From contig NZ_LMEA01000007.1 in assembly GCF_001425235.1 (NCBI RefSeq), positions 630,655 through 694,654 on the forward strand: a DNA stretch of 64,000 bases, given 5' to 3'. Each line of letters starts with the position of its first letter. Positions within the stretch are counted from its first letter, which is position 1. The position numbers and the translations under genes were made by a program. A model generated the notes under the pieces. The model made no database searches. It was not told where the DNA came from and was given only the letters and a program-made list of their open reading frames with translations. This document shows positions 1 through 64,000 of the stretch, one piece after another. The stretch comes from Devosia sp. Root413D1. Its GTDB lineage: Bacteria; Pseudomonadota; Alphaproteobacteria; Rhizobiales; Devosiaceae.

Positions 1-388
1 GCGAGGCCGCATTGCGCGGGTCGACGTCGGCAGTCACCGCCTCGATCGGATAGGTCGCGAAGGCATAGGTGAGAAACGCCGAGGCCGCTTCCGTCGCGAG
101 GCCTTTGCCCCATGCGCCGGGATGCAGGATGAAGCCCATCTCCGGCATCTTCCAGATGCCGATATTGCCGATCACCTGCCCATCCTGAACGATGACCCAT
201 TCGTCGCGCGCCGGGTCACCGCTGAAGAACTGCGCCTCGAACCACGTTTCTGTCTCTGCCATCGATACGTGCGGCAGCGTCGCCCAATAGCGCATGGCCT
301 CAGGCGAGCTGAGGATGGCGTGCATCGCCAGGATGTCGGCAGGAATGGCGCGGCGCAGCACCAGGCGCGCCGTTCGAAGCTCGGACAA
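1..388 (-). CDS. GNAT N-acetyltransferase, RimJ/RimL-like (3' end beyond window)
   Basis: Reading the minus strand from a TTG at 388 gives a protein starting MSELRTARLVLRRA, with a clear AGGAG ribosome binding site 6 nt upstream. It continues through an RYWATLPH-type segment and an acetyl-CoA loop of the form HPGAWGKG, then VDPRNAAS, before running off the window at base 1. About 129 codons are visible; the C-terminus is missing. The RimJ/RimL branch of GNATs acetylates protein N-termini or small amines using acetyl-CoA; the substrate here is unknown. It lies 25 nt downstream of a second GNAT that aligns with it along its length, so the two look like a tandem duplication. The TTG start is chosen because of the ribosome binding site and the match to the start of the neighbouring paralogue. 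Confidence 0.8.
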   Translation of the reverse strand, partial: MSELRTARLVLRRAIPADILAMHAILSSPEAMRYWATLPHVSMAETETWFEAQFFSGDPARDEWVIVQDGQVIGNIGIWKMPEMGFILHPGAWGKGLATEAASAFLTYAFATYPIEAVTADVDPRNAAS

Positions 389-413
389 CTGGAACTCCTG
401 AAATCCCTGGAGC

Positions 414-910
414 CTATCGCGGGCCGGGCAGCGCGAGATAGATGCTGTCGCACCATTCGTCGCCGAGCAGGAACGTATTCTTCGCTTCGCCGGTCCTGGC
501 AAAACCGAGCTTCTCCAGCACCCGCAGCGATGCGAGGTTTCGCGGGTCGACATCGGCCAGCAACTGGTCGGTGAGCTGGCGCGAGAAGGCGTAGTCGATG
601 AACGCCGCCGCCGCCTCGGAAGCAATCCCCCGCCCCCAATAGCCGGGGTGGATCATGAAACCGAAATCCGGCAGGCGGCCCGCGCCGACATCGCCGACCA
701 ACCGGCCCTCGAACTCGATCGCGAAATCCTCGCCACCCGCTGCCGTGCGCTCGATCTTCTGGTCGAGCCAGGCGCGGGTCACCTCACGATCGGCGTGCGG
801 CAGCGTCGACCAGTAGCGCATCCCTCGCGCGTCCGACATGATCGCAAAGAACGCGTCCAGGTCGTCAGCACGTGGGCGGCGCAGCAGCAGCCGCGCCGTA
901 CGGATTTCCA

Positions 911-911
<1 letters not shown>
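414..911 (-). CDS. GNAT N-acetyltransferase, RimJ/RimL-like
   Basis: A 165-aa protein starting MEIRTARLLLRRPRADDLDA, a typical beginning of RimJ/RimL-type acetyltransferases. The acetyl-CoA-binding loop is visible as HPGYWGRGIA (about residues 90-99), followed by VDPRNLASLRVLEKLGF, the family's C-terminal signature. The longer reading frame back to 1022 is rejected because the preceding residues lie antisense-free inside pyrG and do not resemble the family. The start ATG shares one base with the pyrG stop (TGATG), so translation is probably coupled to pyrG. Substrate unknown. The following gene is a close paralogue. Family assignment is strong; biological role is not known. Confidence 0.85.
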
Positions 912-2545
<1,634 letters not shown>

Positions 2546-2605
2546 TTATCCTATTCGGTCGAAGTTCTGATTCTCAAGAGCGCCGCCGATCACGAACGGC
2601 ACCCC

Positions 2606-2640
2606 ACACAAAAAGAAGAAGGGGATGTTGCCATCCCCTT
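2606..2640 (-). terminator. Rho-independent terminator after secG
   Basis: The 9-bp arms AAGGGGATG and CATCCCCTT (2619-2627 and 2632-2640) enclose a 4-nt loop. Read on the minus strand the hairpin is followed by a T-rich run (complement of 2606-2618). It lies between secG (stop at 2665) and pyrG (start at 2539), both on the minus strand, so it should end the secG transcript and leave pyrG to its own promoter in about 2540-2605. Confidence 0.8.
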
Positions 2641-2664
2641 CCCCGGTTCGCTGTCGCGGCGGCC

Positions 2665-3195
2665 TCAGTTGGCGGGCGCCGCTGGTTGTTCTGTCGTCGC
2701 CGGCGCCGCCGGAGCTTCGGTAGCGGGCGCCGTTTCGGTGGGCACCGGCAGGTCGGAACCGGTCGCCGGAGCTTCGGTGGTGGTCGCCGGAGCTTCGGTG
2801 GTGGTCGACGGAGTGGTCGTCGTGGCCGGCGCCGGCGCGGTGGTCGTGTCAGTCGGAACCGGCAAGTCACCGGCGCTCTGCTGCTGCAGCTGCTGCAGCG
2901 CGTCGAGCACGGTCGTCGGCGCCGCGTCGCCACCCTGGGCGGCGCGGTCGAGGATGGAGCTCGTACCGCGATCAACCGAGGAGAGAATCGTCAGGCCGAT
3001 GGCCGAGGCAAAGAACAGGGCCGCGAGGATTGCCGTGGTGCGGGTCAGAAGGTTCGCCGAACCACGGACCGAAATCAGCCCGTTGGCATTCGAGGAACCC
3101 ATACCAAGCCCGCCGCCCTCCGACCGCTGCAGCAGGATCACTGCAATCAGCGCGAGCACGATCAGGAGGTAGGCGACGATCAGGACGTTGGCCAT
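2665..3195 (-). CDS. secG: Preprotein translocase subunit SecG
   Basis: Small inner-membrane subunit of the SecYEG protein export channel. The first 75 residues are classic SecG: a transmembrane helix near residues 3-21, the loop LLQRSEGGGLG, then ANLLTRTTAILAALFF leading into the second helix. The protein is 176 aa, far longer than the roughly 75-110 aa of enterobacterial SecG, because of a tail of about 100 residues rich in Ala, Pro, Thr and Gln with short repeats such as TTEAPA. Such tails are common in alphaproteobacterial SecG and are probably disordered. It is followed by a strong terminator before pyrG. tpiA lies upstream on the same strand with a 104-nt gap. Confidence 0.93.
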   Translation of the reverse strand: MANVLIVAYLLIVLALIAVILLQRSEGGGLGMGSSNANGLISVRGSANLLTRTTAILAALFFASAIGLTILSSVDRGTSSILDRAAQGGDAAPTTVLDALQQLQQQSAGDLPVPTDTTTAPAPATTTTPSTTTEAPATTTEAPATGSDLPVPTETAPATEAPAAPATTEQPAAPAN

Positions 3196-3299
3196 TGGAC
3201 CTTCAGGCTTTCGATATCGGTTTGGCGCGCCTTCTACACGCGCGCCAACACAAATGCCAGCGCCATCCGCCGCCTTTCGCTCGGCGCCGGATGCGTCTT

Positions 3300-4055
3300 C
3301 TAGAGGGCGGAGATAATGGCGTGGAAGTCGTTTGCCAAGAGGCTTGCGCCCCCGACCAGCCCGCCATTGACGTTGGCGATGCGCAGGATCTCGCTGGCGT
3401 TGGACGGCTTCATCGAGCCGCCATAGAGGATGCGCACTGCCGCGCCGGGCTCGCCGAAGCGGGATTTCAGCTGGTCGCGGATGGCATTATGCATCTCAGC
3501 GATGTCGCTCGAAGTGGGAGTACGGCCGGTGCCGATGGCCCACACGGGCTCGTAGGCGATGACGATGTCGTGACCCGACCAGTCATCCGGCACCGAGCGT
3601 TCGAGTTGCCCGATAACCACGGCGACGGCATTGCCGGCGTCACGCTCGGCCTCGATCTCGCCCACGCAGATGATCGGCACGAGCCCGGAGGCGTGCGCCG
3701 CGAGCGCCTTCTGCTGCACCAGCACATCGGTTTCACCATGGTTGGTGCGGCGTTCCGAATGGCCGACGATCACGAACTGCGCCCCGGCATCGGCCAGCAT
3801 CTGCGCGCTGATATCGCCGGTATGGGCGCCGCTGGCGGCCGGATGGCAGTCTTGTCCACCGGTGACGATGCCCGCGGGAGCCGCCAGTTCGTTGAGCCGC
3901 TCGAGCAGCGTGGCAGGCGGACAGATCACCACCGTTCCCCGCGGGCCGCCGCCATTGGCGAGGAGCGCGGCAAGCTTCTGCACCTCCCCCAGGGAGGCCG
4001 TGGTGCCGTTCATCTTCCAGTTGCCCGCGATCAGCGGCGTTATCTCTGCCGTCAC
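3300..4055 (-). CDS. tpiA: Triosephosphate isomerase
   Basis: Interconverts dihydroxyacetone phosphate and glyceraldehyde 3-phosphate in glycolysis and gluconeogenesis. The 251-aa length is normal. Catalytic landmarks are present: the Asn/Lys of GNWKMNG near residues 10-16, the electrophilic His in VGHSERR, the catalytic Glu in [11 protein letters not shown], and the phosphate-binding YGGSMKP. The start is GTG at 4055, supported by an AAGGAG ribosome binding site a few bases upstream. It is transcribed divergently from ppiD across a 133-nt region that must hold promoters for both. Confidence 0.97.
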
Positions 4056-4188
4056 CTTGACGCTCCTTCTACTTGCCTATTGTGGGAGTTTCCCATAACC
4101 CCCGTCCCGATGTGCCTTGCGGCACAAACTCGACCCTGTCTAGTATCCGCCGCCCGCCGGGGAGGCGGCTGTTGTTGGATTTGTCTCG

Positions 4189-6063
4189 ATGCTCGATAGC
4201 TTTCGCCACCTGACCAAGACCTGGTTCGGCAAGATTCTCGGCGCCTTTCTGATTGTCGGCCTGGCGGGGTTCGGTATTTCGAACGTCATCACCGGCTTTG
4301 GCACGAACACCGTAGCCACCGTCGCCGGACAGGATATTTCGGTTCGCGACTATCAGCGCGCCTACAATACCCAGATCAATGCTGTCGCCCAGCAGATCGG
4401 GCGCGTGCCGACCGTCGAGGAAGCCAATGTCTTCGGCGTACCGGGCGCGGTGCTCGACCGGCTCGCTGGTGAGGCCGCCGTCAACAAGCTCGGCGAGGAC
4501 CTCGGCCTCGGCGTCTCCGAGGACCGCCTCGGCAAGATGCTGCGCGAGGACCCGAGCTTTTCGAGCGCGCTTGGTGCGTTCGATCGCAGCAATTTCCTGC
4601 GCGTGCTGCAACAGAATGGTTTCACCGAAGCTGAGTATTTCGACCTCCAGACCAAGGCGGCGCGCCGCCAGCAACTGGTGAGCGGCCTGCTCTCCGGTGC
4701 GCCGGCGCCTACGACCGCTACCGAGCTGTTGAGCCGCTTTTCGGGCGACACGCGGACTGTCGACTACTTCATCCTGAACGCCCAGGCCCTGCCCCCGGTT
4801 GCCGAACCGACGGAAGAAGAGCTGGCGACCTACCTCAAGGACAACCAGGCCAATTTCCGCACCAAGGCGACCCGTACGATCGAGCTGCTGGCGCTGTCAC
4901 CCGAGGCGATCGCCGCTACCAAGACCATTTCAGATGAAGACGTCGCGGCCGAATACGAGCGCACCAAGCAGAGCCGCGTGAAGATCGAGCGGCGCACCGT
5001 CAAGCAGGTGGTGCTCAACACGCCCGAGCTCGAGAAGGCCTTCACCGACGGCAAGGCCGCCGCTACGCCGTTCGCCGACGTGCTCGCCGCCAGCGGCGCG
5101 AGCGCGCAGGATCTGGGCAACCTCAGCAAGACCGAGATCACCGATAGCAGCCTGGCCGACGCGGCGTTCGGGCTGGCGCTGAACGACTACGTCATCATCG
5201 AGGGCATCGGCTCGAAGCGCGCCGTCACCGTTTCGGCGATCGAGCCGGGCGGCGTCATCAGCCTCGAGGACGCCAAGGCCGATATCGCCAAGCAGTTGGC
5301 GCTCACCCAGGCCCGCAACGAATATACCGACGTGCTCGACCAGATCGAGGAACTGCGCGCCGCGTTCAAGCCGCTGCCGGAGATCGCCGAGCGCTTTGGC
5401 CTCCACACCGTGACCGTCCCGCTGACCGAAACCGGTGCGGAGCTCGCCAACAGCCCCGATGTCGGCCCTGAGGATGCGCAGCGCATCGCCACCGCGGTGT
5501 TCAAGGCCGAGCAGGGCAACCTCGCTCCGACCATCCAGCTGAGCTCGACCCGCAACCTCTGGTTCGACCTCAAGCAGGTCGAGGACGCGCGAGACCAGAC
5601 GCTCGACGAGGTCCGCGACGCGGTGATCACTGCCTGGACCAATGCCAAGACCGACGAAGCCGTCACCGCCGAAGCAGCCAAGCTGCTCGAGCAGGTGAAG
5701 GCCGGCACCGCATTTGCCGACGTTGCCAGCAGCATCGGCCAGTTCCCGATCCTCAGCCAGCCGCTGAAGCGCGCTGGCGACGGCACGACCGTGCTGAACC
5801 AGGCGGTAGCCAATGAGATCTTCAACGGCGGCCCGACGCATTTCGGCTCGGCGGTGAACGGCGACGGCGACCACGTGGTGTTCCAGGTGGTCGAAGTGAA
5901 CCAGGGCACCTCCGACCAGACGGCCGAGATCAAGAAGTTCGTCGAAGAGTCGAGCCGTGATGCGCTCTACAGCGATCTGCTGACCGGGTTGAAGTCGGAA
6001 GCCGGCCTCAGGATCAACGAGCAGGTCCTGAAGCAACTTACCGATACCGGCGCCCTGCAATGA
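4189..6063 (+). CDS. ppiD: Peptidyl-prolyl cis-trans isomerase / periplasmic chaperone PpiD-like
   Basis: A 624-aa membrane-anchored foldase that helps newly exported proteins fold near the Sec channel. A single transmembrane segment lies at about residues 15-34 (ILGAFLIVGLAGFGI), followed by a SurA_N-type chaperone domain and a parvulin-like region in the middle; the C-terminal third resembles the rest of the SurA/PpiD family. PpiD proteins often carry inactive parvulin domains, so a chaperone role may matter more than isomerase activity. Its stop overlaps the trpE start (ATGA), which ties trp expression to this gene. The same order (tpiA, ppiD, trpE) is common in Hyphomicrobiales. Confidence 0.9.
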   Translation: MLDSFRHLTKTWFGKILGAFLIVGLAGFGISNVITGFGTNTVATVAGQDISVRDYQRAYNTQINAVAQQIGRVPTVEEANVFGVPGAVLDRLAGEAAVNKLGEDLGLGVSEDRLGKMLREDPSFSSALGAFDRSNFLRVLQQNGFTEAEYFDLQTKAARRQQLVSGLLSGAPAPTTATELLSRFSGDTRTVDYFILNAQALPPVAEPTEEELATYLKDNQANFRTKATRTIELLALSPEAIAATKTISDEDVAAEYERTKQSRVKIERRTVKQVVLNTPELEKAFTDGKAAATPFADVLAASGASAQDLGNLSKTEITDSSLADAAFGLALNDYVIIEGIGSKRAVTVSAIEPGGVISLEDAKADIAKQLALTQARNEYTDVLDQIEELRAAFKPLPEIAERFGLHTVTVPLTETGAELANSPDVGPEDAQRIATAVFKAEQGNLAPTIQLSSTRNLWFDLKQVEDARDQTLDEVRDAVITAWTNAKTDEAVTAEAAKLLEQVKAGTAFADVASSIGQFPILSQPLKRAGDGTTVLNQAVANEIFNGGPTHFGSAVNGDGDHVVFQVVEVNQGTSDQTAEIKKFVEESSRDALYSDLLTGLKSEAGLRINEQVLKQLTDTGALQ

Positions 6064-7571
6064 CCGCTGACGACCAGTACGGCGCCTTCGCGGCCGGATA
6101 CGATGCCGGCCGCGCCCAGATCGTCTTCCGGCGTGTCGTCGCCGATCTGGAAACGCCGATCGGCGCCTACCTGAAGCTCGCCGAGGGGCGGAAGAACACC
6201 TTCCTGCTCGAGAGCGTGCAGGATGGCGCCACTGTCGGGCGCTACTCGATGATCGGCTTCGATCCGGACATCATCCTCAAGGTCGAGCGGGGTCAGGCGA
6301 GCATCAATCGCAATGCCGGCCTGACGCCCGACGCCTTCACCCCGGTCAGCGAGCCGCCGCTCGATGTGCTGCGCGCCCTGGTGGCGGAGAGCCAGGCCGA
6401 AGTGCCGCCCGGTCTTCCCTCGACTGCGGCCGGCATCTACGGCTATCTCGGCTACGACATGGTGCGCCTGATGGAGGTGCTGCCCGACCGCCACGAGGAT
6501 CCGCTGGGTTTCCCCGAAGCGATCCTGATGCGGCCCACCGTGCTCGCCGTGTTCGATACGCTGAAGGACGAACTCTATCTCACTGCGCCGGTCTACATCC
6601 GCCCGGGCGTGACCGCCCGGCAGGCCTGGGAAGGTGCGCAGAGCCGCATCGATGATGCCGTTGGCCGCATGGGGCGCACCCTGCCCTACACCTCGACCCC
6701 GCCCGATATCGACGCCATCGCGGTCAAGTCCAACACCAGCGTCGAGCAGTATGCCCGCATGGTCGAGGACGCCAAGGAATACATCCGGGCCGGCGACATC
6801 TTCCAGGTGGTGCTGAGCCAGCGCTTCGAGGCCGAGTTCACGCTGCCGCCGACCGCGCTCTATCGCGCGCTGCGCCGCACCAACCCCTCGCCCTACATGT
6901 ACATGCTGGATTTCGGCGATTTCGCCGTCGCGGGCTCAAGCCCGGAAATCCTGGTCAAGGTGCAGGACGGCAAGGTCAACATCCGCCCCATCGCCGGCAC
7001 CCGCAAACGTGGCGCCACGCCGACGCGCGACAAGGAACTGGCGGACGAGCTGCTGAGCGACCCCAAGGAACTGGCCGAGCACTTGATGCTGCTCGACCTC
7101 GGCCGCAACGACGTCGGCCGGGTGGCCAAGATCGGTAGCGTCGAGGTTACCGACAAGTTCTTCCTCGAGTACTACTCGCACGTCATGCACATCGTCTCGA
7201 ACGTCGTGGGCGACCTCGACCCGAAATACGATTTCGTCGATGCGCTGGCCGCCGGCTTCCCGGCCGGCACCGTCTCGGGCGCGCCAAAAGTCCGGGCGAT
7301 GGAGATCATCGACGAACTCGAGAAATCGCGCCGCGGCATTTATGGCGGCTGCGTCGGCTATTTCGGCGCTGACGGCACGATGGATACCTGCATCGTGCTG
7401 CGCACCGCGATCGTCGCCAAGGGTAAGATCTACGTACAGTCGGGCGCCGGTATCGTCGCCGACAGCAAGGCCGAGCTCGAGCAGCTCGAATGCGAGAACA
7501 AGGCGCGCGCCCTGTTCAGCGCCGCAGAAGAGGCGCTCCGCTATGCCGGCGAAGCGCGGGTTGGCCAATGA
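6060..7571 (+). CDS. trpE: Anthranilate synthase component I
   Basis: Converts chorismate to anthranilate with ammonia from TrpG, the first committed step of tryptophan synthesis. It has 503 aa. The LLESVQDGATVGRYS segment near residues 48-62 carries the LLES motif used for feedback inhibition by tryptophan. The chorismate-binding core is intact: DIFQVVLSQRF, GSSPEILVK, the IRPIAGTRKRG segment, LLDLGRNDVGRV, and FPAGTVSGAPKVRAMEII. It is a separate gene, not the TrpE(G) fusion found in several rhizobia. The ATG overlaps the ppiD stop (ATGA), leaving no room for an attenuator leader upstream. Confidence 0.98.
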   Translation: MTADDQYGAFAAGYDAGRAQIVFRRVVADLETPIGAYLKLAEGRKNTFLLESVQDGATVGRYSMIGFDPDIILKVERGQASINRNAGLTPDAFTPVSEPPLDVLRALVAESQAEVPPGLPSTAAGIYGYLGYDMVRLMEVLPDRHEDPLGFPEAILMRPTVLAVFDTLKDELYLTAPVYIRPGVTARQAWEGAQSRIDDAVGRMGRTLPYTSTPPDIDAIAVKSNTSVEQYARMVEDAKEYIRAGDIFQVVLSQRFEAEFTLPPTALYRALRRTNPSPYMYMLDFGDFAVAGSSPEILVKVQDGKVNIRPIAGTRKRGATPTRDKELADELLSDPKELAEHLMLLDLGRNDVGRVAKIGSVEVTDKFFLEYYSHVMHIVSNVVGDLDPKYDFVDALAAGFPAGTVSGAPKVRAMEIIDELEKSRRGIYGGCVGYFGADGTMDTCIVLRTAIVAKGKIYVQSGAGIVADSKAELEQLECENKARALFSAAEEALRYAGEARVGQ

Positions 7572-7606
7572 GCACTCTACGATGGCGGGGGCAGCTCTGA
7601 TTCTGT

Positions 7607-7630
7607 GATTTCCGCTTTCGCGGGAATGAC
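7607..7630. repeat. Short palindromic intergenic repeat (VIPAKAEI-type)
   Basis: In the 98-nt gap between trpE and trpG lies an imperfect hairpin, TTTCCGC-TTTC-GCGGGAA, within 7607-7630. Its reverse reading encodes VIPAKAEI, the tell-tale translation of a widespread proteobacterial interspersed palindrome related to GTCATTCCCGCGAAAGCGGG. One arm has a mismatch, so this looks like a decayed copy. It is the only copy I noticed in this window. Confidence 0.6.
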
Positions 7631-7669
7631 CCGGTGTTTTACATAACGTCCGAGCCTGGAAACTGAGAC

Positions 7670-8266
7670 ATGCGCCTCCTCGTCATCGATAACTACGACA
7701 GCTTCACCTACAACCTCGTCCACTTCCTGGGCGAACTGGGCGGCGAGTCCGAGGTGTGGCGCAACGACAAGATCACCCTCGATCAGGTCGCGGCGATTGC
7801 CCCCGAAGCCATTGTACTGTCGCCGGGTCCCGCGACCCCCGATACGGCCGGCATCTGCCTCAGCCTGATCGAGCGCTTCGCGCCGACAACGCCGATCCTC
7901 GGGGTGTGCCTTGGGCACCAGGCGCTGGGCCAGGCGATGGGCGGCGAGGTGATCCGCGCGCCGCAGCTGATGCACGGCAAGACCAGCAAGATCAATCACA
8001 GCGGCAAGGGCCTGTTCCGCGGGCTGAATTCCGGTTTCGAAGCGACGCGCTACCACTCGCTGATCGTCAGGCCTCAAAGCCTGCCGGATGTGCTGGAGGT
8101 CACCGCCTCCACCGATGACGGGCTGATCATGGGCATGCAGCACCGGAACTACCCGAGCCACGGCGTGCAGTTCCACCCCGAGAGCATCGCGTCGGAAAAC
8201 GGGCACGCGATCCTGCAGAATTTCCTCAACCTCGCCCGCGACTTCAACCTCAGGAAGGCCGCGTGA
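7670..8266 (+). CDS. trpG: Anthranilate synthase component II (glutamine amidotransferase)
   Basis: Supplies ammonia from glutamine to TrpE. It has 198 aa and begins MRLLVIDNYDSFTYNLVHFL, typical of TrpG/PabA. The nucleophile Cys is in GVCLGHQALGQ and the His/Glu pair in GVQFHPESIAS. The protein could also serve p-aminobenzoate synthesis as an amphibolic TrpG/PabA, since no separate pabA is visible. It follows trpE after a 98-nt gap carrying a repeat remnant, and its stop overlaps the trpD start (TGATG). Confidence 0.97.
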   Translation: MRLLVIDNYDSFTYNLVHFLGELGGESEVWRNDKITLDQVAAIAPEAIVLSPGPATPDTAGICLSLIERFAPTTPILGVCLGHQALGQAMGGEVIRAPQLMHGKTSKINHSGKGLFRGLNSGFEATRYHSLIVRPQSLPDVLEVTASTDDGLIMGMQHRNYPSHGVQFHPESIASENGHAILQNFLNLARDFNLRKAA

Positions 8267-9282
8267 TGGATATCAAGGGAGCTCTCAACAAGATCGCATC
8301 GCGCCAGGATCTGACCGGCGAGGAAATGCGCGCCGTGATGACCACGATCATGGATGGCGAAGCGACGCCGAGCCAGATCGGCGCGTTCCTGATGGGCATG
8401 CGGGTGAAGGGCGAGACGGTCGGCGAGATCGCCGCGGCCGTGTCGATCCTTCGTGACAAGATGGTGCCGGTGGCGGTCGACGCCCCGGACAGCATCATCG
8501 ATATCGTCGGCACCGGTGGCGACGGGGCGGAGACGCTGAATATTTCGACCGCGACATCGATCGTCGTGGCGGGTGCCGGCGTTCCAGTGGCCAAGCACGG
8601 CAACCGCGCGCTGAGTTCCAGGTCGGGCGCCTCCGATGTGCTGCAGGCCCTCGGTATCAAAACCGATATCGGGCCCGACAAGATCAGCCAGTGCATCCGC
8701 GAGGCCAGCATCGGCTTCATGTTCGCGCCGGCGCATCACCCGGCGATGAAGCATGTCGGCCCCACCCGCATGGAGATGGGCACCCGCACCATGTTCAACC
8801 TGCTGGGGCCGCAGTCGAACCCGGCCGGCGCCCGCCGCTACATGCTGGGTGTCTACGACAAGAAATGGGTCGAACCGGTCGCCGCGGCGCTGCTTGCCAA
8901 CCGCGCCATTTCGGCCTGGGTCGTGCATGGCGCCGATGGCATCGATGAGCTCTCGACCACCGGCCCGAGCTTCGTCGCCTCGATCAAGGGCGGGGACCTG
9001 CGCAGTTTCGAGATCACCCCGGAGGATGCCGGCCTGCCGCGCGCCACCATGGCCGACCTCAAGGGCGCTGACCCGGCCTACAACGCCTCGCGGCTGCGCG
9101 GGCTGCTGGATGGGGTGAAAGACCCCTATCGCGATATCGTGCTGCTCAACGCCGCCGCCGCCTTCATCGTCGCCGGCCGCGCCGACACGCTGAAGCTCGG
9201 CGCCGATCTTGCGGCCCGCGAGATTGACTCCGGTCGCGCCAAATTGACGCTCGACAAACTCATTTCCGTATCGAACAGCTGA
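8266..9282 (+). CDS. trpD: Anthranilate phosphoribosyltransferase
   Basis: Joins anthranilate to phosphoribosyl pyrophosphate in the second step of tryptophan synthesis. The 338-aa protein shows the PRPP-binding loop DIVGTGGDGAETLNIST, the KHGNRALSSRSGASDVL segment and MGTRTMFNLLGP. I chose ATG at 8266, which overlaps the trpG stop as TGATG; an alternative GTG lies one codon upstream at 8263. It is translationally coupled to trpG and followed after 3 nt by trpC. Confidence 0.97.
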   Translation: MDIKGALNKIASRQDLTGEEMRAVMTTIMDGEATPSQIGAFLMGMRVKGETVGEIAAAVSILRDKMVPVAVDAPDSIIDIVGTGGDGAETLNISTATSIVVAGAGVPVAKHGNRALSSRSGASDVLQALGIKTDIGPDKISQCIREASIGFMFAPAHHPAMKHVGPTRMEMGTRTMFNLLGPQSNPAGARRYMLGVYDKKWVEPVAAALLANRAISAWVVHGADGIDELSTTGPSFVASIKGGDLRSFEITPEDAGLPRATMADLKGADPAYNASRLRGLLDGVKDPYRDIVLLNAAAAFIVAGRADTLKLGADLAAREIDSGRAKLTLDKLISVSNS

Positions 9283-9285
9283 CCC

Positions 9286-10077
9286 ATGTCCGACATCCTC
9301 TCCCAGATCGAAATCTACAAACGCGAGGAAATCGCCGCGGCGAAGACCCTCCGCCCCTGGAACGAGGTGGTCGCCGAAGCGCATGACGCGCCTCCGGTGC
9401 GGCGGTTCCTCTCGGCGCTGAAAAAGAAGCGGGCTGACAACCAGTTCGCGCTGATCGCCGAAGTGAAGAAGGCGAGCCCCTCCAAGGGCCTGATCCGTCC
9501 CGACTTCAACCCAGCCGAGATCGCCCGGGCCTATGAACTGGGTGGCGCCTCCTGTCTCTCCGTGCTCACCGACCGCCCGAGCTTTCAGGGCGCGCCGGGC
9601 TACCTGATCGAGGCGCGCAACGCCACCAAGCTCCCGGTGCTGCGCAAGGATTTCCTGTTCGAGACCTACCAGGTGGCCGAGAGCCGCGCCTGGGGCGCTG
9701 ACTGCATCCTGATCATCCTCGCCGCGGTCAACGACGACACCGCGCGCTACCTGCTCGACGCCGCCGAGGAGTGGCGGATGGATGCGCTGGTGGAAGTGCA
9801 CGACCAGATCGAGCTCGATCGGGCGCTGGGGCTGAATGCCGAGTTCATCGGCATTAATAACCGGAACCTGCGCACCTTCGAGACGACGCTCAACACCTCG
9901 GTGACCCTCGCCGGCGGCGTGCCGCAGGGGGTGCACCTGGTGTCGGAAAGCGGCGTCAACACCCATGCCGACCTGGTGAAGCTCGAGCATGCCGGCATCG
10001 GCACCTTCCTCGTCGGCGAGAGCCTGATGCGCCAGGACGACGTCACCGCCGCAACCATCAAGCTGCTGCACGGCTGA
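9286..10077 (+). CDS. trpC: Indole-3-glycerol phosphate synthase
   Basis: Closes the ring of carboxyphenylamino-deoxyribulose phosphate to indole-3-glycerol phosphate. The 263-aa protein is a single-function TrpC, not fused to TrpF. Visible landmarks are the catalytic Lys in [37 protein letters not shown] with a second catalytic Lys, [12 protein letters not shown] and LVSESGV. Its stop overlaps the moaC start (TGATG). trpF, trpB and trpA are not in the window. Confidence 0.97.
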
Positions 10078-10541
10078 TGGCGCTCACCCACCTCAACCAG
10101 CGGGGGGAAGCGCATATCGTCGATATCGGCGACAAGGCCACGACTCGCCGCCGGGCGGTGGCAACAGCGCGGCTGGAAGCCAAGCCCGAGACAGTGGCGC
10201 TGATCCTTGGCGGCGAACTGAAAAAGGGCGATGCCCTGGCCGTAGCCCGCATCGCCGGCATCATGGCGGCCAAGAAAACCTCCGAGCTGATCCCGCTCTG
10301 CCATCCGATTCCGCTGACCAAGGTGAGCGTTGAGATCGAAGGCGACGGCCCTGCCCTGCTGGTGACGGCGACCGCCGAGACCACAGCGCAGACCGGCGTC
10401 GAGATGGAGGCGATGACGGCGGCTTCAGTCGCCGCGCTGACCCTCTACGACATGGCCAAGTCGCATGATCGCGCCATGCGGGTGACCTCCATCCAGCTCG
10501 AGGAGAAATCGGGCGGCAAGTCGGGTGATTTCCACCGATGA
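10077..10541 (+). CDS. moaC: Cyclic pyranopterin monophosphate synthase
   Basis: Acts with MoaA in the first stage of molybdenum cofactor synthesis. The 154-aa length is normal. The family motifs [13 protein letters not shown] and [23 protein letters not shown] are intact, including the Asp and Lys of the DMxK active-site segment. It overlaps trpC upstream and moeA downstream by a few bases, so molybdopterin genes are coupled to the trp run, an arrangement usual in Hyphomicrobiales. Confidence 0.97.
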
Positions 10542-11743
10542 TGCCGGTCGACGAAGCCATCGAGCGGATATTCAGGAAGCTGCCCAAGCTCGGCAGCGAG
10601 GCGCTGCCGCTGGTCCGCGCGCATCGCCGCGTGCTCGCCCAGCCACTGGTGGCGCGGCACAGCCAGCCGCCGTTCGATGCCAGCGCCATGGACGGCTACG
10701 CCGTACGCGCCGCCGAGGTGGTGCCGGGCCAGCCGCTGAAGCTGGCCGGCACCTCGCAGGCCGGCGCCCGCTTCGTCGGTATGATGGAGCATGGCCAGTG
10801 CGTCCGCATCTTCACCGGCGCGCCGTTGCCGATCGGCGCCGATGCGGTGATCATGCAGGAAGAAGCGACGGCCAAGGGCAACCAGATCAGCTTCGAGAAG
10901 GTGCCCAAGCCCGGCCAGAGCGTCCGCAAGCAGGGCTTTGACTTCAAGCGCGGCGCCGAGCTGCTGCCGGCGGGTGTGGCGCTGACCCCGGCGATGTTGA
11001 ACCTCGCCGCTTCGGCCAACCACCCGACCTTGACCGTGACGCGCCGACCCCGGATAGCCGTGCTGGCGACCGGCGACGAACTGGTAGCGCCGGGCACGCC
11101 GCTCGGGCCGGACCAGATCATTGCCTCGAACACCTACGGACTGATCCCGCTGCTGGCGCCCTGGGCCGAACAGGTGATCGACCTCGGCATCGTCGCTGAC
11201 GACAAGGATAAGCTCGAGGCGGCGCTGCTTGGCGCCTTCGACCAGGGCGTCGACATGCTGGTCACCACTGGCGGTGCCAGCGTTGGCGAGCGCGATTACG
11301 TCCAGGAAGTGCTGCGCGACCTGGGCGTCGAGGTGGATTTCTGGAAGCTCAGGATGCGACCGGGCAAGCCTCTGATGTTCGGCACCCGCGGCAAGACGCT
11401 GGTGTTCGGCCTGCCGGGCAACCCAGTCTCGGCGCTGGTAACGGCCACCGTGATCCTGAAGCCGGCGCTCAGAGCGCTCACCGGCCACATCGATCCGTTC
11501 TGGCCGCGCATTGGCGTCCCCACCCTGCTCGGCCTGCCGCCGAACGGGCCGCGCCGGCACTTCATGCGAGCGACGCTCAGCCGCAACGACATTGGCTTCC
11601 TGCAGGTGGAGCCGATCTTCGAGACCGATTCGAGCCACTCGACCTCGCTGGCGCTGGCCGACGCACTGATCGTCGTGCCGGAGGATTCTCCGGGCGTGCC
11701 GCCGGGCGAGATCGTCGACGTGATCCCGCTCAGCTGGGGCTGA
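10538..11743 (+). CDS. moeA: Molybdopterin molybdenumtransferase
   Basis: Inserts molybdate into adenylylated molybdopterin, the last step to active cofactor. It has 401 aa. Signatures seen: [13 protein letters not shown] near the N-terminus, [19 protein letters not shown], the MoeA/MoaB-like domain VLATGDELV with [13 protein letters not shown], and KPGKPL-type [13 protein letters not shown] then GLPGNPVSA. The start is ATG at 10538 or the next codon at 10541, both overlapping the moaC stop. In related genomes lexA often follows moeA; here about 33 kb of accessory DNA separates them. Confidence 0.96.
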
Positions 11744-11750
11744 CTCGGAC

Positions 11751-11781
11751 TTGACCTTCCCATCATGGGAAGGTGTATCCG
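11751..11781 (+). promoter_or_regulatory. CueR-type MerR-family operator/promoter
   Basis: A -35-like TTGACC (11751-11756) and a -10-like TATCCG (11776-11781) are separated by 19 nt, the long spacer typical of MerR-activated promoters. The spacer holds a perfect dyad, arms ACCTTCCCAT and ATGGGAAGGT around a central C (11754-11774). This matches the known CueR-type pattern ACCTTCC-N7-GGAAGGT. It lies 26 nt upstream of the MerR-family gene, implying autoregulation. Confidence 0.85.
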
Positions 11782-11806
11782 CCTCCTGCTGACAAGGAGG
11801 CATTGC

Positions 11807-12253
11807 ATGAACATCGGACAGGCCGCGAAGGCCACCGGCATCTCCACCAAGATGATCCGCTACTACGAATCGATCGGGCTGGTCGCTGCCCCGCACCGGA
11901 CCGAGTCCGGTTATCGGGTCTATCTCGACGACGATCTGCATGCGCTGCGCTTCATCAATCGGGCTCGTGACCTCGGCTTCTCGGTCGAACAGATGCGCGA
12001 CCTGCTGACGCTGTGGCGCGATCGCGACCGGGCCAGTGCCGACGTCAAGGCGATCGCCCGCGCGCATATCGCGGTGCTGGCCGAGAAGGCGCGCGCCCTC
12101 GCCGCGATGAGCGAGACGCTGCAGCACCTGGCTGAAACCTGCCACGGCGATGACCGGCCGAGCTGCCCGATCATCGAGAAGATCGCCGCTGCCGTGCCGT
12201 CTTCGGGCCGTCCGGCAAACCGCCCGCGCTTCGGCATCGCGCAGTTGCACTGA
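11807..12253 (+). CDS. MerR-family regulator, CueR-like (copper/silver/gold type)
   Basis: A 148-aa DNA-bending activator starting MNIGQAAKATGISTKMIRYYE, with AAGGAGG 6 nt upstream of the ATG. The winged helix occupies residues 1-70 and a dimerisation helix follows. Near the C-terminus CHGDDRPSCPII contains two Cys seven residues apart, the CX7C metal loop of CueR-type sensors for monovalent copper, silver or gold. No copper ATPase, oxidase or chaperone gene is adjacent; the next gene is a 14-helix MFS pump with its own 19-spacer promoter. Metal specificity is inferred from the motif and operator only. Confidence 0.88.
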   Translation: MNIGQAAKATGISTKMIRYYESIGLVAAPHRTESGYRVYLDDDLHALRFINRARDLGFSVEQMRDLLTLWRDRDRASADVKAIARAHIAVLAEKARALAAMSETLQHLAETCHGDDRPSCPIIEKIAAAVPSSGRPANRPRFGIAQLH

Positions 12254-12256
12254 GGC

Positions 12257-12287
12257 TTGACCCTCCAAACATTGGAACCCTTAGGCA
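12257..12287 (+). promoter_or_regulatory. Second MerR-type promoter, upstream of the MFS pump
   Basis: TTGACC (12257-12262) and TAGGCA (12282-12287) are again 19 nt apart, with an imperfect dyad in the spacer (TCCAA and TTGGA around ACA). The half-sites are weaker than at 11754-11774 (ACCCTCC against ACCTTCC). Its location just after the regulator and 55 nt before the MFS start suggests that the CueR-like protein activates the pump. Confidence 0.65.
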
Positions 12288-12341
12288 CCTCGATCGATGC
12301 CGCGCGACTCCCGCGCCGGACCAGTCGAAAGGACCTTTCCA

Positions 12342-13727
12342 ATGCAACCCGATCCACGGCGGTGGTGGGGCCTGGCGCTGCTGAGCGCCGCCCAGTTCAT
12401 CGTCATTCTCGATACCTCGATCGTCGGCGTCGCCCTGCCGGCGATCCAGACCCAGCTCGGTTTCTCGCCCGAGAACCTCAGCTGGATCTTCAACGCCTAT
12501 GTCGTCGCCTTTGGTGGCCTGTTGCTGCTCGGCGGCAAGCTGAGCGACGTGTTCGGGGCGCGCCGCATGTTCGCGCTCGGCTTCGTCATACTGACCGCAG
12601 CCTCGATTCTGGCTGGTGTCGCGAGCTCTCAGGCCATGCTGATCGCCGGCCGCGCCATCCAGGGTGTTGGCGCAGCGCTGATTGCGCCGTCGGCGCTGGT
12701 GCTGCTGATGCAGCTGTTCGCGCATGATGGTCGCGAGCTCGGCAAGGCGTTCGGCGTCTGGGGCGCCGCCGCGGCTGCCGGTGGCACCGCCGGGGTGTTC
12801 CTCGGCGGCGTTATCACCGAGTGGCTGAGCTGGCCCTGGACCTTCCTCGTCAACGTGCCGCTCGGCGCGCTGGTGTTGCTGCTGACCCCCGCCCTGCTGC
12901 CGCGGGTGCATGGCGGCATCGGCCGGATCGACTGGCTCGGCGCCATCACCATCACCGGTGCGCTGTCGCTGGCGGTCTACGCCATCGTCACCACCGGTCC
13001 GGGACAATGGTCATCGCCCACGACGCTGACCCTGCTCGGTGTGGCGGCGCTGCTGTTCGTCGGCTTTGTCGCGCTGCAGGCCATGGGCCGGCAGCCCTTG
13101 CTGCCGCTCTCGATCTTCGCGACCCCGAACCTCGCGGCTGCGAACCTGCTGATGGCGCTGCTCGGCGCGGCGTGGATTCCGCTGTGGTTCTACCTCAACC
13201 TCTACCTGCAGCAGGTGCTGGGGCTGTCGGCGCTCTATAGCGGCCTGGCGCTGGTGCCGATGACCATCACCATCATGGTGCTGATGGTCTGGCTGTCGGG
13301 CCGGCTGGTCGGCCGCTTCGGTATCAAGGCCAACCTCGTGGCCGGCCTGCTCGCCATGGCCGTTGCGCTGTTCCTGTTCACCCGCGTGCCCGCCGACGGC
13401 GACTTCTGGGTCGACGTGCTGCCAGCCTCGCTGCTGGCCGCGCTGGGCATGGCGCTGGCCTACATCCCGGCCACCATGGCCGGCATGTCCAGCGCACGCC
13501 CCGAGCAGACCGGGCTCGCTTCTGGCCTGATCAGCACCACCTATCAGGTCGGCTCGGCCATCGGCCTCGCCGCCATGGTGGCGGTGGCGGCGGGAAGCGG
13601 CTCAGACCTGCTGGCCGGCTTCCAGGCGGCATTCTTCGGGGCGATGATCGTCGCGGCGGTCGCCGCGCTGGCCGCGCTGCTGTTCATCAGCGGCACCCCG
13701 GCCACGCAGGCGGCAGCCGCGGAGTAG
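12342..13727 (+). CDS. MFS efflux transporter, DHA2 (EmrB/QacA) family
   Basis: A 461-aa integral membrane protein with about 14 predicted hydrophobic helices. The antiporter segment LDTSIVGVALPAIQTQLGFS near residues 23-42 and WIFNAYVVAFGGLLLLGGKLSDVFGARR are hallmarks of the DHA2 drug:proton antiporters. The ATG at 12342 has an AAAGGA site 8-9 nt upstream; an earlier in-frame ATG at 12297 lacks one. A MerR-type promoter precedes it, so export of a metal complex or a toxic organic compound is plausible, but the substrate cannot be read from sequence. A GC-rich hairpin follows the stop. Confidence 0.88.
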   Translation: MQPDPRRWWGLALLSAAQFIVILDTSIVGVALPAIQTQLGFSPENLSWIFNAYVVAFGGLLLLGGKLSDVFGARRMFALGFVILTAASILAGVASSQAMLIAGRAIQGVGAALIAPSALVLLMQLFAHDGRELGKAFGVWGAAAAAGGTAGVFLGGVITEWLSWPWTFLVNVPLGALVLLLTPALLPRVHGGIGRIDWLGAITITGALSLAVYAIVTTGPGQWSSPTTLTLLGVAALLFVGFVALQAMGRQPLLPLSIFATPNLAAANLLMALLGAAWIPLWFYLNLYLQQVLGLSALYSGLALVPMTITIMVLMVWLSGRLVGRFGIKANLVAGLLAMAVALFLFTRVPADGDFWVDVLPASLLAALGMALAYIPATMAGMSSARPEQTGLASGLISTTYQVGSAIGLAAMVAVAAGSGSDLLAGFQAAFFGAMIVAAVAALAALLFISGTPATQAAAAE

Positions 13728-13735
13728 CGAGAATG

Positions 13736-13757
13736 GGCCCGGCGTCGGCGCCGGGCC
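13736..13757. terminator. Hairpin between convergent genes
   Basis: Arms GGCCCGGCG (13736-13744) and CGCCGGGCC (13749-13757) enclose loop TCGG. It lies between the stops of the MFS gene (plus) and cysW (minus), so it may serve both directions, though neither side has a strong T-run. Confidence 0.6.
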
Positions 13758-13768
13758 TCACTCCACCG

Positions 13769-14614
13769 CTAGTGCCTGGTCTTCCGCTCGAGCACCGACT
13801 TGAGGACGATGGTGAGCACGGCCAGCAGCGCCAGCGTCGAGGCGGCGGCGAAGGCGCCGGTGACGTTGAAATCGTTGAACAAGAGCTCGATCTGCAGCGG
13901 CAGCGTATTGGTCTGGCCGCGGATGGCGCCCGAAACCACCGACACCGCGCCGAACTCGCCGATCACCCGGGCATTGCACAGCACCGCGCCATAGAGCAGC
14001 GCCCAGCGGATGTTGGGCAACGTTACGTGCCAGAAGATCTGCCGGCCGTTGGCGCCGAGCGACAGCGCCGCCTCCTCGTCTTCGCCGCCCTGCTGCTGCA
14101 TCAGCGGGATCAGCTCGCGCGCCACGAACGGCGAGGTGACGAACAGCGAGACGAGGAAAATCGCCCACACCGTGAACATCAGCTTGAGGTCGAACTGCGC
14201 CAGCAGCGGGCCGAGCAGCCCCTGCCCGCCATAGAGGAACAGGTAGATCACACCAGCCACGATCGGGCTCACCGAGAACGGGATCTCGATGAAGGTGATG
14301 AGCAGCCGTTTGCCGCGGAATTCGTAGCGCGTCACCAGCCAGGCGGCGGCGATGCCGAACCCGACATTGATCGGCACCACGACGATCGCCGCCAGCACGG
14401 TGAGAAAGATCGCGTGCAGCGTTTCGGGTTCGACGATGTTGGCGAGATAGACGCCGACGCCTTCGCGAAATCCGGTGACGACGATCAGCAGCAACGGCAC
14501 CAGCAGCACGGCGCCGGCCATCAGGTAGGCGAGCCCGATCAGCCCCCACGCCACCGCGGATTGCGGGCGGCGCGGATCGGCCGGGAGCGACGCGTCAGCG
14601 GGATTTATCTGCAT
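13769..14614 (-). CDS. cysW: Sulfate/thiosulfate ABC transporter permease CysW
   Basis: One of two inner-membrane permeases of the sulfate importer. The 281-aa protein has about six hydrophobic segments and the permease coupling loop EEAALSLGANGRQIFWHVTLPNI that docks on the ATPase. IEIPFSVSPIVAGVIYLFLYG and VIGEFGAVSVVSG are typical of CysW. Its start overlaps the cysT end by 20 nt. No ATPase gene (cysA) follows; the next gene is convergent, so the ATPase must be encoded elsewhere. Confidence 0.93.
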   Translation of the reverse strand: MQINPADASLPADPRRPQSAVAWGLIGLAYLMAGAVLLVPLLLIVVTGFREGVGVYLANIVEPETLHAIFLTVLAAIVVVPINVGFGIAAAWLVTRYEFRGKRLLITFIEIPFSVSPIVAGVIYLFLYGGQGLLGPLLAQFDLKLMFTVWAIFLVSLFVTSPFVARELIPLMQQQGGEDEEAALSLGANGRQIFWHVTLPNIRWALLYGAVLCNARVIGEFGAVSVVSGAIRGQTNTLPLQIELLFNDFNVTGAFAAASTLALLAVLTIVLKSVLERKTRH

Positions 14615-15497
14615 AGCGGAGCTGCCAGGCTTGAAGCAGGTTGGTAAGGAACAGGGTGACGAACGCAGTCGCCAGCAGCACGGTCGCGAGCGCGGCGGCG
14701 GCCGGGTAATTGTGCTCGTCGAGCCGGATGAAGATCAGCAGCGAGACGATCTCGGTCATCCCCGGCAGGTTCCCGGCAATGAACACCACGGCGCCGAACT
14801 CGCCGATGGCGCGGGCAAAGCAGAGCACCACACCGGTGGTGAAAGCCGGCAGGATCAGCGGCAGGATCACCCGCGAGAACACCTGGAACGGCGTCGCGCC
14901 GAGCAGCCGGGCTGCCTCCTGCACGTCCTCGGGAATGTCCTCCAGCACCGGCTGCACCGTACGCACCACGAAGGGCAGCGAGGTGAAGGCCATGGCGACG
15001 ATGATGCCAAGCTGCGCGTGGGTGACAGTGACCCCGAGCGGCACGAGGATTTGCCCATACCAGCCGGCCGGACCGAACAGCGTCACCAGCGCGAGGCCGG
15101 CGACAGCGGTCGGCAACGCGAATGGCAGGTCGACCAGCCCGTCGATGATGCGCTTGCCGGGGAATTCGTAGCGCACCAGCACCCAGGCCAGCAGCAGGCC
15201 GAAAAAGCCGTTGAACACCGCTGCGGCAGCGGCGGAGGAGAAGGTGATCCAGTAGGCCGAAATCGCCCGTGGCGACGAGACGATGCGCCAGAACTCCGGC
15301 CAGCCGAGGCTGAAGGTCTTGAGCAGCATTGCCGCCAGCGGCAGCGCCACGATCAGGACGAGATAGAGCGCCGTGATGCCGAAGGTCAGCCCGAAGCCCG
15401 GCAGCAGATGCCTGCGACCGGGCTTTCGCGCCTTCGGCAGGCGCGTTCCAAAGGCAACGGCGCGGGGTGCCTCCCGCGCCGTATCGAGGCTGGTCAA
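14595..15497 (-). CDS. cysT: Sulfate/thiosulfate ABC transporter permease CysT (CysU)
   Basis: The partner permease to CysW, 300 aa, with a 30-residue charged N-terminus followed by six membrane segments. The coupling loop is VQEAARLLGATPFQVFSRVILPLI. Segments DLPFALPTAVAGLALVTLFG and ARAIGEFGAVVFIAGNLPG fit CysT. It begins 9 nt downstream of the binding-protein gene, forming an sbp-cysT-cysW operon. Confidence 0.93.
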   Translation of the reverse strand: MTSLDTAREAPRAVAFGTRLPKARKPGRRHLLPGFGLTFGITALYLVLIVALPLAAMLLKTFSLGWPEFWRIVSSPRAISAYWITFSSAAAAAVFNGFFGLLLAWVLVRYEFPGKRIIDGLVDLPFALPTAVAGLALVTLFGPAGWYGQILVPLGVTVTHAQLGIIVAMAFTSLPFVVRTVQPVLEDIPEDVQEAARLLGATPFQVFSRVILPLILPAFTTGVVLCFARAIGEFGAVVFIAGNLPGMTEIVSLLIFIRLDEHNYPAAAALATVLLATAFVTLFLTNLLQAWQLRYADKSR

Positions 15498-15506
15498 AGC
15501 CCGGCC

Positions 15507-16505
15507 CTACTGGTTGACGAACACCTTGTCGAGCAGGCCGCCTTCGGCGAAGTGGTCGGCCTTGATCTTGTCCCAGCCGCCGAACACGTCCTCGACCGTC
15601 ACCAGGCGCACCTCGGGGAACTGCGCCTTGTACTTTTCGACTGCCGACGCCTCGTGGACGCGGTGGAACAGCGCGCCGGCAATGTCCTGGCCCTCGGGCG
15701 AATAGAGGTAGTTGAGGTAGGCAGTGGCGATCTCGCGGGTGCCGCGCTTGTCGACCACCTTGTCGACCACGGCGACCGGGAATTCGGCCAGCAGGCTCAC
15801 CGACGGGATCACTGCGTCATACTGGTCGTCGCCGAGCTGCTTGATGGTGCCGAGCACTTCGGCCTCGAAGGTGATCAGCACGTCGCCGATCTTGTTCTCG
15901 ACGAACGTCGTGGTGGCGGCGCGGCCGCCGGTCTCGAACACCGGAACGTTCGAGAACACCTTCTTCAGATACTCTTCGATCTTGACCTCGTCGCCGGCAA
16001 ACGCCTCGGTCGCCCAGGCGCGGGCGGCGAGATAGGTGTAGCGGCCATTGCCCGAGGTCTTGGGGTTCGGGAAGATGATCTTGACGTCGTCGCGAGCGAG
16101 ATCAGACCAGTCCTTGATGCCCTTGGGGTTGCCCTCACGCACGAGGAAGGCCGGCAGCGAGTAGAACGGCGAGGCGTTGTTGGCGAACTTCGACTTCCAG
16201 TCCGCGGTGACAAACTCGCCTTTGGCGAGCGTATCGACGTCGATCACCTGGTTGAAGGTGACCACATCGGCTTCCAGCCCCTCGAGGATCAGGCCGGCCT
16301 GCTTGGACGAGCCGGCATGCGACTGGTTGACCTTCACGTCGGCGTTGGCCGAGGCCTTGTAGGACGGGACGAACTTGGCGTTCACCGCATCGAACAGCTC
16401 GCGCGAAATGTCATAGGAGACGTTGAGGATCTCGGTAGTCTGCGCCAGCACCGGCGCGGTCCCCAGGAGAATGGCGGCAACGGCCGCAGTGAAAAGCTTG
16501 TTCAT
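15507..16505 (-). CDS. Periplasmic sulfate-binding protein
   Basis: A 332-aa secreted protein with a signal peptide at about residues 1-21 (AAVAAILLGTAPVLA-QTT). It belongs to the Sbp/CysP family: LNVSYDISRELF near the mature N-terminus, VNQSHAGSSKQA, and the NPKTSGNGRYTYLAA segment that contacts the oxyanion. It captures sulfate or thiosulfate for CysTW. It is the first gene of the three-gene operon; the promoter must lie in 16506-16689. Confidence 0.93.
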   Translation of the reverse strand: MNKLFTAAVAAILLGTAPVLAQTTEILNVSYDISRELFDAVNAKFVPSYKASANADVKVNQSHAGSSKQAGLILEGLEADVVTFNQVIDVDTLAKGEFVTADWKSKFANNASPFYSLPAFLVREGNPKGIKDWSDLARDDVKIIFPNPKTSGNGRYTYLAARAWATEAFAGDEVKIEEYLKKVFSNVPVFETGGRAATTTFVENKIGDVLITFEAEVLGTIKQLGDDQYDAVIPSVSLLAEFPVAVVDKVVDKRGTREIATAYLNYLYSPEGQDIAGALFHRVHEASAVEKYKAQFPEVRLVTVEDVFGGWDKIKADHFAEGGLLDKVFVNQ

Positions 16506-16689
16506 TATGCCCCAGCGGAAAAATCGGAATGAACCGAGGATTCGGTGAGGCGAGAAACACGAATCCGGCAGCCCGCGTCAAAGCCTAGTGCGTTGATCCG
16601 GAGGACTTATTCCCCTCGGGCAAGGCAAAGAGCATCGCGTTGCGTGGGACCGGTGCCGCGCGCAACGTCATTTCCAGCGCCTCGACCGG

Positions 16690-16845
16690 TCAGCGACCGA
16701 TGGCGCGGAACTGTTTGGGCTCGATGCCCAAGGTACGCAGGTCGCGGGCGGTCGGAACGCGGCCGGCCTGCGTCGCGGCAGCGGCCGCGTTGGCAGCGCC
16801 GAAAATGCTGAAGACGTCACGGAGAAGGCTGGGCTTGCGGGTCAT
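16690..16845 (-). CDS. Small conserved-looking protein of unknown function (51 aa)
   Basis: A 51-aa protein running from MTRKPSLLRDVFSIFGAA to a basic C-terminus, with the segment ARDLRTLGIEPKQF. An AAAGGA site lies 8 nt upstream of the ATG at 16845, and the reading frame has normal codon use. The form (short, basic, ending in an RDLRxLGI motif) resembles small DUF1127-like proteins of alphaproteobacteria, but I cannot name a family with confidence. It sits alone between the tctCBA hairpin and sbp, on the same strand. Confidence 0.6.
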   Translation of the reverse strand: MTRKPSLLRDVFSIFGAANAAAAATQAGRVPTARDLRTLGIEPKQFRAIGR

Positions 16846-16878
16846 CTGGAGGTCCTTTCGTCCCCCCATAAATGGGAA

Positions 16879-16920
16879 GGCTTGCCTGCCTCCGGCAGTG
16901 GGCGGGAAGGCAGGCAAGCC
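16879..16920 (-). terminator. Long hairpin after tctA
   Basis: A perfect 12-bp inverted repeat, GGCTTGCCTGCC (16879-16890) and GGCAGGCAAGCC (16909-16920), with an 18-nt loop. It begins 18 nt past the tctA stop on the minus strand. There is no long T-run, but the stem is strong; it probably ends the tctCBA transcript or protects its 3' end. Confidence 0.65.
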
Positions 16921-16938
16921 ATGCGTGTGTTGCAGGCG

Positions 16939-18456
16939 TCAGTCGTTGTCGGCAGCAACCGCCGCCAGCACTTCGCCCTTGCCGCGCGCCCTGAGGATCA
17001 GGGGCACGATCAGCGCCAGCGCCGCCAGCGCCAGCAGCGTCGCCGAGATCGGCGAGGTGAACAGCACCATCACATCGCCCTGCGAGATGGCCAGCGCCCG
17101 CCGCAACTGCTGCTCGGCCATCGGGCCGAGGATCAGCCCCACCACTACGGGAGCGATCGGGAAATGGAACAGCCGCAAGCCATAACCCAGCAGGCCGAAG
17201 GCCAGCAGCATGCCGAGCTCGAACACCGACGGGTTGGCGCCGATAGTGCCGAGCGTCGCGAACAGCAGGATGCCGGCATAGAGCCAGGGTTTCGGGATGG
17301 TGAGCAGCTTCACCCACAGCCCGATCAGCGGCAGGTTGAGGACAATCAGCATCAGGTTGGCGATCAACAGGCTGGCGATCAGGCCCCAGACCAGCTGCGG
17401 GTTCGAGGTGAACAGCAGCGGACCCGGCTGCAAGCCATATTGCTGGAAGCCGGCCAGCATGATCGCCGCGGTCGCCGAGGTCGGCAGCCCCAGTGTCAGC
17501 AGCGGCACCAGGGTCCCCGCGGCGGACGCGTTGTTGGCCGCTTCCGGTCCCGCCACGCCTTCGATGGCGCCATGGCCGAACTCCTCTGGGTGCTTGGAGA
17601 GTTTCTTTTCCGCCGCATAGGAGAAGAACGTGCCGATCTCGGCGCCGCCGGCCGGCATGGCGCCGATCGGAAAGCCGATAACGGTGCCGCGCAGCCACGG
17701 CTTCCACGACCGGGCCCAGTCCTTGGCGCTCATCCACAGCGAGCCGCGCACCGGCTCCACCGTTTCGGGAGCGCGCTTGCCCTGTGCCGCGACGAACAGC
17801 GTCTCGCCGATAGCGAACATGGCGACGGCCAGCGTCGTGACCTCGACGCCGTCGAGCAGGTCGGGAATGCCGAAGCTCAGCCGCGCCTGCCCGGTCTGCA
17901 GGTCAATGCCGATAATCCCCAGCGTCAGGCCGATGAACAGCGAGGTCAATCCGCGCAGGGCGGAATCGCCGAACGCCGCTGAGACGGTGACGAAAGCCAG
18001 CACCATCAGCGCGAAATACTCGCGCGGCCCGAAAGCGAGCGCGAACTTCACCACCCACGGGGCGAGGAAGGCGAGCGCGATGGTGGCGATCAGGCCGGCA
18101 ACGAACGAGCCGATGGCCGCGGTGGCGAGGGCTGGACCACCCCTGCCCGCCTTGGCCATCTTGTTACCCTCGAGCGCCGTGACGATCGAGGCGCTTTCGC
18201 CGGGCGTGTTGAGCAGGATCGAAGTGGTCGAGCCGCCATACATGCCGCCATAGTAGATCCCAGCGAACATGATCAGTGACCCGGCGGGATCGAGCTTGTA
18301 GGTGACCGGCAGCAACAGTGCCACGGTGGTCGCCGGCCCGATGCCGGGCAGCACGCCGACGGCGGTGCCGAGCGTCACGCCGACCAGGGCGTACAACAGG
18401 TTGATCGGCTGGATCGCAACCGAAAGCCCCTGCAGCAGCAGGGCGAAGGTATCCAT
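16939..18456 (-). CDS. tctA: Tripartite tricarboxylate transporter, large membrane subunit TctA
   Basis: The 505-aa main permease of a TTT transporter, with about 11-12 membrane helices. Family signatures are present: [25 protein letters not shown] near residues 27-51, [20 protein letters not shown], and [15 protein letters not shown] in the second half. It imports a carboxylate such as citrate using an ion gradient and a periplasmic TctC protein. Its start overlaps the tctB stop by one base, and the order tctC-tctB-tctA is standard. Confidence 0.95.
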
Positions 18457-19001
18457 CAGCTGGCGCTCCCCGGAGCGGCCTTGAACGGCGCGGTGATGAG
18501 GTCAAAACCCTGGATCAACAGCTGCTCGGGCGGACCGGCGGGCAGCGTCAGCTGCAGCAGGCGGGCGAACACGAACCAGACGAAGCCCGAGATGAGGATG
18601 CCGCTCAGCAAAGCCAGCGGCAGTGAAACCTTGCCCAGGCCCCGCGCCGTCATGGCGAACAGGATGCCGGTGGCGATCGAAAAGCCGGTGAACTTGATCA
18701 GCGCCATCTGCGCGACAAGTCCGCCGACGATCCACAGTACGGGCGGAAAATCCTGCTGCTCGCGCTCGGGAAAATCGTGCCGATAGGCGGCAATTGCGGT
18801 CCAGATGGCGAGGCCGCCAAGGCAGATGGCGATCGCATAGGGAATGGTCTGCGGTCCGATCCGCGCATAAGCGCCACCGGCGCCCAGCCGCGAGGCGTCC
18901 CACGCCACCAGCAGCGCGAGAGCCAACAGACCCGCAGCGATGACCAGCGCCGCCCAGTCAGGGCGGCGCTGCTTGTTTGCCTGAGCCATGGGCTCGATCA
19001 T
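18456..19001 (-). CDS. tctB: Tripartite tricarboxylate transporter, small membrane subunit TctB
   Basis: A 181-aa protein with four hydrophobic helices, the usual size and layout of TctB. The first helix lies near residues 17-34 and the Gly/Ala-rich [19 protein letters not shown] segment is typical. The ATG at 19001 overlaps the tctC stop (ATGA); a second ATG four codons in (18989) is an alternative start. It works in the inner membrane with TctA. Confidence 0.9.
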
Positions 19002-19948
19002 TGCACGAGACCGACGTCCTTGAGAATTGCCTCGGTGGAGGTGATCTCAGTGGCCAGCTGGGTCTTGAACGCGTCACCGGCCAGGTAGGTGTTGTTCCAG
19101 CCCTTGGTCTCGAGGATCTTCGTCCACGAAGCCGAGTTCACCAGCTTTTCGATATCGGCACCGATCGCGGCGGTCTGCTCGGCGCTGAGGCCAGGACCGG
19201 CCCACACGCCGCGCCAATTCTGCACCACCAGGTCAACGCCGCCTTCCTTGAAGGTCGGCCCGTTGATGATGGCCACCTTCTCGGGCGACGAAACCCCGAT
19301 GACGCGTAGCGCACCGGCTTCCACCTGCGACTGGAATTCGCCATAGCCTGAAATACCCACCGTCACCTGGCTGCCGAGCACGGCGGCGAGCGCTTCGCCG
19401 CCACCCGAGAAGGCCACGTAGTTGACGAGCTTCGGGTCGACGCCGACGGCCTTGGCAAAGAGGCCGGCGGTGATGTGGTCGGTACCGCCAGCTGAGCCGC
19501 CAGCCCACGACACCGAGCCGGGATCGGCCTTCAGTTTGGCGACGAGACCGGCGAGGTCCTGGATGTCGGAAGCCGCGGGTACGACGATCACTTCGTATTC
19601 GCCGGTGAGCCGGGCAATCGGCGTCACCGCGTCGAGGGTCACCGGCGCCTTGTTGGTGAGGATCGCGCCGACCATCACGTAACCGCCGACGATCAGCTTG
19701 GACGGGTTGCCATTGGCCTCCTGCACGAACTGCGCGAGGCCGATGGTGCCGCCGGCGCCCGGCACATTGGTAACCTGCACGTTGCCGGAAATGCCCTCGG
19801 CGGTGAGGGCCTCCTGCATCGAGCGGGCGGTCTGGTCCCAGCCGCCACCGGGCGCGGCAGGCGCCATGATCGAATAGTCGGCGGCAAAGGCCGCGGTAGG
19901 CAGCGCCAAGGCGCCCGCCAGCAAGGCAGTCGCGACGAGATGCTTCAT
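18998..19948 (-). CDS. tctC: Tripartite tricarboxylate transporter substrate-binding protein TctC
   Basis: A 316-aa periplasmic binding protein. I start it at ATG 19948, preceded by GGAGG at 7 nt, which yields a clean signal peptide ending TAAFA-ADY. The TTT family motifs [18 protein letters not shown] and [10 protein letters not shown] near the mature N-terminus bind the carboxylate. The ligand cannot be deduced from sequence; the nearby TctDE-like two-component system suggests citrate, tricarballylate or a related acid. Confidence 0.93.
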
Positions 19949-20012
19949 TGCTTGTCCTCCAATGCGGCCGACGCAACGCCGACCGTCGTTATTTCGATCC
20001 AGGGGGGAATAC

Positions 20013-20051
20013 CCCGCGATGAACAGCGCGGGCTGCCGCAGGGTTGCGGCA
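20013..20051 (-). terminator. Two tandem hairpins downstream of the solute-binding protein gene
   Basis: CCCGCG/CGCGGG (20013-20018, 20027-20032) and TGCCGCA/TGCGGCA (20034-20040, 20045-20051) form adjacent hairpins in the 236-nt gap between the 20185 stop and the tctC start. They may terminate the upstream minus-strand gene or form part of the tctC leader. The rest of the gap shows no gene. Confidence 0.45.
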
Positions 20052-20184
20052 ACGCTGATCAAAACTGCGGGGTCCTCCCAGACTCCTCGACCGGACGCTG
20101 TTGCGCCTCGGCCAGGTTGGACCAGAGCACAGCAAGCTGTCGTGAAGCTGACGCGCCCTCTCCCAGACGACGGGTGCGCCCTAC

Positions 20185-21252
20185 CTACTGGATGCTCAGC
20201 GCGTCGTTCCAGCGGCGGATCAGCCGGGCCCGCTTCACCTGGTCGAGATAGACCATCAGTCCGGGGCTGACCGGTACCGGCCGGAGCTGGTTGCCCAGCG
20301 CCTGCTGCATGGCGTTGGCAGTGTTGTCACCGATGACGCTGGGGTTGAGTGCCGCGATCTGCAACTGCTGCGCCATGATCGTCTGGCCCTCGGCCGACAT
20401 GAAGAAGGCGAGGTAGCGACGGCCCAGGTCCGGGTTGGCCGCGGCCTTCGGCACCAGCCCGATGCGCGAGGTGACGATGGTGTAGTCGGCCGGCAGGACA
20501 ATGCCGAGATCGGGGTTCCGCGCCGCCGCCTCGGCGGCGTAGGAGCCGAGGATGTTGTAGCCGAAGACGAACCGGCCATCGGCGACGCGGTCGACGATCG
20601 CCGAGGTGGTCGAGTAGAGCTTGACCCCCGCCGCGCCCATCGCGCCGACCAGCGTCCAGAGGTCCGAATACTGCTCCTGGTCGCGCGAGAAGAACATGAA
20701 GCCGACGCCGGAGCGCTCGATGTCGTAGGTGCCGATCCGGCCATGGATCGCATCAGCATTGGCCTCGAGATACTGGATCAGTTCGGCCCGCGTCGACGGC
20801 GGCTTCGACCCGGCAAAGCTCGGCTTGTGATAGATGAACACCGCGGGCTCGTAGGTCAGCGCATAGGCGGTGTTGCGCCAGTTGGCCCAACGCGGCCAGC
20901 TCGCCGATAGCGGCACGCTGCTCTCCTGCGCATAGCCATCATTGGCCAGCTTCACCTGCAGGTCCATCGACGAGGAAAAGGCGAAATCGGCGGTCGGGCC
21001 CCCGGCATCGGATTCGGCAACGACCCGGTCGTAGATATCGACGGTCTGCAGGTCTTCGTAGGCCACGGCGATATCGGGATTAGCGGCCTGGAACGCTGCG
21101 ATCATCGGGCGCGCCAGCGGCTCGTCGAGCGACGAATACACCGTCACCGTCCGCGCCTCGGCCGCTCCACCGAGCGCCGGAAACAGCTTCATCCCCTGGG
21201 CCAGGGTCGGAGACGTGACGAGCAGCAGGAGGATGGCGAACAGACGCAGCAT
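20185..21252 (-). CDS. Extracellular solute-binding protein, iron(III)-type ABC family
   Basis: A 355-aa secreted binding protein with a signal peptide at about residues 1-19 (MLRLFAILLLLVTSPTLA). The mature part starts with the TVTVYSSLDEPLARPMIAAFQ pattern of FbpA/AfuA-like proteins and later has YEPAVFIYHKP. No ABC permease or ATPase is adjacent. It is divergent from a TctD-like response regulator by 89 nt. In other proteobacteria such lone binding proteins beside TctDE are thought to present the ligand to the sensor kinase; that role is inference. The earlier in-frame start at 21288 is rejected because it spoils the signal peptide. Confidence 0.85.
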   Translation of the reverse strand: MLRLFAILLLLVTSPTLAQGMKLFPALGGAAEARTVTVYSSLDEPLARPMIAAFQAANPDIAVAYEDLQTVDIYDRVVAESDAGGPTADFAFSSSMDLQVKLANDGYAQESSVPLSASWPRWANWRNTAYALTYEPAVFIYHKPSFAGSKPPSTRAELIQYLEANADAIHGRIGTYDIERSGVGFMFFSRDQEQYSDLWTLVGAMGAAGVKLYSTTSAIVDRVADGRFVFGYNILGSYAAEAAARNPDLGIVLPADYTIVTSRIGLVPKAAANPDLGRRYLAFFMSAEGQTIMAQQLQIAALNPSVIGDNTANAMQQALGNQLRPVPVSPGLMVYLDQVKRARLIRRWNDALSIQ

Positions 21253-21341
21253 GGCGCGACCATGCCCGCTCCCCTGCCTGCTCCACAAGGGCTATGGGCA
21301 ACGCGCCACGCTCAAACTACCGTGGGCTCGGGGAGCGAGTG

Positions 21342-22013
21342 ATGCGTATCTTGGTGGTGGAAGACAACCGGACCTTGGCCGATGGCCTCGCCGCGGTGCT
21401 GCGCGTCGCCGGCTATGCGGTCGATGTGGTGCATGACGGTGTTTCGGCCGACGCGGTGCTCACGACCGAAACCTTCGATCTGGTGGTGCTCGACCTGAGT
21501 CTCCCCGAGATGGATGGGCTCGATGTGCTCCGCCGCATGCGGGGCCGCCGCAACCCCTCCTCGGTGCTGGTCCTCACCGCCCGCGGGGCGCTCGACGAGC
21601 GGGTGCGCGGCCTCGACCTCGGCGCCGACGACTACATGACCAAGCCATTCGAAGTGTCGGAACTGGAGGCCCGCATCCGCGTGCTGCTGCGCCGCCAGGC
21701 CGGGCTGCACAACTCGAGTATCGCCTTTGGCAGCATCGAGCTCGATACCGTATCGCGCACCCTGTCGGCCTTCGGCCAGACGCTTGATATTCCGGCGCGC
21801 GAGTTGAGCGTGCTCGAAACGCTGCTGCACAAGGCCGGCAAGGTGGTGGCCAAGCAATCGATCATCGAATCGCTCGCCGCCTTCGACGACGACCTCAGCG
21901 AGAACGCGGTCGAGCAGTACATCTCGCGTCTCCGCCGCCGGCTCGCGCCTTACGCCCTCACCGTCCGGGTGGCGCGCGGGCTCGGCTATTATCTCGACCG
22001 GATCGTCGACTGA
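21342..22013 (+). CDS. OmpR-family response regulator, TctD-like
   Basis: A 223-aa regulator beginning MRILVVEDNRTLADG, with a GGGAG site upstream. The receiver domain has the phospho-acceptor Asp51 in LVVLDLSLPEMDG, the conserved Thr79 and Lys101 in DDYMTKPFEV. The C-terminal winged helix ends LTVRVARGLGYYL. It is followed directly by its sensor kinase with a stop/start overlap. By position it should control tctCBA, the adjacent binding-protein gene, or both. Confidence 0.93.
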   Translation: MRILVVEDNRTLADGLAAVLRVAGYAVDVVHDGVSADAVLTTETFDLVVLDLSLPEMDGLDVLRRMRGRRNPSSVLVLTARGALDERVRGLDLGADDYMTKPFEVSELEARIRVLLRRQAGLHNSSIAFGSIELDTVSRTLSAFGQTLDIPARELSVLETLLHKAGKVVAKQSIIESLAAFDDDLSENAVEQYISRLRRRLAPYALTVRVARGLGYYLDRIVD

Positions 22014-23386
22014 TGATGACGCGGCCCTACTCGCTGCGCCGGCGCCTGCTGCTCTGGCTGATGGTGGCGCTGCTCGCCGTCGCGGCTTTGGCGGTGGTCG
22101 ACACCTGGCGCGAGGCCCGCGACACCGCCACCTCGCTGTCGGATCGGGTGCTCGCCGGCTCGGTATTGGCGATCGCGGAGCGGGTGATCGTCACCGAGGA
22201 CGGGGCGCTCGAGGTCGACGTGCCCTATGTGGCGCTGGAAATGCTGACCTCAGCGGCGCAGGACCGGGTGTTCTACCGCGTCGATGGCCCGGAGGGCTTC
22301 ATCACCGGCTACCAGACGTTGCCGACCTCCGACGTCGCGACGGCCGACATCGCCTATTCCGACGCCAGCTTCCGCGGCGAGCCGATCCGGGTCGCAGTGC
22401 TGCGGCGGGCGGCGTCGTCAGGCGTCAGCGCTATCCCCTTCACCGTCACGGTGGCCGAAACCACCATTGCCCGCACGCAGCTGACGCAAACCCTGCTGGT
22501 GCGGTCCGCCATCCGCCTGGCCCTGTTGATTCTCGCCGCGGCGGTGATCCTCTGGCTCGCTGTGGGGTTCTCCCTCGCTCCGCTCTACCGCTTGCGCGAC
22601 GCCATCTCGCGCCGCGCCCTCGATGACCTCAGCCCGATCGAGCAGCAGGTGCCACGCGAGGTGCAGGGACTGGTCGACACCATCAACTCCTTCATGACCC
22701 GGCTGTCGGCAGCGCTCGAGGCGCTTCGACACTTCACCGGTAATGCCAGCCACCAGCTCCGCACCCCGCTCACCATCATCCGCACACAGCTGGCGCTGGC
22801 GCTTCGCGCCGATACGCCGGCCGCAGCGCGCGAGGCGGCGCGAACCGCCGATGCCGCGGTCGTGCACGCCGAGCGCGTGCTGGCGCAGCTGCTGCTGCTC
22901 GCCCGCATCGATGAGGCCGCCTCCGATCGGCTGCAGTTCCCGGTCGTCGATCTGCACGAACTTGCACGAGATCGCACAGGCGACTACGTCGTCCGCGCCC
23001 ATGCCGCCGAGATCGACCTCGGCTTTGACGGTAACGGCCCTGCCCTGGTCCGCGGCGACCCGATGCTGCTGGGCGAACTGCTCAGCAACCTGATCGAGAA
23101 CGCTATCGCCTATGCCGGCCCGGGTGCCGAGGCAACGGTTCGCGTCGCCGCCGCGGAGGACGTGCTGCTCGAGATTGCCGATACCGGCAAAGGCGTTGCG
23201 CCAGAGCAGCTGGCCGCAGTGCAGAAGCGCTTCAGCCGGGGTGACAGCGACAAACCTGGCGCCGGCCTCGGCCTGCCCATCGTCGAGGAAATTGCTCAAC
23301 TGCTCGGCGGTGAGCTGAGCGTCGCCTCGCCGCCAGGCGGCGGTTTCCGCGTGCAGCTCCGCCTCCCGATTGCGGGCCAGCACTAG
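22013..23386 (+). CDS. Sensor histidine kinase, TctE-like
   Basis: A 457-aa membrane kinase. Two transmembrane helices (about residues 11-29 and 167-188) flank a periplasmic domain of about 135 residues of the TctE N-terminal (2CSK_N) type. A HAMP linker follows, then the H-box ASHQLRTPLTIIRTQL with His247, the N-box LIENAIAYAG, and ATP-lid boxes DTGKGV and GAGLGLPIVEE. It should sense a tricarboxylate directly or via the neighbouring binding protein and phosphorylate the upstream regulator. The start is ATG at 22013 or the next codon. Confidence 0.93.
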   Translation: MMTRPYSLRRRLLLWLMVALLAVAALAVVDTWREARDTATSLSDRVLAGSVLAIAERVIVTEDGALEVDVPYVALEMLTSAAQDRVFYRVDGPEGFITGYQTLPTSDVATADIAYSDASFRGEPIRVAVLRRAASSGVSAIPFTVTVAETTIARTQLTQTLLVRSAIRLALLILAAAVILWLAVGFSLAPLYRLRDAISRRALDDLSPIEQQVPREVQGLVDTINSFMTRLSAALEALRHFTGNASHQLRTPLTIIRTQLALALRADTPAAAREAARTADAAVVHAERVLAQLLLLARIDEAASDRLQFPVVDLHELARDRTGDYVVRAHAAEIDLGFDGNGPALVRGDPMLLGELLSNLIENAIAYAGPGAEATVRVAAAEDVLLEIADTGKGVAPEQLAAVQKRFSRGDSDKPGAGLGLPIVEEIAQLLGGELSVASPPGGGFRVQLRLPIAGQH

Positions 23387-23401
23387 CGGACAGTTGTCAT
23401 T

Positions 23402-23439
23402 CGTGCGTCTTCGTGCAATATCATGCACAACCACGCACG
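23402..23439. promoter_or_regulatory. 38-bp nested dyad, probable DeoR operator
   Basis: Two pairs of inverted half-sites share one centre (between 23420 and 23421). CGTGCGT (23402-23408) pairs with ACGCACG (23433-23439), and GTGCA (23413-23417) pairs with TGCAC (23424-23428). The array ends 9 nt before the DeoR ATG and overlaps its expected promoter and leader, so it is a strong candidate for autorepression by the encoded regulator. Confidence 0.7.
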
Positions 23440-23448
23440 GAGTCGCAC

Positions 23449-24207
23449 ATGCTCACCGACGAACGCCACGATGTGATCCGCGCCCTGCTGTTGAGCGATG
23501 GGCGCGTCGTCGCCAACGAACTCGCAGCGCGGTTCGGCGTGTCGGAGGACACCGTCCGGCGCGACCTGCGCGAACTGGCCAAGGCCGGCTACTGCCGGCG
23601 CGTCCATGGCGGCGCCCTTGCCCCGGCGCCGGTGGCGCTGCCGATCTCGGCCCGGGTGGAGAAAGACGCCGATGCCAAGACCCGCCTGGCGGCCGAGGCG
23701 GTAAAACTGCTGCAGCCGCGGCACACCGTGTTCATCGATGCCGGCAGCACCAATTACGCCATCGCCCGTGCCATCCCGCGCAACATGGAGCTGACAGTGG
23801 TCACCAACGCTCCCGCCATCGCCGCGGCGCTCGCTGACCACCAGCAGGTCACCATCATGGTGCTGGGCGGCGTCTACAACGGCGAACTCGGCAGCGTCAG
23901 CGGTAACACCACCGTCGAGGCGGTCGAGGCCATCTATGCCGATCTGGTTTTTCTCGGCACCTGCGCCATCGACCTGACGTTCGGTGTCTCCGCCCTTGAT
24001 GCCGTCGAAGCCGAAGTGAAGCGCGCCATGGTGATGCAGAGCCGCGCCCTGGTGGTCGCTGCGACTGCCGACAAGCTTGGCCTCGCTGCGCCATTCCGGG
24101 TCGCGAGGCCCGAAGCGCTGACCCACCTGGTGGTCGAAGGCGATGCTGATCCCGGCCTGCTCGGAGATTTCACCGCCCAAGGCACCACCGTCCACCACGC
24201 CACCTAA
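23449..24207 (+). CDS. DeoR/GlpR-family transcriptional regulator
   Basis: A 252-aa repressor. The N-terminal helix-turn-helix has the family signature FGVSEDTVRRDLRELAKAGYCRRVHGGA (split: sensor of sugar phosphates follows). The C-terminal DeoR sensor domain shows FIDAGSTNYAIAR, VTNAPAIAAAL and VLGGVYN. The start is ATG 23449, with CGGAG upstream; the frame back to 23413 is less likely. The effector is probably a phosphorylated sugar or nucleoside. It is followed after 19 nt by an MFS permease and likely represses it. Confidence 0.9.
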   Translation: MLTDERHDVIRALLLSDGRVVANELAARFGVSEDTVRRDLRELAKAGYCRRVHGGALAPAPVALPISARVEKDADAKTRLAAEAVKLLQPRHTVFIDAGSTNYAIARAIPRNMELTVVTNAPAIAAALADHQQVTIMVLGGVYNGELGSVSGNTTVEAVEAIYADLVFLGTCAIDLTFGVSALDAVEAEVKRAMVMQSRALVVAATADKLGLAAPFRVARPEALTHLVVEGDADPGLLGDFTAQGTTVHHAT

Positions 24208-24226
24208 GCCGCACTGGATCTCCGCT

Positions 24227-25387
24227 GTGACCGCCACCACGATCGCCTCCGACCGCCTCCTATCCGCCCGCCGCGAGCAGATCGCCACCCGGATGATATT
24301 CCTCGTGGTCGGCATCGTCATGGCCGGTTTCGCCCCGCTTGTGCCCTTGGCGAAACTCCGCCTCGGCCTCGATGAAGGCGCGCTCGGCCTGTTGCTGCTG
24401 TGCCTGGGCCTCGGCTCGATTCTTGCCATGCCGATCACCGGCATCCTGACTGCCAGGTGGGGCTGCCGCGCCGTGATCGCCGTCGCCTCGGTGATCATGA
24501 TCGGCGCCTTCCCGTTCCTCGCTATCGCCGACAGCTGGCTCAGCATGGCGGTTGCCATCGCCGTCTTCGGCGCCTCCCTGGGCACGGTTGACGTAGCGAT
24601 GAACATTCAGGCAGTGATGGTCGAGCGCGACAGCGGCCGACCGATGATGTCGGGCTTCCACGGCCTGTTCAGCCTCGGCGGCATCGCCGGGGCCGGTGGC
24701 ATGAGCGCCTTGCTGGCGCTCGGCGGCCTGTCGCCGCTGGTGGCGGCCATCGCCGTCAGCGTCGTGTCGCTGCTGCTGGTTGGCTTGTCGCTGGGCGGGC
24801 TGCTGCCCTATGGCGACAATGGGCAGGAGAAGTCGCCGCTGTTCGTTCTGCCCAAGGGCGGCGTGCTGCTGCTCGGCATCCTGTGCCTCTTGACCTTCCT
24901 CGCTGAGGGCTCGGTGCTCGATTGGAGTGCCGTGTTCCTCACCTCGGTACGCGGCGCCGATATCGGCCTTGCCGGGCTTGGCTATGCCGCCTTCGCCGTG
25001 GCGATGACCGGCGGACGGCTCGCCGGTGATCGTATCCGGATGGCCCTGGGCGAGCGGCGCGTCATCGTGTTTGGTGGCCTGATCGGCGCCATCGGCTTCG
25101 CCGTGGTGCTGCTGGTTCCCTCGACTCATGCCGGGCTCGTCGGCTATTTCCTCGTCGGCGTCGGCGCCTCCAACCTCGTACCGGTGCTGTTCTCGGCCGC
25201 GGGTCGTACCCGGGACATGTCGCCCGGCCTCGCGATCACCGCCGTCAGCACGCTGGGCTATCTCGGCCTGCTCGCCGGGCCGGCACTGATCGGGTTCGTA
25301 GCGCACCTTGCCACCCTGCCCTTCGCCTTCGTGCTGCTCTCGGCCGCCATGCTGATGGTGGCGGCAAGCTACAAGGTCGCGAAATAG
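24227..25387 (+). CDS. MFS transporter, YbjJ/fucose permease-like
   Basis: A 386-aa protein with about 12 hydrophobic helices. MNIQAVMVERDSGRPMMSGFHG and VPVLFSAAGRTRDM recall the E. coli YbjJ group of MFS proteins. I start it at GTG 24227, 19 nt after the DeoR stop, since the longer frame back to 24143 would overlap DeoR and add a proline-rich tail. The ribosome binding site is weak. Co-transcription with DeoR suggests a sugar or sugar-like substrate; the direction of transport is unknown. Confidence 0.85.
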   Translation: MTATTIASDRLLSARREQIATRMIFLVVGIVMAGFAPLVPLAKLRLGLDEGALGLLLLCLGLGSILAMPITGILTARWGCRAVIAVASVIMIGAFPFLAIADSWLSMAVAIAVFGASLGTVDVAMNIQAVMVERDSGRPMMSGFHGLFSLGGIAGAGGMSALLALGGLSPLVAAIAVSVVSLLLVGLSLGGLLPYGDNGQEKSPLFVLPKGGVLLLGILCLLTFLAEGSVLDWSAVFLTSVRGADIGLAGLGYAAFAVAMTGGRLAGDRIRMALGERRVIVFGGLIGAIGFAVVLLVPSTHAGLVGYFLVGVGASNLVPVLFSAAGRTRDMSPGLAITAVSTLGYLGLLAGPALIGFVAHLATLPFAFVLLSAAMLMVAASYKVAK

Positions 25388-25484
25388 CGGATCGCACATC
25401 TGTGTATTGTACCGCCGCCGGCTTTTGACTGCCGGCGGCGGAAAACGTTATCCTGCCGCCAGGCAATCTCTCGAAGTACCCAGT

Positions 25485-26402
25485 ATGCCGCTGCAAACGC
25501 GCGCGACGCCACCTGAGGGAGCGTCGTATTACAGTGCCGGGTTCCTGAGGCAGACGCTGGCGCACGGCGATCTGGTGGTGGCGCGGACATTTCAGGCCGA
25601 GCGACGGCCGATGCGCGACAACAGCCATACCGCTGAGACCTTCGGTATCCAGGACGCCATTCTCTGCACGGTGCACCTCAAGCACATGGACCCCGGTCAC
25701 ACCTGGTGGGACGGGCGGCACTTGCCGACTTCGGAAATGACCGAAGGCAGCCTCCACGTGCACGATCTGAGGTACAACTGGACCTCCGAACTCATCGACG
25801 CCTTCGACTGTGTGCATTTCAGCTTTCCGCAGGCCCTGCTGCGCGCCGTAGTGCTCGATGATCAGCCGGACTCGCGGATCGAGATCGCAGCCCGCACCTT
25901 CGACGCTGAACGCACCGACCAGACGTTGCTGCATCTGGCGCGATCCCTGTTGCCCGGCCTGGCACGACCGCAGGAGGTCAGCCGGCTGTTTGCCGATCAC
26001 GTGATCTCCGCCGCGGCCGCGCATTTCACCTCGGCCTATGGTTCGGTGCGCCTGGTCAATCGCCGCAACGGCCGGCTGGCTCCCTGGCAGCAGGCCCGGG
26101 TGCTGGAGTACCTGGCGGCGCATCTCGACACCGACATCACGGTCAGCGAGCTCGCCGCGATCTGCCGGCAATCGTCGAGCCATTTTGCCCATGCGTTCCG
26201 GGCCACCATGGGCATGCCGCCGCATCGCTTCCTCCTCGGCAAGCGCGTCGGCCGGGCCATGGAACTGCTGGTGCACACCGATCAATCGCTCGGCGAGATC
26301 GCCGCCGCGTGCGGCTTTGCCGACCAGAGCCACTTGACCCGGGTGTTCAGCCGAACCGTCGGGGTCAGTCCCGGCAGGTGGCGGCATCAGCGGGCCGAAT
26401 AG
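25485..26402 (+). CDS. AraC-family transcriptional regulator
   Basis: A 305-aa regulator. The C-terminal 100 residues carry the two helix-turn-helix units: ITVSELAAICRQSSSHFAHAF and IAAACGFADQSHLTRVFSRTVGVSPG. The N-terminal half has no family I can name and should bind an effector. I use ATG 25485; an upstream in-frame start at 25407 lies in low-quality coding sequence. It is followed 114 nt later by the truncated STAND regulator, in the same direction. Confidence 0.88.
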   Translation: MPLQTRATPPEGASYYSAGFLRQTLAHGDLVVARTFQAERRPMRDNSHTAETFGIQDAILCTVHLKHMDPGHTWWDGRHLPTSEMTEGSLHVHDLRYNWTSELIDAFDCVHFSFPQALLRAVVLDDQPDSRIEIAARTFDAERTDQTLLHLARSLLPGLARPQEVSRLFADHVISAAAAHFTSAYGSVRLVNRRNGRLAPWQQARVLEYLAAHLDTDITVSELAAICRQSSSHFAHAFRATMGMPPHRFLLGKRVGRAMELLVHTDQSLGEIAAACGFADQSHLTRVFSRTVGVSPGRWRHQRAE

Positions 26403-26516
26403 TTCAGCTCGCCGCCGAATTTGGCGCAGCTTTGTCCAAAGCCAGCAGGTGCGTTCAATGGCAGCCGGCGATCACCGACTAGTCCTTGCGGGAGGAACTA
26501 ATCGGGACGTGGCCGC

Positions 26517-27899
26517 GTGCAAACCTGTTGCTCACGTGAAGGGGATACGCCGCAGGCACTGCAGCCGGGGCAGTATCGCTTCGGCCCCTTCGTGCTGGAC
26601 GTGGCGCGCTCGATTCTTACCGAGAATGGGCGTCACATTCGGCTCGGCAGCCGTGCCATGAGCATGCTGGCGGCACTGGTGGCAGCGCGCGGCGAGCTGG
26701 TGCCGCGACGCCAGCTGATCGAGCGGGCCTGGCCAGAGACCTTCGTCGAGGCCTCGAACCTACGCGTGCAGATCTCGGCGGTGCGGCGGGCCCTCAACGA
26801 TGATGGCCAGTCGGCAACCTACCTCATCAACGTCGCCGGCTACGGCTACCGTATCGGCGTCCCCGTCGAACAGGGCGACTGGCATGAACCGGCAGCACCT
26901 GGAGCAGCCCTGCCACGGCACCAGATCACCGCCATAGTCGGCCGCGATCGAGAGGTTGCCGCACTTGTCCGGGCAACCCGGCGATCGCGGCTGGTAACGC
27001 TGACGGGGCCCGGCGGCGTCGGCAAGACCACCATTGCCGCTGCTGCCGCTCAGCGGCTGCACGACCAGCACATGATGGACATCTGCCAGGTGGACTTTGC
27101 CGCGCTGGAGGCGCCAGAACTCGTACCGGCAGCCGCGGCGGCGGCGCTTGGGCTGGAGGTCGACGCCGACGCCGCGCTCCCGGCGCTGCTCGAATTCGCG
27201 CGAGCCCGCGCCTTGACCCTCGTTTTCGACAGCTGTGAGCATCTGTTGCCCGCTGTGGCGGCCCTGTCGCAGGCCATCCTCCATACCTGCCCCGATATCA
27301 GCGTCATCGCGACGAGTCACGAGGCGCTGGGGCTGGCGCTTGAACGGGTCATTCGGGTTACGCCACTCGCAGTGCCGGAGGCGACGACGACGCTGGAGGG
27401 TGCGCTGCGCTTCCCGGCCTGCGCGCTGCTGGTATGTCGCGCCCTCGCTATGCAGCCAACGCGGAAACTCGGTGACGCGGACGCCGTCACTATCCGCGCG
27501 CTGTGCGACCGGCTGGACGGACTGCCGCTGGCCATCGAGATCGCCGCGGCGAATCTGGATGTGCTTTCGCTCGCCGAACTGCTTGGGCAGTTGAGTTCCG
27601 GCCGCGGCCTGGACCTCGGCAACAGACGGACAGCGGCGGCTCGGCACCAGACCATGCGCGCCATGCTCGACTGGACGACACGCCGCCTGAGCGGCCCCGA
27701 ACACCTGGCGTTGCGGAGACTGGCTCAACTCGCCGAGCCGTTCGACCTGCAAAGGCTGGAGCAGGCAGCCGGCGCCGACATCATCGCCAGGTTGATCCGG
27801 CGCAGCCTGCTCGTTCCGGTCAGGCAAGACGGTCGCTTGCTGTACCGGATGCTCGCCAGCACACGCCTTTACGCAAACCAACACCTCAACGAGGTGTAA
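26517..27899 (+). CDS. Winged-helix/STAND-ATPase regulator lacking the TPR half
   Basis: A 460-aa protein starting at GTG 26517 (an in-frame stop lies 18 nt upstream). Residues 20-114 form an OmpR-type winged helix: FGPFVLDVA, the IRLGSRAMSMLAAL segment, WPETFVE-NLRVQISAVRRAL, and INVAGYGYRI. A STAND/NB-ARC-type ATPase follows with P-loop GPGGVGKTT (164-172), Walker B LVFDSCEH (235-242) and [12 protein letters not shown] (333-344). It ends just after the LLYRMLASTRLYA segment, where its paralogues at 27886, 32307 and 41782 continue with about 430 residues of TPR-like helices. It may be a truncated gene or a stand-alone half. The stop overlaps the convergent paralogue by 14 nt. Confidence 0.85.
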   Translation: MQTCCSREGDTPQALQPGQYRFGPFVLDVARSILTENGRHIRLGSRAMSMLAALVAARGELVPRRQLIERAWPETFVEASNLRVQISAVRRALNDDGQSATYLINVAGYGYRIGVPVEQGDWHEPAAPGAALPRHQITAIVGRDREVAALVRATRRSRLVTLTGPGGVGKTTIAAAAAQRLHDQHMMDICQVDFAALEAPELVPAAAAAALGLEVDADAALPALLEFARARALTLVFDSCEHLLPAVAALSQAILHTCPDISVIATSHEALGLALERVIRVTPLAVPEATTTLEGALRFPACALLVCRALAMQPTRKLGDADAVTIRALCDRLDGLPLAIEIAAANLDVLSLAELLGQLSSGRGLDLGNRRTAAARHQTMRAMLDWTTRRLSGPEHLALRRLAQLAEPFDLQRLEQAAGADIIARLIRRSLLVPVRQDGRLLYRMLASTRLYANQHLNEV

Positions 27900-30564
27900 G
27901 CGCCTCGATCGTCGCTTCGGCTCGGCGGCGCCAAGCGAGTGCGCCTTGCGCTTGGGCGCAGGCCATCGCGGCAACGGCACGGTCTTTGGCCTCCCGCCTG
28001 TCGGCGCAGGTCAAAGCCTCCGCACGCAGCACCTCGGGCGCATTCCAGCCAACGGTGCCGGCGGCGACGCGTTGACTGGCCAGCGGCGTCAGGAAGGCCG
28101 GATCGAAGGTCGGCAGCATATCGACGACTTTGCGGGGCAACTCCGGCAACGGGCTGATGCGACCCGAGCGACCCATGGAGCGCGCAGCCTCGAAGCCAAC
28201 GATCCAGTCGTTCCAGAATGTGGTTCCGATCCGTACCGCGGTTTCGCGGAAACTGGCGAGAGATTGGTCCACGAAGTCGTAGTCCGCGGTCCACAGTCCA
28301 AGCGGCACCGCGGCCAGTGCCATGGTCTGGCACAGCGCTCCCGGATTGGCGCCGGCGTGCTCGATGGCACGCTGTACAAGCAGGTGGCTCCGCCCGATCT
28401 CGCCCTTGAGGAAGGCGATACGCGCCAGGATGATCCGCGCCGATACCCGATGGCTCACGTTAGAAAGCGGCAGGAACTCGTAGGGACAGGCCAGGACCTG
28501 CTCGGCAAGGTCTTCGGCCAGCAGATGTCGCCCGAGGAAGTGTTCGGCCTGGGAGCGCATCCGCATCGCCGTCAGCTTGATCTCGGGCGAGTGCAGCCTG
28601 TCGGCCGCCGCGTCCATGTCGGTCGCTGCGAGCAGCGTCTCGGGATAGTCGCCTGTGGTGATGGCCGCCCCGAAACGAGCCATGACGCCTTCCGGTACGA
28701 CGTCTCCTGTCTCGGCTTCGATCCTTCGCGCACGGTTCGCGAGGGCGGCAAACGCACCGGTATCTCCCGATATGCTGGAAATCAGCACGGCGTGGACCAG
28801 GGAAAGCCGCAACGCGTCACGCCGGAGCGGCGCATCCGGCAGGTCCACGGACTCGAGCGCGGCCTCGATGTGCTGCAAGTACTCGCCGGTCAACGGAAAT
28901 TGCTGGCCGAACTGCAGTGAGAGCAGGGTCAGCCGCTTGCCGATCATGCGGTCCCCATCGGGTGAGAACGCCCAGGCCAGCGCGGCCCGGGCGTCGCCGA
29001 CGAGCCCGCCATAGCGCGCCATCCAGTCACTCCAGCCGACAGTGAGGATAGCTTCCTCTGCTCCGGCAAGCAGGTCGCAGCAATCCAGCGCGTGCCGACG
29101 GCGTACCGCATTGACGTCGGTTGCCTCGAGGAGCCGCTCAAGTGCGTAGGTTCGGGTGGTCTCCAGCAGCCGATAGCGCACGACATCGCCGGAGATATCG
29201 ACCTGCAGCAGCGATTTGCGAGCCAGTGTAGCGACGGCGCGCAGCGTACCGCTGTCATCGAGTTCGCCACCCGCCGCGATGCCGATGGCGCTTTGCAGGG
29301 TGAAACTGGACTGGAACACCGCGAGGCGGTTGAGCACCAGGCGCGCTTGGTCATCGAGCGCAGCGTAGCTCCAGCCGAGCGTCGCCTCGAGGCTGCGGTG
29401 CCGAGGATTGGCGGTTCGCCGGCCCTCGGCCATCGAGAGGAACCGACCATCGAGCTGTGCCGCCAGTTCGCGGATGCTGATGACGTCGATCAGGCTGGCC
29501 GCGAGCTCGATGGCGAGGGGGATTCCGTCGAGCCGTCGACACAGTTCCGCAATGGCGCCGACCTCGGCGTCGGTGATCTGCATGGCGGGAGAGTTTGCCG
29601 CGGCACGCTCGAGGAATAACTCGACCGCCGGGTAGAGCGCCGCCTCCCCCACTGTCTCGAGGGTCTCCTCGGGAACGGCGAGTCCGGGCAGGCGGAACAG
29701 CGTTTCGCCGCTTGCCCTCAGGGCCTCCCGACTGGTGGCCAAAATGCTGACATTGGGGGCATGCGCCAGCAGCGCTTCGACGAGTTGCGCCGCCAGGTCG
29801 ATCAAATGCTCGCAGTTGTCGAGCACCACCAGCAACTCGGCGTCGGCAAGGCTGCTGGCGATCTGCCGGAAGCTGTCGCGTTCGGACGCATCGACTCCCA
29901 GCGAGGCGGCGAGCCAGGTTCCCGCCTCCTCGATTGAGGTCACCGGTGACAGGTCGACGAACCGGACCCCACCGGCAAAACGCTCGGCGTTCCGCTCGGC
30001 CCAGGCGATCGCCAGGGTGCTCTTGCCGATGCCACCCGGCCCCGCCACGCTGACGAGACGAGAGCGCTGCAGGGCCGAGGACAGCGAACGCATCGCATCC
30101 TCGCGTCCCAGCATCCGCACGATCTGAGCCGGCAGCCCAAGCGCCATGCCCGGAGAAGCCGGCACGGAAGCGAGCGCCGGCCCGTGGCCGATCCGGCCGA
30201 CGAAACGATAGCCGCGACCATGCTCGTTGACGATGAAGCGCGTGCCCGACTGGCCATCGCCAAGCGCTTTGCGCAAGGCGCTCATGTGCACCCTGAGGCT
30301 CGATTCATCCACCTGCATGCCGGGCCAGACCCGCTGCAGCAGCTCATTGTGGCTGACCACCTCCCCCGACCGCTCGATCAGCGCGATCAGCAGGTCCAAG
30401 GCTCGGCCGCCCAGCCGCAATTCGCTGTCGCGGTCAGTGAGCCGGCGTTCGGTCAGGTCGAGCACGAAGGGCCCAAAGCTCACCAAATCTGCTGCGGTCT
30501 GGGCCAAGGCGAGTAAGTCCGACGTGGCGCCATTGCCACGTTCCGAAGCTAGCCGGGCGAACAT
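27886..30564 (-). CDS. Winged-helix/STAND-ATPase/TPR transcriptional regulator (full length)
   Basis: An 892-aa protein. After about 28 residues comes an OmpR-type winged helix (30-123) with LGGRALDLLIAL, VDESSLRVHMSALRKAL and GRGYRFVG. The ATPase has P-loop GPGGIGKST (175-183), Walker B LVVLDNCEH (245-253) and LDGIPLAIELAA. From about 470 to the end are helical, TPR-like repeats finishing with GTVGWNAPEVLRAEAL, a motif shared with the paralogues. Proteins of this design (compare MalT and AfsR) are ATP-dependent, ligand-gated activators. It is divergent from an MFS transporter gene by 133 nt, the best candidate target. The ribosome binding site is weak. Confidence 0.88.
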   Translation of the reverse strand: MFARLASERGNGATSDLLALAQTAADLVSFGPFVLDLTERRLTDRDSELRLGGRALDLLIALIERSGEVVSHNELLQRVWPGMQVDESSLRVHMSALRKALGDGQSGTRFIVNEHGRGYRFVGRIGHGPALASVPASPGMALGLPAQIVRMLGREDAMRSLSSALQRSRLVSVAGPGGIGKSTLAIAWAERNAERFAGGVRFVDLSPVTSIEEAGTWLAASLGVDASERDSFRQIASSLADAELLVVLDNCEHLIDLAAQLVEALLAHAPNVSILATSREALRASGETLFRLPGLAVPEETLETVGEAALYPAVELFLERAAANSPAMQITDAEVGAIAELCRRLDGIPLAIELAASLIDVISIRELAAQLDGRFLSMAEGRRTANPRHRSLEATLGWSYAALDDQARLVLNRLAVFQSSFTLQSAIGIAAGGELDDSGTLRAVATLARKSLLQVDISGDVVRYRLLETTRTYALERLLEATDVNAVRRRHALDCCDLLAGAEEAILTVGWSDWMARYGGLVGDARAALAWAFSPDGDRMIGKRLTLLSLQFGQQFPLTGEYLQHIEAALESVDLPDAPLRRDALRLSLVHAVLISSISGDTGAFAALANRARRIEAETGDVVPEGVMARFGAAITTGDYPETLLAATDMDAAADRLHSPEIKLTAMRMRSQAEHFLGRHLLAEDLAEQVLACPYEFLPLSNVSHRVSARIILARIAFLKGEIGRSHLLVQRAIEHAGANPGALCQTMALAAVPLGLWTADYDFVDQSLASFRETAVRIGTTFWNDWIVGFEAARSMGRSGRISPLPELPRKVVDMLPTFDPAFLTPLASQRVAAGTVGWNAPEVLRAEALTCADRREAKDRAVAAMACAQAQGALAWRRRAEATIEALTPR

Positions 30565-30584
30565 CCAACCACGAGCGAAACGAT

Positions 30585-30636
30585 GTTAAGCGAATGCACC
30601 AAAGGCCTGCGATTGCGGGACTTAACAAGATTTAAC
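30585..30636. promoter_or_regulatory. Candidate operator in the STAND regulator/MFS divergent region
   Basis: TTAAC occurs at 30622-30626 and again at 30632-30636, exactly 10 bp apart, the direct-repeat spacing bound by OmpR/PhoB-type winged helices. An inverted copy, GTTAAG, lies at 30585-30590. The octamer GTTAAGCG (30585-30592) resembles GTTAATCG at 40729-40736, upstream of another locus of this regulator family. Binding is inferred, not shown. Confidence 0.45.
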
Positions 30637-30697
30637 GCCGCGCCGAGGGCGCCCCCGCATAGCCTCTGTGGAACGATACAAACAGGCGGGACGGGCC

Positions 30698-32083
30698 ATG
30701 TCGATCGCAACCGGTCACATCGGAATGGATTTGACGAACGACACGGCGCCGAGGGCCTCGGCGGCGTCCATTGTCGAGCGCATGGATCGCCTGCCGCTCA
30801 CCTGGATGCATCTGGGGATCGTTGCGATCGGCGCGTTCGGCTTCACCTTCGATCTCATGGAGGTGTCGCTCGGCAACGTGCTGTCGGCGGTGTTCAGCGC
30901 CCCGCCCTACGCCGTCGAGGCGGTGCAGCTCTCGTGGTTGCTCGCCGCCATGTATGTCGGCGCCATTCCCGGTGCACTCATCGCCGGGTGGCTGGCCGAT
31001 CGCTATGGCCGGAAACAGGTGATGCTCGCCGTGCTGCTGGTGCTGTGCGTCACCTCCATCGCCGCCGCGGCGAGCCCTGACGTCAATACGCTGATCGTCT
31101 CGCGGATTTTGTCGGGGCTGGCGCTCGGCGCCTATCCGCCGCTGCTGTTCTCGTTCTTCACCGACTTCATGCCGCCGCGCCGCCGCGGCACGGTGATCAT
31201 GATGACGGCCGGCATCGCGTCGCTCGGGCCGGTGCTGATGATCTTCCTCGTGCGCTGGCTGACGCCCATTCAGCCGTTCGGCGTCGAAGCCTGGCGCTGG
31301 GCTTTCATTCTCGGCGCTGTGGGCGCGCTGGTGGTGGCGATCTGCTTCCGTTTCGTGCCGGAATCGCCGCGCTGGCTGGTTGCCCGCGGCCGCATCCGGG
31401 AGGCCGAACTGGCGCTCGAAGGGTTCGAACGCTCGCGCGTCGCCATTCCGAATCCCCCAGGCGCTGCGCCGGTTCCGCCGCCGGTGGCGCATCCGGTCGA
31501 TGCCGCCGACGCCAAGCCGAACCGCTGGCACTTCGTCCTGGTCGCAGCCATCTATTTTGCCTCGCCCTGGGGCACCGTAGCCTTCCCGCTGCTGATGGGC
31601 GCAGTGCTGATCGAGAAGGGCTTCGCGCTCTCCGACAGCCTGTTCTATGTCGGCGTCTCGATGTTCGGACCGGCGATCGGCACGATCATCGGATCGCTGT
31701 TCGTCGACAAGTTCGAGCGCCGGATCGGCCTCGTTGCCTTTGGCCTCGGAATGATCGTTTCCGCCATCGCCTTTGCCGCCAGCCTCAACCCGCTTTGGCT
31801 GATGGCTGCCGGCATCGCCTTCCAGCTACTGGCGATGATGCAGGTCCCGACCATGACCATTTACGCGGCGGAATTGTTCCCCACGGCATGGCGGGCACGC
31901 ACCTCAACGGCGGCATGGTCGATCAACCGCCTCGCCTCGGCAGTGGCGCCGCTGGTGCTGTTGCCGCTTTTGAAGACGCATGGAATCTGGCCCATGTTCT
32001 CGGTGATGATCGCGATCCTAGCGGTCGGCATCGCAATAGTTTTCGTGGCGCCCAACGGCAAGGCCGGGCGCGCCGTCGACTGA
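30698..32083 (+). CDS. MFS transporter, metabolite:H+ symporter-like
   Basis: A 461-aa, roughly 12-helix transporter. Segments WLADRYGRKQVML and VPESPRWLVARGR between helices 2/3 and 6/7 are the standard motifs of the sugar porter/AAHS type of MFS, and GFTFDLMEVSLGN in the first helix resembles the DxxE pattern of acid transporters. Start candidates are ATG 30698 and ATG 30725. It is divergent from the STAND regulator ending at 27886, which probably controls it. The substrate is unknown. Confidence 0.85.
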   Translation: MSIATGHIGMDLTNDTAPRASAASIVERMDRLPLTWMHLGIVAIGAFGFTFDLMEVSLGNVLSAVFSAPPYAVEAVQLSWLLAAMYVGAIPGALIAGWLADRYGRKQVMLAVLLVLCVTSIAAAASPDVNTLIVSRILSGLALGAYPPLLFSFFTDFMPPRRRGTVIMMTAGIASLGPVLMIFLVRWLTPIQPFGVEAWRWAFILGAVGALVVAICFRFVPESPRWLVARGRIREAELALEGFERSRVAIPNPPGAAPVPPPVAHPVDAADAKPNRWHFVLVAAIYFASPWGTVAFPLLMGAVLIEKGFALSDSLFYVGVSMFGPAIGTIIGSLFVDKFERRIGLVAFGLGMIVSAIAFAASLNPLWLMAAGIAFQLLAMMQVPTMTIYAAELFPTAWRARTSTAAWSINRLASAVAPLVLLPLLKTHGIWPMFSVMIAILAVGIAIVFVAPNGKAGRAVD

Positions 32084-32106
32084 CAGGTATTGGTTTTTGC
32101 TGCAGC

Positions 32107-32135
32107 GGCCGCCGGCGCGATCTGTGTCGGCGGCC
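32107..32135 (+). terminator. Hairpin after the MFS gene
   Basis: GGCCGCCG (32107-32114) and CGGCGGCC (32128-32135) form an 8-bp stem with a 13-nt loop, 24 nt past the MFS stop. No T-run follows. The remaining 170 nt up to the next regulator must hold its promoter; no other gene is seen there. Confidence 0.45.
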
Positions 32136-32306
32136 AAGCAGGTTTATTGAATGGGGACGTTTCATGCGCGGCGCTGTGGACGCAGCACGCTACCGCAACC
32201 TGTGCCGGGCAGCCTCGCGGCGGCGAGGCTTGCGCAACCCTCGCGGCCTACCCTACCGTCCGGTGCGGGGCGCTTCCCCTGAGCTGGCCGAGAGCGGTGC
32301 AACGTG

Positions 32307-35087
32307 ATGGACGAAGCTGGAGATCCTTCGGCTGACGACCCCGGTGTGGTGGTGTCTGGCCACGGCTCCGGCGCTCCATCCTATGCTTTTGGCCCGTTCG
32401 AGCTGTCGGCGGCCCGCCAGTTGCTCACCTTGAACGGGCAGCCGGTCCGGCTTGGCAGTCGCGCCATCATGATCCTTTCGGCGCTGCTGCAGCGGCCGGG
32501 CGAACTGGTGAGCAAGAACGACCTCCTGGCGAGCGCCTGGCCCGACACGCATGTCGAGGAAGGCAATCTCCGCGTGCACATCGCCGCCCTCCGCCGCGCG
32601 CTCGGCGATTCCAGCGAACTGCCCAAATACATCCTCAATGTCGCCGGCCGCGGCTACAAGTTCGTGGGCCCGGTATCACGGGAGATGAGCGGCCCCGCGC
32701 CACTGGAGGGCTTCACCCCGGCGATCCGTGACAACCTGCCGGCGCAGGTTGCCAATGTCATCGGACGGGCCGACGTCCTCGATGTGCTGGTAACGCTGCT
32801 GGAGCAATCGCGCGAAGTGACGATCGCCGGACCGGGTGGCATCGGCAAGACCACGGTCGCGGTCGCGCTGGCCCACAGGTTAAAGCATCAGTTTCGCAGT
32901 GGCGCCTACTTCATTGATCTGGCAGCAGTCTCGTCCGCAGACAACCTTCCATTCGCCGTCGCTTCGGCGCTTCGGATCGCCATCGACACCGAGCGGCCGG
33001 CGCAGAGCCTGGTTGCCCACCTCACGCGCGACGAGGCGTTGCTGGTGTTCGACAACTGCGAGCACGTGATCGATACCGCCGCGCATGTGACCGAGGCTAT
33101 CCTCAGGGGCTGCCCCGGCATCAGGATCGTCGCCACCAGCCATGAGCCGCTGCGGATGGAGGGCGAGCGGGTGTTCCGGCTGGCGCCGTTCGAACTGCCC
33201 CCGGGCGCAGATGGCCTGCCGCTGCGCGAGGCCCTGCTCCTCCCCGCCGTCGAGCTCTTCGTCTCGCACATGCTGGCCAACGACGACGCGCTGACCATCG
33301 GCGATGCCGATGTGCCGTTCATCGTCGAAATCTGCCGTCGGCTGGACGGATTGCCGCTGGCAATCGAGATCGCCGCCTCGCGCGTCGGCACGTTCGGCAT
33401 CGCCGAACTGGCTGCCCGGCTCGATGACCGCTTCGGCATCCTGACCGGCGGACGGCGCACCGCTGCGACGCGGCACCAGACCCTGAGCAATATGCTGGAT
33501 TGGAGCCACGACAACCTCGGCGAGCGCGATCGCGTCGTGTTGCGACGGCTGTCGGTATTCGCTGGCGAGTTTTCCATCGACGCTGCCGCGCTGGTGGCGG
33601 GCGACGAGCGTGTCAACCAGAGCAGCGCGACCGATGCGGTCATGAGTCTCGCGCGCAAATCCCTGCTGATGCAGGGTGCCCGGGACGGTGCGTCGAGCTT
33701 CCGCATGCTCGACAGCACGCGGATCTACGCCCAGGACAAGCTCGCGCAGGCCGGCGAGGTGAAGCGGGTCCGCGAACTGCACGTCCATTACCTCTGCGAT
33801 GTACTGCGCAGGGCGGAAACTGCCTGGAATACGACACCGGTGCCGGACTGGACCGACACCTACAAGCGCTACATCGACGATATCCGCACGGCTCTGAGTT
33901 GGTCCTTCGGGTCGGATGGCGATGCCGCAGGCGGGATCGTGCTGACCGGACTCAGCCTGCCGCTGGCCATGCAACTGGGCCTCCACGACGAGTTCCGCGA
34001 GCGCATGTTCCTTGCCATCGAGCATGCCGGACGGTTGCCCAAGCCACTTGTCGTGCCCGAACTGCGGCTGCACATCGCGAGGAACGCCTTCACCTACAAT
34101 GTCGGGCAGACCGTCGATGTCGCCTTTGCCCGCGCCGTGGAGCTGGCCGAAATGACGGGAAAGGACCGTCACCGGCTCGAGCCGCTGGTGCAGATCAGCT
34201 CTACCCATATCAGCCTCGCTCAATTCGAAACGGCCGCCGTCGTCGGCGCCCGAGCGCTGGAACTGGCATATCGGAGCGGCGACGAATACGCGGTTCTCTC
34301 CGCAAGCCGCGTCCAGGCGCAAGCCGCCCACTACGTCGGCCAGCACGGGCGCGCCATGGAGCTGGCCAACGCCGTGTTGCGCCACCCGGTGCGCAACATC
34401 CCCTACACCTATGGCTTCGTTCACACCGACCGCCGGATTTCGATGCGCTGGGTGTTGATGCGATCGCTATGGATGAGCGGCCGCGCCGACGAGGCGAGGC
34501 GGGTAGCCGAGGAAGGCATTGTCATCGCGCCCGATGCGGGTCCCGTCGCCCTGGCGCAACTGCTGGGCATGGCCGCGATCCCGGTCTATTTGTGGTGCGG
34601 CGACTACGGGCGGGCGCGCGAGCTGACGACGATGCTGCTCGAGCACTCGGAGCGCTACTCCTTCAAGTACTGGGCCCAGTGGGGTAAGTTGTTTGACGAC
34701 GTCATCGCCTGGCACACAGCGGGCCGGCCCATCCCCCCGGCGACAGGCGACCTGCAGGTACAGACTCTGTCGTCCATCGTGGGCCTCGCCGCCCCGCTGC
34801 CAACGACCATCAACCTCGCCGACTGGTCGGCCCCCGAACTGCTCCGGCTGCGCGGTGAGCGTGACAGCAGTGAAGCAGACCTGACCGACGCGCTGCAGCT
34901 CGCCCGGCAGCATGGGGCGCGCGCCTGGGAACTCCGTTGCGCGATGAGCCTTGGGCGTCTTTGGGCAAGCAGACGTCGACGGATGGAGGCCGTGGACCTG
35001 CTCAGCGGCACTCTCGAGCAACTGCCCGAGGGGCATGGCACTGCCGACCCGATCGCCGCCCGGGCGCTGTTGGCCGAGCTGGCCTAG
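32307..35087 (+). CDS. Winged-helix/STAND-ATPase/TPR transcriptional regulator (full length)
   Basis: A 926-aa paralogue of the regulators at 26517, 27886 and 41782. The winged helix spans about residues 27-122 (YAFGPFELSAARQ, LGSRAIMILSALL, GNLRVHIAALRRALG, NVAGRGYKFVG). The ATPase has P-loop GPGGIGKTT, Walker B LLVFDNCEHVIDT and [14 protein letters not shown]. The C-terminal 430 residues are TPR-like and end with ADWSAPELLRLRGE. The start is ATG 32307 with a GTG one codon earlier. Its stop shares a CTAG tetramer with the stop of the convergent hydrolase at 35084. The target is unknown; the adjacent hydrolase or upstream MFS are candidates. Confidence 0.88.
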   Translation: MDEAGDPSADDPGVVVSGHGSGAPSYAFGPFELSAARQLLTLNGQPVRLGSRAIMILSALLQRPGELVSKNDLLASAWPDTHVEEGNLRVHIAALRRALGDSSELPKYILNVAGRGYKFVGPVSREMSGPAPLEGFTPAIRDNLPAQVANVIGRADVLDVLVTLLEQSREVTIAGPGGIGKTTVAVALAHRLKHQFRSGAYFIDLAAVSSADNLPFAVASALRIAIDTERPAQSLVAHLTRDEALLVFDNCEHVIDTAAHVTEAILRGCPGIRIVATSHEPLRMEGERVFRLAPFELPPGADGLPLREALLLPAVELFVSHMLANDDALTIGDADVPFIVEICRRLDGLPLAIEIAASRVGTFGIAELAARLDDRFGILTGGRRTAATRHQTLSNMLDWSHDNLGERDRVVLRRLSVFAGEFSIDAAALVAGDERVNQSSATDAVMSLARKSLLMQGARDGASSFRMLDSTRIYAQDKLAQAGEVKRVRELHVHYLCDVLRRAETAWNTTPVPDWTDTYKRYIDDIRTALSWSFGSDGDAAGGIVLTGLSLPLAMQLGLHDEFRERMFLAIEHAGRLPKPLVVPELRLHIARNAFTYNVGQTVDVAFARAVELAEMTGKDRHRLEPLVQISSTHISLAQFETAAVVGARALELAYRSGDEYAVLSASRVQAQAAHYVGQHGRAMELANAVLRHPVRNIPYTYGFVHTDRRISMRWVLMRSLWMSGRADEARRVAEEGIVIAPDAGPVALAQLLGMAAIPVYLWCGDYGRARELTTMLLEHSERYSFKYWAQWGKLFDDVIAWHTAGRPIPPATGDLQVQTLSSIVGLAAPLPTTINLADWSAPELLRLRGERDSSEADLTDALQLARQHGARAWELRCAMSLGRLWASRRRRMEAVDLLSGTLEQLPEGHGTADPIAARALLAELA

Positions 35088-35914
35088 CCGCGCTGCTTGA
35101 GCGCGGTGAGTTCGCCGGTGTCGTGGCTGCAGAAGATCTCGATCTCGCCGCTATGAGCTTGCTGCAGCTGGCGGAGCCGCTCCAGGTTGTGCCGCGCCGC
35201 CGGCAGGTCGGTGGTCATGATCCGCTCGTAGAGCGCCAGACCCGGCGGCATGCCGCCTTTCGCCAGCAGCTCGCTGTGGTGAAGATACGCATCGCCGGCA
35301 TTCAGCAGCCAGCCGTCGCTCGTCGATACCGCAACGCCGGCGTGACCCAGGGTGTGGCCGCGCAACGGGATGAGCAGGATTTCGGGTGGCAGGCCTTCCA
35401 GCTGGCGCACCGCCTCGAAGCCGAACCAGGCCTCGCCGTCGGGGGTGTAGCTCCGCCAGTCGCGGACCGCATCCCACTGCAGCGGCCGGTAGCGCTGGTT
35501 GCCGACGAAGCCTCGCGGCAGCTGCCGCGCCGCATCGTGCTCGGCCGCAAGCAGATGCACCTTGGCGCCTGGAAAGTCCTCGAGCCCGCCGGCGTGATCG
35601 AAATCGAGGTGGGTCAGCACAATGTTCCGTACGTCGCGGGCCGAATAGCCCAGCGCCTCGACCTGGCGGATGGCCGTATCCGCTTCCCGAAGCCGAGGGT
35701 TGAGCACCAGCGGCCAGAGATGGCTTAGGCGCCGCTCCGGGATGCTGCTCACATCCTGCAGGCCATAGCCGGTGTCGACCAGCACGAGGCTGTCGGCCAG
35801 CTCGATCAGCAGGCAATGGGTACAGATATTGGCGCTGAGGCCGGTCGCGGCGCTGTCGTAGAAGCGACCGCCGACCGGGCAATGGCTTCCGCAGTTCAGG
35901 TGGTGGATACGCAT
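35084..35914 (-). CDS. Metallo-beta-lactamase-fold hydrolase (lactonase-like)
   Basis: A 276-aa enzyme. The metal-binding signature is VLTHLDFDHAGGL with His102, Asp104, Asp106 and His107, followed by the second-shell His in LRGHTLGHAGV, the bridging Asp in LLNAGDAYLHH, and a final His in CSHD. The size and the N-terminal LVLVDTGYG are like N-acyl homoserine lactonases and related COG0491 enzymes. However, the first motif is HxDxDH, not the HxHxDH of AiiA, so quorum-signal lactonase activity is only a possibility. A GAGG site precedes the ATG. It may be co-transcribed with the alpha/beta hydrolase upstream. Confidence 0.85.
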   Translation of the reverse strand: MRIHHLNCGSHCPVGGRFYDSAATGLSANICTHCLLIELADSLVLVDTGYGLQDVSSIPERRLSHLWPLVLNPRLREADTAIRQVEALGYSARDVRNIVLTHLDFDHAGGLEDFPGAKVHLLAAEHDAARQLPRGFVGNQRYRPLQWDAVRDWRSYTPDGEAWFGFEAVRQLEGLPPEILLIPLRGHTLGHAGVAVSTSDGWLLNAGDAYLHHSELLAKGGMPPGLALYERIMTTDLPAARHNLERLRQLQQAHSGEIEIFCSHDTGELTALKQRG

Positions 35915-35933
35915 CGAACCTCACCCCAGGGCA

Positions 35934-35953
35934 GGCCGGCCCGTAGACCGGCC
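35934..35953. terminator. Short GC hairpin between two minus-strand hydrolase genes
   Basis: GGCCGG (35934-35939) and CCGGCC (35948-35953) with an 8-nt loop, located in the 49-nt gap between the alpha/beta hydrolase stop (35964) and the metallo-hydrolase start (35914). It lacks a T-run; it may only attenuate. Confidence 0.35.
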
Positions 35954-35963
35954 CGCTACTATG

Positions 35964-36782
35964 TCATGCCACCGAGCGTTTGAGAGCGGCGACATTGCTG
36001 CGGCCGGAGCGGGCGTTGCGGCTCGCCCAGTCGAGCGCCAGGTCGGCGACCTCCTCCCAGCCGAGATCCATGCAGGTCCAGTGCGACCGATCGGGGAAGA
36101 TCCGAAGCTCGGTCTTGGAAGGCGCGCGCTTCTGCCGCTCGTAATTGGCCCGCGTCATGCTCGCATCGGCCACCAGATCCTTGCCGCCGCCGATCATCAG
36201 CAGCGGCGCCCGCTGCGGGTTGTCCCACTGGATCTTGCCGGTCTGCGTCAGGATGCCGTCCCAATAGAGCTTTCCGGGGGTCGGCACGATGTAGCGATCA
36301 TAGAGCGCATCGGACTGGCCGGCGGGGATGGTCTGGGCGAAACGCGTCGCGAAGAACTTGCGCGACATCTGCATCACCCGCCCCCAGCTGCCGAACGAGC
36401 CGAGCACCGGGAAGGCCGAGACGATCGAATGCGGCCCCAGCGGCACGCCGGTGGTCGGCGCCGGGTCGATGGCGACGCCGGCAACGCCGAGGCCGCGATT
36501 GAGCAGGCTCTGCACCATCACGCCGCCGGCCGAGTGTCCCATCAGGATCGGCTCTTCCGGCAGGCTGCGAATGGTGCGGTCGAGGTGTTCGAGGATCTTG
36601 AGGAAGCCGACCGTCCGGAGCTCGGGGTGTGAATGCGCCCGCAGTTCAGCGGGATCGCGATCGTCGTAGGGCCAGTTGGGCGCCACGACGCGGTAGCCCT
36701 TGGCTTCGTAGTGGGCGACCCATTTCTCCCAGCTCTTGGCATTGAGCCAGGCGCCGTGGACCAGAACGATGGTGTTGCTCAT
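35964..36782 (-). CDS. Alpha/beta hydrolase
   Basis: A 272-aa cytosolic hydrolase starting MSNTIVLVHGAWLNAKSWEKW, with AAGGAG 7 nt upstream of the ATG at 36782. The nucleophile elbow is LMGHSAGGVM (Ser in GHSAG), the oxyanion segment is VHGAW, and the catalytic His is in DRSHWTCMD. The frame upstream to 36962 is not coding here because it crosses the neighbouring amidotransferase gene. Substrate unknown. It is the last gene of a run of seven on the minus strand. Confidence 0.87.
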   Translation of the reverse strand: MSNTIVLVHGAWLNAKSWEKWVAHYEAKGYRVVAPNWPYDDRDPAELRAHSHPELRTVGFLKILEHLDRTIRSLPEEPILMGHSAGGVMVQSLLNRGLGVAGVAIDPAPTTGVPLGPHSIVSAFPVLGSFGSWGRVMQMSRKFFATRFAQTIPAGQSDALYDRYIVPTPGKLYWDGILTQTGKIQWDNPQRAPLLMIGGGKDLVADASMTRANYERQKRAPSKTELRIFPDRSHWTCMDLGWEEVADLALDWASRNARSGRSNVAALKRSVA

Positions 36783-36816
36783 TCGTCGTCTCCTTGATTG
36801 TTCAGGCTCGGGTTGT

Positions 36817-37545
36817 TCAGGCTTGGACAGTCTCGACCGGCAGGTCGGCCAGCCACTCGGCAAACAGGTGGCGCGACGCCCGCTTGAGCGCGGCGCCATG
36901 GTGGAGCGATTGTTGACGAAGCTGCTCGGGCGACTTGCCGGCCATCGCCAGCTCGACGGCATGGCCGATCAGCCAGCTCTCGATTTCGTCGGCATCGACT
37001 TCGGCGTGGAACTGCAGGCCAAGGGCGTAGTGCCCCAGGGCAAACGCCTGATGCGGGCAGGCCTGTGTGGCGGCGAGCAGGCTCGCCCCATCCGGTAGAT
37101 TGAACACATCGCCATGCCAATGCAGCACCTCTACGTCCTGCAGAGCCGCCAATGGCGATTGCAGGCCGCGGTCGGTGAGCACCAGCTCGCTCCAGCCAAT
37201 CTCCTTGACCGGGCACAGATCAACCGAGGCTCCCAGCGCCCGCGCCATGAGCTGTGCGCCCAGGCATATGCCCAGCGTCGGTCGCCCGCGCCTGAGCCGC
37301 GCCTCGATCAGGCGGATCTCCTCGGTAAGGAACGGGTAGTGATGCTCGTCATAGGCGCCGATCGGCCCGCCGAGCACCACCAGCAGGTCGTCTTCCAGCG
37401 CTTCGGCGACCGGCAGCGCGTCCCTGCCCGCATCGACCAGGCGAATGTCGAAACCCGATTGTCGCAGCAGCAGCTCCAGCGTGCCGAGGTGCTCGAACTC
37501 GACATGCCGGAGGGCGACACAGGTCCTGGGGGCGCTGCCGTTCAT
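36817..37545 (-). CDS. Class I glutamine amidotransferase-like protein
   Basis: A 242-aa stand-alone amidotransferase domain of the COG0518 type. The nucleophile Cys94 lies in LGICLGAQLMARALG, and the His/Glu pair is in LGLQFHAEVD. VLHWHGDVFNLPDGA is typical of the free-standing GMP synthase-like amidotransferases. No synthase partner is adjacent, so the amide acceptor is unknown. The ATG overlaps the stop of the upstream secreted protein gene (ATGA), and 34 nt separate it from the alpha/beta hydrolase. Confidence 0.85.
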   Translation of the reverse strand: MNGSAPRTCVALRHVEFEHLGTLELLLRQSGFDIRLVDAGRDALPVAEALEDDLLVVLGGPIGAYDEHHYPFLTEEIRLIEARLRRGRPTLGICLGAQLMARALGASVDLCPVKEIGWSELVLTDRGLQSPLAALQDVEVLHWHGDVFNLPDGASLLAATQACPHQAFALGHYALGLQFHAEVDADEIESWLIGHAVELAMAGKSPEQLRQQSLHHGAALKRASRHLFAEWLADLPVETVQA

Positions 37546-38252
37546 TGCGGCGCCGGCGCCACTTTGCCCGGCAGGCTGAGGTCGCCCGAGGCGATCTTGA
37601 AGACATCATCGACGCAGAGCAGTGGGGCGTGGATGTTGGCGTTGACCTTGAGACCGGCGGTGACACCGTCGAAACTGGCGCCGGCGAGCGACGAGACCGC
37701 ACTCAAAGGAACGCGGACCTCCACCGTGTCCGAAGTGAAATCGAGCGGAAACTCCGGGCTATCGATGAGGATCGGCACCCCCGGCCAGGTCGGCGGGGTC
37801 TTGACCGTCGCCCCCTCGGGAATGTCTTTGACCGTCAGTCCACCGCCGCAGGCTTCGTCCTTGACCAGCACCACCCAATGGGGGTGCCAGATGTGACGGT
37901 TCTTGCCGCCATAGGCCGCGTCGTCGAAATCCGGGTGGAAGGTAACCGCCATGGCGACGATCCCCTGGCCAACGTCAAAACCAATATCGCCGCTGTCGAT
38001 CGAGGTCGGCCAGACATAGGCATAGACCTCCGAACCGGCGAACTCACCCTTCGGATCGGGCTTGCTGGTGCCAGCCCCATCACGAACCTTGACGGCGAAC
38101 ACCACATCGCCGCCCTCAGTGGTAACCCGCGTATCGACGATGTCGAACGCGGCATGCACCGCCGGATCGCTGGCACTGGCGATCTCGTGGGCGCCGGCCG
38201 GCGGAACGAGTGCGGCCGCGACGGCGAGCGCCACGAGTGATGAGCTACGCAT
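37542..38252 (-). CDS. Secreted protein of unknown function
   Basis: A 236-aa protein with a signal peptide at about residues 1-21 (SSSLVALAVAAALVPPAGA-HEI); ATG 38252 has AAAGGAC upstream. The mature part is acidic, with a His-rich stretch NRHIWHPHWVVL and a conserved-looking pair of Cys (DEACGGG and LLCVDD). I do not recognise the family; the beta-rich, single-domain look would suit a ligand-binding or cupredoxin-like fold, but that is a guess. Its start overlaps the AraC gene end by 8 nt, and its stop overlaps the amidotransferase start. Confidence 0.75.
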   Translation of the reverse strand: MRSSSLVALAVAAALVPPAGAHEIASASDPAVHAAFDIVDTRVTTEGGDVVFAVKVRDGAGTSKPDPKGEFAGSEVYAYVWPTSIDSGDIGFDVGQGIVAMAVTFHPDFDDAAYGGKNRHIWHPHWVVLVKDEACGGGLTVKDIPEGATVKTPPTWPGVPILIDSPEFPLDFTSDTVEVRVPLSAVSSLAGASFDGVTAGLKVNANIHAPLLCVDDVFKIASGDLSLPGKVAPAPQ

Positions 38253-38733
38253 GGACTTGTCCTTTGCTGATGGGTGGACATTGGTGGTCCCGGCGCCAGC
38301 GGCCGGGACTGGTGGAGGTGTGGCGGTGGAACCGGCGCGAGAAATGCGACTGGTCGACATAGCCGCAGGCGCTGGCGATCTCAGACAGCGGCAGGTCGGT
38401 GCTGAGCAGCAGGTGCTTGGCTTGCATGATGCGGTGGTGCGCCAGCATCTTGTGTGGCGACAGCCCGAAGCTCGCCCGGAAGGCCCGGGAGAAGTGGCTG
38501 GAGCTCAGACCGGCGAGGTCGGCCAGCTTGCTGACCCGCAGCGGACGATCGGCGTTGTCGACGATGTGACGCGCCACCCGGTTCTCCTGCCAGGCTGCAA
38601 GCCCGCCGCTGCCCCGCCGATCACGCCGCAGATAGGCCGGGATCGGCCGAGCCAGCCGGCTTTTGAGCGCCGCCGCTACGGCGTCGACCAGCTGCGTTTC
38701 AACCTCGTTCGCGCGCATGTCGAGCATGTTCAT
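38245..38733 (-). CDS. Short AraC-family transcriptional regulator
   Basis: A 162-aa protein that is little more than an AraC DNA-binding domain (two helix-turn-helix units in residues about 52-148: LRVSKLADLAGLSSSHFSRAF and IASACGYVDQSHFSRRFHRH). The N-terminal 50 residues are too short for a normal effector domain. It lies inside an operon with hydrolase genes, 18 nt after the small gene at 38752 and overlapping the next gene. It is likely to control this operon. Confidence 0.88.
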   Translation of the reverse strand: MNMLDMRANEVETQLVDAVAAALKSRLARPIPAYLRRDRRGSGGLAAWQENRVARHIVDNADRPLRVSKLADLAGLSSSHFSRAFRASFGLSPHKMLAHHRIMQAKHLLLSTDLPLSEIASACGYVDQSHFSRRFHRHTSTSPGRWRRDHQCPPISKGQVHA

Positions 38734-38751
38734 GTCGTCCTCCGAGGCTGG

Positions 38752-38937
38752 TCAGCCAGACCGAGCCGGTGCATGCGAAGGCGGATCGCTGGCGGGGAAG
38801 GACTCGTCGGATTCCTCATCCACCAGATCCCAATCCCGCGCCGGGCGGCGCATCGCCGCCGGACCGGAATCGCGGACGGTGCCAAGCTCGGGCGCGAGCG
38901 GCGGCGGGCGATCCCCTGCCGGTTTTCGCCTGGTCAT
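38752..38937 (-). CDS. Small protein with [10 protein letters not shown] motif (61 aa)
   Basis: A 61-aa, Pro- and Asp-rich protein. Its C-terminal segment [17 protein letters not shown] is a motif I recognise from small uncharacterised proteins common in alphaproteobacteria. The ATG overlaps the stop of the upstream chloroperoxidase-like gene (ATGA) and 18 nt separate it from the AraC gene, so it belongs to the same operon. It is probably largely disordered. Function unknown. Confidence 0.7.
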
Positions 38938-39767
38938 GGCGCGGCCAGCCCGGAGACGAACTGCCAGAGGTCGGCATTCACCCGGTCCTTCTGCGTGGTG
39001 CAGATGCCATGGTCGCCGCCGGCATAGACACGCAGCTCGTTGCCGGCGACGATCTTGGACGACTGCGCTGCCGATGCGATGATCGGCACGATCTGATCGT
39101 CGTCGCCGTGGAGGATCAATGTCGGCTTGTCGAACCGCTTCAGGTCCTCGGTGAGGTCGGTCTCCGAGAACGCCTTGATGCAGTAGTGGCTGGCCGGCAT
39201 GCCCGCTGCCATGCCCTGGCGCCAGAAGCTGTCGCGGACGCCCTGGCTGATCTTCGCGCCGGGTCGGTTGTAGCCGTAGAACGGCATCGACAGGTCGATG
39301 AAGAATTGCGACCGGTCCGCTTGCACCCCGGCGCGGATGCCATCGAACACCTCGATCGGCAGCCCGGTCGGATTGGCGGCAGTCTTCAGCATCAGCGGCG
39401 GCACCGCACCGATCAGCACAGCTGCGGCGACACGCGCCGTGCCATGCCGGCCGATATAGCGAGCCACCTCACCACCGCCGGTCGAATGGCCGACATGAAT
39501 GGCATCGGCAAGCCCGAGATGGCTGACCAGAGCCGCGAGGTCGTCGGCATAGTTGTCCATATCGTTGCCGCCGAGGGGCTGGCTCGATCGGCCATGTCCG
39601 CGCCGGTCATGCGCGATCACCCGGTAGCCGCGCTCGGCGAAATAGAACATCTGGTCCTCGAACGCGTCGGCGCTCAACGGCCAGCCATGCGAGAAGACGA
39701 TCGGCTGTCCGGTTCCCCAGTCGTTGAAGTAGATCTCGGTGCCGTCCTTGGTGGTGAAGTGGGCCAT
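38934..39767 (-). CDS. Alpha/beta hydrolase, non-heme chloroperoxidase-like
   Basis: A 277-aa hydrolase starting [30 protein letters not shown], typical of cofactor-free haloperoxidase/esterases (sequence given in pieces: start, then oxyanion SHGWP). The nucleophile elbow is [14 protein letters not shown], the Asp is in [10 protein letters not shown] and the His in [15 protein letters not shown] precedes the ATG at 39767. It is followed by overlapping small-protein and AraC genes. These enzymes hydrolyse esters, lactones or peracids; the natural substrate is unknown. Confidence 0.9.
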
Positions 39768-39793
39768 GGGCAATCTCCTGGGTAAGGGAAAGA

Positions 39794-39837
39794 CGCGTGC
39801 CGCCACGCGAGGGGCATGGGAGGGCGGGCGGCACGCG
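39794..39837 (-). terminator. Long-loop hairpin between two hydrolase genes
   Basis: A perfect 11-bp inverted repeat, CGCGTGCCGCC (39794-39804) and GGCGGCACGCG (39827-39837), with a 22-nt loop. It lies in the 121-nt gap after the stop of the secreted hydrolase (39889) and just before the next start. It could end the first transcript or stabilise it. Confidence 0.5.
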
Positions 39838-39888
39838 AGGGCCACGAGCGCAGGATTTGGGGCGTCTGCACTCGCGGGAGAGCGTGGG

Positions 39889-40656
39889 CTACTGCGCCGA
39901 CACCGCCTTGGCGGCGTCCATGATCAGCTTCGCGGTGTCCTCGGCATGGGCAATGAACGCCAGGTGCCCGCCGCTGACCGTCACCACGGTTGCCTTGGCG
40001 CGGCCGGCCATCTGCTTTTGCGCCTCGGGCGGGATCACGTGATCGGCATCGGCCAACTGGTACCAGGACGGCTTGTCCTTCCAGGCGGCAACGGTGAGCG
40101 GCGTGCTGGCGCCCTGCAGCGAGATCGGCACCTGCGAGTCACGCAGGAATTCGGCGTCGGCCTGCGGCAGCGCATCGGCGAAACCGGGAACATACGCAGC
40201 CTCGTTGAAGAACACGAAGCCATCCTCGCCGATATCGAACGGCGGCGGATGGTTCGGATCCTGCGGGATCAGGCCGAACGGCGATTCCCCGACATCCGGC
40301 ACGAAAGCCTCGACATAGACGAGACCCGCCACCTTCTCGTGGTCACCCGCCTCGGTGATCACCGCGCCGCCATACGAGTGGCCGACGAGAATGACCGGGC
40401 CATCCATGCGGTCCAGCACCCGATCGGTGGCAGCGACGTCTGCCTCGATCGAGGTCAGCGGGTTCTGCACCATGCGGACGTTATAGCCCTCCTTCTTCAG
40501 GATCTCGTAGATCGGCCGCCAGCCCGAGCCATCGGCCCAGGCGCCATGGACCATCACGACATTCTTGATCTCGGCGGCGAGTGCCTGCGGCATGGCCGCG
40601 AGCAGCATCGGCAGCGCTGTCGCGAGGCTGAGCGCGATCATCTTTGTTGAAAGCAT
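39889..40656 (-). CDS. Secreted alpha/beta hydrolase
   Basis: A 255-aa enzyme with a signal peptide at residues 1-27 ([20 protein letters not shown]). The core shows [14 protein letters not shown], nucleophile elbow [11 protein letters not shown] and catalytic His in VSGGHLAFI. It resembles the EstC/salicylate-esterase-like group of plant-type small esterases found in many Proteobacteria. AAGGAG precedes the ATG at 40656. It is divergent from the free TPR gene at 40890 across 233 nt. Substrate unknown. Confidence 0.88.
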
Positions 40657-40728
40657 TGGATCTCTCCTTGGTGAGACCGAGTTCTGTCTCGGTGGTCCAA
40701 AGCTGATCCGGCGCCGGTCATGCTGCCA

Positions 40729-40793
40729 GTTAATCGCTGTGAAGTATCGTAACGGCGCGCCGAGCGATTCATGCTTCTTAGCAACTCTTCACA
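40729..40793. promoter_or_regulatory. Candidate regulatory sites in the hydrolase/TPR-protein divergent region
   Basis: GTTAATCG lies at 40729-40736, similar to GTTAAGCG at 30585. The inverted pair TGTGAAG (40738-40744) and CTTCACA (40787-40793) encloses 42 nt. Both lie between divergent genes and could be operator sites for the STAND regulator at 41782. Low certainty. Confidence 0.35.
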
Positions 40794-40889
40794 CGCCGCG
40801 GGTTGGCCGACTCGCTAGGGTCTCTGCTGGGGCATGCTGCCGTCAGCCGCGACAGCATTGTCTCCGCAACCGATCCGGAGGCAGCGCCG

Positions 40890-41777
40890 ATGACGATTTC
40901 AGCGGCCGACACGCACACCGAAATGGCCATGCAGTGGTGCGCCACCTTCACCGAGGCGGACTATCCGCGCTGCCGACAAATCGCCTACGACATGGTCGAG
41001 CAGGCGACGCGCGAGCGGCTCGACGAACCGATCTTCGCCTACAAATCGATCGCCCAGTCGCTGCACTTTCTCGGCGAACATGCCGAGGCGAAACGGGTGG
41101 CGGAACGCGTCCGACGCGAGGCCAAGGGGTTCATCCCCTGCACCTCTGTGCACCCCTACGTTTCGATGGGCATCGTCCTCGCCCGCATCGCGTGTCTCAC
41201 CGGCGACGGCCAGGAGGCGGTCGAGATCGCTGCCGACACCCTGGCGCGATCACGCCGCGACAACCTCATCGCCAACTGTCACGCCATTGCGCTGGCCTGT
41301 GCCCCCATCGCCATCTGGACCGATGACGAACAGGCCGCCCGCTCCTATGCGTTCGAGCTGATGGAGGAAGCTGGCGGCGACGGGCTCAACTACTGGCGCA
41401 ACTGGGGCCGCCGCCTGCTCCGCGCCATCGATCTCCGCTTCAATCCCCACGAGGTCAACGAGGAGCCGCTCGAGGTCGACAGCCTCGATGCGATCGAAGC
41501 CGACCACCTGGCAACGGTGGACGGCCGCGCCATTTCCGAACTGGCGCTGCGGCGTGTCGCCGAAGGCACCGTCGGCTGGACCAAACCCGAGGTGCTGCGC
41601 ACCCAGGCAAGCACGGCCATCTGGTTCGACCCAGCGGCCGCCCGGCGCCTTCTTGCAGAGGCCCGCGCTACCGCCCTCGAGCAAGGCGCAATCGCCTGGG
41701 TGAAGCGCATCGACGAGACGGCGGCGCAGCACGGCGGCCGTTTCCCGCCCCCGCACCACCCTACCCTCGGCCCCTGA
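40890..41777 (+). CDS. Free-standing TPR half of a STAND-type regulator
   Basis: A 295-aa all-helical protein from ATG 40890, which has GGAGG 8 nt upstream; the frame continues back to 40803 but lacks a site there. It has no DNA-binding or ATPase domain. Its length aligns with the C-terminal TPR part of the regulators at 27886, 32307 and 41782; the clearest shared motif is RRVAEGTVGWTKPEVLR, matching QRVAAGTVGWNAPEVLR in the protein at 27886. The next gene, a full-length paralogue, starts 4 nt after its stop, so the two are co-translated. It might be a decayed remnant, a ligand-binding subunit, or an anti-regulator. Confidence 0.82.
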   Translation: MTISAADTHTEMAMQWCATFTEADYPRCRQIAYDMVEQATRERLDEPIFAYKSIAQSLHFLGEHAEAKRVAERVRREAKGFIPCTSVHPYVSMGIVLARIACLTGDGQEAVEIAADTLARSRRDNLIANCHAIALACAPIAIWTDDEQAARSYAFELMEEAGGDGLNYWRNWGRRLLRAIDLRFNPHEVNEEPLEVDSLDAIEADHLATVDGRAISELALRRVAEGTVGWTKPEVLRTQASTAIWFDPAAARRLLAEARATALEQGAIAWVKRIDETAAQHGGRFPPPHHPTLGP

Positions 41778-41781
41778 CCCG

Positions 41782-44562
41782 ATGAATGGCCCGCCAAATG
41801 AACTGAAGCTGCGCTCGCCGGATGCCGCCGGGGCGTCCGAAGACCAGTTACTGCATTTTGGTGGCTTCAGCGTCGACGCCTCCCGCCACCTGCTGTTCGA
41901 GGACGACAAGCCGGTGCGTCTGGGCAGCCGCGCCATGGCCATTCTTCTGGCACTGCTGGAGCGACCCGGCGCCCTCGTAACCAAGGAGGAGCTGGTCCGG
42001 GTGGCGTGGCCCGAGACCTTCGTCGAGGAGGTGAACCTGCGCGTGCACCTCGCCGCCATTCGACGTGCGCTGCGCGATTCCTCCACCAGGCCGGTTTACA
42101 TCGCCAACGTTTCGGGCCGCGGCTATCGCTTTATCGCGCCGGTCGGCGGCAGAACGCCGGTTGCTCGCGCTGCCGACGGCCCACCCGCAACACTGCCAGG
42201 TAGCCTGGTCCAGTTGATCGGCCGTGACGAGGCGCTGCGCGCCGTTGCCGACATGGTCACGGCGCGCCGGCTGGTGAGCGTCGTGGGCCCGGGCGGCATC
42301 GGCAAGAGTTCGCTCGCTGCCGTGGCGGCGCAGCGGCTGGCCGGTCGCTTCGCCGACGGGGGCGCCTATGTCGACCTCTCCACGCTGACCGGCGGTCGCA
42401 GGGTCGAGCCGGAGTTGCTGCGGGCGCTCGCAGCGGGCAGCGGGGACCGGCCGGTGGATGTTCACAAACTGCTGCTGATCGACAGTTGTGACGCGCTGAT
42501 CGAGGACGCCGCCGTCGCGATCGAAGCCGTGCTGCGCCTGCTGCCGCGCCTCCACGTCCTCGCCACCAGCAGCGAGCCGCTGCGAGCTGCCGGAGAGCAC
42601 GTCTATCGCCTGGCGCCGCTCGACCTGCCGGAACGCGACGATATCGGGCTGGACGAGGCCATGACCCACGCCGCGGTGCGCATGCTGATCGAGCGCGTCC
42701 AGGCCGGCAACGAAACCCTGCGCGGCAGCGACCGCGACGTCCGGCACCTCGTGGCCATCAGCCGCAAACTCGACGGCTTGCCGCTCGCCATCGATATGGC
42801 CGCCGCTCGTATCCAGGTGTTCGGGCTGCAGGAAGTGCGCACCCAACTCGAGCGCGGTATCGAGTTTCTGTCCGATGGCCGCCGCACCGTTGCGCCGCGC
42901 CACCGTTCGATGCGCGGGCTCTATGAGCTCAACCATGGCACGCTTTCCGGCGACGAACGCATCGTGTTGCGGCGGCTGTCGATCTTCGCCGGCGCGTTCG
43001 ACCTGGCTGATGCCTCTGCCGTGACCACCGACGGCGACCTCGATGATCGCCGCCTCATCGCCGCGCTGGGAGGCCTCGTGGCAAAGTCGCAGGTGCTCAC
43101 CGCTCGGGGTGGACATGCAGTGCGATACCGTCTCTCCCGCCCCTTGCGCGCCTACGCCGCCGAACGGCTCGCCGCGTCGGAGGATTTGCCTCGGACGGCA
43201 CGGCGTCATGCCGACCTCGCCCTGTCGCATGTCATCAATGCCCTCGAGGCCTGGCAGAAGCTGTCACGGGCCGAGTGGCTGGAACGGCATGGCGACCTGG
43301 TCGAGGAGGTCCGCGAGGCACTCGACCGGTGCCTTTCGCCGCATGGCGACCTAGACGCTGGCGCCCTCCTCGCGGCCCATGCGAGCCCCCTGCTGCTGCG
43401 GGGTGGCCACTATGATGAGATGCGGAGCCGCGCCGTGACAGCTCTACGGGCCGGAGCGCTTCTGCCAGCCAACCTGCGGTTCCGGCTGCATCTGCAACTG
43501 GCGACGCTGACGGAAGATCGCGCCGGTCCGCTGCGCATCGAAGGCCGGCACTTGCTCGAGGCGGCCCGCCTTGGCCGCACCATGGCCGCCGCATGGGCCG
43601 ATGCAGAACTTCTGCTGGTCCGCTCGGCCCTGGCGCTGCGCACCGGTCACCTCCGGCACGCCGCCGGGCTGTCGCAGGCGGCTCTTGCCTATGCCCGCGC
43701 TGCCGGACGTCGCGATCTGGCGCAAACCGCGGACCGGTTGCAGGCGGAGGCGCTCCACTATGCCGGCGACCATGCCGCCTCGGCCCGCCTCGCCAACGCC
43801 ATGATCGGTGGACCCGACTGGCAATTGCCGGCGCCGCTCGCCATTCTGACCTCCCCGCCGAGGGGGGCCCTGCGCGTCGTGGAGGCGCGCCGGCTGTGGC
43901 TGCTGGGCAAGCCCGACCAATCCCGCCACCTGCTGTTCGAGGCGCTGAACTTCGCCGCCGAGCAAGGTCCCTGGGCCCTCTGCGAAGCGATTGGCCTCGG
44001 CGCCTGCCCTTTGCTGCTGTGGTACGGCGAGGATGACCGAGCCGTTGGCTGCATCACGCAACTGGGGCGCGCGGCCGAGCATGCCGGGCTGCCGCTCTGG
44101 ACCTCATGGGCCGATCTCTACCGCAAGGTGATGATCCACATCGCCGTCCGCGAAGGCCGTCGCAGCGAAAGCGCCATCCTGTTGCAGCCGGCGAGCTTCC
44201 TGCAGGCCGAGACCTGGGTGACGCTCACCGGCTCGCTGCGCGGGCTGAAGCTCTCCCCCGAACGCAGCAGCGGCTGGTGCCGACCCGAGATCCTGCGGGC
44301 CTTCGCCCTCGCGAGGGTCGCTGACGGCGATATCGAGGCCGGCACGCGGCTGCTGCAGGAGGCCATCGATCTCGCTCGAACCCAGGGAGCGCTCGCCTGG
44401 GAACTGAGGGCCGCCATGAGCCTCGCACGCCTGTGGTCGAGGGACCGGCGGACTGCCGCCTACGAGCTCCTTGCGGGCACTCTCCACGCCTTCACCGAAG
44501 GCAAGGCTACCTCGGATCTCCTCGCCGCCACGGCCCTCCTCCGCCGCCTCGCCAATGGGTGA
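41782..44562 (+). CDS. Winged-helix/STAND-ATPase/TPR transcriptional regulator (full length)
   Basis: A 926-aa paralogue. The winged helix (about 25-121) has [42 protein letters not shown] and [11 protein letters not shown]. The ATPase has P-loop GPGGIGKSS (169-177), a Walker B of [13 protein letters not shown] in which the usual CEH is CDA, and [14 protein letters not shown]. The TPR-like region ends with [14 protein letters not shown] and [14 protein letters not shown]. It sits 4 nt downstream of the TPR-only gene with no clear ribosome binding site, indicating coupling. lexA starts 149 nt after it. Likely target: the divergent secreted hydrolase operon. Confidence 0.88.
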
Positions 44563-44642
44563 GAGCAGCGGCGTTCCTAGGCCCGACACCTGCTCATTCC
44601 GCTCGCTGCGCCCCCAATCGTAACGCAATATTCACCGCTCGA

Positions 44643-44671
44643 TTGCAGAACATAACTGGAACACGTATAAC
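44643..44671 (+). promoter_or_regulatory. lexA promoter
   Basis: TTGCAG (44643-44648) and TATAAC (44666-44671) are separated by 17 nt, a good sigma-70-type promoter. Both SOS boxes overlap or abut it, so LexA bound there would block RNA polymerase. The ATG lies 41 nt downstream of the -10. Confidence 0.7.
44648..44662 (-). promoter_or_regulatory. SOS box (minus orientation)
   Basis: GAAC-ATAACTG-GAAC reads GTTC-N7-GTTC on the minus strand, the alphaproteobacterial LexA box. It overlaps the end of the -35 and the spacer of the lexA promoter. Confidence 0.75.
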
Positions 44672-44673
44672 AC

Positions 44674-44688
44674 GTTCAGTCTTTGTTC
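44674..44688 (+). promoter_or_regulatory. SOS box (plus orientation)
   Basis: GTTC-AGTCTTT-GTTC, an exact match to the alphaproteobacterial LexA consensus GTTC-N7-GTTC, just downstream of the -10. Together with the oppositely oriented box at 44648-44662 (11 nt between them) it gives lexA a double operator. Confidence 0.88.
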
Positions 44689-44711
44689 CGATTCTGCTCA
44701 CGGAGCCGCCC

Positions 44712-45434
44712 ATGCTTACGCGCAAGCAACACGAACTGCTGATGTTCATCCACGAGCGGATGAAAGAGTCCGGCATCCCACCCTCGTTCGACGAGATGAA
44801 GGACGCGCTCGACCTGAGAAGCAAGTCCGGCATCCATCGATTGATCACCGCGCTGGAAGAGCGTGGCTTCATCCGGCGTTTGCCCAATCGGGCCCGCGCG
44901 CTCGAGGTGATCAAGCTGCCGGATTCGATGAACCCCTCGCTCGGTGGTCGCAAGGCCCGCTTCGAGCCCTCGGTCATCGAGGGTAACCTCGGCAAGGTGT
45001 CGGCGCCTCCGGCCCGCCCCTCGGCACCGGTGGTCAATGCCGACTCCTATCGGGCGGTGACGATCCCGGTAATGGGCCGCATCGCGGCAGGCACGCCGAT
45101 CGAAGCGATCCAGACCCACAGCCACTCCATCATGGTGCCGCCTGAAATGCTGGGGCCTGGTGAGCACTATGCACTGGAAGTCCGCGGCGACTCGATGATC
45201 GACGCCGGCATCTTCGATGGCGACACCGTGCTGATCAAGAAGCAGGACGCCGCTTCGACTGGCGAGATCGTGGTCGCCCTAGTCGATGACGAGGAAGCGA
45301 CGCTGAAGCGGCTTCGCCGCCGCGGCAACTCCGTTGCGCTCGAAGCGGCCAACCCGGCCTACGAGACCCGCATCTTCCCGCCTGACCGGGTGAAGGTGCA
45401 GGGCCGGCTGGTGGGCCTGCTGCGCAAATACTGA
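44712..45434 (+). CDS. lexA: LexA repressor
   Basis: Represses SOS DNA-repair genes and cleaves itself when RecA filaments form. The 240-aa protein starts [20 protein letters not shown], with GGAG upstream of the ATG; the frame back to 44433 is not coding. Residues 1-65 are the winged helix. The cleavage site is Ala126-Gly127 in [10 protein letters not shown], the nucleophile Ser161 in RGDSMIDAG, and the general base Lys199 in EATLKRL. It is longer than E. coli LexA (about 200 aa) owing to a linker, as in other alphaproteobacteria. It is autoregulated by two SOS boxes. Confidence 0.98.
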
Positions 45435-45464
45435 CGTATTGACCCCACCGCCAATCGGGTCCCT

Positions 45465-45494
45465 GGGCCGGCAGCCTTGCCGGCCCTTTTTCTT
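45465..45494 (+). terminator. Rho-independent terminator after lexA
   Basis: Arms GGGCCGGCA (45465-45473) and TGCCGGCCC (45478-45486) with loop GCCT, followed by TTTTTCTT (45487-45494). It starts 31 nt after the lexA stop. The following 210 nt up to dgoK show no gene and should contain the promoter for the galactonate genes. Confidence 0.9.
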
Positions 45495-45705
45495 ATGAAA
45501 CCGAACCTCCCCGCCGATATTTGCACTAGGGCCGGGCCGGCAAAGACGTTACGGTCCGCGCCGCCAAGGGAGGCTTCGGGCATCCTCGGGCAGCGCCGCC
45601 ATGCAAATGGCCGTCGCGATCGTACCAGGAGAGTGGACAACCTTCCCGATCGCGCTTTAGCGGCATGGCGGTGCGCAGCAAACGTGCAGCGCCAGGGAGA
45701 AGGTT

Positions 45706-46611
45706 TTGGCAGCAGAGGTCGAATGGGTCGCCGTTGATTGGGGCACTTCCAATCTGCGCGCATGGGGCATCGACGCCGCCGGCGAGATCGCCTTCGCGCG
45801 CTCGTCGCCGGATGGCATGGGTCGCCTCAGCCGCGAACAATACCCCGATGTGCTGACCTCGCTGCTCAGCGGTGTCGCCGAGGATGTCGAAGACGTGCTG
45901 ATCTGCGGCATGGCCGGTGCCCGCCAGGGCTGGATCGAGGCCCCCTATCTCGACGCGCCGGCCGAGCTTGGTCGCCTCGTTCAAGGCGCGGTGGCGCCCG
46001 ACATGCCCGGTCCGCTCAACCCCCGCATTCTTCCCGGCGTCTGCCTGCGTGATGTCGGCGCCGAGGACGTGATGCGCGGCGAGGAAACCCAGTTGCTGGG
46101 CCTGTCATCGTTGCTCCCGGGCTTCTCCGGTCTGGCGGTGATGCCCGGCACCCACAGCAAATGGGCGCTGCTTTCTGGCACCAGGCTCGAGCGCTTCTCG
46201 AGCGCCATGACCGGCGAGATTTTCGAACTGCTGCGCACCCACTCGGTACTGCGTCACTCGCTGGGTGGCGAACTCGAAGGCGAAGATCGGGAGCGCGGCT
46301 TCGAAGCCGGCCTCGATCAGGGGCTGGAACGTCCCGAACGGCTGACTGCGACGCTGTTCAAGGTTCGCGCCGGCTCGCTCCTCTCAGGACGCAGCGCACC
46401 ATGGTGCGCCGGGTTCCTCTCGGGTCTGCTCATCGGCGCTGAAATCGGCGGCCAGCGCGATTGGATCGGCGAAGCCGAGATCCCCTTGGTCGGCAGCGTC
46501 GGCCTTTGCGGGCTCTACCAGATGGCCTTCGCCCGGCTGGGCGCCAGCACCCGCATTATCGATGCAACCGACGCCACCCTCGCCGGCCTCAAGGCTGCAA
46601 GACAGGCATAG
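45706..46611 (+). CDS. dgoK: 2-dehydro-3-deoxygalactonokinase
   Basis: Phosphorylates 2-keto-3-deoxygalactonate in the De Ley-Doudoroff galactose pathway. The 301-aa length fits. Landmarks: the N-terminal phosphate loop VAVDWGTSNLRAW (residues about 8-20), ICGMAGARQGWIEAPY, MPGTHSKWALL and EIFELLRTHSVL. The start is TTG 45706, directly after a GGGAGAAGG site. It is the first gene of a four-gene plus-strand run with dgoA 3 nt downstream. Confidence 0.92.
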   Translation: MAAEVEWVAVDWGTSNLRAWGIDAAGEIAFARSSPDGMGRLSREQYPDVLTSLLSGVAEDVEDVLICGMAGARQGWIEAPYLDAPAELGRLVQGAVAPDMPGPLNPRILPGVCLRDVGAEDVMRGEETQLLGLSSLLPGFSGLAVMPGTHSKWALLSGTRLERFSSAMTGEIFELLRTHSVLRHSLGGELEGEDRERGFEAGLDQGLERPERLTATLFKVRAGSLLSGRSAPWCAGFLSGLLIGAEIGGQRDWIGEAEIPLVGSVGLCGLYQMAFARLGASTRIIDATDATLAGLKAARQA

Positions 46612-46614
46612 ACC

Positions 46615-47226
46615 ATGACCCACCGACACATCATCGCGATCCTTCGCGGCATCACCCCTCATGAAACCCTCGAAGTCTGCGACGCCCTGGTGCTCGCCGG
46701 CATCACCATGATCGAGGTGCCGCTGAACTCGCCGGAGGCGCTGCGCTCCATCGAGGATGCCGCCAAGGTGTTCGAGGGCCGGGCGCTGATCGGCGCCGGC
46801 ACCGTGCTGAGCCGCGCCGACGTCGATGCCGTTGCTGATGCCGGGGGGCAGTTCGTCGTCTCGCCAGATACCAACCCGGCGGTGATCGGCGCCACCATCG
46901 AGCGTGGCATGACCTCGTATCCGGGCGTCTTCTCGCCCACCGACGCCTTCAACGCCATCCGCTCGGGCGCCACGGGCCTCAAGTTCTTTCCGGCCGAAGT
47001 GCTGGGCCCCAAGGGCATCAAGGCGATGAAGGCCGTACTGCCACCCGACATTCCGCTTTACGCCGTCGGGGGCGCCAATCCCGATAATTTCACCGAGTAC
47101 TTCGCCGCCGGCTGCGCCGGCTTCGGTCTCGGCACCTACATTTTCAAGCCCGGCATGTCCGCCGCGGATGTGGCATTGCGCGCCACCGCGGCCGTCGCTG
47201 CCTATGACCAGGGAAAACCGCGATGA
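46615..47226 (+). CDS. dgoA: 2-dehydro-3-deoxy-6-phosphogalactonate aldolase
   Basis: Splits KDPGal into pyruvate and glyceraldehyde 3-phosphate. The 203-aa class I aldolase has the Schiff-base Lys in GLKFFPAEVLG, the active-site Glu in IEVPLNSPEA, and GAGTVLSRADV. Pairing with dgoK favours the galactonate enzyme over the similar KDPG aldolase Eda. Its stop overlaps the next gene's start (ATGA). Confidence 0.92.
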   Translation: MTHRHIIAILRGITPHETLEVCDALVLAGITMIEVPLNSPEALRSIEDAAKVFEGRALIGAGTVLSRADVDAVADAGGQFVVSPDTNPAVIGATIERGMTSYPGVFSPTDAFNAIRSGATGLKFFPAEVLGPKGIKAMKAVLPPDIPLYAVGGANPDNFTEYFAAGCAGFGLGTYIFKPGMSAADVALRATAAVAAYDQGKPR

Positions 47227-48095
47227 ACACCAAGGCCGAGCTCTTTGTCGATAGCCGCTGCGAGCTGGGCGAAGGCCCGTTCTGGCACCCGCTGCTCGAG
47301 CGCCTGTTCTGGTTCGATATCCTCAACCAGACCATGCTGAGCGCCGGAACCGATGGCCACATCGTCGACCGCATCACCTTCAAGGACACCGTCAGCGCCG
47401 GCGCGGTGATCGACAAGCAGAGCCTTGCAATCGCCCAGTCGGGCGCCCTGCTCCGCTACGACTTCTTGACCGACACGACCTCGGTGATCGCCGAGATCGA
47501 CGGCGATGTTCCGACCAACCGCACCAATGACAGCCGCGTCGACCGCACCGGTGGTTTCTGGATCGGCACCATGGGCCGCAAAGCCGAAGCGGGAGTCGGC
47601 GGCGTCTACCAGTACCGGGCCGGGCAGACCACCAAGGTGATCGAGAACATCCGCATCCCCAACTCGATCTGCTTTTCGCCCGACGGCCGCACCGCCTACT
47701 TCACGGACGCCGGCAAGATGATCGTCAAATGCGCCACCGACCCGGAGACCGGCCTGCCGGTCGGGCCGTGGGAAGACTTCTTCACCATGGACGGCCCTGG
47801 CGGCGCCGATGGCTCGGTGGTCGACTCCGAGGGCTGTCTGTGGAATGCCCGCTGGGGCGGCGGCAAGGTCATCCGCATCTCGCCCGACGGCAAGCTCGAC
47901 AAGGTGGTCGAGGTGCCCGGCGTCAGCCAGGTGAGCTGCCCGGCCTTTGGCGGCAACGACCTCAAGACCCTCTACATCACCACGGCGCGCGAACACATGA
48001 CGCCCGCAGAGATCGAACGCGAGCCGCATGCGGGCAGCGTCTTCGCCGTGGCGCTCGACGTGCCCGGTATCGCCGAACCCTTCCTCAAGCTCTGA
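47223..48095 (+). CDS. SMP-30/gluconolactonase-family lactonase
   Basis: A 290-aa six-bladed beta-propeller. The metal-binding residues characteristic of the family are visible: Glu in CELGEGPFWHP, Asn/Asp in TNRTNDSRVDRTGGFWIGTMG, and Asp in GADGSVVDSEG, with IPNSICFSPDGRTAYFTD. In this setting it probably opens galactono- or arabinono-lactone so that the acid can be dehydrated to the DgoK substrate. The GH42 gene follows after 7 nt. Confidence 0.9.
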   Translation: MNTKAELFVDSRCELGEGPFWHPLLERLFWFDILNQTMLSAGTDGHIVDRITFKDTVSAGAVIDKQSLAIAQSGALLRYDFLTDTTSVIAEIDGDVPTNRTNDSRVDRTGGFWIGTMGRKAEAGVGGVYQYRAGQTTKVIENIRIPNSICFSPDGRTAYFTDAGKMIVKCATDPETGLPVGPWEDFFTMDGPGGADGSVVDSEGCLWNARWGGGKVIRISPDGKLDKVVEVPGVSQVSCPAFGGNDLKTLYITTAREHMTPAEIEREPHAGSVFAVALDVPGIAEPFLKL

Positions 48096-48102
48096 GTTTC
48101 AC

Positions 48103-50061
48103 GTGTCTTTTCCCGCTGTCGGCGTCTGCTACTACCCCGAACACTGGCCCGTCGAATGGTGGGAGGATGACGCGCGCCGCATGGCGGAAATCGGCATCCA
48201 GTATGTCCGCATCGGCGAGTTCGCCTGGTCGCGGCTCGAGCCCAGGCCGAACGAGATGGACTTCGGCTGGCTGGTGGCTGCCATGGATGTGCTCGGCAAG
48301 CATGGCCTGAAGGTCATCGTCGGCACGCCCACGGCCACGCCGCCGCGCTGGCTGCTCGACAAGATGCCCGACATGCTGGCGGTCGACCGTGATGGCCGGC
48401 CGCGCGGCTTTGGTTCGCGGCGACACTACGACTTCTCGCATCTGGGCTATCGGCGTGAGTGCGCCCGCATTACCCGGCTGCTGATCGACCAGGTCGGCCA
48501 GCACCAGGCGCTCGCCGGCTGGCAGACCGACAACGAGTATGGCTGCCACGACACCGTGCACTCCTACTCCAAAGCCGCCGCGCTTGGTTTCCGGCTCTGG
48601 CTGAAAGACAAGTACAAGTCCATCGATGCGCTGAACGCCGCCTGGGGCAACGTGTTCTGGTCGATGGAGTACAACAACTTCGAGCAAATCGACCCGCCGA
48701 ACCTGACGGTGACCGAGGCCGCGCCGGCAGCCTGTCTCGATTTCCGCCGCTACTCCTCCGCGCAGGTCGCTGCGTTCAACAAGACGCAGTACGACCTGAT
48801 GAAAGCCGCACGTCCCGATCTGCCGGTGATCCACAACTTCATGGGCCGCTTCACCGAGTTCGATCACTACGAAGTGGCCGAGACGCTCGATGTGGCGAGC
48901 TGGGACTCCTACCCGATCGGCCATCTCGCGGTTTCCAATGAATCCGACGAGGTGAAAGCCGCGTATTTCCGCCAGGGCGAGCCGGACGCGCAGGGCCTGC
49001 AGCACGACATCTACCGTGCCGTCGGCCATGGCCGCTGGTGGATCATGGAGCAGCAACCCGGTCCGGTGAACTGGGCCGAGTACAACCCCGATCCCCTGCC
49101 CGGCATGGCTCGCCTGTGGGCCTGGGAAGCCTTCGCGCACGGCGCTGAGGTGGTGTCGTACTTCCGCTGGCGGCAGGCGCCATTCGCGCAGGAGCAGATG
49201 CATGCCGGCCTCTTGCGTCCCGATAGCCAGCCGGCCCCGGCCTACCACGAGGCCAAGCAAGTCGCAGAGGAACTCAAGCGGCTCGGCATCGATGGGGTGG
49301 CCAACAAGGGTCGCGTCGCCGTCGTCTACGATTACCAGAGCGAATGGGCATGGCGGATCCAGCCGCAGGCCAAGGGGTTCTCGCACCACCAGCATGTCCG
49401 CAACGTCTATGTGCCGCTGCGCAAGCGTGGCGTCGACGTCGATATCCTGCCGCCTTCGACCACCGATTTCTCTGGTTATGACCTGGTGGTGATCCCGGCG
49501 CTGTTCGCCTGGAACGACCAGCTCCGCACCGCCATCGAGAATTTTGACGGCCACCTGCTGATCGGCCCGCGCTCCGGCTCGAAGACCGAGAACTTCTCTA
49601 TCCCCACCGGCCTTGGTCCGGACCTGCCGCAGAACCTCCTCGACGCAAAGGTGGCGCGCGTCGACAGCACCGATCCGCGCCGGACTGTTTCGGTCAAGGG
49701 TGGCGGCGCCGTCGGCCATTGGCGGGAGCGGCTCGACACCCGGGCTGAGATCGTCATCGAGGACGAAGAGGATTTCCCGGTGCTGGTGGCACAGGGAAAG
49801 CTCAATTACCTGGCAGCCAGCGGTGATCGCGCCCTGATGCAGCGGATCGTCGATCACCTGCTCACCGAAGCGGATGTTCCGACGCTCAACCTCCCCGCCG
49901 GCGTGCGCTGCCGCACCAGAGGTAAATGGCGCGTTTACTTTAACTACGGCGACACTGTGGCAAACCTGACTGCGGCGCCCGACGAGAAGGGCTATGTGCT
50001 GGGCGGCGCCCAGATCGAAGCGGCCGGGGTCACGGTAGCGTTGCTCGCCACGGCCGGCTGA
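48103..50061 (+). CDS. Beta-galactosidase, glycoside hydrolase family 42
   Basis: A 652-aa cytosolic enzyme (no signal peptide) that releases galactose from beta-galactosides. It starts at GTG 48103, giving MSFPAVGVCYYPEHWP; the ribosome binding site is weak. GH42 catalytic residues: acid/base Glu in WQTDNEYGCHDT and nucleophile Glu in IMEQQPGPVNW. A trimerisation-type domain (about residues 400-590) and a short C-terminal domain follow. Galactose from this enzyme could feed the lactonase, kinase and aldolase upstream, but galactose dehydrogenase and galactonate dehydratase are not in the window. It overlaps comEC (convergent) by 32 nt. Confidence 0.94.
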   Translation: MSFPAVGVCYYPEHWPVEWWEDDARRMAEIGIQYVRIGEFAWSRLEPRPNEMDFGWLVAAMDVLGKHGLKVIVGTPTATPPRWLLDKMPDMLAVDRDGRPRGFGSRRHYDFSHLGYRRECARITRLLIDQVGQHQALAGWQTDNEYGCHDTVHSYSKAAALGFRLWLKDKYKSIDALNAAWGNVFWSMEYNNFEQIDPPNLTVTEAAPAACLDFRRYSSAQVAAFNKTQYDLMKAARPDLPVIHNFMGRFTEFDHYEVAETLDVASWDSYPIGHLAVSNESDEVKAAYFRQGEPDAQGLQHDIYRAVGHGRWWIMEQQPGPVNWAEYNPDPLPGMARLWAWEAFAHGAEVVSYFRWRQAPFAQEQMHAGLLRPDSQPAPAYHEAKQVAEELKRLGIDGVANKGRVAVVYDYQSEWAWRIQPQAKGFSHHQHVRNVYVPLRKRGVDVDILPPSTTDFSGYDLVVIPALFAWNDQLRTAIENFDGHLLIGPRSGSKTENFSIPTGLGPDLPQNLLDAKVARVDSTDPRRTVSVKGGGAVGHWRERLDTRAEIVIEDEEDFPVLVAQGKLNYLAASGDRALMQRIVDHLLTEADVPTLNLPAGVRCRTRGKWRVYFNYGDTVANLTAAPDEKGYVLGGAQIEAAGVTVALLATAG

Positions 50062-52165
50062 GTTGCGGAATAGCGGGGCGGATTTCGAAACCGCCCCGCG
50101 CTTCATCCCAGCGCAGCCACTGCACCCCGCCGCGGGCCAGCGCAGCTGCGTCGATCACCGTATCGGCCGCGCAGTTGGCTGGGACGGCCCGGCGGGCGAT
50201 CAGCAGATCGGCCATGCCGCAATCCTCGTAGAAGCCGGCCGGGTCCCGCACGATCGTCACGGTGAAGCCCCGGCTGCTGGCGCCAAAGCAGCCGATACTG
50301 TCGCAGCTGAGCAGCGCGCCGGGTTCAATGACCTCGCCATAGGTCTCGCGCCACACTCCGACGGCAAAGCTGTCGGCTTTACCCGCCACAAGCTGCAGGC
50401 CCGCGTCGCCCCGCAAAGCCACCGCCTGCGTGGTGTCGGCGATAAGGACATCAGGCGGACGATCAACGGCGAACAGCAGAACAGCCGGCACCAGCAGCAC
50501 GGGCGCGATCAGCCGGTGCCAGGTCGAGAGGAACGTGAACCAGGCAAGCGTTGCGAGCCCCATCAGCAGGGCAACGGGCGCCAGCAATGGACTGGCATCG
50601 AGGCCCGAACTCCAGCTGGCCACCAGCCCGCCAAGATCGAGCATCCGGTCGATCGACCACCCCATCACGGCAAGGAAAGGAGCCTCCCAACCGAACGGCA
50701 TGGCAAGCGTTGCCAACACCGCGAAGGGCATCATCACGAAGCCGACCAGCGGCAGCGTGAACAGGTTGCCCAGCACGCCGAGCGGCGAGGTCTGCTGGAA
50801 GTGGTAGACGGAGAACAGCAGCGTCGCAGCCCCGGCGATCAGGCTGGTCAGCACGATGCCCCACAGATATCCGCCGGTGCGCGCCAGTAGGGATTTCTCT
50901 CGTCCCTCCGGCGGCCGCATCAGCTCCCACGCGCCGATCAGTGCCACGACTGCCGCGAACGACAGCTGGAAGCTCGGCCGGAACACGCTGGCGGGATCAG
51001 TGGCGATGACGATCAGCGCCGCGATGGCGACATTGCGCATAGTGAGCGCGCGCCGACCGAACACGATAGCGCCGAGCACCAGCACCAGCATGATCGTCGA
51101 GCGCAGCGCCGCAACATTGCCACCCGAAATGGCGAAATAGGCGAGCGCTGCGACCACGGCGCCCGCCGCAGCAACGCGCTTGACCGAAACGAACCGGTGG
51201 ATGCCGCTCACCAGCGCCAGGCCGCCTCGCAGCGTCACCAGCACCAGTCCCGCGACGATCGTCAGGTGCAGCCCGGAAACCGACAGCACATGCGCCAGCC
51301 CGGCCGCGGCCATGGTCTCGCGCGCCTCGTCGGGCACCGCGCTCTGGTCGCCGGTGATCAGGGCGCGCGCGATGCCGGCGGTCGGCTGCCTGAGGTCGAC
51401 GTCGATGCGCGCGGCGATGCCGCGGCGGATGCCGTCGATCACCCGTTCCGGCGCCGAGTTGCTGCCGGTCGATACCCGCTCGACCGGTCCGGTGGCGTTG
51501 CCATAGGCGCCGACCCCATCGAAGAAGGCGTGGAACTGGCTATCGAAGCCATTCGGAACCACCGGACCGGGCACCGCGTAGAACCGCACCGGCGCGCGAA
51601 TGATGTCGCCCGGAGCCAGCGATGGTCCATCGGCAATGACGATCCGGGCACGCCGCATCGGCACGGTCCGCGACGTTCCCTGCGGGGTGATCGCCGAGAC
51701 GATGACCCGTGTCCCGCTCTCGAGCTCCGACACAATCTCGTCGACGCGCATCTCATAGGTGCCGTAGGCCGGCCGGGCCAGCATTGTCGTGCCGAACAAG
51801 GCCGCGTGGATGGAGAGCAGCGAGATGCCAACCCAGAACGCACCGGCGAGGGTCAGGGCGCGAAAGACAACCGTGTGGCCGCGAGAGAAAAGCAGCCCGA
51901 TGGCGATCGCAGAAGCGATGAGCCCAAGTACCCAGGGCTCGGGCTCAGTCGGCGCCACCAGCGAAACCATGAGGCCGGCGATGATGGCATAAGGCCAGAG
52001 CAGAAACAGCCGTCGGTGTTCGAGGGCCGTTGCAACGCTGGTGCGGAAGCCTTGCCAGAGTGTCACACGAGGCCGCAGCCTGGCCGGCAGCGGCGACGGC
52101 AACGCCGGTTCGGCCCGCGCCGGAACCAGCCGCTCAGCCACCGCCTTTCCGACAGTCACGGTCAT
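50030..52165 (-). CDS. comEC: ComEC/Rec2-family DNA-uptake channel protein
   Basis: A 711-aa polytopic membrane protein with about 10 helices. The N-terminal OB-like segment is followed by the competence domain, marked by [35 protein letters not shown] (given in two parts: [11 protein letters not shown] and [16 protein letters not shown]). The C-terminal 150 residues are too short and lack the HxHxDH motif for a full metallo-beta-lactamase domain, as in many alphaproteobacteria. It may import single-stranded DNA; natural competence is not implied by this gene alone. Confidence 0.93.
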
Positions 52166-52305
52166 TCGCCGAGCCCCCGCTCCGCCCGATCGCGGCAGTA
52201 ATGCTAACCGGGTGGTGCCGCCATGCCAACTGCCGCGCTTGCGCTTCGGCCCCGGGGTGCTTACACACCGCCAAACGCCAATTCTCCGGGATGTTTCACC
52301 GACCC

Positions 52306-53721
52306 ATGGCTACCCCAGTCGTCACCCGCTTTGCTCCCTCGCCCACCGGCTATCTCCATATCGGCGGGGCCCGCACTGCCCTGTTCAACTGGGCCTTTGC
52401 GCGCCACACCGGCGGCAAGATGCTGCTGCGCATCGAGGATACCGATCGCGAACGTTCGACCGAGGGCGCCGTCAAGGCGATCTTCGAGGGGCTGAGATGG
52501 CTGGGGCTGGATTGGGATGGCGAGCCATTCATGCAGTTCTCCCGGGCCGCCCGGCACGCCGAGATCGCCAACGAACTGCTGGCGCGTGGCCAGGCCTACT
52601 ATTGCTACTGCTCGCCCGAGGAGTTGGCCGAGATGCGCGAGACCGCGCGGGCCAACGGCCTGCCGCCGCGCTACAACGGCTACTGGCGCGATCGCGATCC
52701 GGCGGAAGCCCCGGCTGGCGTTGCGCCTGTCATCCGCATCAAGGCGCCGCAGTCCGGCGAGATCCGCGTGCAGGATCATGTGCAGGGCGAGGTGGTGTTC
52801 AAGGCCGAGAACCTTGACGATTTCATCATCCTGCGCTCCGACGGCACTCCGACCTACATGCTGGCCGTCGTGGTCGACGACCACGACATGGGCGTCACCC
52901 ACATCATCCGCGGCGACGATCACCTGACCAATGCCGCCCGCCAGATCGTCATCTACAACGGCATGGGCTGGTCGGTGCCGGAGATGTCGCACATCCCGCT
53001 GATCCACGGCCCGGATGGCGCGAAGCTCTCCAAGCGCCACGGCGCGCTCGGCGTCGAAGCCTACCGGCAGCTGGGCTATCTGCCTGAGGCACTGCGCAAC
53101 TATCTCGCCCGCCTCGGCTGGAGCCACGGTGACGAAGAGCTGTTTTCGACCGCGCAGATGGTCGAGTGGTTCACCCTCGAGGCCCTCAACAAGGGCGCCG
53201 CGCGCTTCGACTTCGTCAAGCTCGAGAACATCAACGGCCATTACATCCGCCAGGCGACGCCCGAGCGGCTCTATGAGGTGATGCTGGAAACGGCGACCGA
53301 GCTGAACCGGGTGTTCGACATGGATGGCCTTGCGGCCAACAGTGAGACGGTGCTCGCCGCCCTGCCCGAGCTGCAGCCACGCGCCAAGACGGTGCTCGAG
53401 CTGATTGACCTGGCGCAGTTCATTTACGCCGTCCGCCCGCTCACCATCGATGCCTCGGCGGCCGACCAGCTGACCCCCGACGCCCGAGCCAATGTCGGGG
53501 CCTTTGCCGATATCCTGAAGGGGCTCAACGACTGGTCGGTCGAAGCCATCGACGCGGCCGCCCGCGCCTTTGCCGAAGCCCGTGGGCTGAAGCTCGGCAA
53601 GGTGGCGCAGCCGCTGCGCGCCGCGCTCACCGGACGCACGGTTTCGCCAGGCATTTTCGAGGTCATGGTACTGATCGGGCGCGACGAAACGCTGGCCCGG
53701 CTCGGTGATCAGGCCGGCTGA
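52306..53721 (+). CDS. gltX: Glutamyl-tRNA synthetase
   Basis: Charges tRNA-Glu (and in many alphaproteobacteria tRNA-Gln) with glutamate. The 471-aa length is normal. The HIGH-like motif is in [16 protein letters not shown] (residues about 10-25), and the KMSKS-like motif is [14 protein letters not shown] 52306 gives [18 protein letters not shown] 52291 five codons upstream is an alternative. No clear ribosome binding site precedes either. It is divergent from comEC and followed by gltA after 157 nt. Confidence 0.97.
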
Positions 53722-53878
53722 TGCATATTGGGAAAAGTGATTAGGTCAGCGGTGTTCACCCACCTGTTGCAGTGCTGGGGTATATGAGCTACGCCAGCCG
53801 AACCTGCCTCTAAACGACCATACGGCCTGCCCGCTCCCACCTTCCGCGGGCCATTGAAGGCCATCAAGGAGTGCGAAG

Positions 53879-55146
<1,268 letters not shown>

Positions 55147-55171
<25 letters not shown>

Positions 55172-56292
55172 TTGGCACAAGCCAACACCCGCTCGGCGGG
55201 ATCGACAAGGGGCGCCTCGGGCGCCCCTTTCTGCATCAGGGCGCGAAGCTCATGGAAGGCGGCGACCTGCGCCGCGATCGCGTCTGGATCGTCCAGCAGC
55301 GCGCCGAGCGGCGCCAGTGAGCGCCCTGCCCTGGGATCAACGAACTGCAGTTCCGGCACTACCTCGCGCCCGAGGACGATGTTAGGCAGCGCGATCTGTA
55401 CCGGGCGGCCAATCTTCGCGGCGCGCTTGGCCTGCTGCGGATCGGCAACATAGGTGACGACCATGGGCACGCCCGACATGGCGAGCTCGAAAGTGATGGT
55501 GCCGCTGACCGCAAAGGCGGCATAGGCGACTGCAAAGGCGGCGCCACGGCCTTCGCCGGCAACCACCTCGACCGGTACCGGCCACGTCGCGACTTCGGCC
55601 CTGAGGCGGCCGGTCAGCGACGACAGGGTCGGCATGATGAAGCCGCTAACCCGCGGGTGCGCCTGCAGCAATGTCGCCGCTTCGCGCATCAGCGGCAGGT
55701 GCCGGCGCAGCTCACCCTCGCGGCTTCCGGGCAAGAGCAGCAGCGGACCACGCTCCGGTTGTGCCGGCCGTATCGGGAAGCGTGCGAGCGCAGGATGACC
55801 AACATAGCTGGTGGGCGGCCCGCCCAGTTCCGCCATCACCTTGGGTTCGAACGGCAGCACCGCCAGCACCTCGTCGAACAGCGGCTTGAGCTCGGCGGCG
55901 CGTTCCGGTCGCCAGGCCCAGACGCTGGGGGCGACATAGAGCAGCATCGGCACACGCACCCCGGCGCGGCGCACACGTTTCGCAACCGCCTGCACGAACA
56001 CCTGCGAGTCGATGAGGACGACCACATCCGGACGCTGTTTGATGATGGCACTGGCCGTCTGCCGCACCCGCCACAGCAGCAGCGGCAATCGACGCAGCAC
56101 GTCGCTCCAGCCCATAACGGAGAGGTTCTCCATGGGAAAGAGGCTCACCAGCCCCTCGGCCTCGAGCTCCGTTCCGCCAATGCCGTTGAGAGAGAGCTCT
56201 GTCCGCCGGCGAAGCCGTTGGACCAGGTCCGCGCCAATGCGATCGCCCGAGGCTTCTCCGGCGAGGACAAACAGGCGCAGCGGCTCAGCCAT
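55147..56292 (-). CDS. lpxB: Lipid-A-disaccharide synthase
   Basis: Joins 2,3-diacylglucosamine-1-phosphate to UDP-2,3-diacylglucosamine, making the lipid A disaccharide at the inner membrane. From ATG 56292 the protein is 382 aa, starting [17 protein letters not shown] with the GEASGD motif. Other family segments: [36 protein letters not shown]. The longer frame to 56388 would overlap lpxI substantially and lacks family similarity. Its start overlaps the lpxI end by 8 nt. Confidence 0.96.
55207..55230 (+). terminator. gltA terminator inside the lpxB coding end
   Basis: Arms AAGGGGCGC (55207-55215) and GCGCCCCTT (55221-55229) with loop CTCGG, followed by T. It sits 36 nt past the gltA stop, within the last codons of lpxB on the opposite strand. 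Confidence 0.7.
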
Positions 56293-57106
56293 CGATGCTG
56301 AGGCCGATGACCGCGATGCCGTGCCGCTCGGCCGCTGCGACAAGGCTTGGCCGGTCGAGCACCAGTGCCCTGCCCGCTTCGACGGCAATTACCTCGATCC
56401 CGGCTGTGGCCGCATTGGCGATGGTGTCGGGGCCGATCGCCGGCAGATCGACATAGAGCGGCTGCTGCGGCTTGGCAGCCTTGGCGAGGACGAGCGGCCC
56501 GGTGCCATTGCCAATCCGGCCGGCGGCGCGGTGCGCTGCCACCCGCACCAGCAGCTCGTCAGTCCCGCCGACGTCCTCCGCGGCGACGACGCGCCGGCCC
56601 GCGACCACCACGGCTTGTCCAAGGTCGAGCCGGCCGACCTCCCGTGCTGCGGCCAGACCCTGACGCGCCGCGGCCAGCTCGGCGTCCGTTGGCAACCGAC
56701 CGGCGATCTGGCCTGCGTCCGCCAGAATATCAGCCGCCACCTCATGCACGCCGATCACCTTGGCGCCGGAGAACTTCTCGATGGACGCCGTGACCGACGA
56801 CAGAGCGGCGTCACCCTGAGCCGCACCAGGCGCGCCGCCGGCGAAGCCGGCCAACGCTTCGCGATCGCGGTCCGAAATCATCAGCGCGCCGGCGAGCACC
56901 ACGTGAGTCGCCTTGAAGGCGACGATCGCCGCGATGGCGGCGGCCGGGTTGGTCAGGCTGCCAGCCGCGAGCGGCACCCCCGGGCGTTCCGGCTGCGGTG
57001 CAAAGCCGACCACCTGCACGACATCGCCGGCCGCCAGCGCGGCCTCGACGACGTGGGAGACAAGGGCTCCCGATCCGGCAAGGACGGAGAGCCGGCGAGG
57101 CATCAT
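56285..57106 (-). CDS. lpxI: UDP-2,3-diacylglucosamine pyrophosphatase LpxI
   Basis: Hydrolyses UDP-2,3-diacylglucosamine to the 1-phosphate form, the step done by LpxH in E. coli; LpxI (formerly DUF1009) replaces it in alphaproteobacteria. The 273-aa protein begins [20 protein letters not shown] and has the family segments SDRDREALAGF and KPWWS-like QAVVVAGRRVVAAEDVGGTDELL. It overlaps lpxA and lpxB at both ends. Confidence 0.94.
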   Translation of the reverse strand: MMPRRLSVLAGSGALVSHVVEAALAAGDVVQVVGFAPQPERPGVPLAAGSLTNPAAAIAAIVAFKATHVVLAGALMISDRDREALAGFAGGAPGAAQGDAALSSVTASIEKFSGAKVIGVHEVAADILADAGQIAGRLPTDAELAAARQGLAAAREVGRLDLGQAVVVAGRRVVAAEDVGGTDELLVRVAAHRAAGRIGNGTGPLVLAKAAKPQQPLYVDLPAIGPDTIANAATAGIEVIAVEAGRALVLDRPSLVAAAERHGIAVIGLSIDG

Positions 57107-57912
57107 TCCTCGCCCGGCACGTTGATCGGCAGGTTGCCCGGCAGCGTCAGCGGGCGCTCGGCCGCGGCGACGAACTTCACCACGTCCTGCACCAGCTCTT
57201 CGTCGGGGAACATGGCGGACGCATCGTCGACCCGCTCGCGCAGCGTACCTTCGCTGGAAAAGATCATCCGATAGGCCGTGCGCAGCCGATGGATCGCCTC
57301 GCGGTCGAAACCACGACGTTTCAGGCCGACGATATTGACGCCGGACAGTGCCGCCGGATTGCCCAGCACGGTGCCGTAGGGGATCACGTCCTTTTCGACC
57401 TTGGTCATGCCGCCGATGAAGGCATGCGCGCCGATATGGACGAACTGTGCCGAGCCCGAGTGACCGCTCATGATGACGTAATCGTCGATCACGCAGTGAC
57501 CGGCGATGCCGGTGTTGTTGGACAGCACGATGTGATCACCGAGGATGCAGTCGTGCCCGATATGCACGCCGATCATCAGCAGGCAGTGGTTGCCGATAAC
57601 CGTCTTCATCCCGCCGCCGGCCGTACCCGGGTTGATGGTGACGTGCTCGCGGATGACGCAGTCGGTGCCGATCGACAGCGTCGATGGTTCGCCCGCATAC
57701 TTGAGATCCTGGGGGCGGTGTCCGACCGACGCGAACGGAAACACCACCGTGCGGGCGCCCACACTGGTGCGGCCGGTGACCACGGCATGCGAGATCAGCT
57801 CGACGCCGTCCTCCAGCGTCACGTCGCTACCGACCACACAGAACGGCCCCACCTTGACGCCGGTGCCGATCCTGGCACCTGGCTCAACGATCGCAGAAGG
57901 GTGGATGGTCAT
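57103..57912 (-). CDS. lpxA: UDP-N-acetylglucosamine acyltransferase
   Basis: Adds the first 3-hydroxyacyl chain to UDP-GlcNAc in lipid A synthesis. From ATG 57912 it has 269 aa, with left-handed beta-helix hexapeptide repeats from [16 protein letters not shown] onward. The catalytic His is in [14 protein letters not shown]-terminal helical bundle follows. The start overlaps the fabZ stop (ATGA) and the stop overlaps lpxI. Confidence 0.97.
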
Positions 57913-58397
57913 TGCTCGCTGGGGCTCACCATGGCGCCGACCTCGGCCTCGGCAATGACGACACCGTCGACGATCGCCTTGGCCTCGAACCAGCCCATGG
58001 TCATCCGCCGGCGCAGCTTCCTGATATGATACTCGATCTGATCGCCCGGCCTCGCGGGCTTGCGGAATTTGCACTTGTCGATCGTCAGCAGGTAGACGAT
58101 GTGCTTCATCCCGCCGGCCGCGCCCGCCGCGATTGCCATGGCGCCCGCCGTCTGCGCCATGCCCTCGATGATCAGCACACCGGGGAACACCGGCTCGCCG
58201 GGGAAGTGGCCCTGGAAGATCGGCTCGTTGAACGTGACGTTCTTGATGCCGATACCCGAATTGTCGCCGTCGACCTCGATGATTCGGTCGATCAGCAGGA
58301 ACGGGTAGCGATGGGGCAGAACCTGAAGGATCCGACCGATGTCCATCGAGGAGAGTTCTCTCGTCTCACTCGCTGGCGCCTCGTTGGTAACCGTCAC
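57909..58397 (-). CDS. fabZ: 3-hydroxyacyl-[acyl-carrier-protein] dehydratase FabZ
   Basis: Dehydrates 3-hydroxyacyl-ACP in fatty acid elongation. I start it at GTG 58397, which overlaps the lpxD stop as GTGA and has an AAAGGGGA site upstream, giving 162 aa; ATG 58346 is an alternative (145 aa). The core shows [13 protein letters not shown] and the catalytic His/Glu in [20 protein letters not shown]. It competes with LpxD and LpxA for the same 3-hydroxyacyl-ACP pool, which explains its place in this cluster. Confidence 0.95.
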
Positions 58398-59431
58398 TCT
58401 CGTCCCCTTTTGTTCAGTCGCCGCAACATCGCTATCTCGCGCTGCCAGGCCTTGAGGTCCTGCGCCGGATAGCCTCCGACTCTCGCGCCCGCCGGCACGT
58501 CCTTCGTCACCAGGCATCGGGCCGACAATATGCTGCCATTACCGATCCGCAAGTGTCCCGCCGTGCCCGCACCGCCGCCCACCAGCACGTTATCGCCGAT
58601 GATCGTGCCGCCGCCGATACCGCAGGTACCAGCGATGAGGCAATACCGACCGATGCGCGAGTTGTGGCCAATCTGCACGAGATTGTCGATCTTGGTACCT
58701 TCGCCGATCACCGTGTCGCCCAGGGCGCCACGATCGACCGTCGAATTGGCGCCGATCTCGACGCCGTCCTGCACGATGACCCGACCGAGCTGCGGGATCT
58801 TGCGGTTGGAGCGGCCCTGCCCCAGCCAGCCGAATCCCTCGCTGCCGATCCGCGTGCCGGCATGCAGCACGACGTTGTTGCCCAGATACGCACACTCGAT
58901 CGAGACATTGGAGGCGATCACCGCATTCCGGCCGATCGTCACGCCGCGACCGATCACCGTGTTGGGCCCGATGATGGTATTGCGGCCGATCTCGACGCCG
59001 GGGCCGATCACCACATTGGCGCCGATCCGCACACCCTCCTCGATGAAGGGGGCCGGACCGCCAGGCTCGAACAGTCCTGACGCGATACCGCGAGTGCCCA
59101 GCGGGTAGAGCCGTTCCAGCAAATCGACGAACAGCTCATGCGGTCGCTCGTCGACGATGGGCACGGTTCCGGCCGGCACATCGGCGAGGAATTTCGGGTG
59201 GACGATCACTGCGCCGGCACCGGTCTCGGCGAGCGCCGTGCGGTACTCGGCCTGCGCCGCCAGCGCAAGGTGGTCGGGCTCCGCCAGGGAGAGTTCCTCG
59301 GCGCCGCTGATCACCAGTGCGGCTGCCCGCCGCTCGTCGACATCGACCTTCCGGCCCAGCGTCGACAGCACGACACCAAGCGAAATCGGTCCCGACGAGG
59401 AATGGAAGCGCGTATCGACCATGGCTGTCAT
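58394..59431 (-). CDS. lpxD: UDP-3-O-(3-hydroxyacyl)glucosamine N-acyltransferase
   Basis: Adds the second, amide-linked acyl chain in lipid A synthesis. The 345-aa protein has an N-terminal LpxD uridine-binding domain followed by hexapeptide repeats ([19 protein letters not shown] and later units), with the catalytic His in [12 protein letters not shown]. Starts at ATG 59431 or ATG 59422 are both possible. A terminator separates it from bamA. Confidence 0.96.
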
Positions 59432-59442
59432 TACACAACAAA

Positions 59443-59472
59443 GAGGCCGCGGGGCAACCGCGCCGCGGCCTC
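59443..59472 (-). terminator. bamA terminator
   Basis: Arms GAGGCCGCGG (59443-59452) and CCGCGGCCTC (59463-59472) with a 10-nt loop; on the minus strand the stem is followed by TTTGTTGTG. It lies between the bamA stop (59514) and the lpxD start (59431). The lpxD group therefore needs its own promoter or read-through. Confidence 0.8.
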
Positions 59473-59513
59473 GATAACCAGGAGGGAGGCCGGCGATTGC
59501 GCCGGCCGACCGA

Positions 59514-61652
59514 TTACAGCAGCTGCTGCAGCGTGAGCGAGAAGACCTGGGTCTTGTCGTCCGTCGCCTTGTTCAGCACGTGGGCGAAATCGCCACGCAG
59601 CGGACCGAACGGGCTGTCCCAGATGATCGAGGCGCCAACCGAGGACTTGAAGTTCTGGTCGATGCTGCCGGGATCGATGATACCCGCACCGCCGTTGCCA
59701 TTGCCATCGATCAGAGCCGCGTCGGCCCAGATCGCACCACGAACACCATAAGTTTCCGGCAGGATCGGGATCGGGAACTCGATTTCGGCAGAAGCTGCCA
59801 CATAACCGGTATAGCCGAGCAGTTCCTGCGAGCTGTCGAGACGCGGACCCATCCCGCCACTCTGGAAGCCACGGACGATCGAGCCCGCGCTGCGGAAGGC
59901 TTCCAGCGGGCTGACCCCGCCGCCGTCGAGAGCGGCGATGTAGCCAGCCTGCCCCTTGACGCTACCGATGACGTTCCAGTCCGACAGCAGCGGCATGAAA
60001 TAACGGGCCTTCGCCTCCGTCTTCAGCAGGTTGTAGTCCCAGCCGATATACTGCTGCGAGAAGGTCGCGTAGATGCCCTCGGTCGGACGCTTGGTATCGT
60101 CCAGCGTGTTGTACGCCAGGGAATAGCCGACCCACGCCTTGTTGAAGGTATCCTCGAAGCCGGCAACGTGGCCCGGGTTGAACACATCCGTCCACGGCGC
60201 CTCGTGATCCTTCAGCACCTTCTGCTCAAGACCGGTAAAGATCGACGCGCTCAGGTCTGTAGTGATCGGCGCACCGAAGCGGATCTGCCCGCCGGTCGCA
60301 GCCGTGCCATAGGTGTTCTTGTCCGTCTCTTCGGTGATGCGGTGATAAACATCGACGCCGGACGAAATACGCAGGCCCATGAAACGGGGCTCGGTGAACG
60401 AGAAGTCGTAGCTCTGTCCCGACTCCGACGCACTCACTGCGGCGCGAACATACTGCCCACGACCAAGGAAGTTGCGCTCGGTGACCGACACCTCGCCCAG
60501 GAGACCAGCGCTCGAGTCGAAGCCCGCGGTCAGGCCGTAATCGCCGGTCGACTGCTCTTCGACGGTGATGTTGATGACCACCTTATCGGGCGCACTGCCG
60601 GCCTGCATGTCGAAGGCGACCGTCTTGAAGAATCCGAGACCCTCGATGCGGGTCTTGCCGCGCTGCACCATCGAACGGTTGAAGGGGTCGCCTTCACCGA
60701 AATCCAGCTCGCGACGGATAACCGCGTCGCGGGTCTTGGTGTTGCCGCTGATGTTGATGCGCTCGACATAGATGCGGGCGCCCTCGTCCACCAGGTAGGT
60801 GACGTTGAAGGTGCTGTTGGTCACGTCACGGTCGACACGCGGACGAACGTCGGCAAAGGCATAGCCCTGCGCGGTCGCCTCGAAGGCCAGGTCTTCCTGG
60901 GACTTCTGCAGATCGGCCAGCGAATAGGTGCCGCCCTTGCCGGTGCGGATCGCACCGGTCATGGCGTCGGGGTTCAGACCCGGGATCGAGGTCTCCACAC
61001 CGATCGCGCCGAAGCGATAGCGCTCGCCCTCGGAGATGGTGAAGTTCACAAAATACGCATTGCGCGACGTGTCGTACTCGCCGACGGCCGACGTCACCTG
61101 CGCATCCGGGTAACCGTGGTTCATGTAGTAGAGTTCGATCAGCCCACGGTCGATCGTCAGCAGATCTTCACTGTAGGTGTCGTCACGGAACAGCCAGCTC
61201 AACAGGCTCGTCTCATGGGTCCGGATGATGGACTTGAGGGTGCCCGAGCTGATCGAGTTGTTGCCGGTGAAGTTGATCGCCGCGATGCCGGTGCGCTGCC
61301 CTTCATTGACCACGAAGGTGATGCGGGCGCGACCGCTCTCGGATTGCTCGACCCGCGGCGTAACCGTCACGCCCATGTAGCCCTTGCCGACATAGGCAAG
61401 GCGGATCGACTCTGCGTCGGCTGCGAGGCCGCCCTCGGTGAAGCTCCCCTGCTCCGCCACGTTGACCATCGCGAGCAGTTGGGCGTCGGAGAAGCCGCTG
61501 TTGCCTTCGAACAGCACCGCCGAGATGAGGCGTTGCTGCTGAGCCTGGGCCGCATCGACCCCGATGAATGTACCGCTGACGCCTGCGAGCGGCGCTGCCA
61601 CGAGGGCGAGCGCTACAAAAACACCGCGCATCAGCTTTTTCGGGTTCGTCAT
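59514..61652 (-). CDS. bamA: Outer-membrane protein assembly factor BamA
   Basis: Inserts beta-barrel proteins into the outer membrane. From ATG 61652 the protein has 712 aa with a signal peptide at about residues 1-38 ([15 protein letters not shown] then AAQAQQ). Five POTRA domains fill the N-terminal half, each with its ending such as [18 protein letters not shown]. The barrel follows, with [17 protein letters not shown] carrying the VRGF motif of the L6 loop. The C-terminal residue is Leu (TLQQLL) and not the more common Phe. The earlier start at 61721 lacks a good signal. Confidence 0.96.
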
Positions 61653-61892
61653 GATTCTTGTTGCCTCGTGCGACCTACGCTGGGAATCGCCATGCACAGC
61701 GTCCCCAGCTAACTCCATCAAAAGCTTTTACTGGAATTTTAACCACGGACAAGCCGCGACCGGCTTCGAGGTTAGCGAAAGATTGGCCCTCGTGCATTCC
61801 TGCAACACCTAGAAAACTAAGCTTATCCAAGGGTTAACAGGAATGTAGGGGCATTCGAGCAAATGCGTCGGAGGCGCGGCGACAATGTGGCT

Positions 61893-61913
61893 GCACGCCG
61901 CGTTGCGGCGTGC
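61893..61913 (-). terminator. Hairpin after rseP
   Basis: GCACGCCGC (61893-61901) and GCGGCGTGC (61905-61913) with loop GTT, 3 nt beyond the rseP stop on the minus strand. No T-run. The rest of the 263-nt gap between rseP and bamA (61653-61892) is AT-richer than its surroundings and should hold the bamA promoter; no gene is seen. Confidence 0.55.
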
Positions 61914-61915
61914 CC

Positions 61916-63049
61916 TCACCCGAGGCTGCGAATGTAGCTGAGAATGGTGTCGTTGAACGTGGCGAACACCATGAGGGTGAACACCAGTGCCATCCCGAAC
62001 CGATTTCCAATGTCCTGCACCCGCTGCGGCAGCGGCCGCCCCCGGATCGCCTCTGCAACGTAGTAGAGCAGATGGCCGCCATCGAGCACCGGAATCGGTA
62101 ACAAGTTGAAAATGCCGATATTAAGCGACAGCGCCGCAGCAAGATAAATGAGCGCTATGGGCCCCAGACTGGCCATTTCGCCGGACACCTTGGCGACTTT
62201 CACCGGGCCGCCCAGCTGTTCGAGATCGCCTCGGCCGACAAAGAAATCGCCCAGGAAAGCCACCGTGCGATCGATGGTGAAACGGACCTCTTCGAACGTC
62301 ATCCCGATCGCCTCGACCGGGTTGGGTCGGTACTGCACGACTTCGGCCTGATCGACATCCTTGGTGACGCCAAGGCGACCGATCCGGTGGTTGTTGCCAA
62401 ACCGATCCTTGACCGACACGGCCAGTGGCACAGCGGTGACGGTCTTCGTGTGCCCGGCGCGCTCGAATGTAATTGACACTCGACGCTCCGGAGCCGTCGC
62501 GATCAGCCGTTGGAAGTCCTCAAAGCCGCGCACCTCGTACCCATCGACCGAAAGGATGCGGTCCCCTCCCGCGAGGCCTGCCTGCCCGGCGATCGATTCC
62601 ACCGGCACCGTATCGAGCACCGCTGGAATGGTCGTACGGCCATTGCTCAACAGCAGGGCATAGAGCACGAGCAACGTGAAGATGATGTTGGCGACAGGCC
62701 CGGCGATCACCACCGCGATGCGTTGCCACACGTTCTTGTTGACGAATAGTTGCCGGCTCAACTCGGGACCGGCGCGCTCAATGAACGCCTCGTCCGGCAT
62801 GCTGGCTGCGTTCATGTCCCCGACGAAGCGGACATAGCCGCCTAGCGGGATAGCCGAAATCTTCCAGCGCGTGCCGCGCTTGTCGTCGAAACCGATGAGC
62901 TCTCGTCCAAAACCGATCGAGAAGGTCTGGATGGCAATGCCGTTCCAGCGCGCCACCAGATAGTGTCCCATCTCGTGCACGAACACGATGATGGTGAGCA
63001 CCACCAGGAACGGCACCACGAAGGAAAGCAGCCAGAAAACAAAGTCCAT
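61916..63049 (-). CDS. rseP: RIP metalloprotease RseP (site-2 protease family)
   Basis: Membrane protease that cleaves anti-sigma factors and signal peptides within the inner membrane. The 377-aa protein has the zinc motif VHEMGHY (His25, Glu26, His29) in its first helix, a PDZ domain near residues 125-215 (VESIAGQAGLAGGDRILSVDG), and the third zinc ligand in NLLPIPVLDGGH near the C-terminus. Its place between cdsA and bamA fits an envelope-biogenesis cluster. Confidence 0.96.
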   Translation of the reverse strand: MDFVFWLLSFVVPFLVVLTIIVFVHEMGHYLVARWNGIAIQTFSIGFGRELIGFDDKRGTRWKISAIPLGGYVRFVGDMNAASMPDEAFIERAGPELSRQLFVNKNVWQRIAVVIAGPVANIIFTLLVLYALLLSNGRTTIPAVLDTVPVESIAGQAGLAGGDRILSVDGYEVRGFEDFQRLIATAPERRVSITFERAGHTKTVTAVPLAVSVKDRFGNNHRIGRLGVTKDVDQAEVVQYRPNPVEAIGMTFEEVRFTIDRTVAFLGDFFVGRGDLEQLGGPVKVAKVSGEMASLGPIALIYLAAALSLNIGIFNLLPIPVLDGGHLLYYVAEAIRGRPLPQRVQDIGNRFGMALVFTLMVFATFNDTILSYIRSLG

Positions 63050-63133
63050 GTCGTCGGTTCCGAACGCCCCGCAGTTGCCGAGAACCTAGGGGTCGAATGC
63101 GTTAAGATTGCGATAGGACCGGGTGTCGCAGCG

Positions 63134-64000
63134 TCACCAGTTGAGGAAGCCCGACGCCACTGCGCCCAGGCCGCCATGTAGGGCTCCCACGACGCAAAGG
63201 AAGATCGAGCTGAGCGTCAGGCTGTCGAGCCGGTCCATCAGGCCACCATGCCCCGGGATGATGTCACCGGAATCCTTGATCCGGAAACGCCGCTTGATGG
63301 CGCTCTCCGCCAGATCGCCGACCTGCCCCAGGATGCTGAGGGCGGCGCACAGCGCGAGGCCAACCCACCACGGCGATTGCGGCACCACCAGCAGCCAGAC
63401 CACCAGCCCGACCAGGGTGCCCAGCGCAAAGCCGCCAATGGCGCCCGACCAGGTCTTGGACGGCGAAATATCGGGCGCCAGCTTCTCGCCACCAACCTGA
63501 CGGCCGGTGAAATAGGCTCCTGTATCGGTCGCCCAGATCACGCAGCCGAGCAGCAGGCCGGCCCAGAGGCCACTGTCGAACACCCCCGGCTGGTTCCAGG
63601 TTGCGTCGCCGCGGATGAGCAGCAGCGCGATGATGACAATGCCGTAGAAAACCACGCCGCCGATTCGCCAAAGGCGGCTGCCGGGGCTGCCGAATGCTGC
63701 AACCACGGCAGCCGCTGCCACGGCGGCGAGCGATGCCAGCGGCCCGAGCGCGGGATAGATCAGTGCGGCAATGACCAACAGGCCGATCAGCGCGCCGCCA
63801 ACGGTGGTCAGTGGCTTCAGCGTCACCATCCGTTCCCACTCGCGATAGCAGCCGGCAAACACCACGGCGACCAGAGCGGCGAAGACGTAGGAACCGAAAT
63901 AGAGCCCCACGCCGGCCATGATGAGAAGCACAATTGCCGAAGCGAAACGGGGGCCGAGGTCGGTCCAGGACCGACGGGCAAGCGGGTTGAACTGGGGACG
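63134..64000 (-). CDS. cdsA: Phosphatidate cytidylyltransferase (5' end beyond window)
   Basis: Makes CDP-diacylglycerol from phosphatidate and CTP, the branch point of phospholipid synthesis. The frame is open to the window edge: residues from RPQFNPLARRSWTDLGPRFA lead into several membrane helices, so the true start lies beyond 64,000. The C-terminal signature is complete: ISPSKTWSGAIGG, DLAESAIKRRFRIKDSGDIIPGHGG and LMDRLDSL, with the metal-binding Asp residues. 288 residues are visible. rseP follows after 84 nt. Confidence 0.95.
   Translation of the reverse strand, partial: RPQFNPLARRSWTDLGPRFASAIVLLIMAGVGLYFGSYVFAALVAVVFAGCYREWERMVTLKPLTTVGGALIGLLVIAALIYPALGPLASLAAVAAAAVVAAFGSPGSRLWRIGGVVFYGIVIIALLLIRGDATWNQPGVFDSGLWAGLLLGCVIWATDTGAYFTGRQVGGEKLAPDISPSKTWSGAIGGFALGTLVGLVVWLLVVPQSPWWVGLALCAALSILGQVGDLAESAIKRRFRIKDSGDIIPGHGGLMDRLDSLTLSSIFLCVVGALHGGLGAVASGFLNW

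Follow-up and report, generated by a model that had tools for sequence, protein, structure and literature searches.

A Devosia gene cluster of winged helix-STAND regulators, a transporter and hydrolases with candidate tandem-box operators

Described STAND regulators and the genes of the window

AfsR, a large SARP of Streptomyces, consists of an OmpR-type DNA-binding domain followed by a NOD and then TPR, and acts on direct-repeat operators in which the repeats are 11 or 22 bp apart and the 3′ repeat lies 8 bp from the -10 (PMC10936776). AfsR forms without the TPR retain DNA binding and in vitro activation, but such a form does not reach the activity of the isolated SARP domain, and hence the NOD, too, is inhibitory (PMC10936776). 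The locus described here resembles AfsR in domain order and in its direct-repeat candidate operators, and the TPR-less AfsR is the closest analogue of one of our proteins, the N-half. It differs in that SARPs have a BTA domain, whereas a Pfam search of our regulators gave no BTAD match to E 0.1, and in geometry (a 10-bp period and 23 nt to the -10 here). PH0952 of Pyrococcus horikoshii consists of an N-terminal DNA-binding domain (putatively ArsR-like), NOD, arm and TPR sensor, and in its resting form the arm and sensor clamp the NBD (PMC6468293). This architecture is like the one predicted for our regulators, but PH0952 is archaeal and its DNA-binding domain is ArsR-like. The domain order of the three full-length regulators studied here (F1, F2 and F3) equals that of unnamed proteobacterial winged helix-STAND-TPR proteins, which we take to be COG3903-type; no characterised member was found in the literature searched. 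MalT of E. coli has a C-terminal LuxR-type HTH, whereas the regulators here have an N-terminal winged helix, and none of our five proteins matched GerE (LuxR-type HTH) to E 0.1 in Pfam. MalT is a STAND activator whose inhibitors are Aes, which is an acetyl esterase, MalY, and MalK, which is a transporter subunit, so that a STAND regulator can be a target of both enzymes and transporters (PMC10427625).

The window, i.e. the whole 64-kb stretch of DNA analysed, contains all five ORFs of the original prediction, with small corrections to F1 (minus strand) and F2 (opening at 32304). These are the N-half (26517..27899, plus strand), which has a winged helix and a STAND-like ATPase and stops where the ATPase module ends, without the TPR part; F1 (27886..30564, minus strand), F2 (32304..35087, plus strand) and F3 (41782..44562, plus strand), all full-length; and the T-half (40890..41777, plus strand), a stand-alone TPR-like protein whose stop lies 4 nt ahead of F3. 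Judged by sequence, each of F1, F2 and F3 combines an OmpR-type winged helix with a STAND/NB-ARC-like ATPase and, after it, a TPR-like region. Trans_reg_C of Pfam scored above its cut-off of 26.2 bits in the N-half (54.5), F1 (62.4), F2 (61.3) and F3 (55.2) and was not found in the T-half, and the AAA_16, NB-ARC and nSTAND matches in the first four proteins were all below their cut-offs. No TPR match reached its Pfam cut-off, the weak ones being TPR_4 (F2) and TPR_12 (T-half), and the T-half had no match to E 1 among PDB sequences; the label TPR is kept as a likeness. The predicted motifs are carried by all four ATPases (GPGG(V/I)GK(S/T) and G(L/I)PLAI) and all four TPR parts (W-x2-PE-(V/I/L)-LR). 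These are family signatures which recur in a 34-row family alignment, and therefore they are no evidence of local kinship. The clustering itself is real, since the same genome has three further matches of comparable length outside it. Searches of the window for RNA families (Rfam) and tRNAs (ARAGORN) found none.

F1 is divergent from an MFS-F2 unit, and T-half-F3 is divergent from a minus-strand hydrolase run. The MFS transporter (30668..32083, plus strand, with a likelier start at ATG 30698) is aromatic-acid/H+ symporter-like, far under the cut-off of that model. On the minus strand lie a metallo-beta-lactamase-fold protein (35084..35914; lactonase-like, under model cut-offs), an alpha/beta hydrolase (35964..36962), a class I glutamine amidotransferase-like protein (36817..37545), a putative exported protein X (37542..38252; no Pfam match, 88% identical to a Devosia copy over 214 aa), a short AraC-type HTH protein of 162 aa (38245..38733) that was not found at the corresponding place in the Devosia block, and two further alpha/beta hydrolases (38934..39845, Abhydrolase_1; and 39889..40656, with a signal-peptide-like N-terminus by eye and of a type that recurs near the regulator family). 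That each regulator lies beside a transporter or hydrolase thus holds for F1 (MFS), F2 (MFS and metallo-beta-lactamase fold) and the T-half (alpha/beta hydrolase), and loosely for F3, which has the T-half on one side and on the other an ORF that we take to be lexA; it does not hold for the N-half, whose neighbours are an AraC gene and F1. We consider it fairly probable that the locus is an uptake and hydrolysis cluster of patchy distribution, controlled by old paralogues of one STAND transcription-factor family via TTMAC boxes. The proposed tie to adjacent metabolic and transport genes is supported by candidate operators at both divergent promoters, by Devosia synteny and by co-localisation with alpha/beta hydrolases.

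Kinship of the paralogues and the two halves

Neighbours do recur elsewhere: the whole block from F1 to F3, including the separate T-half, is syntenic in Devosia ureilytica (locus L027), where gene order and orientation are kept and identities are 47-88%. F1, F2 and F3 are 60, 63 and 47% identical to their Devosia orthologues as against 33-36% to their neighbours in the window, and relatives in Rhizobiales, Burkholderiales and others show mostly 30-40%, and up to 63%, identity. Two trees were built after distant and partial members had been removed by score and coverage filters. One groups F2, F3 and the N-half in a single clade (SH-aLRT 97), and the full-length tree, from which 11 close relatives were left out, also supports F2 with F3 at 97; F1 falls elsewhere with weak support, so that the check for paralogues grouping together came out positive for the first three and not for F1. 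A clade restricted to the F1, F2 and F3 of the window, as a recent local duplication would give, is rejected (p 4e-37), while an old clade of the three plus orthologues is not (p 0.29), both on 44 rows under a simpler model with 29 of 73 rows left out; with the N-half included, and rows from 12 loci left out, p is 0.81. By these trees the paralogues are old, and what stands of the suggested local expansion is the kinship of F2, F3 and the N-half and a possible old shared clade, not a recent duplication.

The looser position of F1 would fit a collection of family members of different origin that share a hydrolase island but no function. The family also clusters elsewhere, with 10 pairs no more than 20 kb apart in 5 genomes other than this one, and island hot spots could be the cause. 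We regard such independent arrivals as unlikely, as the entire block order is kept in Devosia, F2 and F3 group at 97, one old clade is not rejected and matching boxes are present at both divergent regions.

The two separate halves differ in kind. As a separate gene the T-half is rare (2 of 136 family genomes), yet it is 62% identical to a separate Devosia gene and its pN/pS of 0.39 is similar to those of F1 (0.41), F2 (0.34) and F3 (0.53). Since it is kept as a separate gene in the syntenic block, the sequences indicate a maintained gene, and a T-half that is mere debris is disfavoured. It offers a natural means to ask if a STAND sensor acts in trans. The Devosia block, which is the one syntenic block, lacks the N-half, and this gene has a long branch and no orthologue among the sequences compared. 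It retains the P-loop and GLPLA, and sensor-less forms resembling it (L148, L162, L062, L065 and L081) end near the same boundary. On a doubtful reading, the split parts would act in trans: the N-half and T-half would work with F1, F2 and F3 on shared promoters under one grammar (clade-specific boxes, 10-bp period, 23 nt before the -10), and mixed oligomers and free sensor would set the response of the module. Improbable in our estimate is that both halves are decay products of broken full-length genes. The long branch of the N-half and its want of an orthologue would agree with this, as would the short forms in G322 and G169, which were rejected as true halves, being full-length genes with a frame change. 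Against decay are the conservation of the T-half given above and the intact motifs and shared boundary of the N-half; also, the T-half is nearest F1 by sequence (without support) and the N-half groups with F2 and F3, and therefore the halves need not derive from one gene.

Candidate operators in the window and across the family

The new element of this analysis is a candidate operator in which TTMAC boxes follow one another in tandem at a 10-bp period. OmpR/PhoB-type regulators use tandem direct-repeat operators with a 10-11 bp period. TTMAC-N5-TTMAC with at most one mismatch has four matches in the 64-kb window, all in the two divergent intergenic regions. At 30575..30589 on the minus strand, TTAACATCGTTTCGC (1 mismatch) faces F1 and has a candidate -10, TAGCTT, at 30551-30546; this falls within the annotated ORF, and the true start of F1 is therefore probably inside it, at TTG 30507 or later. 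Facing the MFS gene, TTAACAAGATTTAAC (30622..30636, plus strand) has a candidate -10, TAGCCT, at 30660-30665. The hydrolase run is faced by TTCACAGCGATTAAC (40729..40743, minus strand), without TANNNT at the usual offset, and T-half-F3 by TTAGCAACTCTTCAC (40778..40792, plus strand, 1 mismatch), with TAGGGT at 40816-40821 as candidate -10. The T-half ORF opens at TTG 40803, and ATG 40890 is the preferable start because it matches the Devosia orthologue and because of the candidate operator at 40778-40792. The arrays of the window have Devosia counterparts, of which the F1-facing one, with 2 mismatches, was entered manually on the basis of the alignment. With one mismatch allowed, the window shows no TTMAC array belonging to F2 or to the N-half.

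Among 100 family upstream regions, counted after removal of 4 near-identical ones, the array points away from the regulator in 14 and toward it in 1, the window's own F1 site; control pieces had 42 in 3389, and other spacings from N2 to N11 gave 0-4 per 100. It may be noted that family rows include orthologues, and therefore these counts are not independent events. Triple boxes scoring at least 11/12 occur in 9 of the 100 at N5 away and never otherwise at N2-N9. Exact 5-mer repeats of any sequence peak at a distance of 10 (45/100 vs 25.4 in shuffles), the second commonest distance being 15 (37/100). In 13 of 24 sites a -10-like TA begins exactly 23 nt past the last box, the runner-up offset having 3; the 23-nt offset was first noticed and then counted and is therefore not a prospective test, and the extra-box extension rule for the arrays in L034, L036 and L041 was set after viewing the sequences and before knowing the offset. 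The two hydrolase-facing sites have no TANNNT at offset 23, and likewise 9 of 12 other TTMAC sites. In a further 21 upstream regions (20 new, one shared with the 100) no TTMAC array was found, with about 2.4 expected at the earlier rate, nor any 5-mer peak at distance 10. Two of these regions, which resemble one of the first set, have a CTCAC variant in the same geometry; with the 20 new members lacking TTMAC, the box sequence is therefore not universal, and TTCAC, TTTAC and CTCAC are in use.

That CtrA, or some other OmpR-type response regulator of the host, reads the boxes, with the STAND genes there by chance, is quite improbable: TTAAC is common to both and CtrA is likewise OmpR-type, but CtrA sites are written TTAA-N7-TTAA whereas the boxes here repeat every 10 bp (TTAA-N6-TTAA) rather than every 11, a spacing of 11 bp (N6) is seen in 4 of the 100 regions pointing away as against the larger number at N5, the box variants depart from TTAAC, and arrays also occur in Massilia and Pseudoduganella, outside the alphaproteobacteria from which CtrA is known.

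Proposed regulation and recurrent neighbours

For control by the STAND paralogues, domains, synteny, boxes, spacing and promoter geometry were computed, from which we infer binding, activation and the ligand. The winged helices of some or all of F1, F2 and F3 would bind the tandem 5-bp boxes at their 10-bp period, the boxes ending beside a non-consensus -35 region. A ligand, which may be a compound that the hydrolases and the MFS transporter act on or produce, would release the TPR/arm autoinhibition and the ATPase would oligomerise, whereby the regulators would switch on both divergent units and also, at F1, their own gene. The T-half as a sensor-only protein could modulate F1 or F3 in trans, and the N-half, without a sensor, may bind DNA under less ligand control. 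A candidate operator of fixed geometry together with a recurring hydrolase partner would make some unknown ATPases regulators with predictable, testable targets.

In 14 of 48 cases outside this genome the family lies near alpha/beta hydrolases (0.4 expected). The simple gene caller of this analysis overlooked some long genes. A solute-binding protein control family had 10 matches outside this genome and, by eye and with low power, no regulator lay within 10 kb of any of them. AraC regulators, also chosen as a control, are themselves enriched, lying within 10 kb of the family in 16 of 48 (1.0 expected), and therefore some targets may be AraC's rather than those of the STAND regulators. As a recurrent neighbour the MFS gene is weak: of its two closest relatives in genomes selected independently of it, by eye, that in G344 adjoins a family regulator and that in G363 does not, the cases in L062 and L039 being from a regulator-based and thus biased search. 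Nor is the hydrolase type of 38934-39845 convincing as a recurrent partner (2 of 48 outside this genome, 0.31 expected). In GTDB loci, which were regulator-selected and are partly related, that type has a match in 18 of 80 and the 39889 type in 13 of 80.

The five-gene cluster and the kinship of its members

The window corresponds to positions 630655-694654 of contig C7 in a genome of 5.85 Mb. All five ORFs of the original prediction are present as described, the full-length winged helix-STAND-TPR regulator F1 (27886..30564) on the minus strand and the N-half (26517..27899, winged helix and STAND-like ATPase), F2 (32304..35087), the TPR-like T-half (40890..41777) and F3 (41782..44562) on the plus strand, F2 and F3 being full-length like F1. 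Four of the five proteins have a clear Pfam match to the OmpR-type winged helix; the P-loop ATPase, of the NB-ARC/STAND type, scored under the curated cut-offs, and the TPR signals were weak. Neither a BTA domain nor a LuxR-type HTH was among the Pfam matches. The motifs that the prediction had named as shared are signatures of the whole family, which is a regulator family already known in kind. The observation stands, and the interpretation, a local expansion of regulators each controlling a neighbouring module, was borne out in part.

A syntenic block of Devosia ureilytica (L027) keeps the order and orientation of F1, the MFS gene, F2, a metallo-beta-lactamase-fold gene, a hydrolase, an amidotransferase, protein X, two hydrolases, T-half and F3, with 47-88% identity to the block genes of the window. 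The N-half and a short AraC gene (38245-38733) have no counterpart at their places in that block. The latter encodes an AraC-type HTH protein of 162 aa inserted within the hydrolase run, and the Devosia block has at its place another reading frame, which we take to be Dps-type-like. Protein X (37542-38252) is a putative exported protein with no Pfam match, and its gene is conserved more strongly than any other in the block (88% over 214 aa). An AraC gene (25407-26402) adjoins the N-half on the left and its 62-63% counterpart in Devosia (L174:6573-7556) lies directly after F3, at the opposite end of the block, so the block ends differ between the two genomes. An ORF at 44433-45434, which we presume to be lexA, lies ahead of a likely sugar-acid run (45706-50061) with 2-keto-3-deoxygalactonokinase, KDPG aldolase and SMP-30 lactonase, ending presumably with a beta-galactosidase-like ORF.

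F1, F2 and F3 share 33-36% identity with one another and 60%, 63% and 47%, respectively, with the corresponding genes of the Devosia block. The local expansion finds partial agreement in a 77-row tree of winged helix plus ATPase, where F2, F3 and the N-half group with Devosia and Methylobrevis genes (SH-aLRT 97). In the full-length tree of 73 rows F2 and F3 are again in the Devosia/Methylobrevis group (97), and F1 is placed apart with weak support. A single clade of F1, F2, F3, N-half and orthologues was not rejected (p 0.81, 65 rows), nor was the same clade with the N-half left out (p 0.29, 44 full-length rows). A clade of F1, F2 and F3 restricted to the window was rejected (p 4e-37, 44 rows). 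The rows of these analyses were gathered by searching with F2, the N-half and the T-half, a choice biased toward the kin of these three.

Candidate operators and promoter geometry

Alignment of the divergent intergenics of the window and Devosia showed conserved stretches built from TTMAC boxes with a 10-bp period. Allowing at most one mismatch, TTMAC-N5-TTMAC matches the window at 30575-30589 (-), 30622-30636 (+), 40729-40743 (-) and 40778-40792 (+), and all four candidate operators fall inside the two divergent intergenics (F1/MFS gene and hydrolase run/T-half-F3). Four arrays per window is an ordinary count (shuffle mean 2.29; at least 4 in 21 of 100 shuffles) and it is the placement that is unusual. 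In Devosia L027 the array occurs 8 times, 1.49 being expected, and four occurrences fall in the matching intergenics (8425-8439, 18481-18495, 18520-18534 and 18530-18544). Among 100 non-redundant family upstream regions (104 before near-identical ones were removed), 14 have an array directed away from the regulator and one, at the window's own F1 site, has it facing the regulator; other spacings from N2 to N11 gave 0-4 regions, and exact matches numbered six at N5 and zero at every other spacing. Two of the 14, from the window and Devosia, were the source of the motif; setting them aside leaves 12 of 98, for which the binomial p, without regard to kinship, is 4e-9 given 42 hits in 3389 control pieces. 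Arrays of three boxes (TTNAC, at least 11/12) that point away occur at N5 in 9 of 100 regions; no other spacing over N2-N9, and no array of the opposite direction, gave any. Exact 5-mer repeats of any sequence peak at distance 10 (45 of 100 vs 25.4 in shuffles), followed by 37 at distance 15. A CTCAC-N5-CTCAC variant is found upstream in L035, L141, L181 and L183, regions that are partly alike. In a further 21 upstream regions, 8 newly gathered and 13 from loci not previously used for the array count (20 new, one being L148, already among the 100), the TTMAC array was absent, the CTCAC form occurred in 2 and there was no 5-mer repeat peak at distance 10; the operator grammar therefore marks only part of the family. 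Boxes of the TTMAC type also occur left of the Devosia cluster (L173:4331-4520), in the gap separating a short AraC gene from a divergent isochorismatase-family gene, where no family regulator adjoins them.

The window and Devosia provide eight sites, one of them (Devosia, F1-facing) having 2 mismatches and being taken from the alignment; in six of these, the only TANNNT in 60 nt starts exactly 23 nt past the last box. TA is present at this offset in 13 of 24 sites (20 TTMAC, 4 CTCAC) and at the runner-up offset in 3; by group these are 6/8 in the cluster, 3/3 in Massilia and Pseudoduganella, 4/4 for CTCAC and 0/9 elsewhere. The predicted -10 at offset 23 is absent at both hydrolase-facing sites. 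In the four CTCAC arrays TAG lies exactly 23 nt past the third box, the geometry being kept while the box letters differ. If the spacer is 17 nt long, a -35 hexamer without consensus would directly follow the last box, which is what one expects of activator-dependent promoters. It follows from the geometry that the MFS gene and F1 start later, at ATG 30698 and within the annotated ORF, respectively; a T-half start at ATG 40890 agrees with it.

Neighbouring genes across the order

Family members (E<=1e-40) were found in at least 24 of 199 genomes of the order, with at least 55 matches, a lower bound from the best 8 or fewer candidates per genome. Of the 55, 18 have a hydrolase resembling 39889-40656 at a distance of 10 kb or less. 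Outside the own genome this hydrolase type is near 14 of 48 matches, in 11 of 23 genomes (0.40 expected). Enrichment extends to AraC regulators, near 16 of the 48 matches outside the own genome (1.0 expected). There are 16 pairs of members no more than 20 kb apart (0.5 expected), six of these inside the window. These expectations assume uniform placement, ignoring genomic islands and kinship, and are therefore too low. On contig C11 of the own genome, a member has an MFS gene on one side and a divergent AraC gene on the other, and after the AraC gene comes a hydrolase of the 39889-40656 type; the exact TTAACCGCGCTTAAC is present between this member and the AraC gene. In the scanned loci the first gene facing the array encodes an aldehyde dehydrogenase (L034, L036), AraC (L136, L133, L163), an alpha/beta hydrolase (L144) or a zinc alcohol dehydrogenase (L147).

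Proposed mechanism and separate halves

By analogy with MalT, AfsR and PH0952 (PMC6468293), the resting regulator would be held closed by its own arm and sensor, would open on binding ligand and ATP, and may then oligomerise, setting its winged helices on the tandem boxes. AfsR without its TPR part is reported to retain binding and activation in vitro, yet below the isolated SARP domain (PMC10936776), and for this reason we infer that the N-half may be less dependent on ligand. Since MalT is described as restrained by an esterase, MalY and the idle transporter (PMC10427625), the neighbouring hydrolases and transporter could be targets of the regulators and also act on them.

Our literature searches found neither this operator grammar with its fixed promoter spacing nor the conserved stand-alone sensor described. 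T-half occurs as a separate gene in 2 of 136 family genomes, and among 397 sampled genomes of the order (up to 6 best candidates per genome) it was the sole stand-alone match, the remaining ones sitting in open frames of at least 582 aa. Its pN/pS against Devosia (0.39, synonymous sites being close to saturation) is in line with the full-length F1 (0.41), F2 (0.34) and F3 (0.53). The TPR sequence of T-half is nearest F1 (31% vs 20-22% for F2 and F3); a clade of T-half with F1 is unsupported (27), and one with F3 is not rejected (p 0.57). In two other genomes a frame change, from assembly error or decay, splits a full-length member (L160:4769-7674 and L161:3407-6299), and its position differs between the two.
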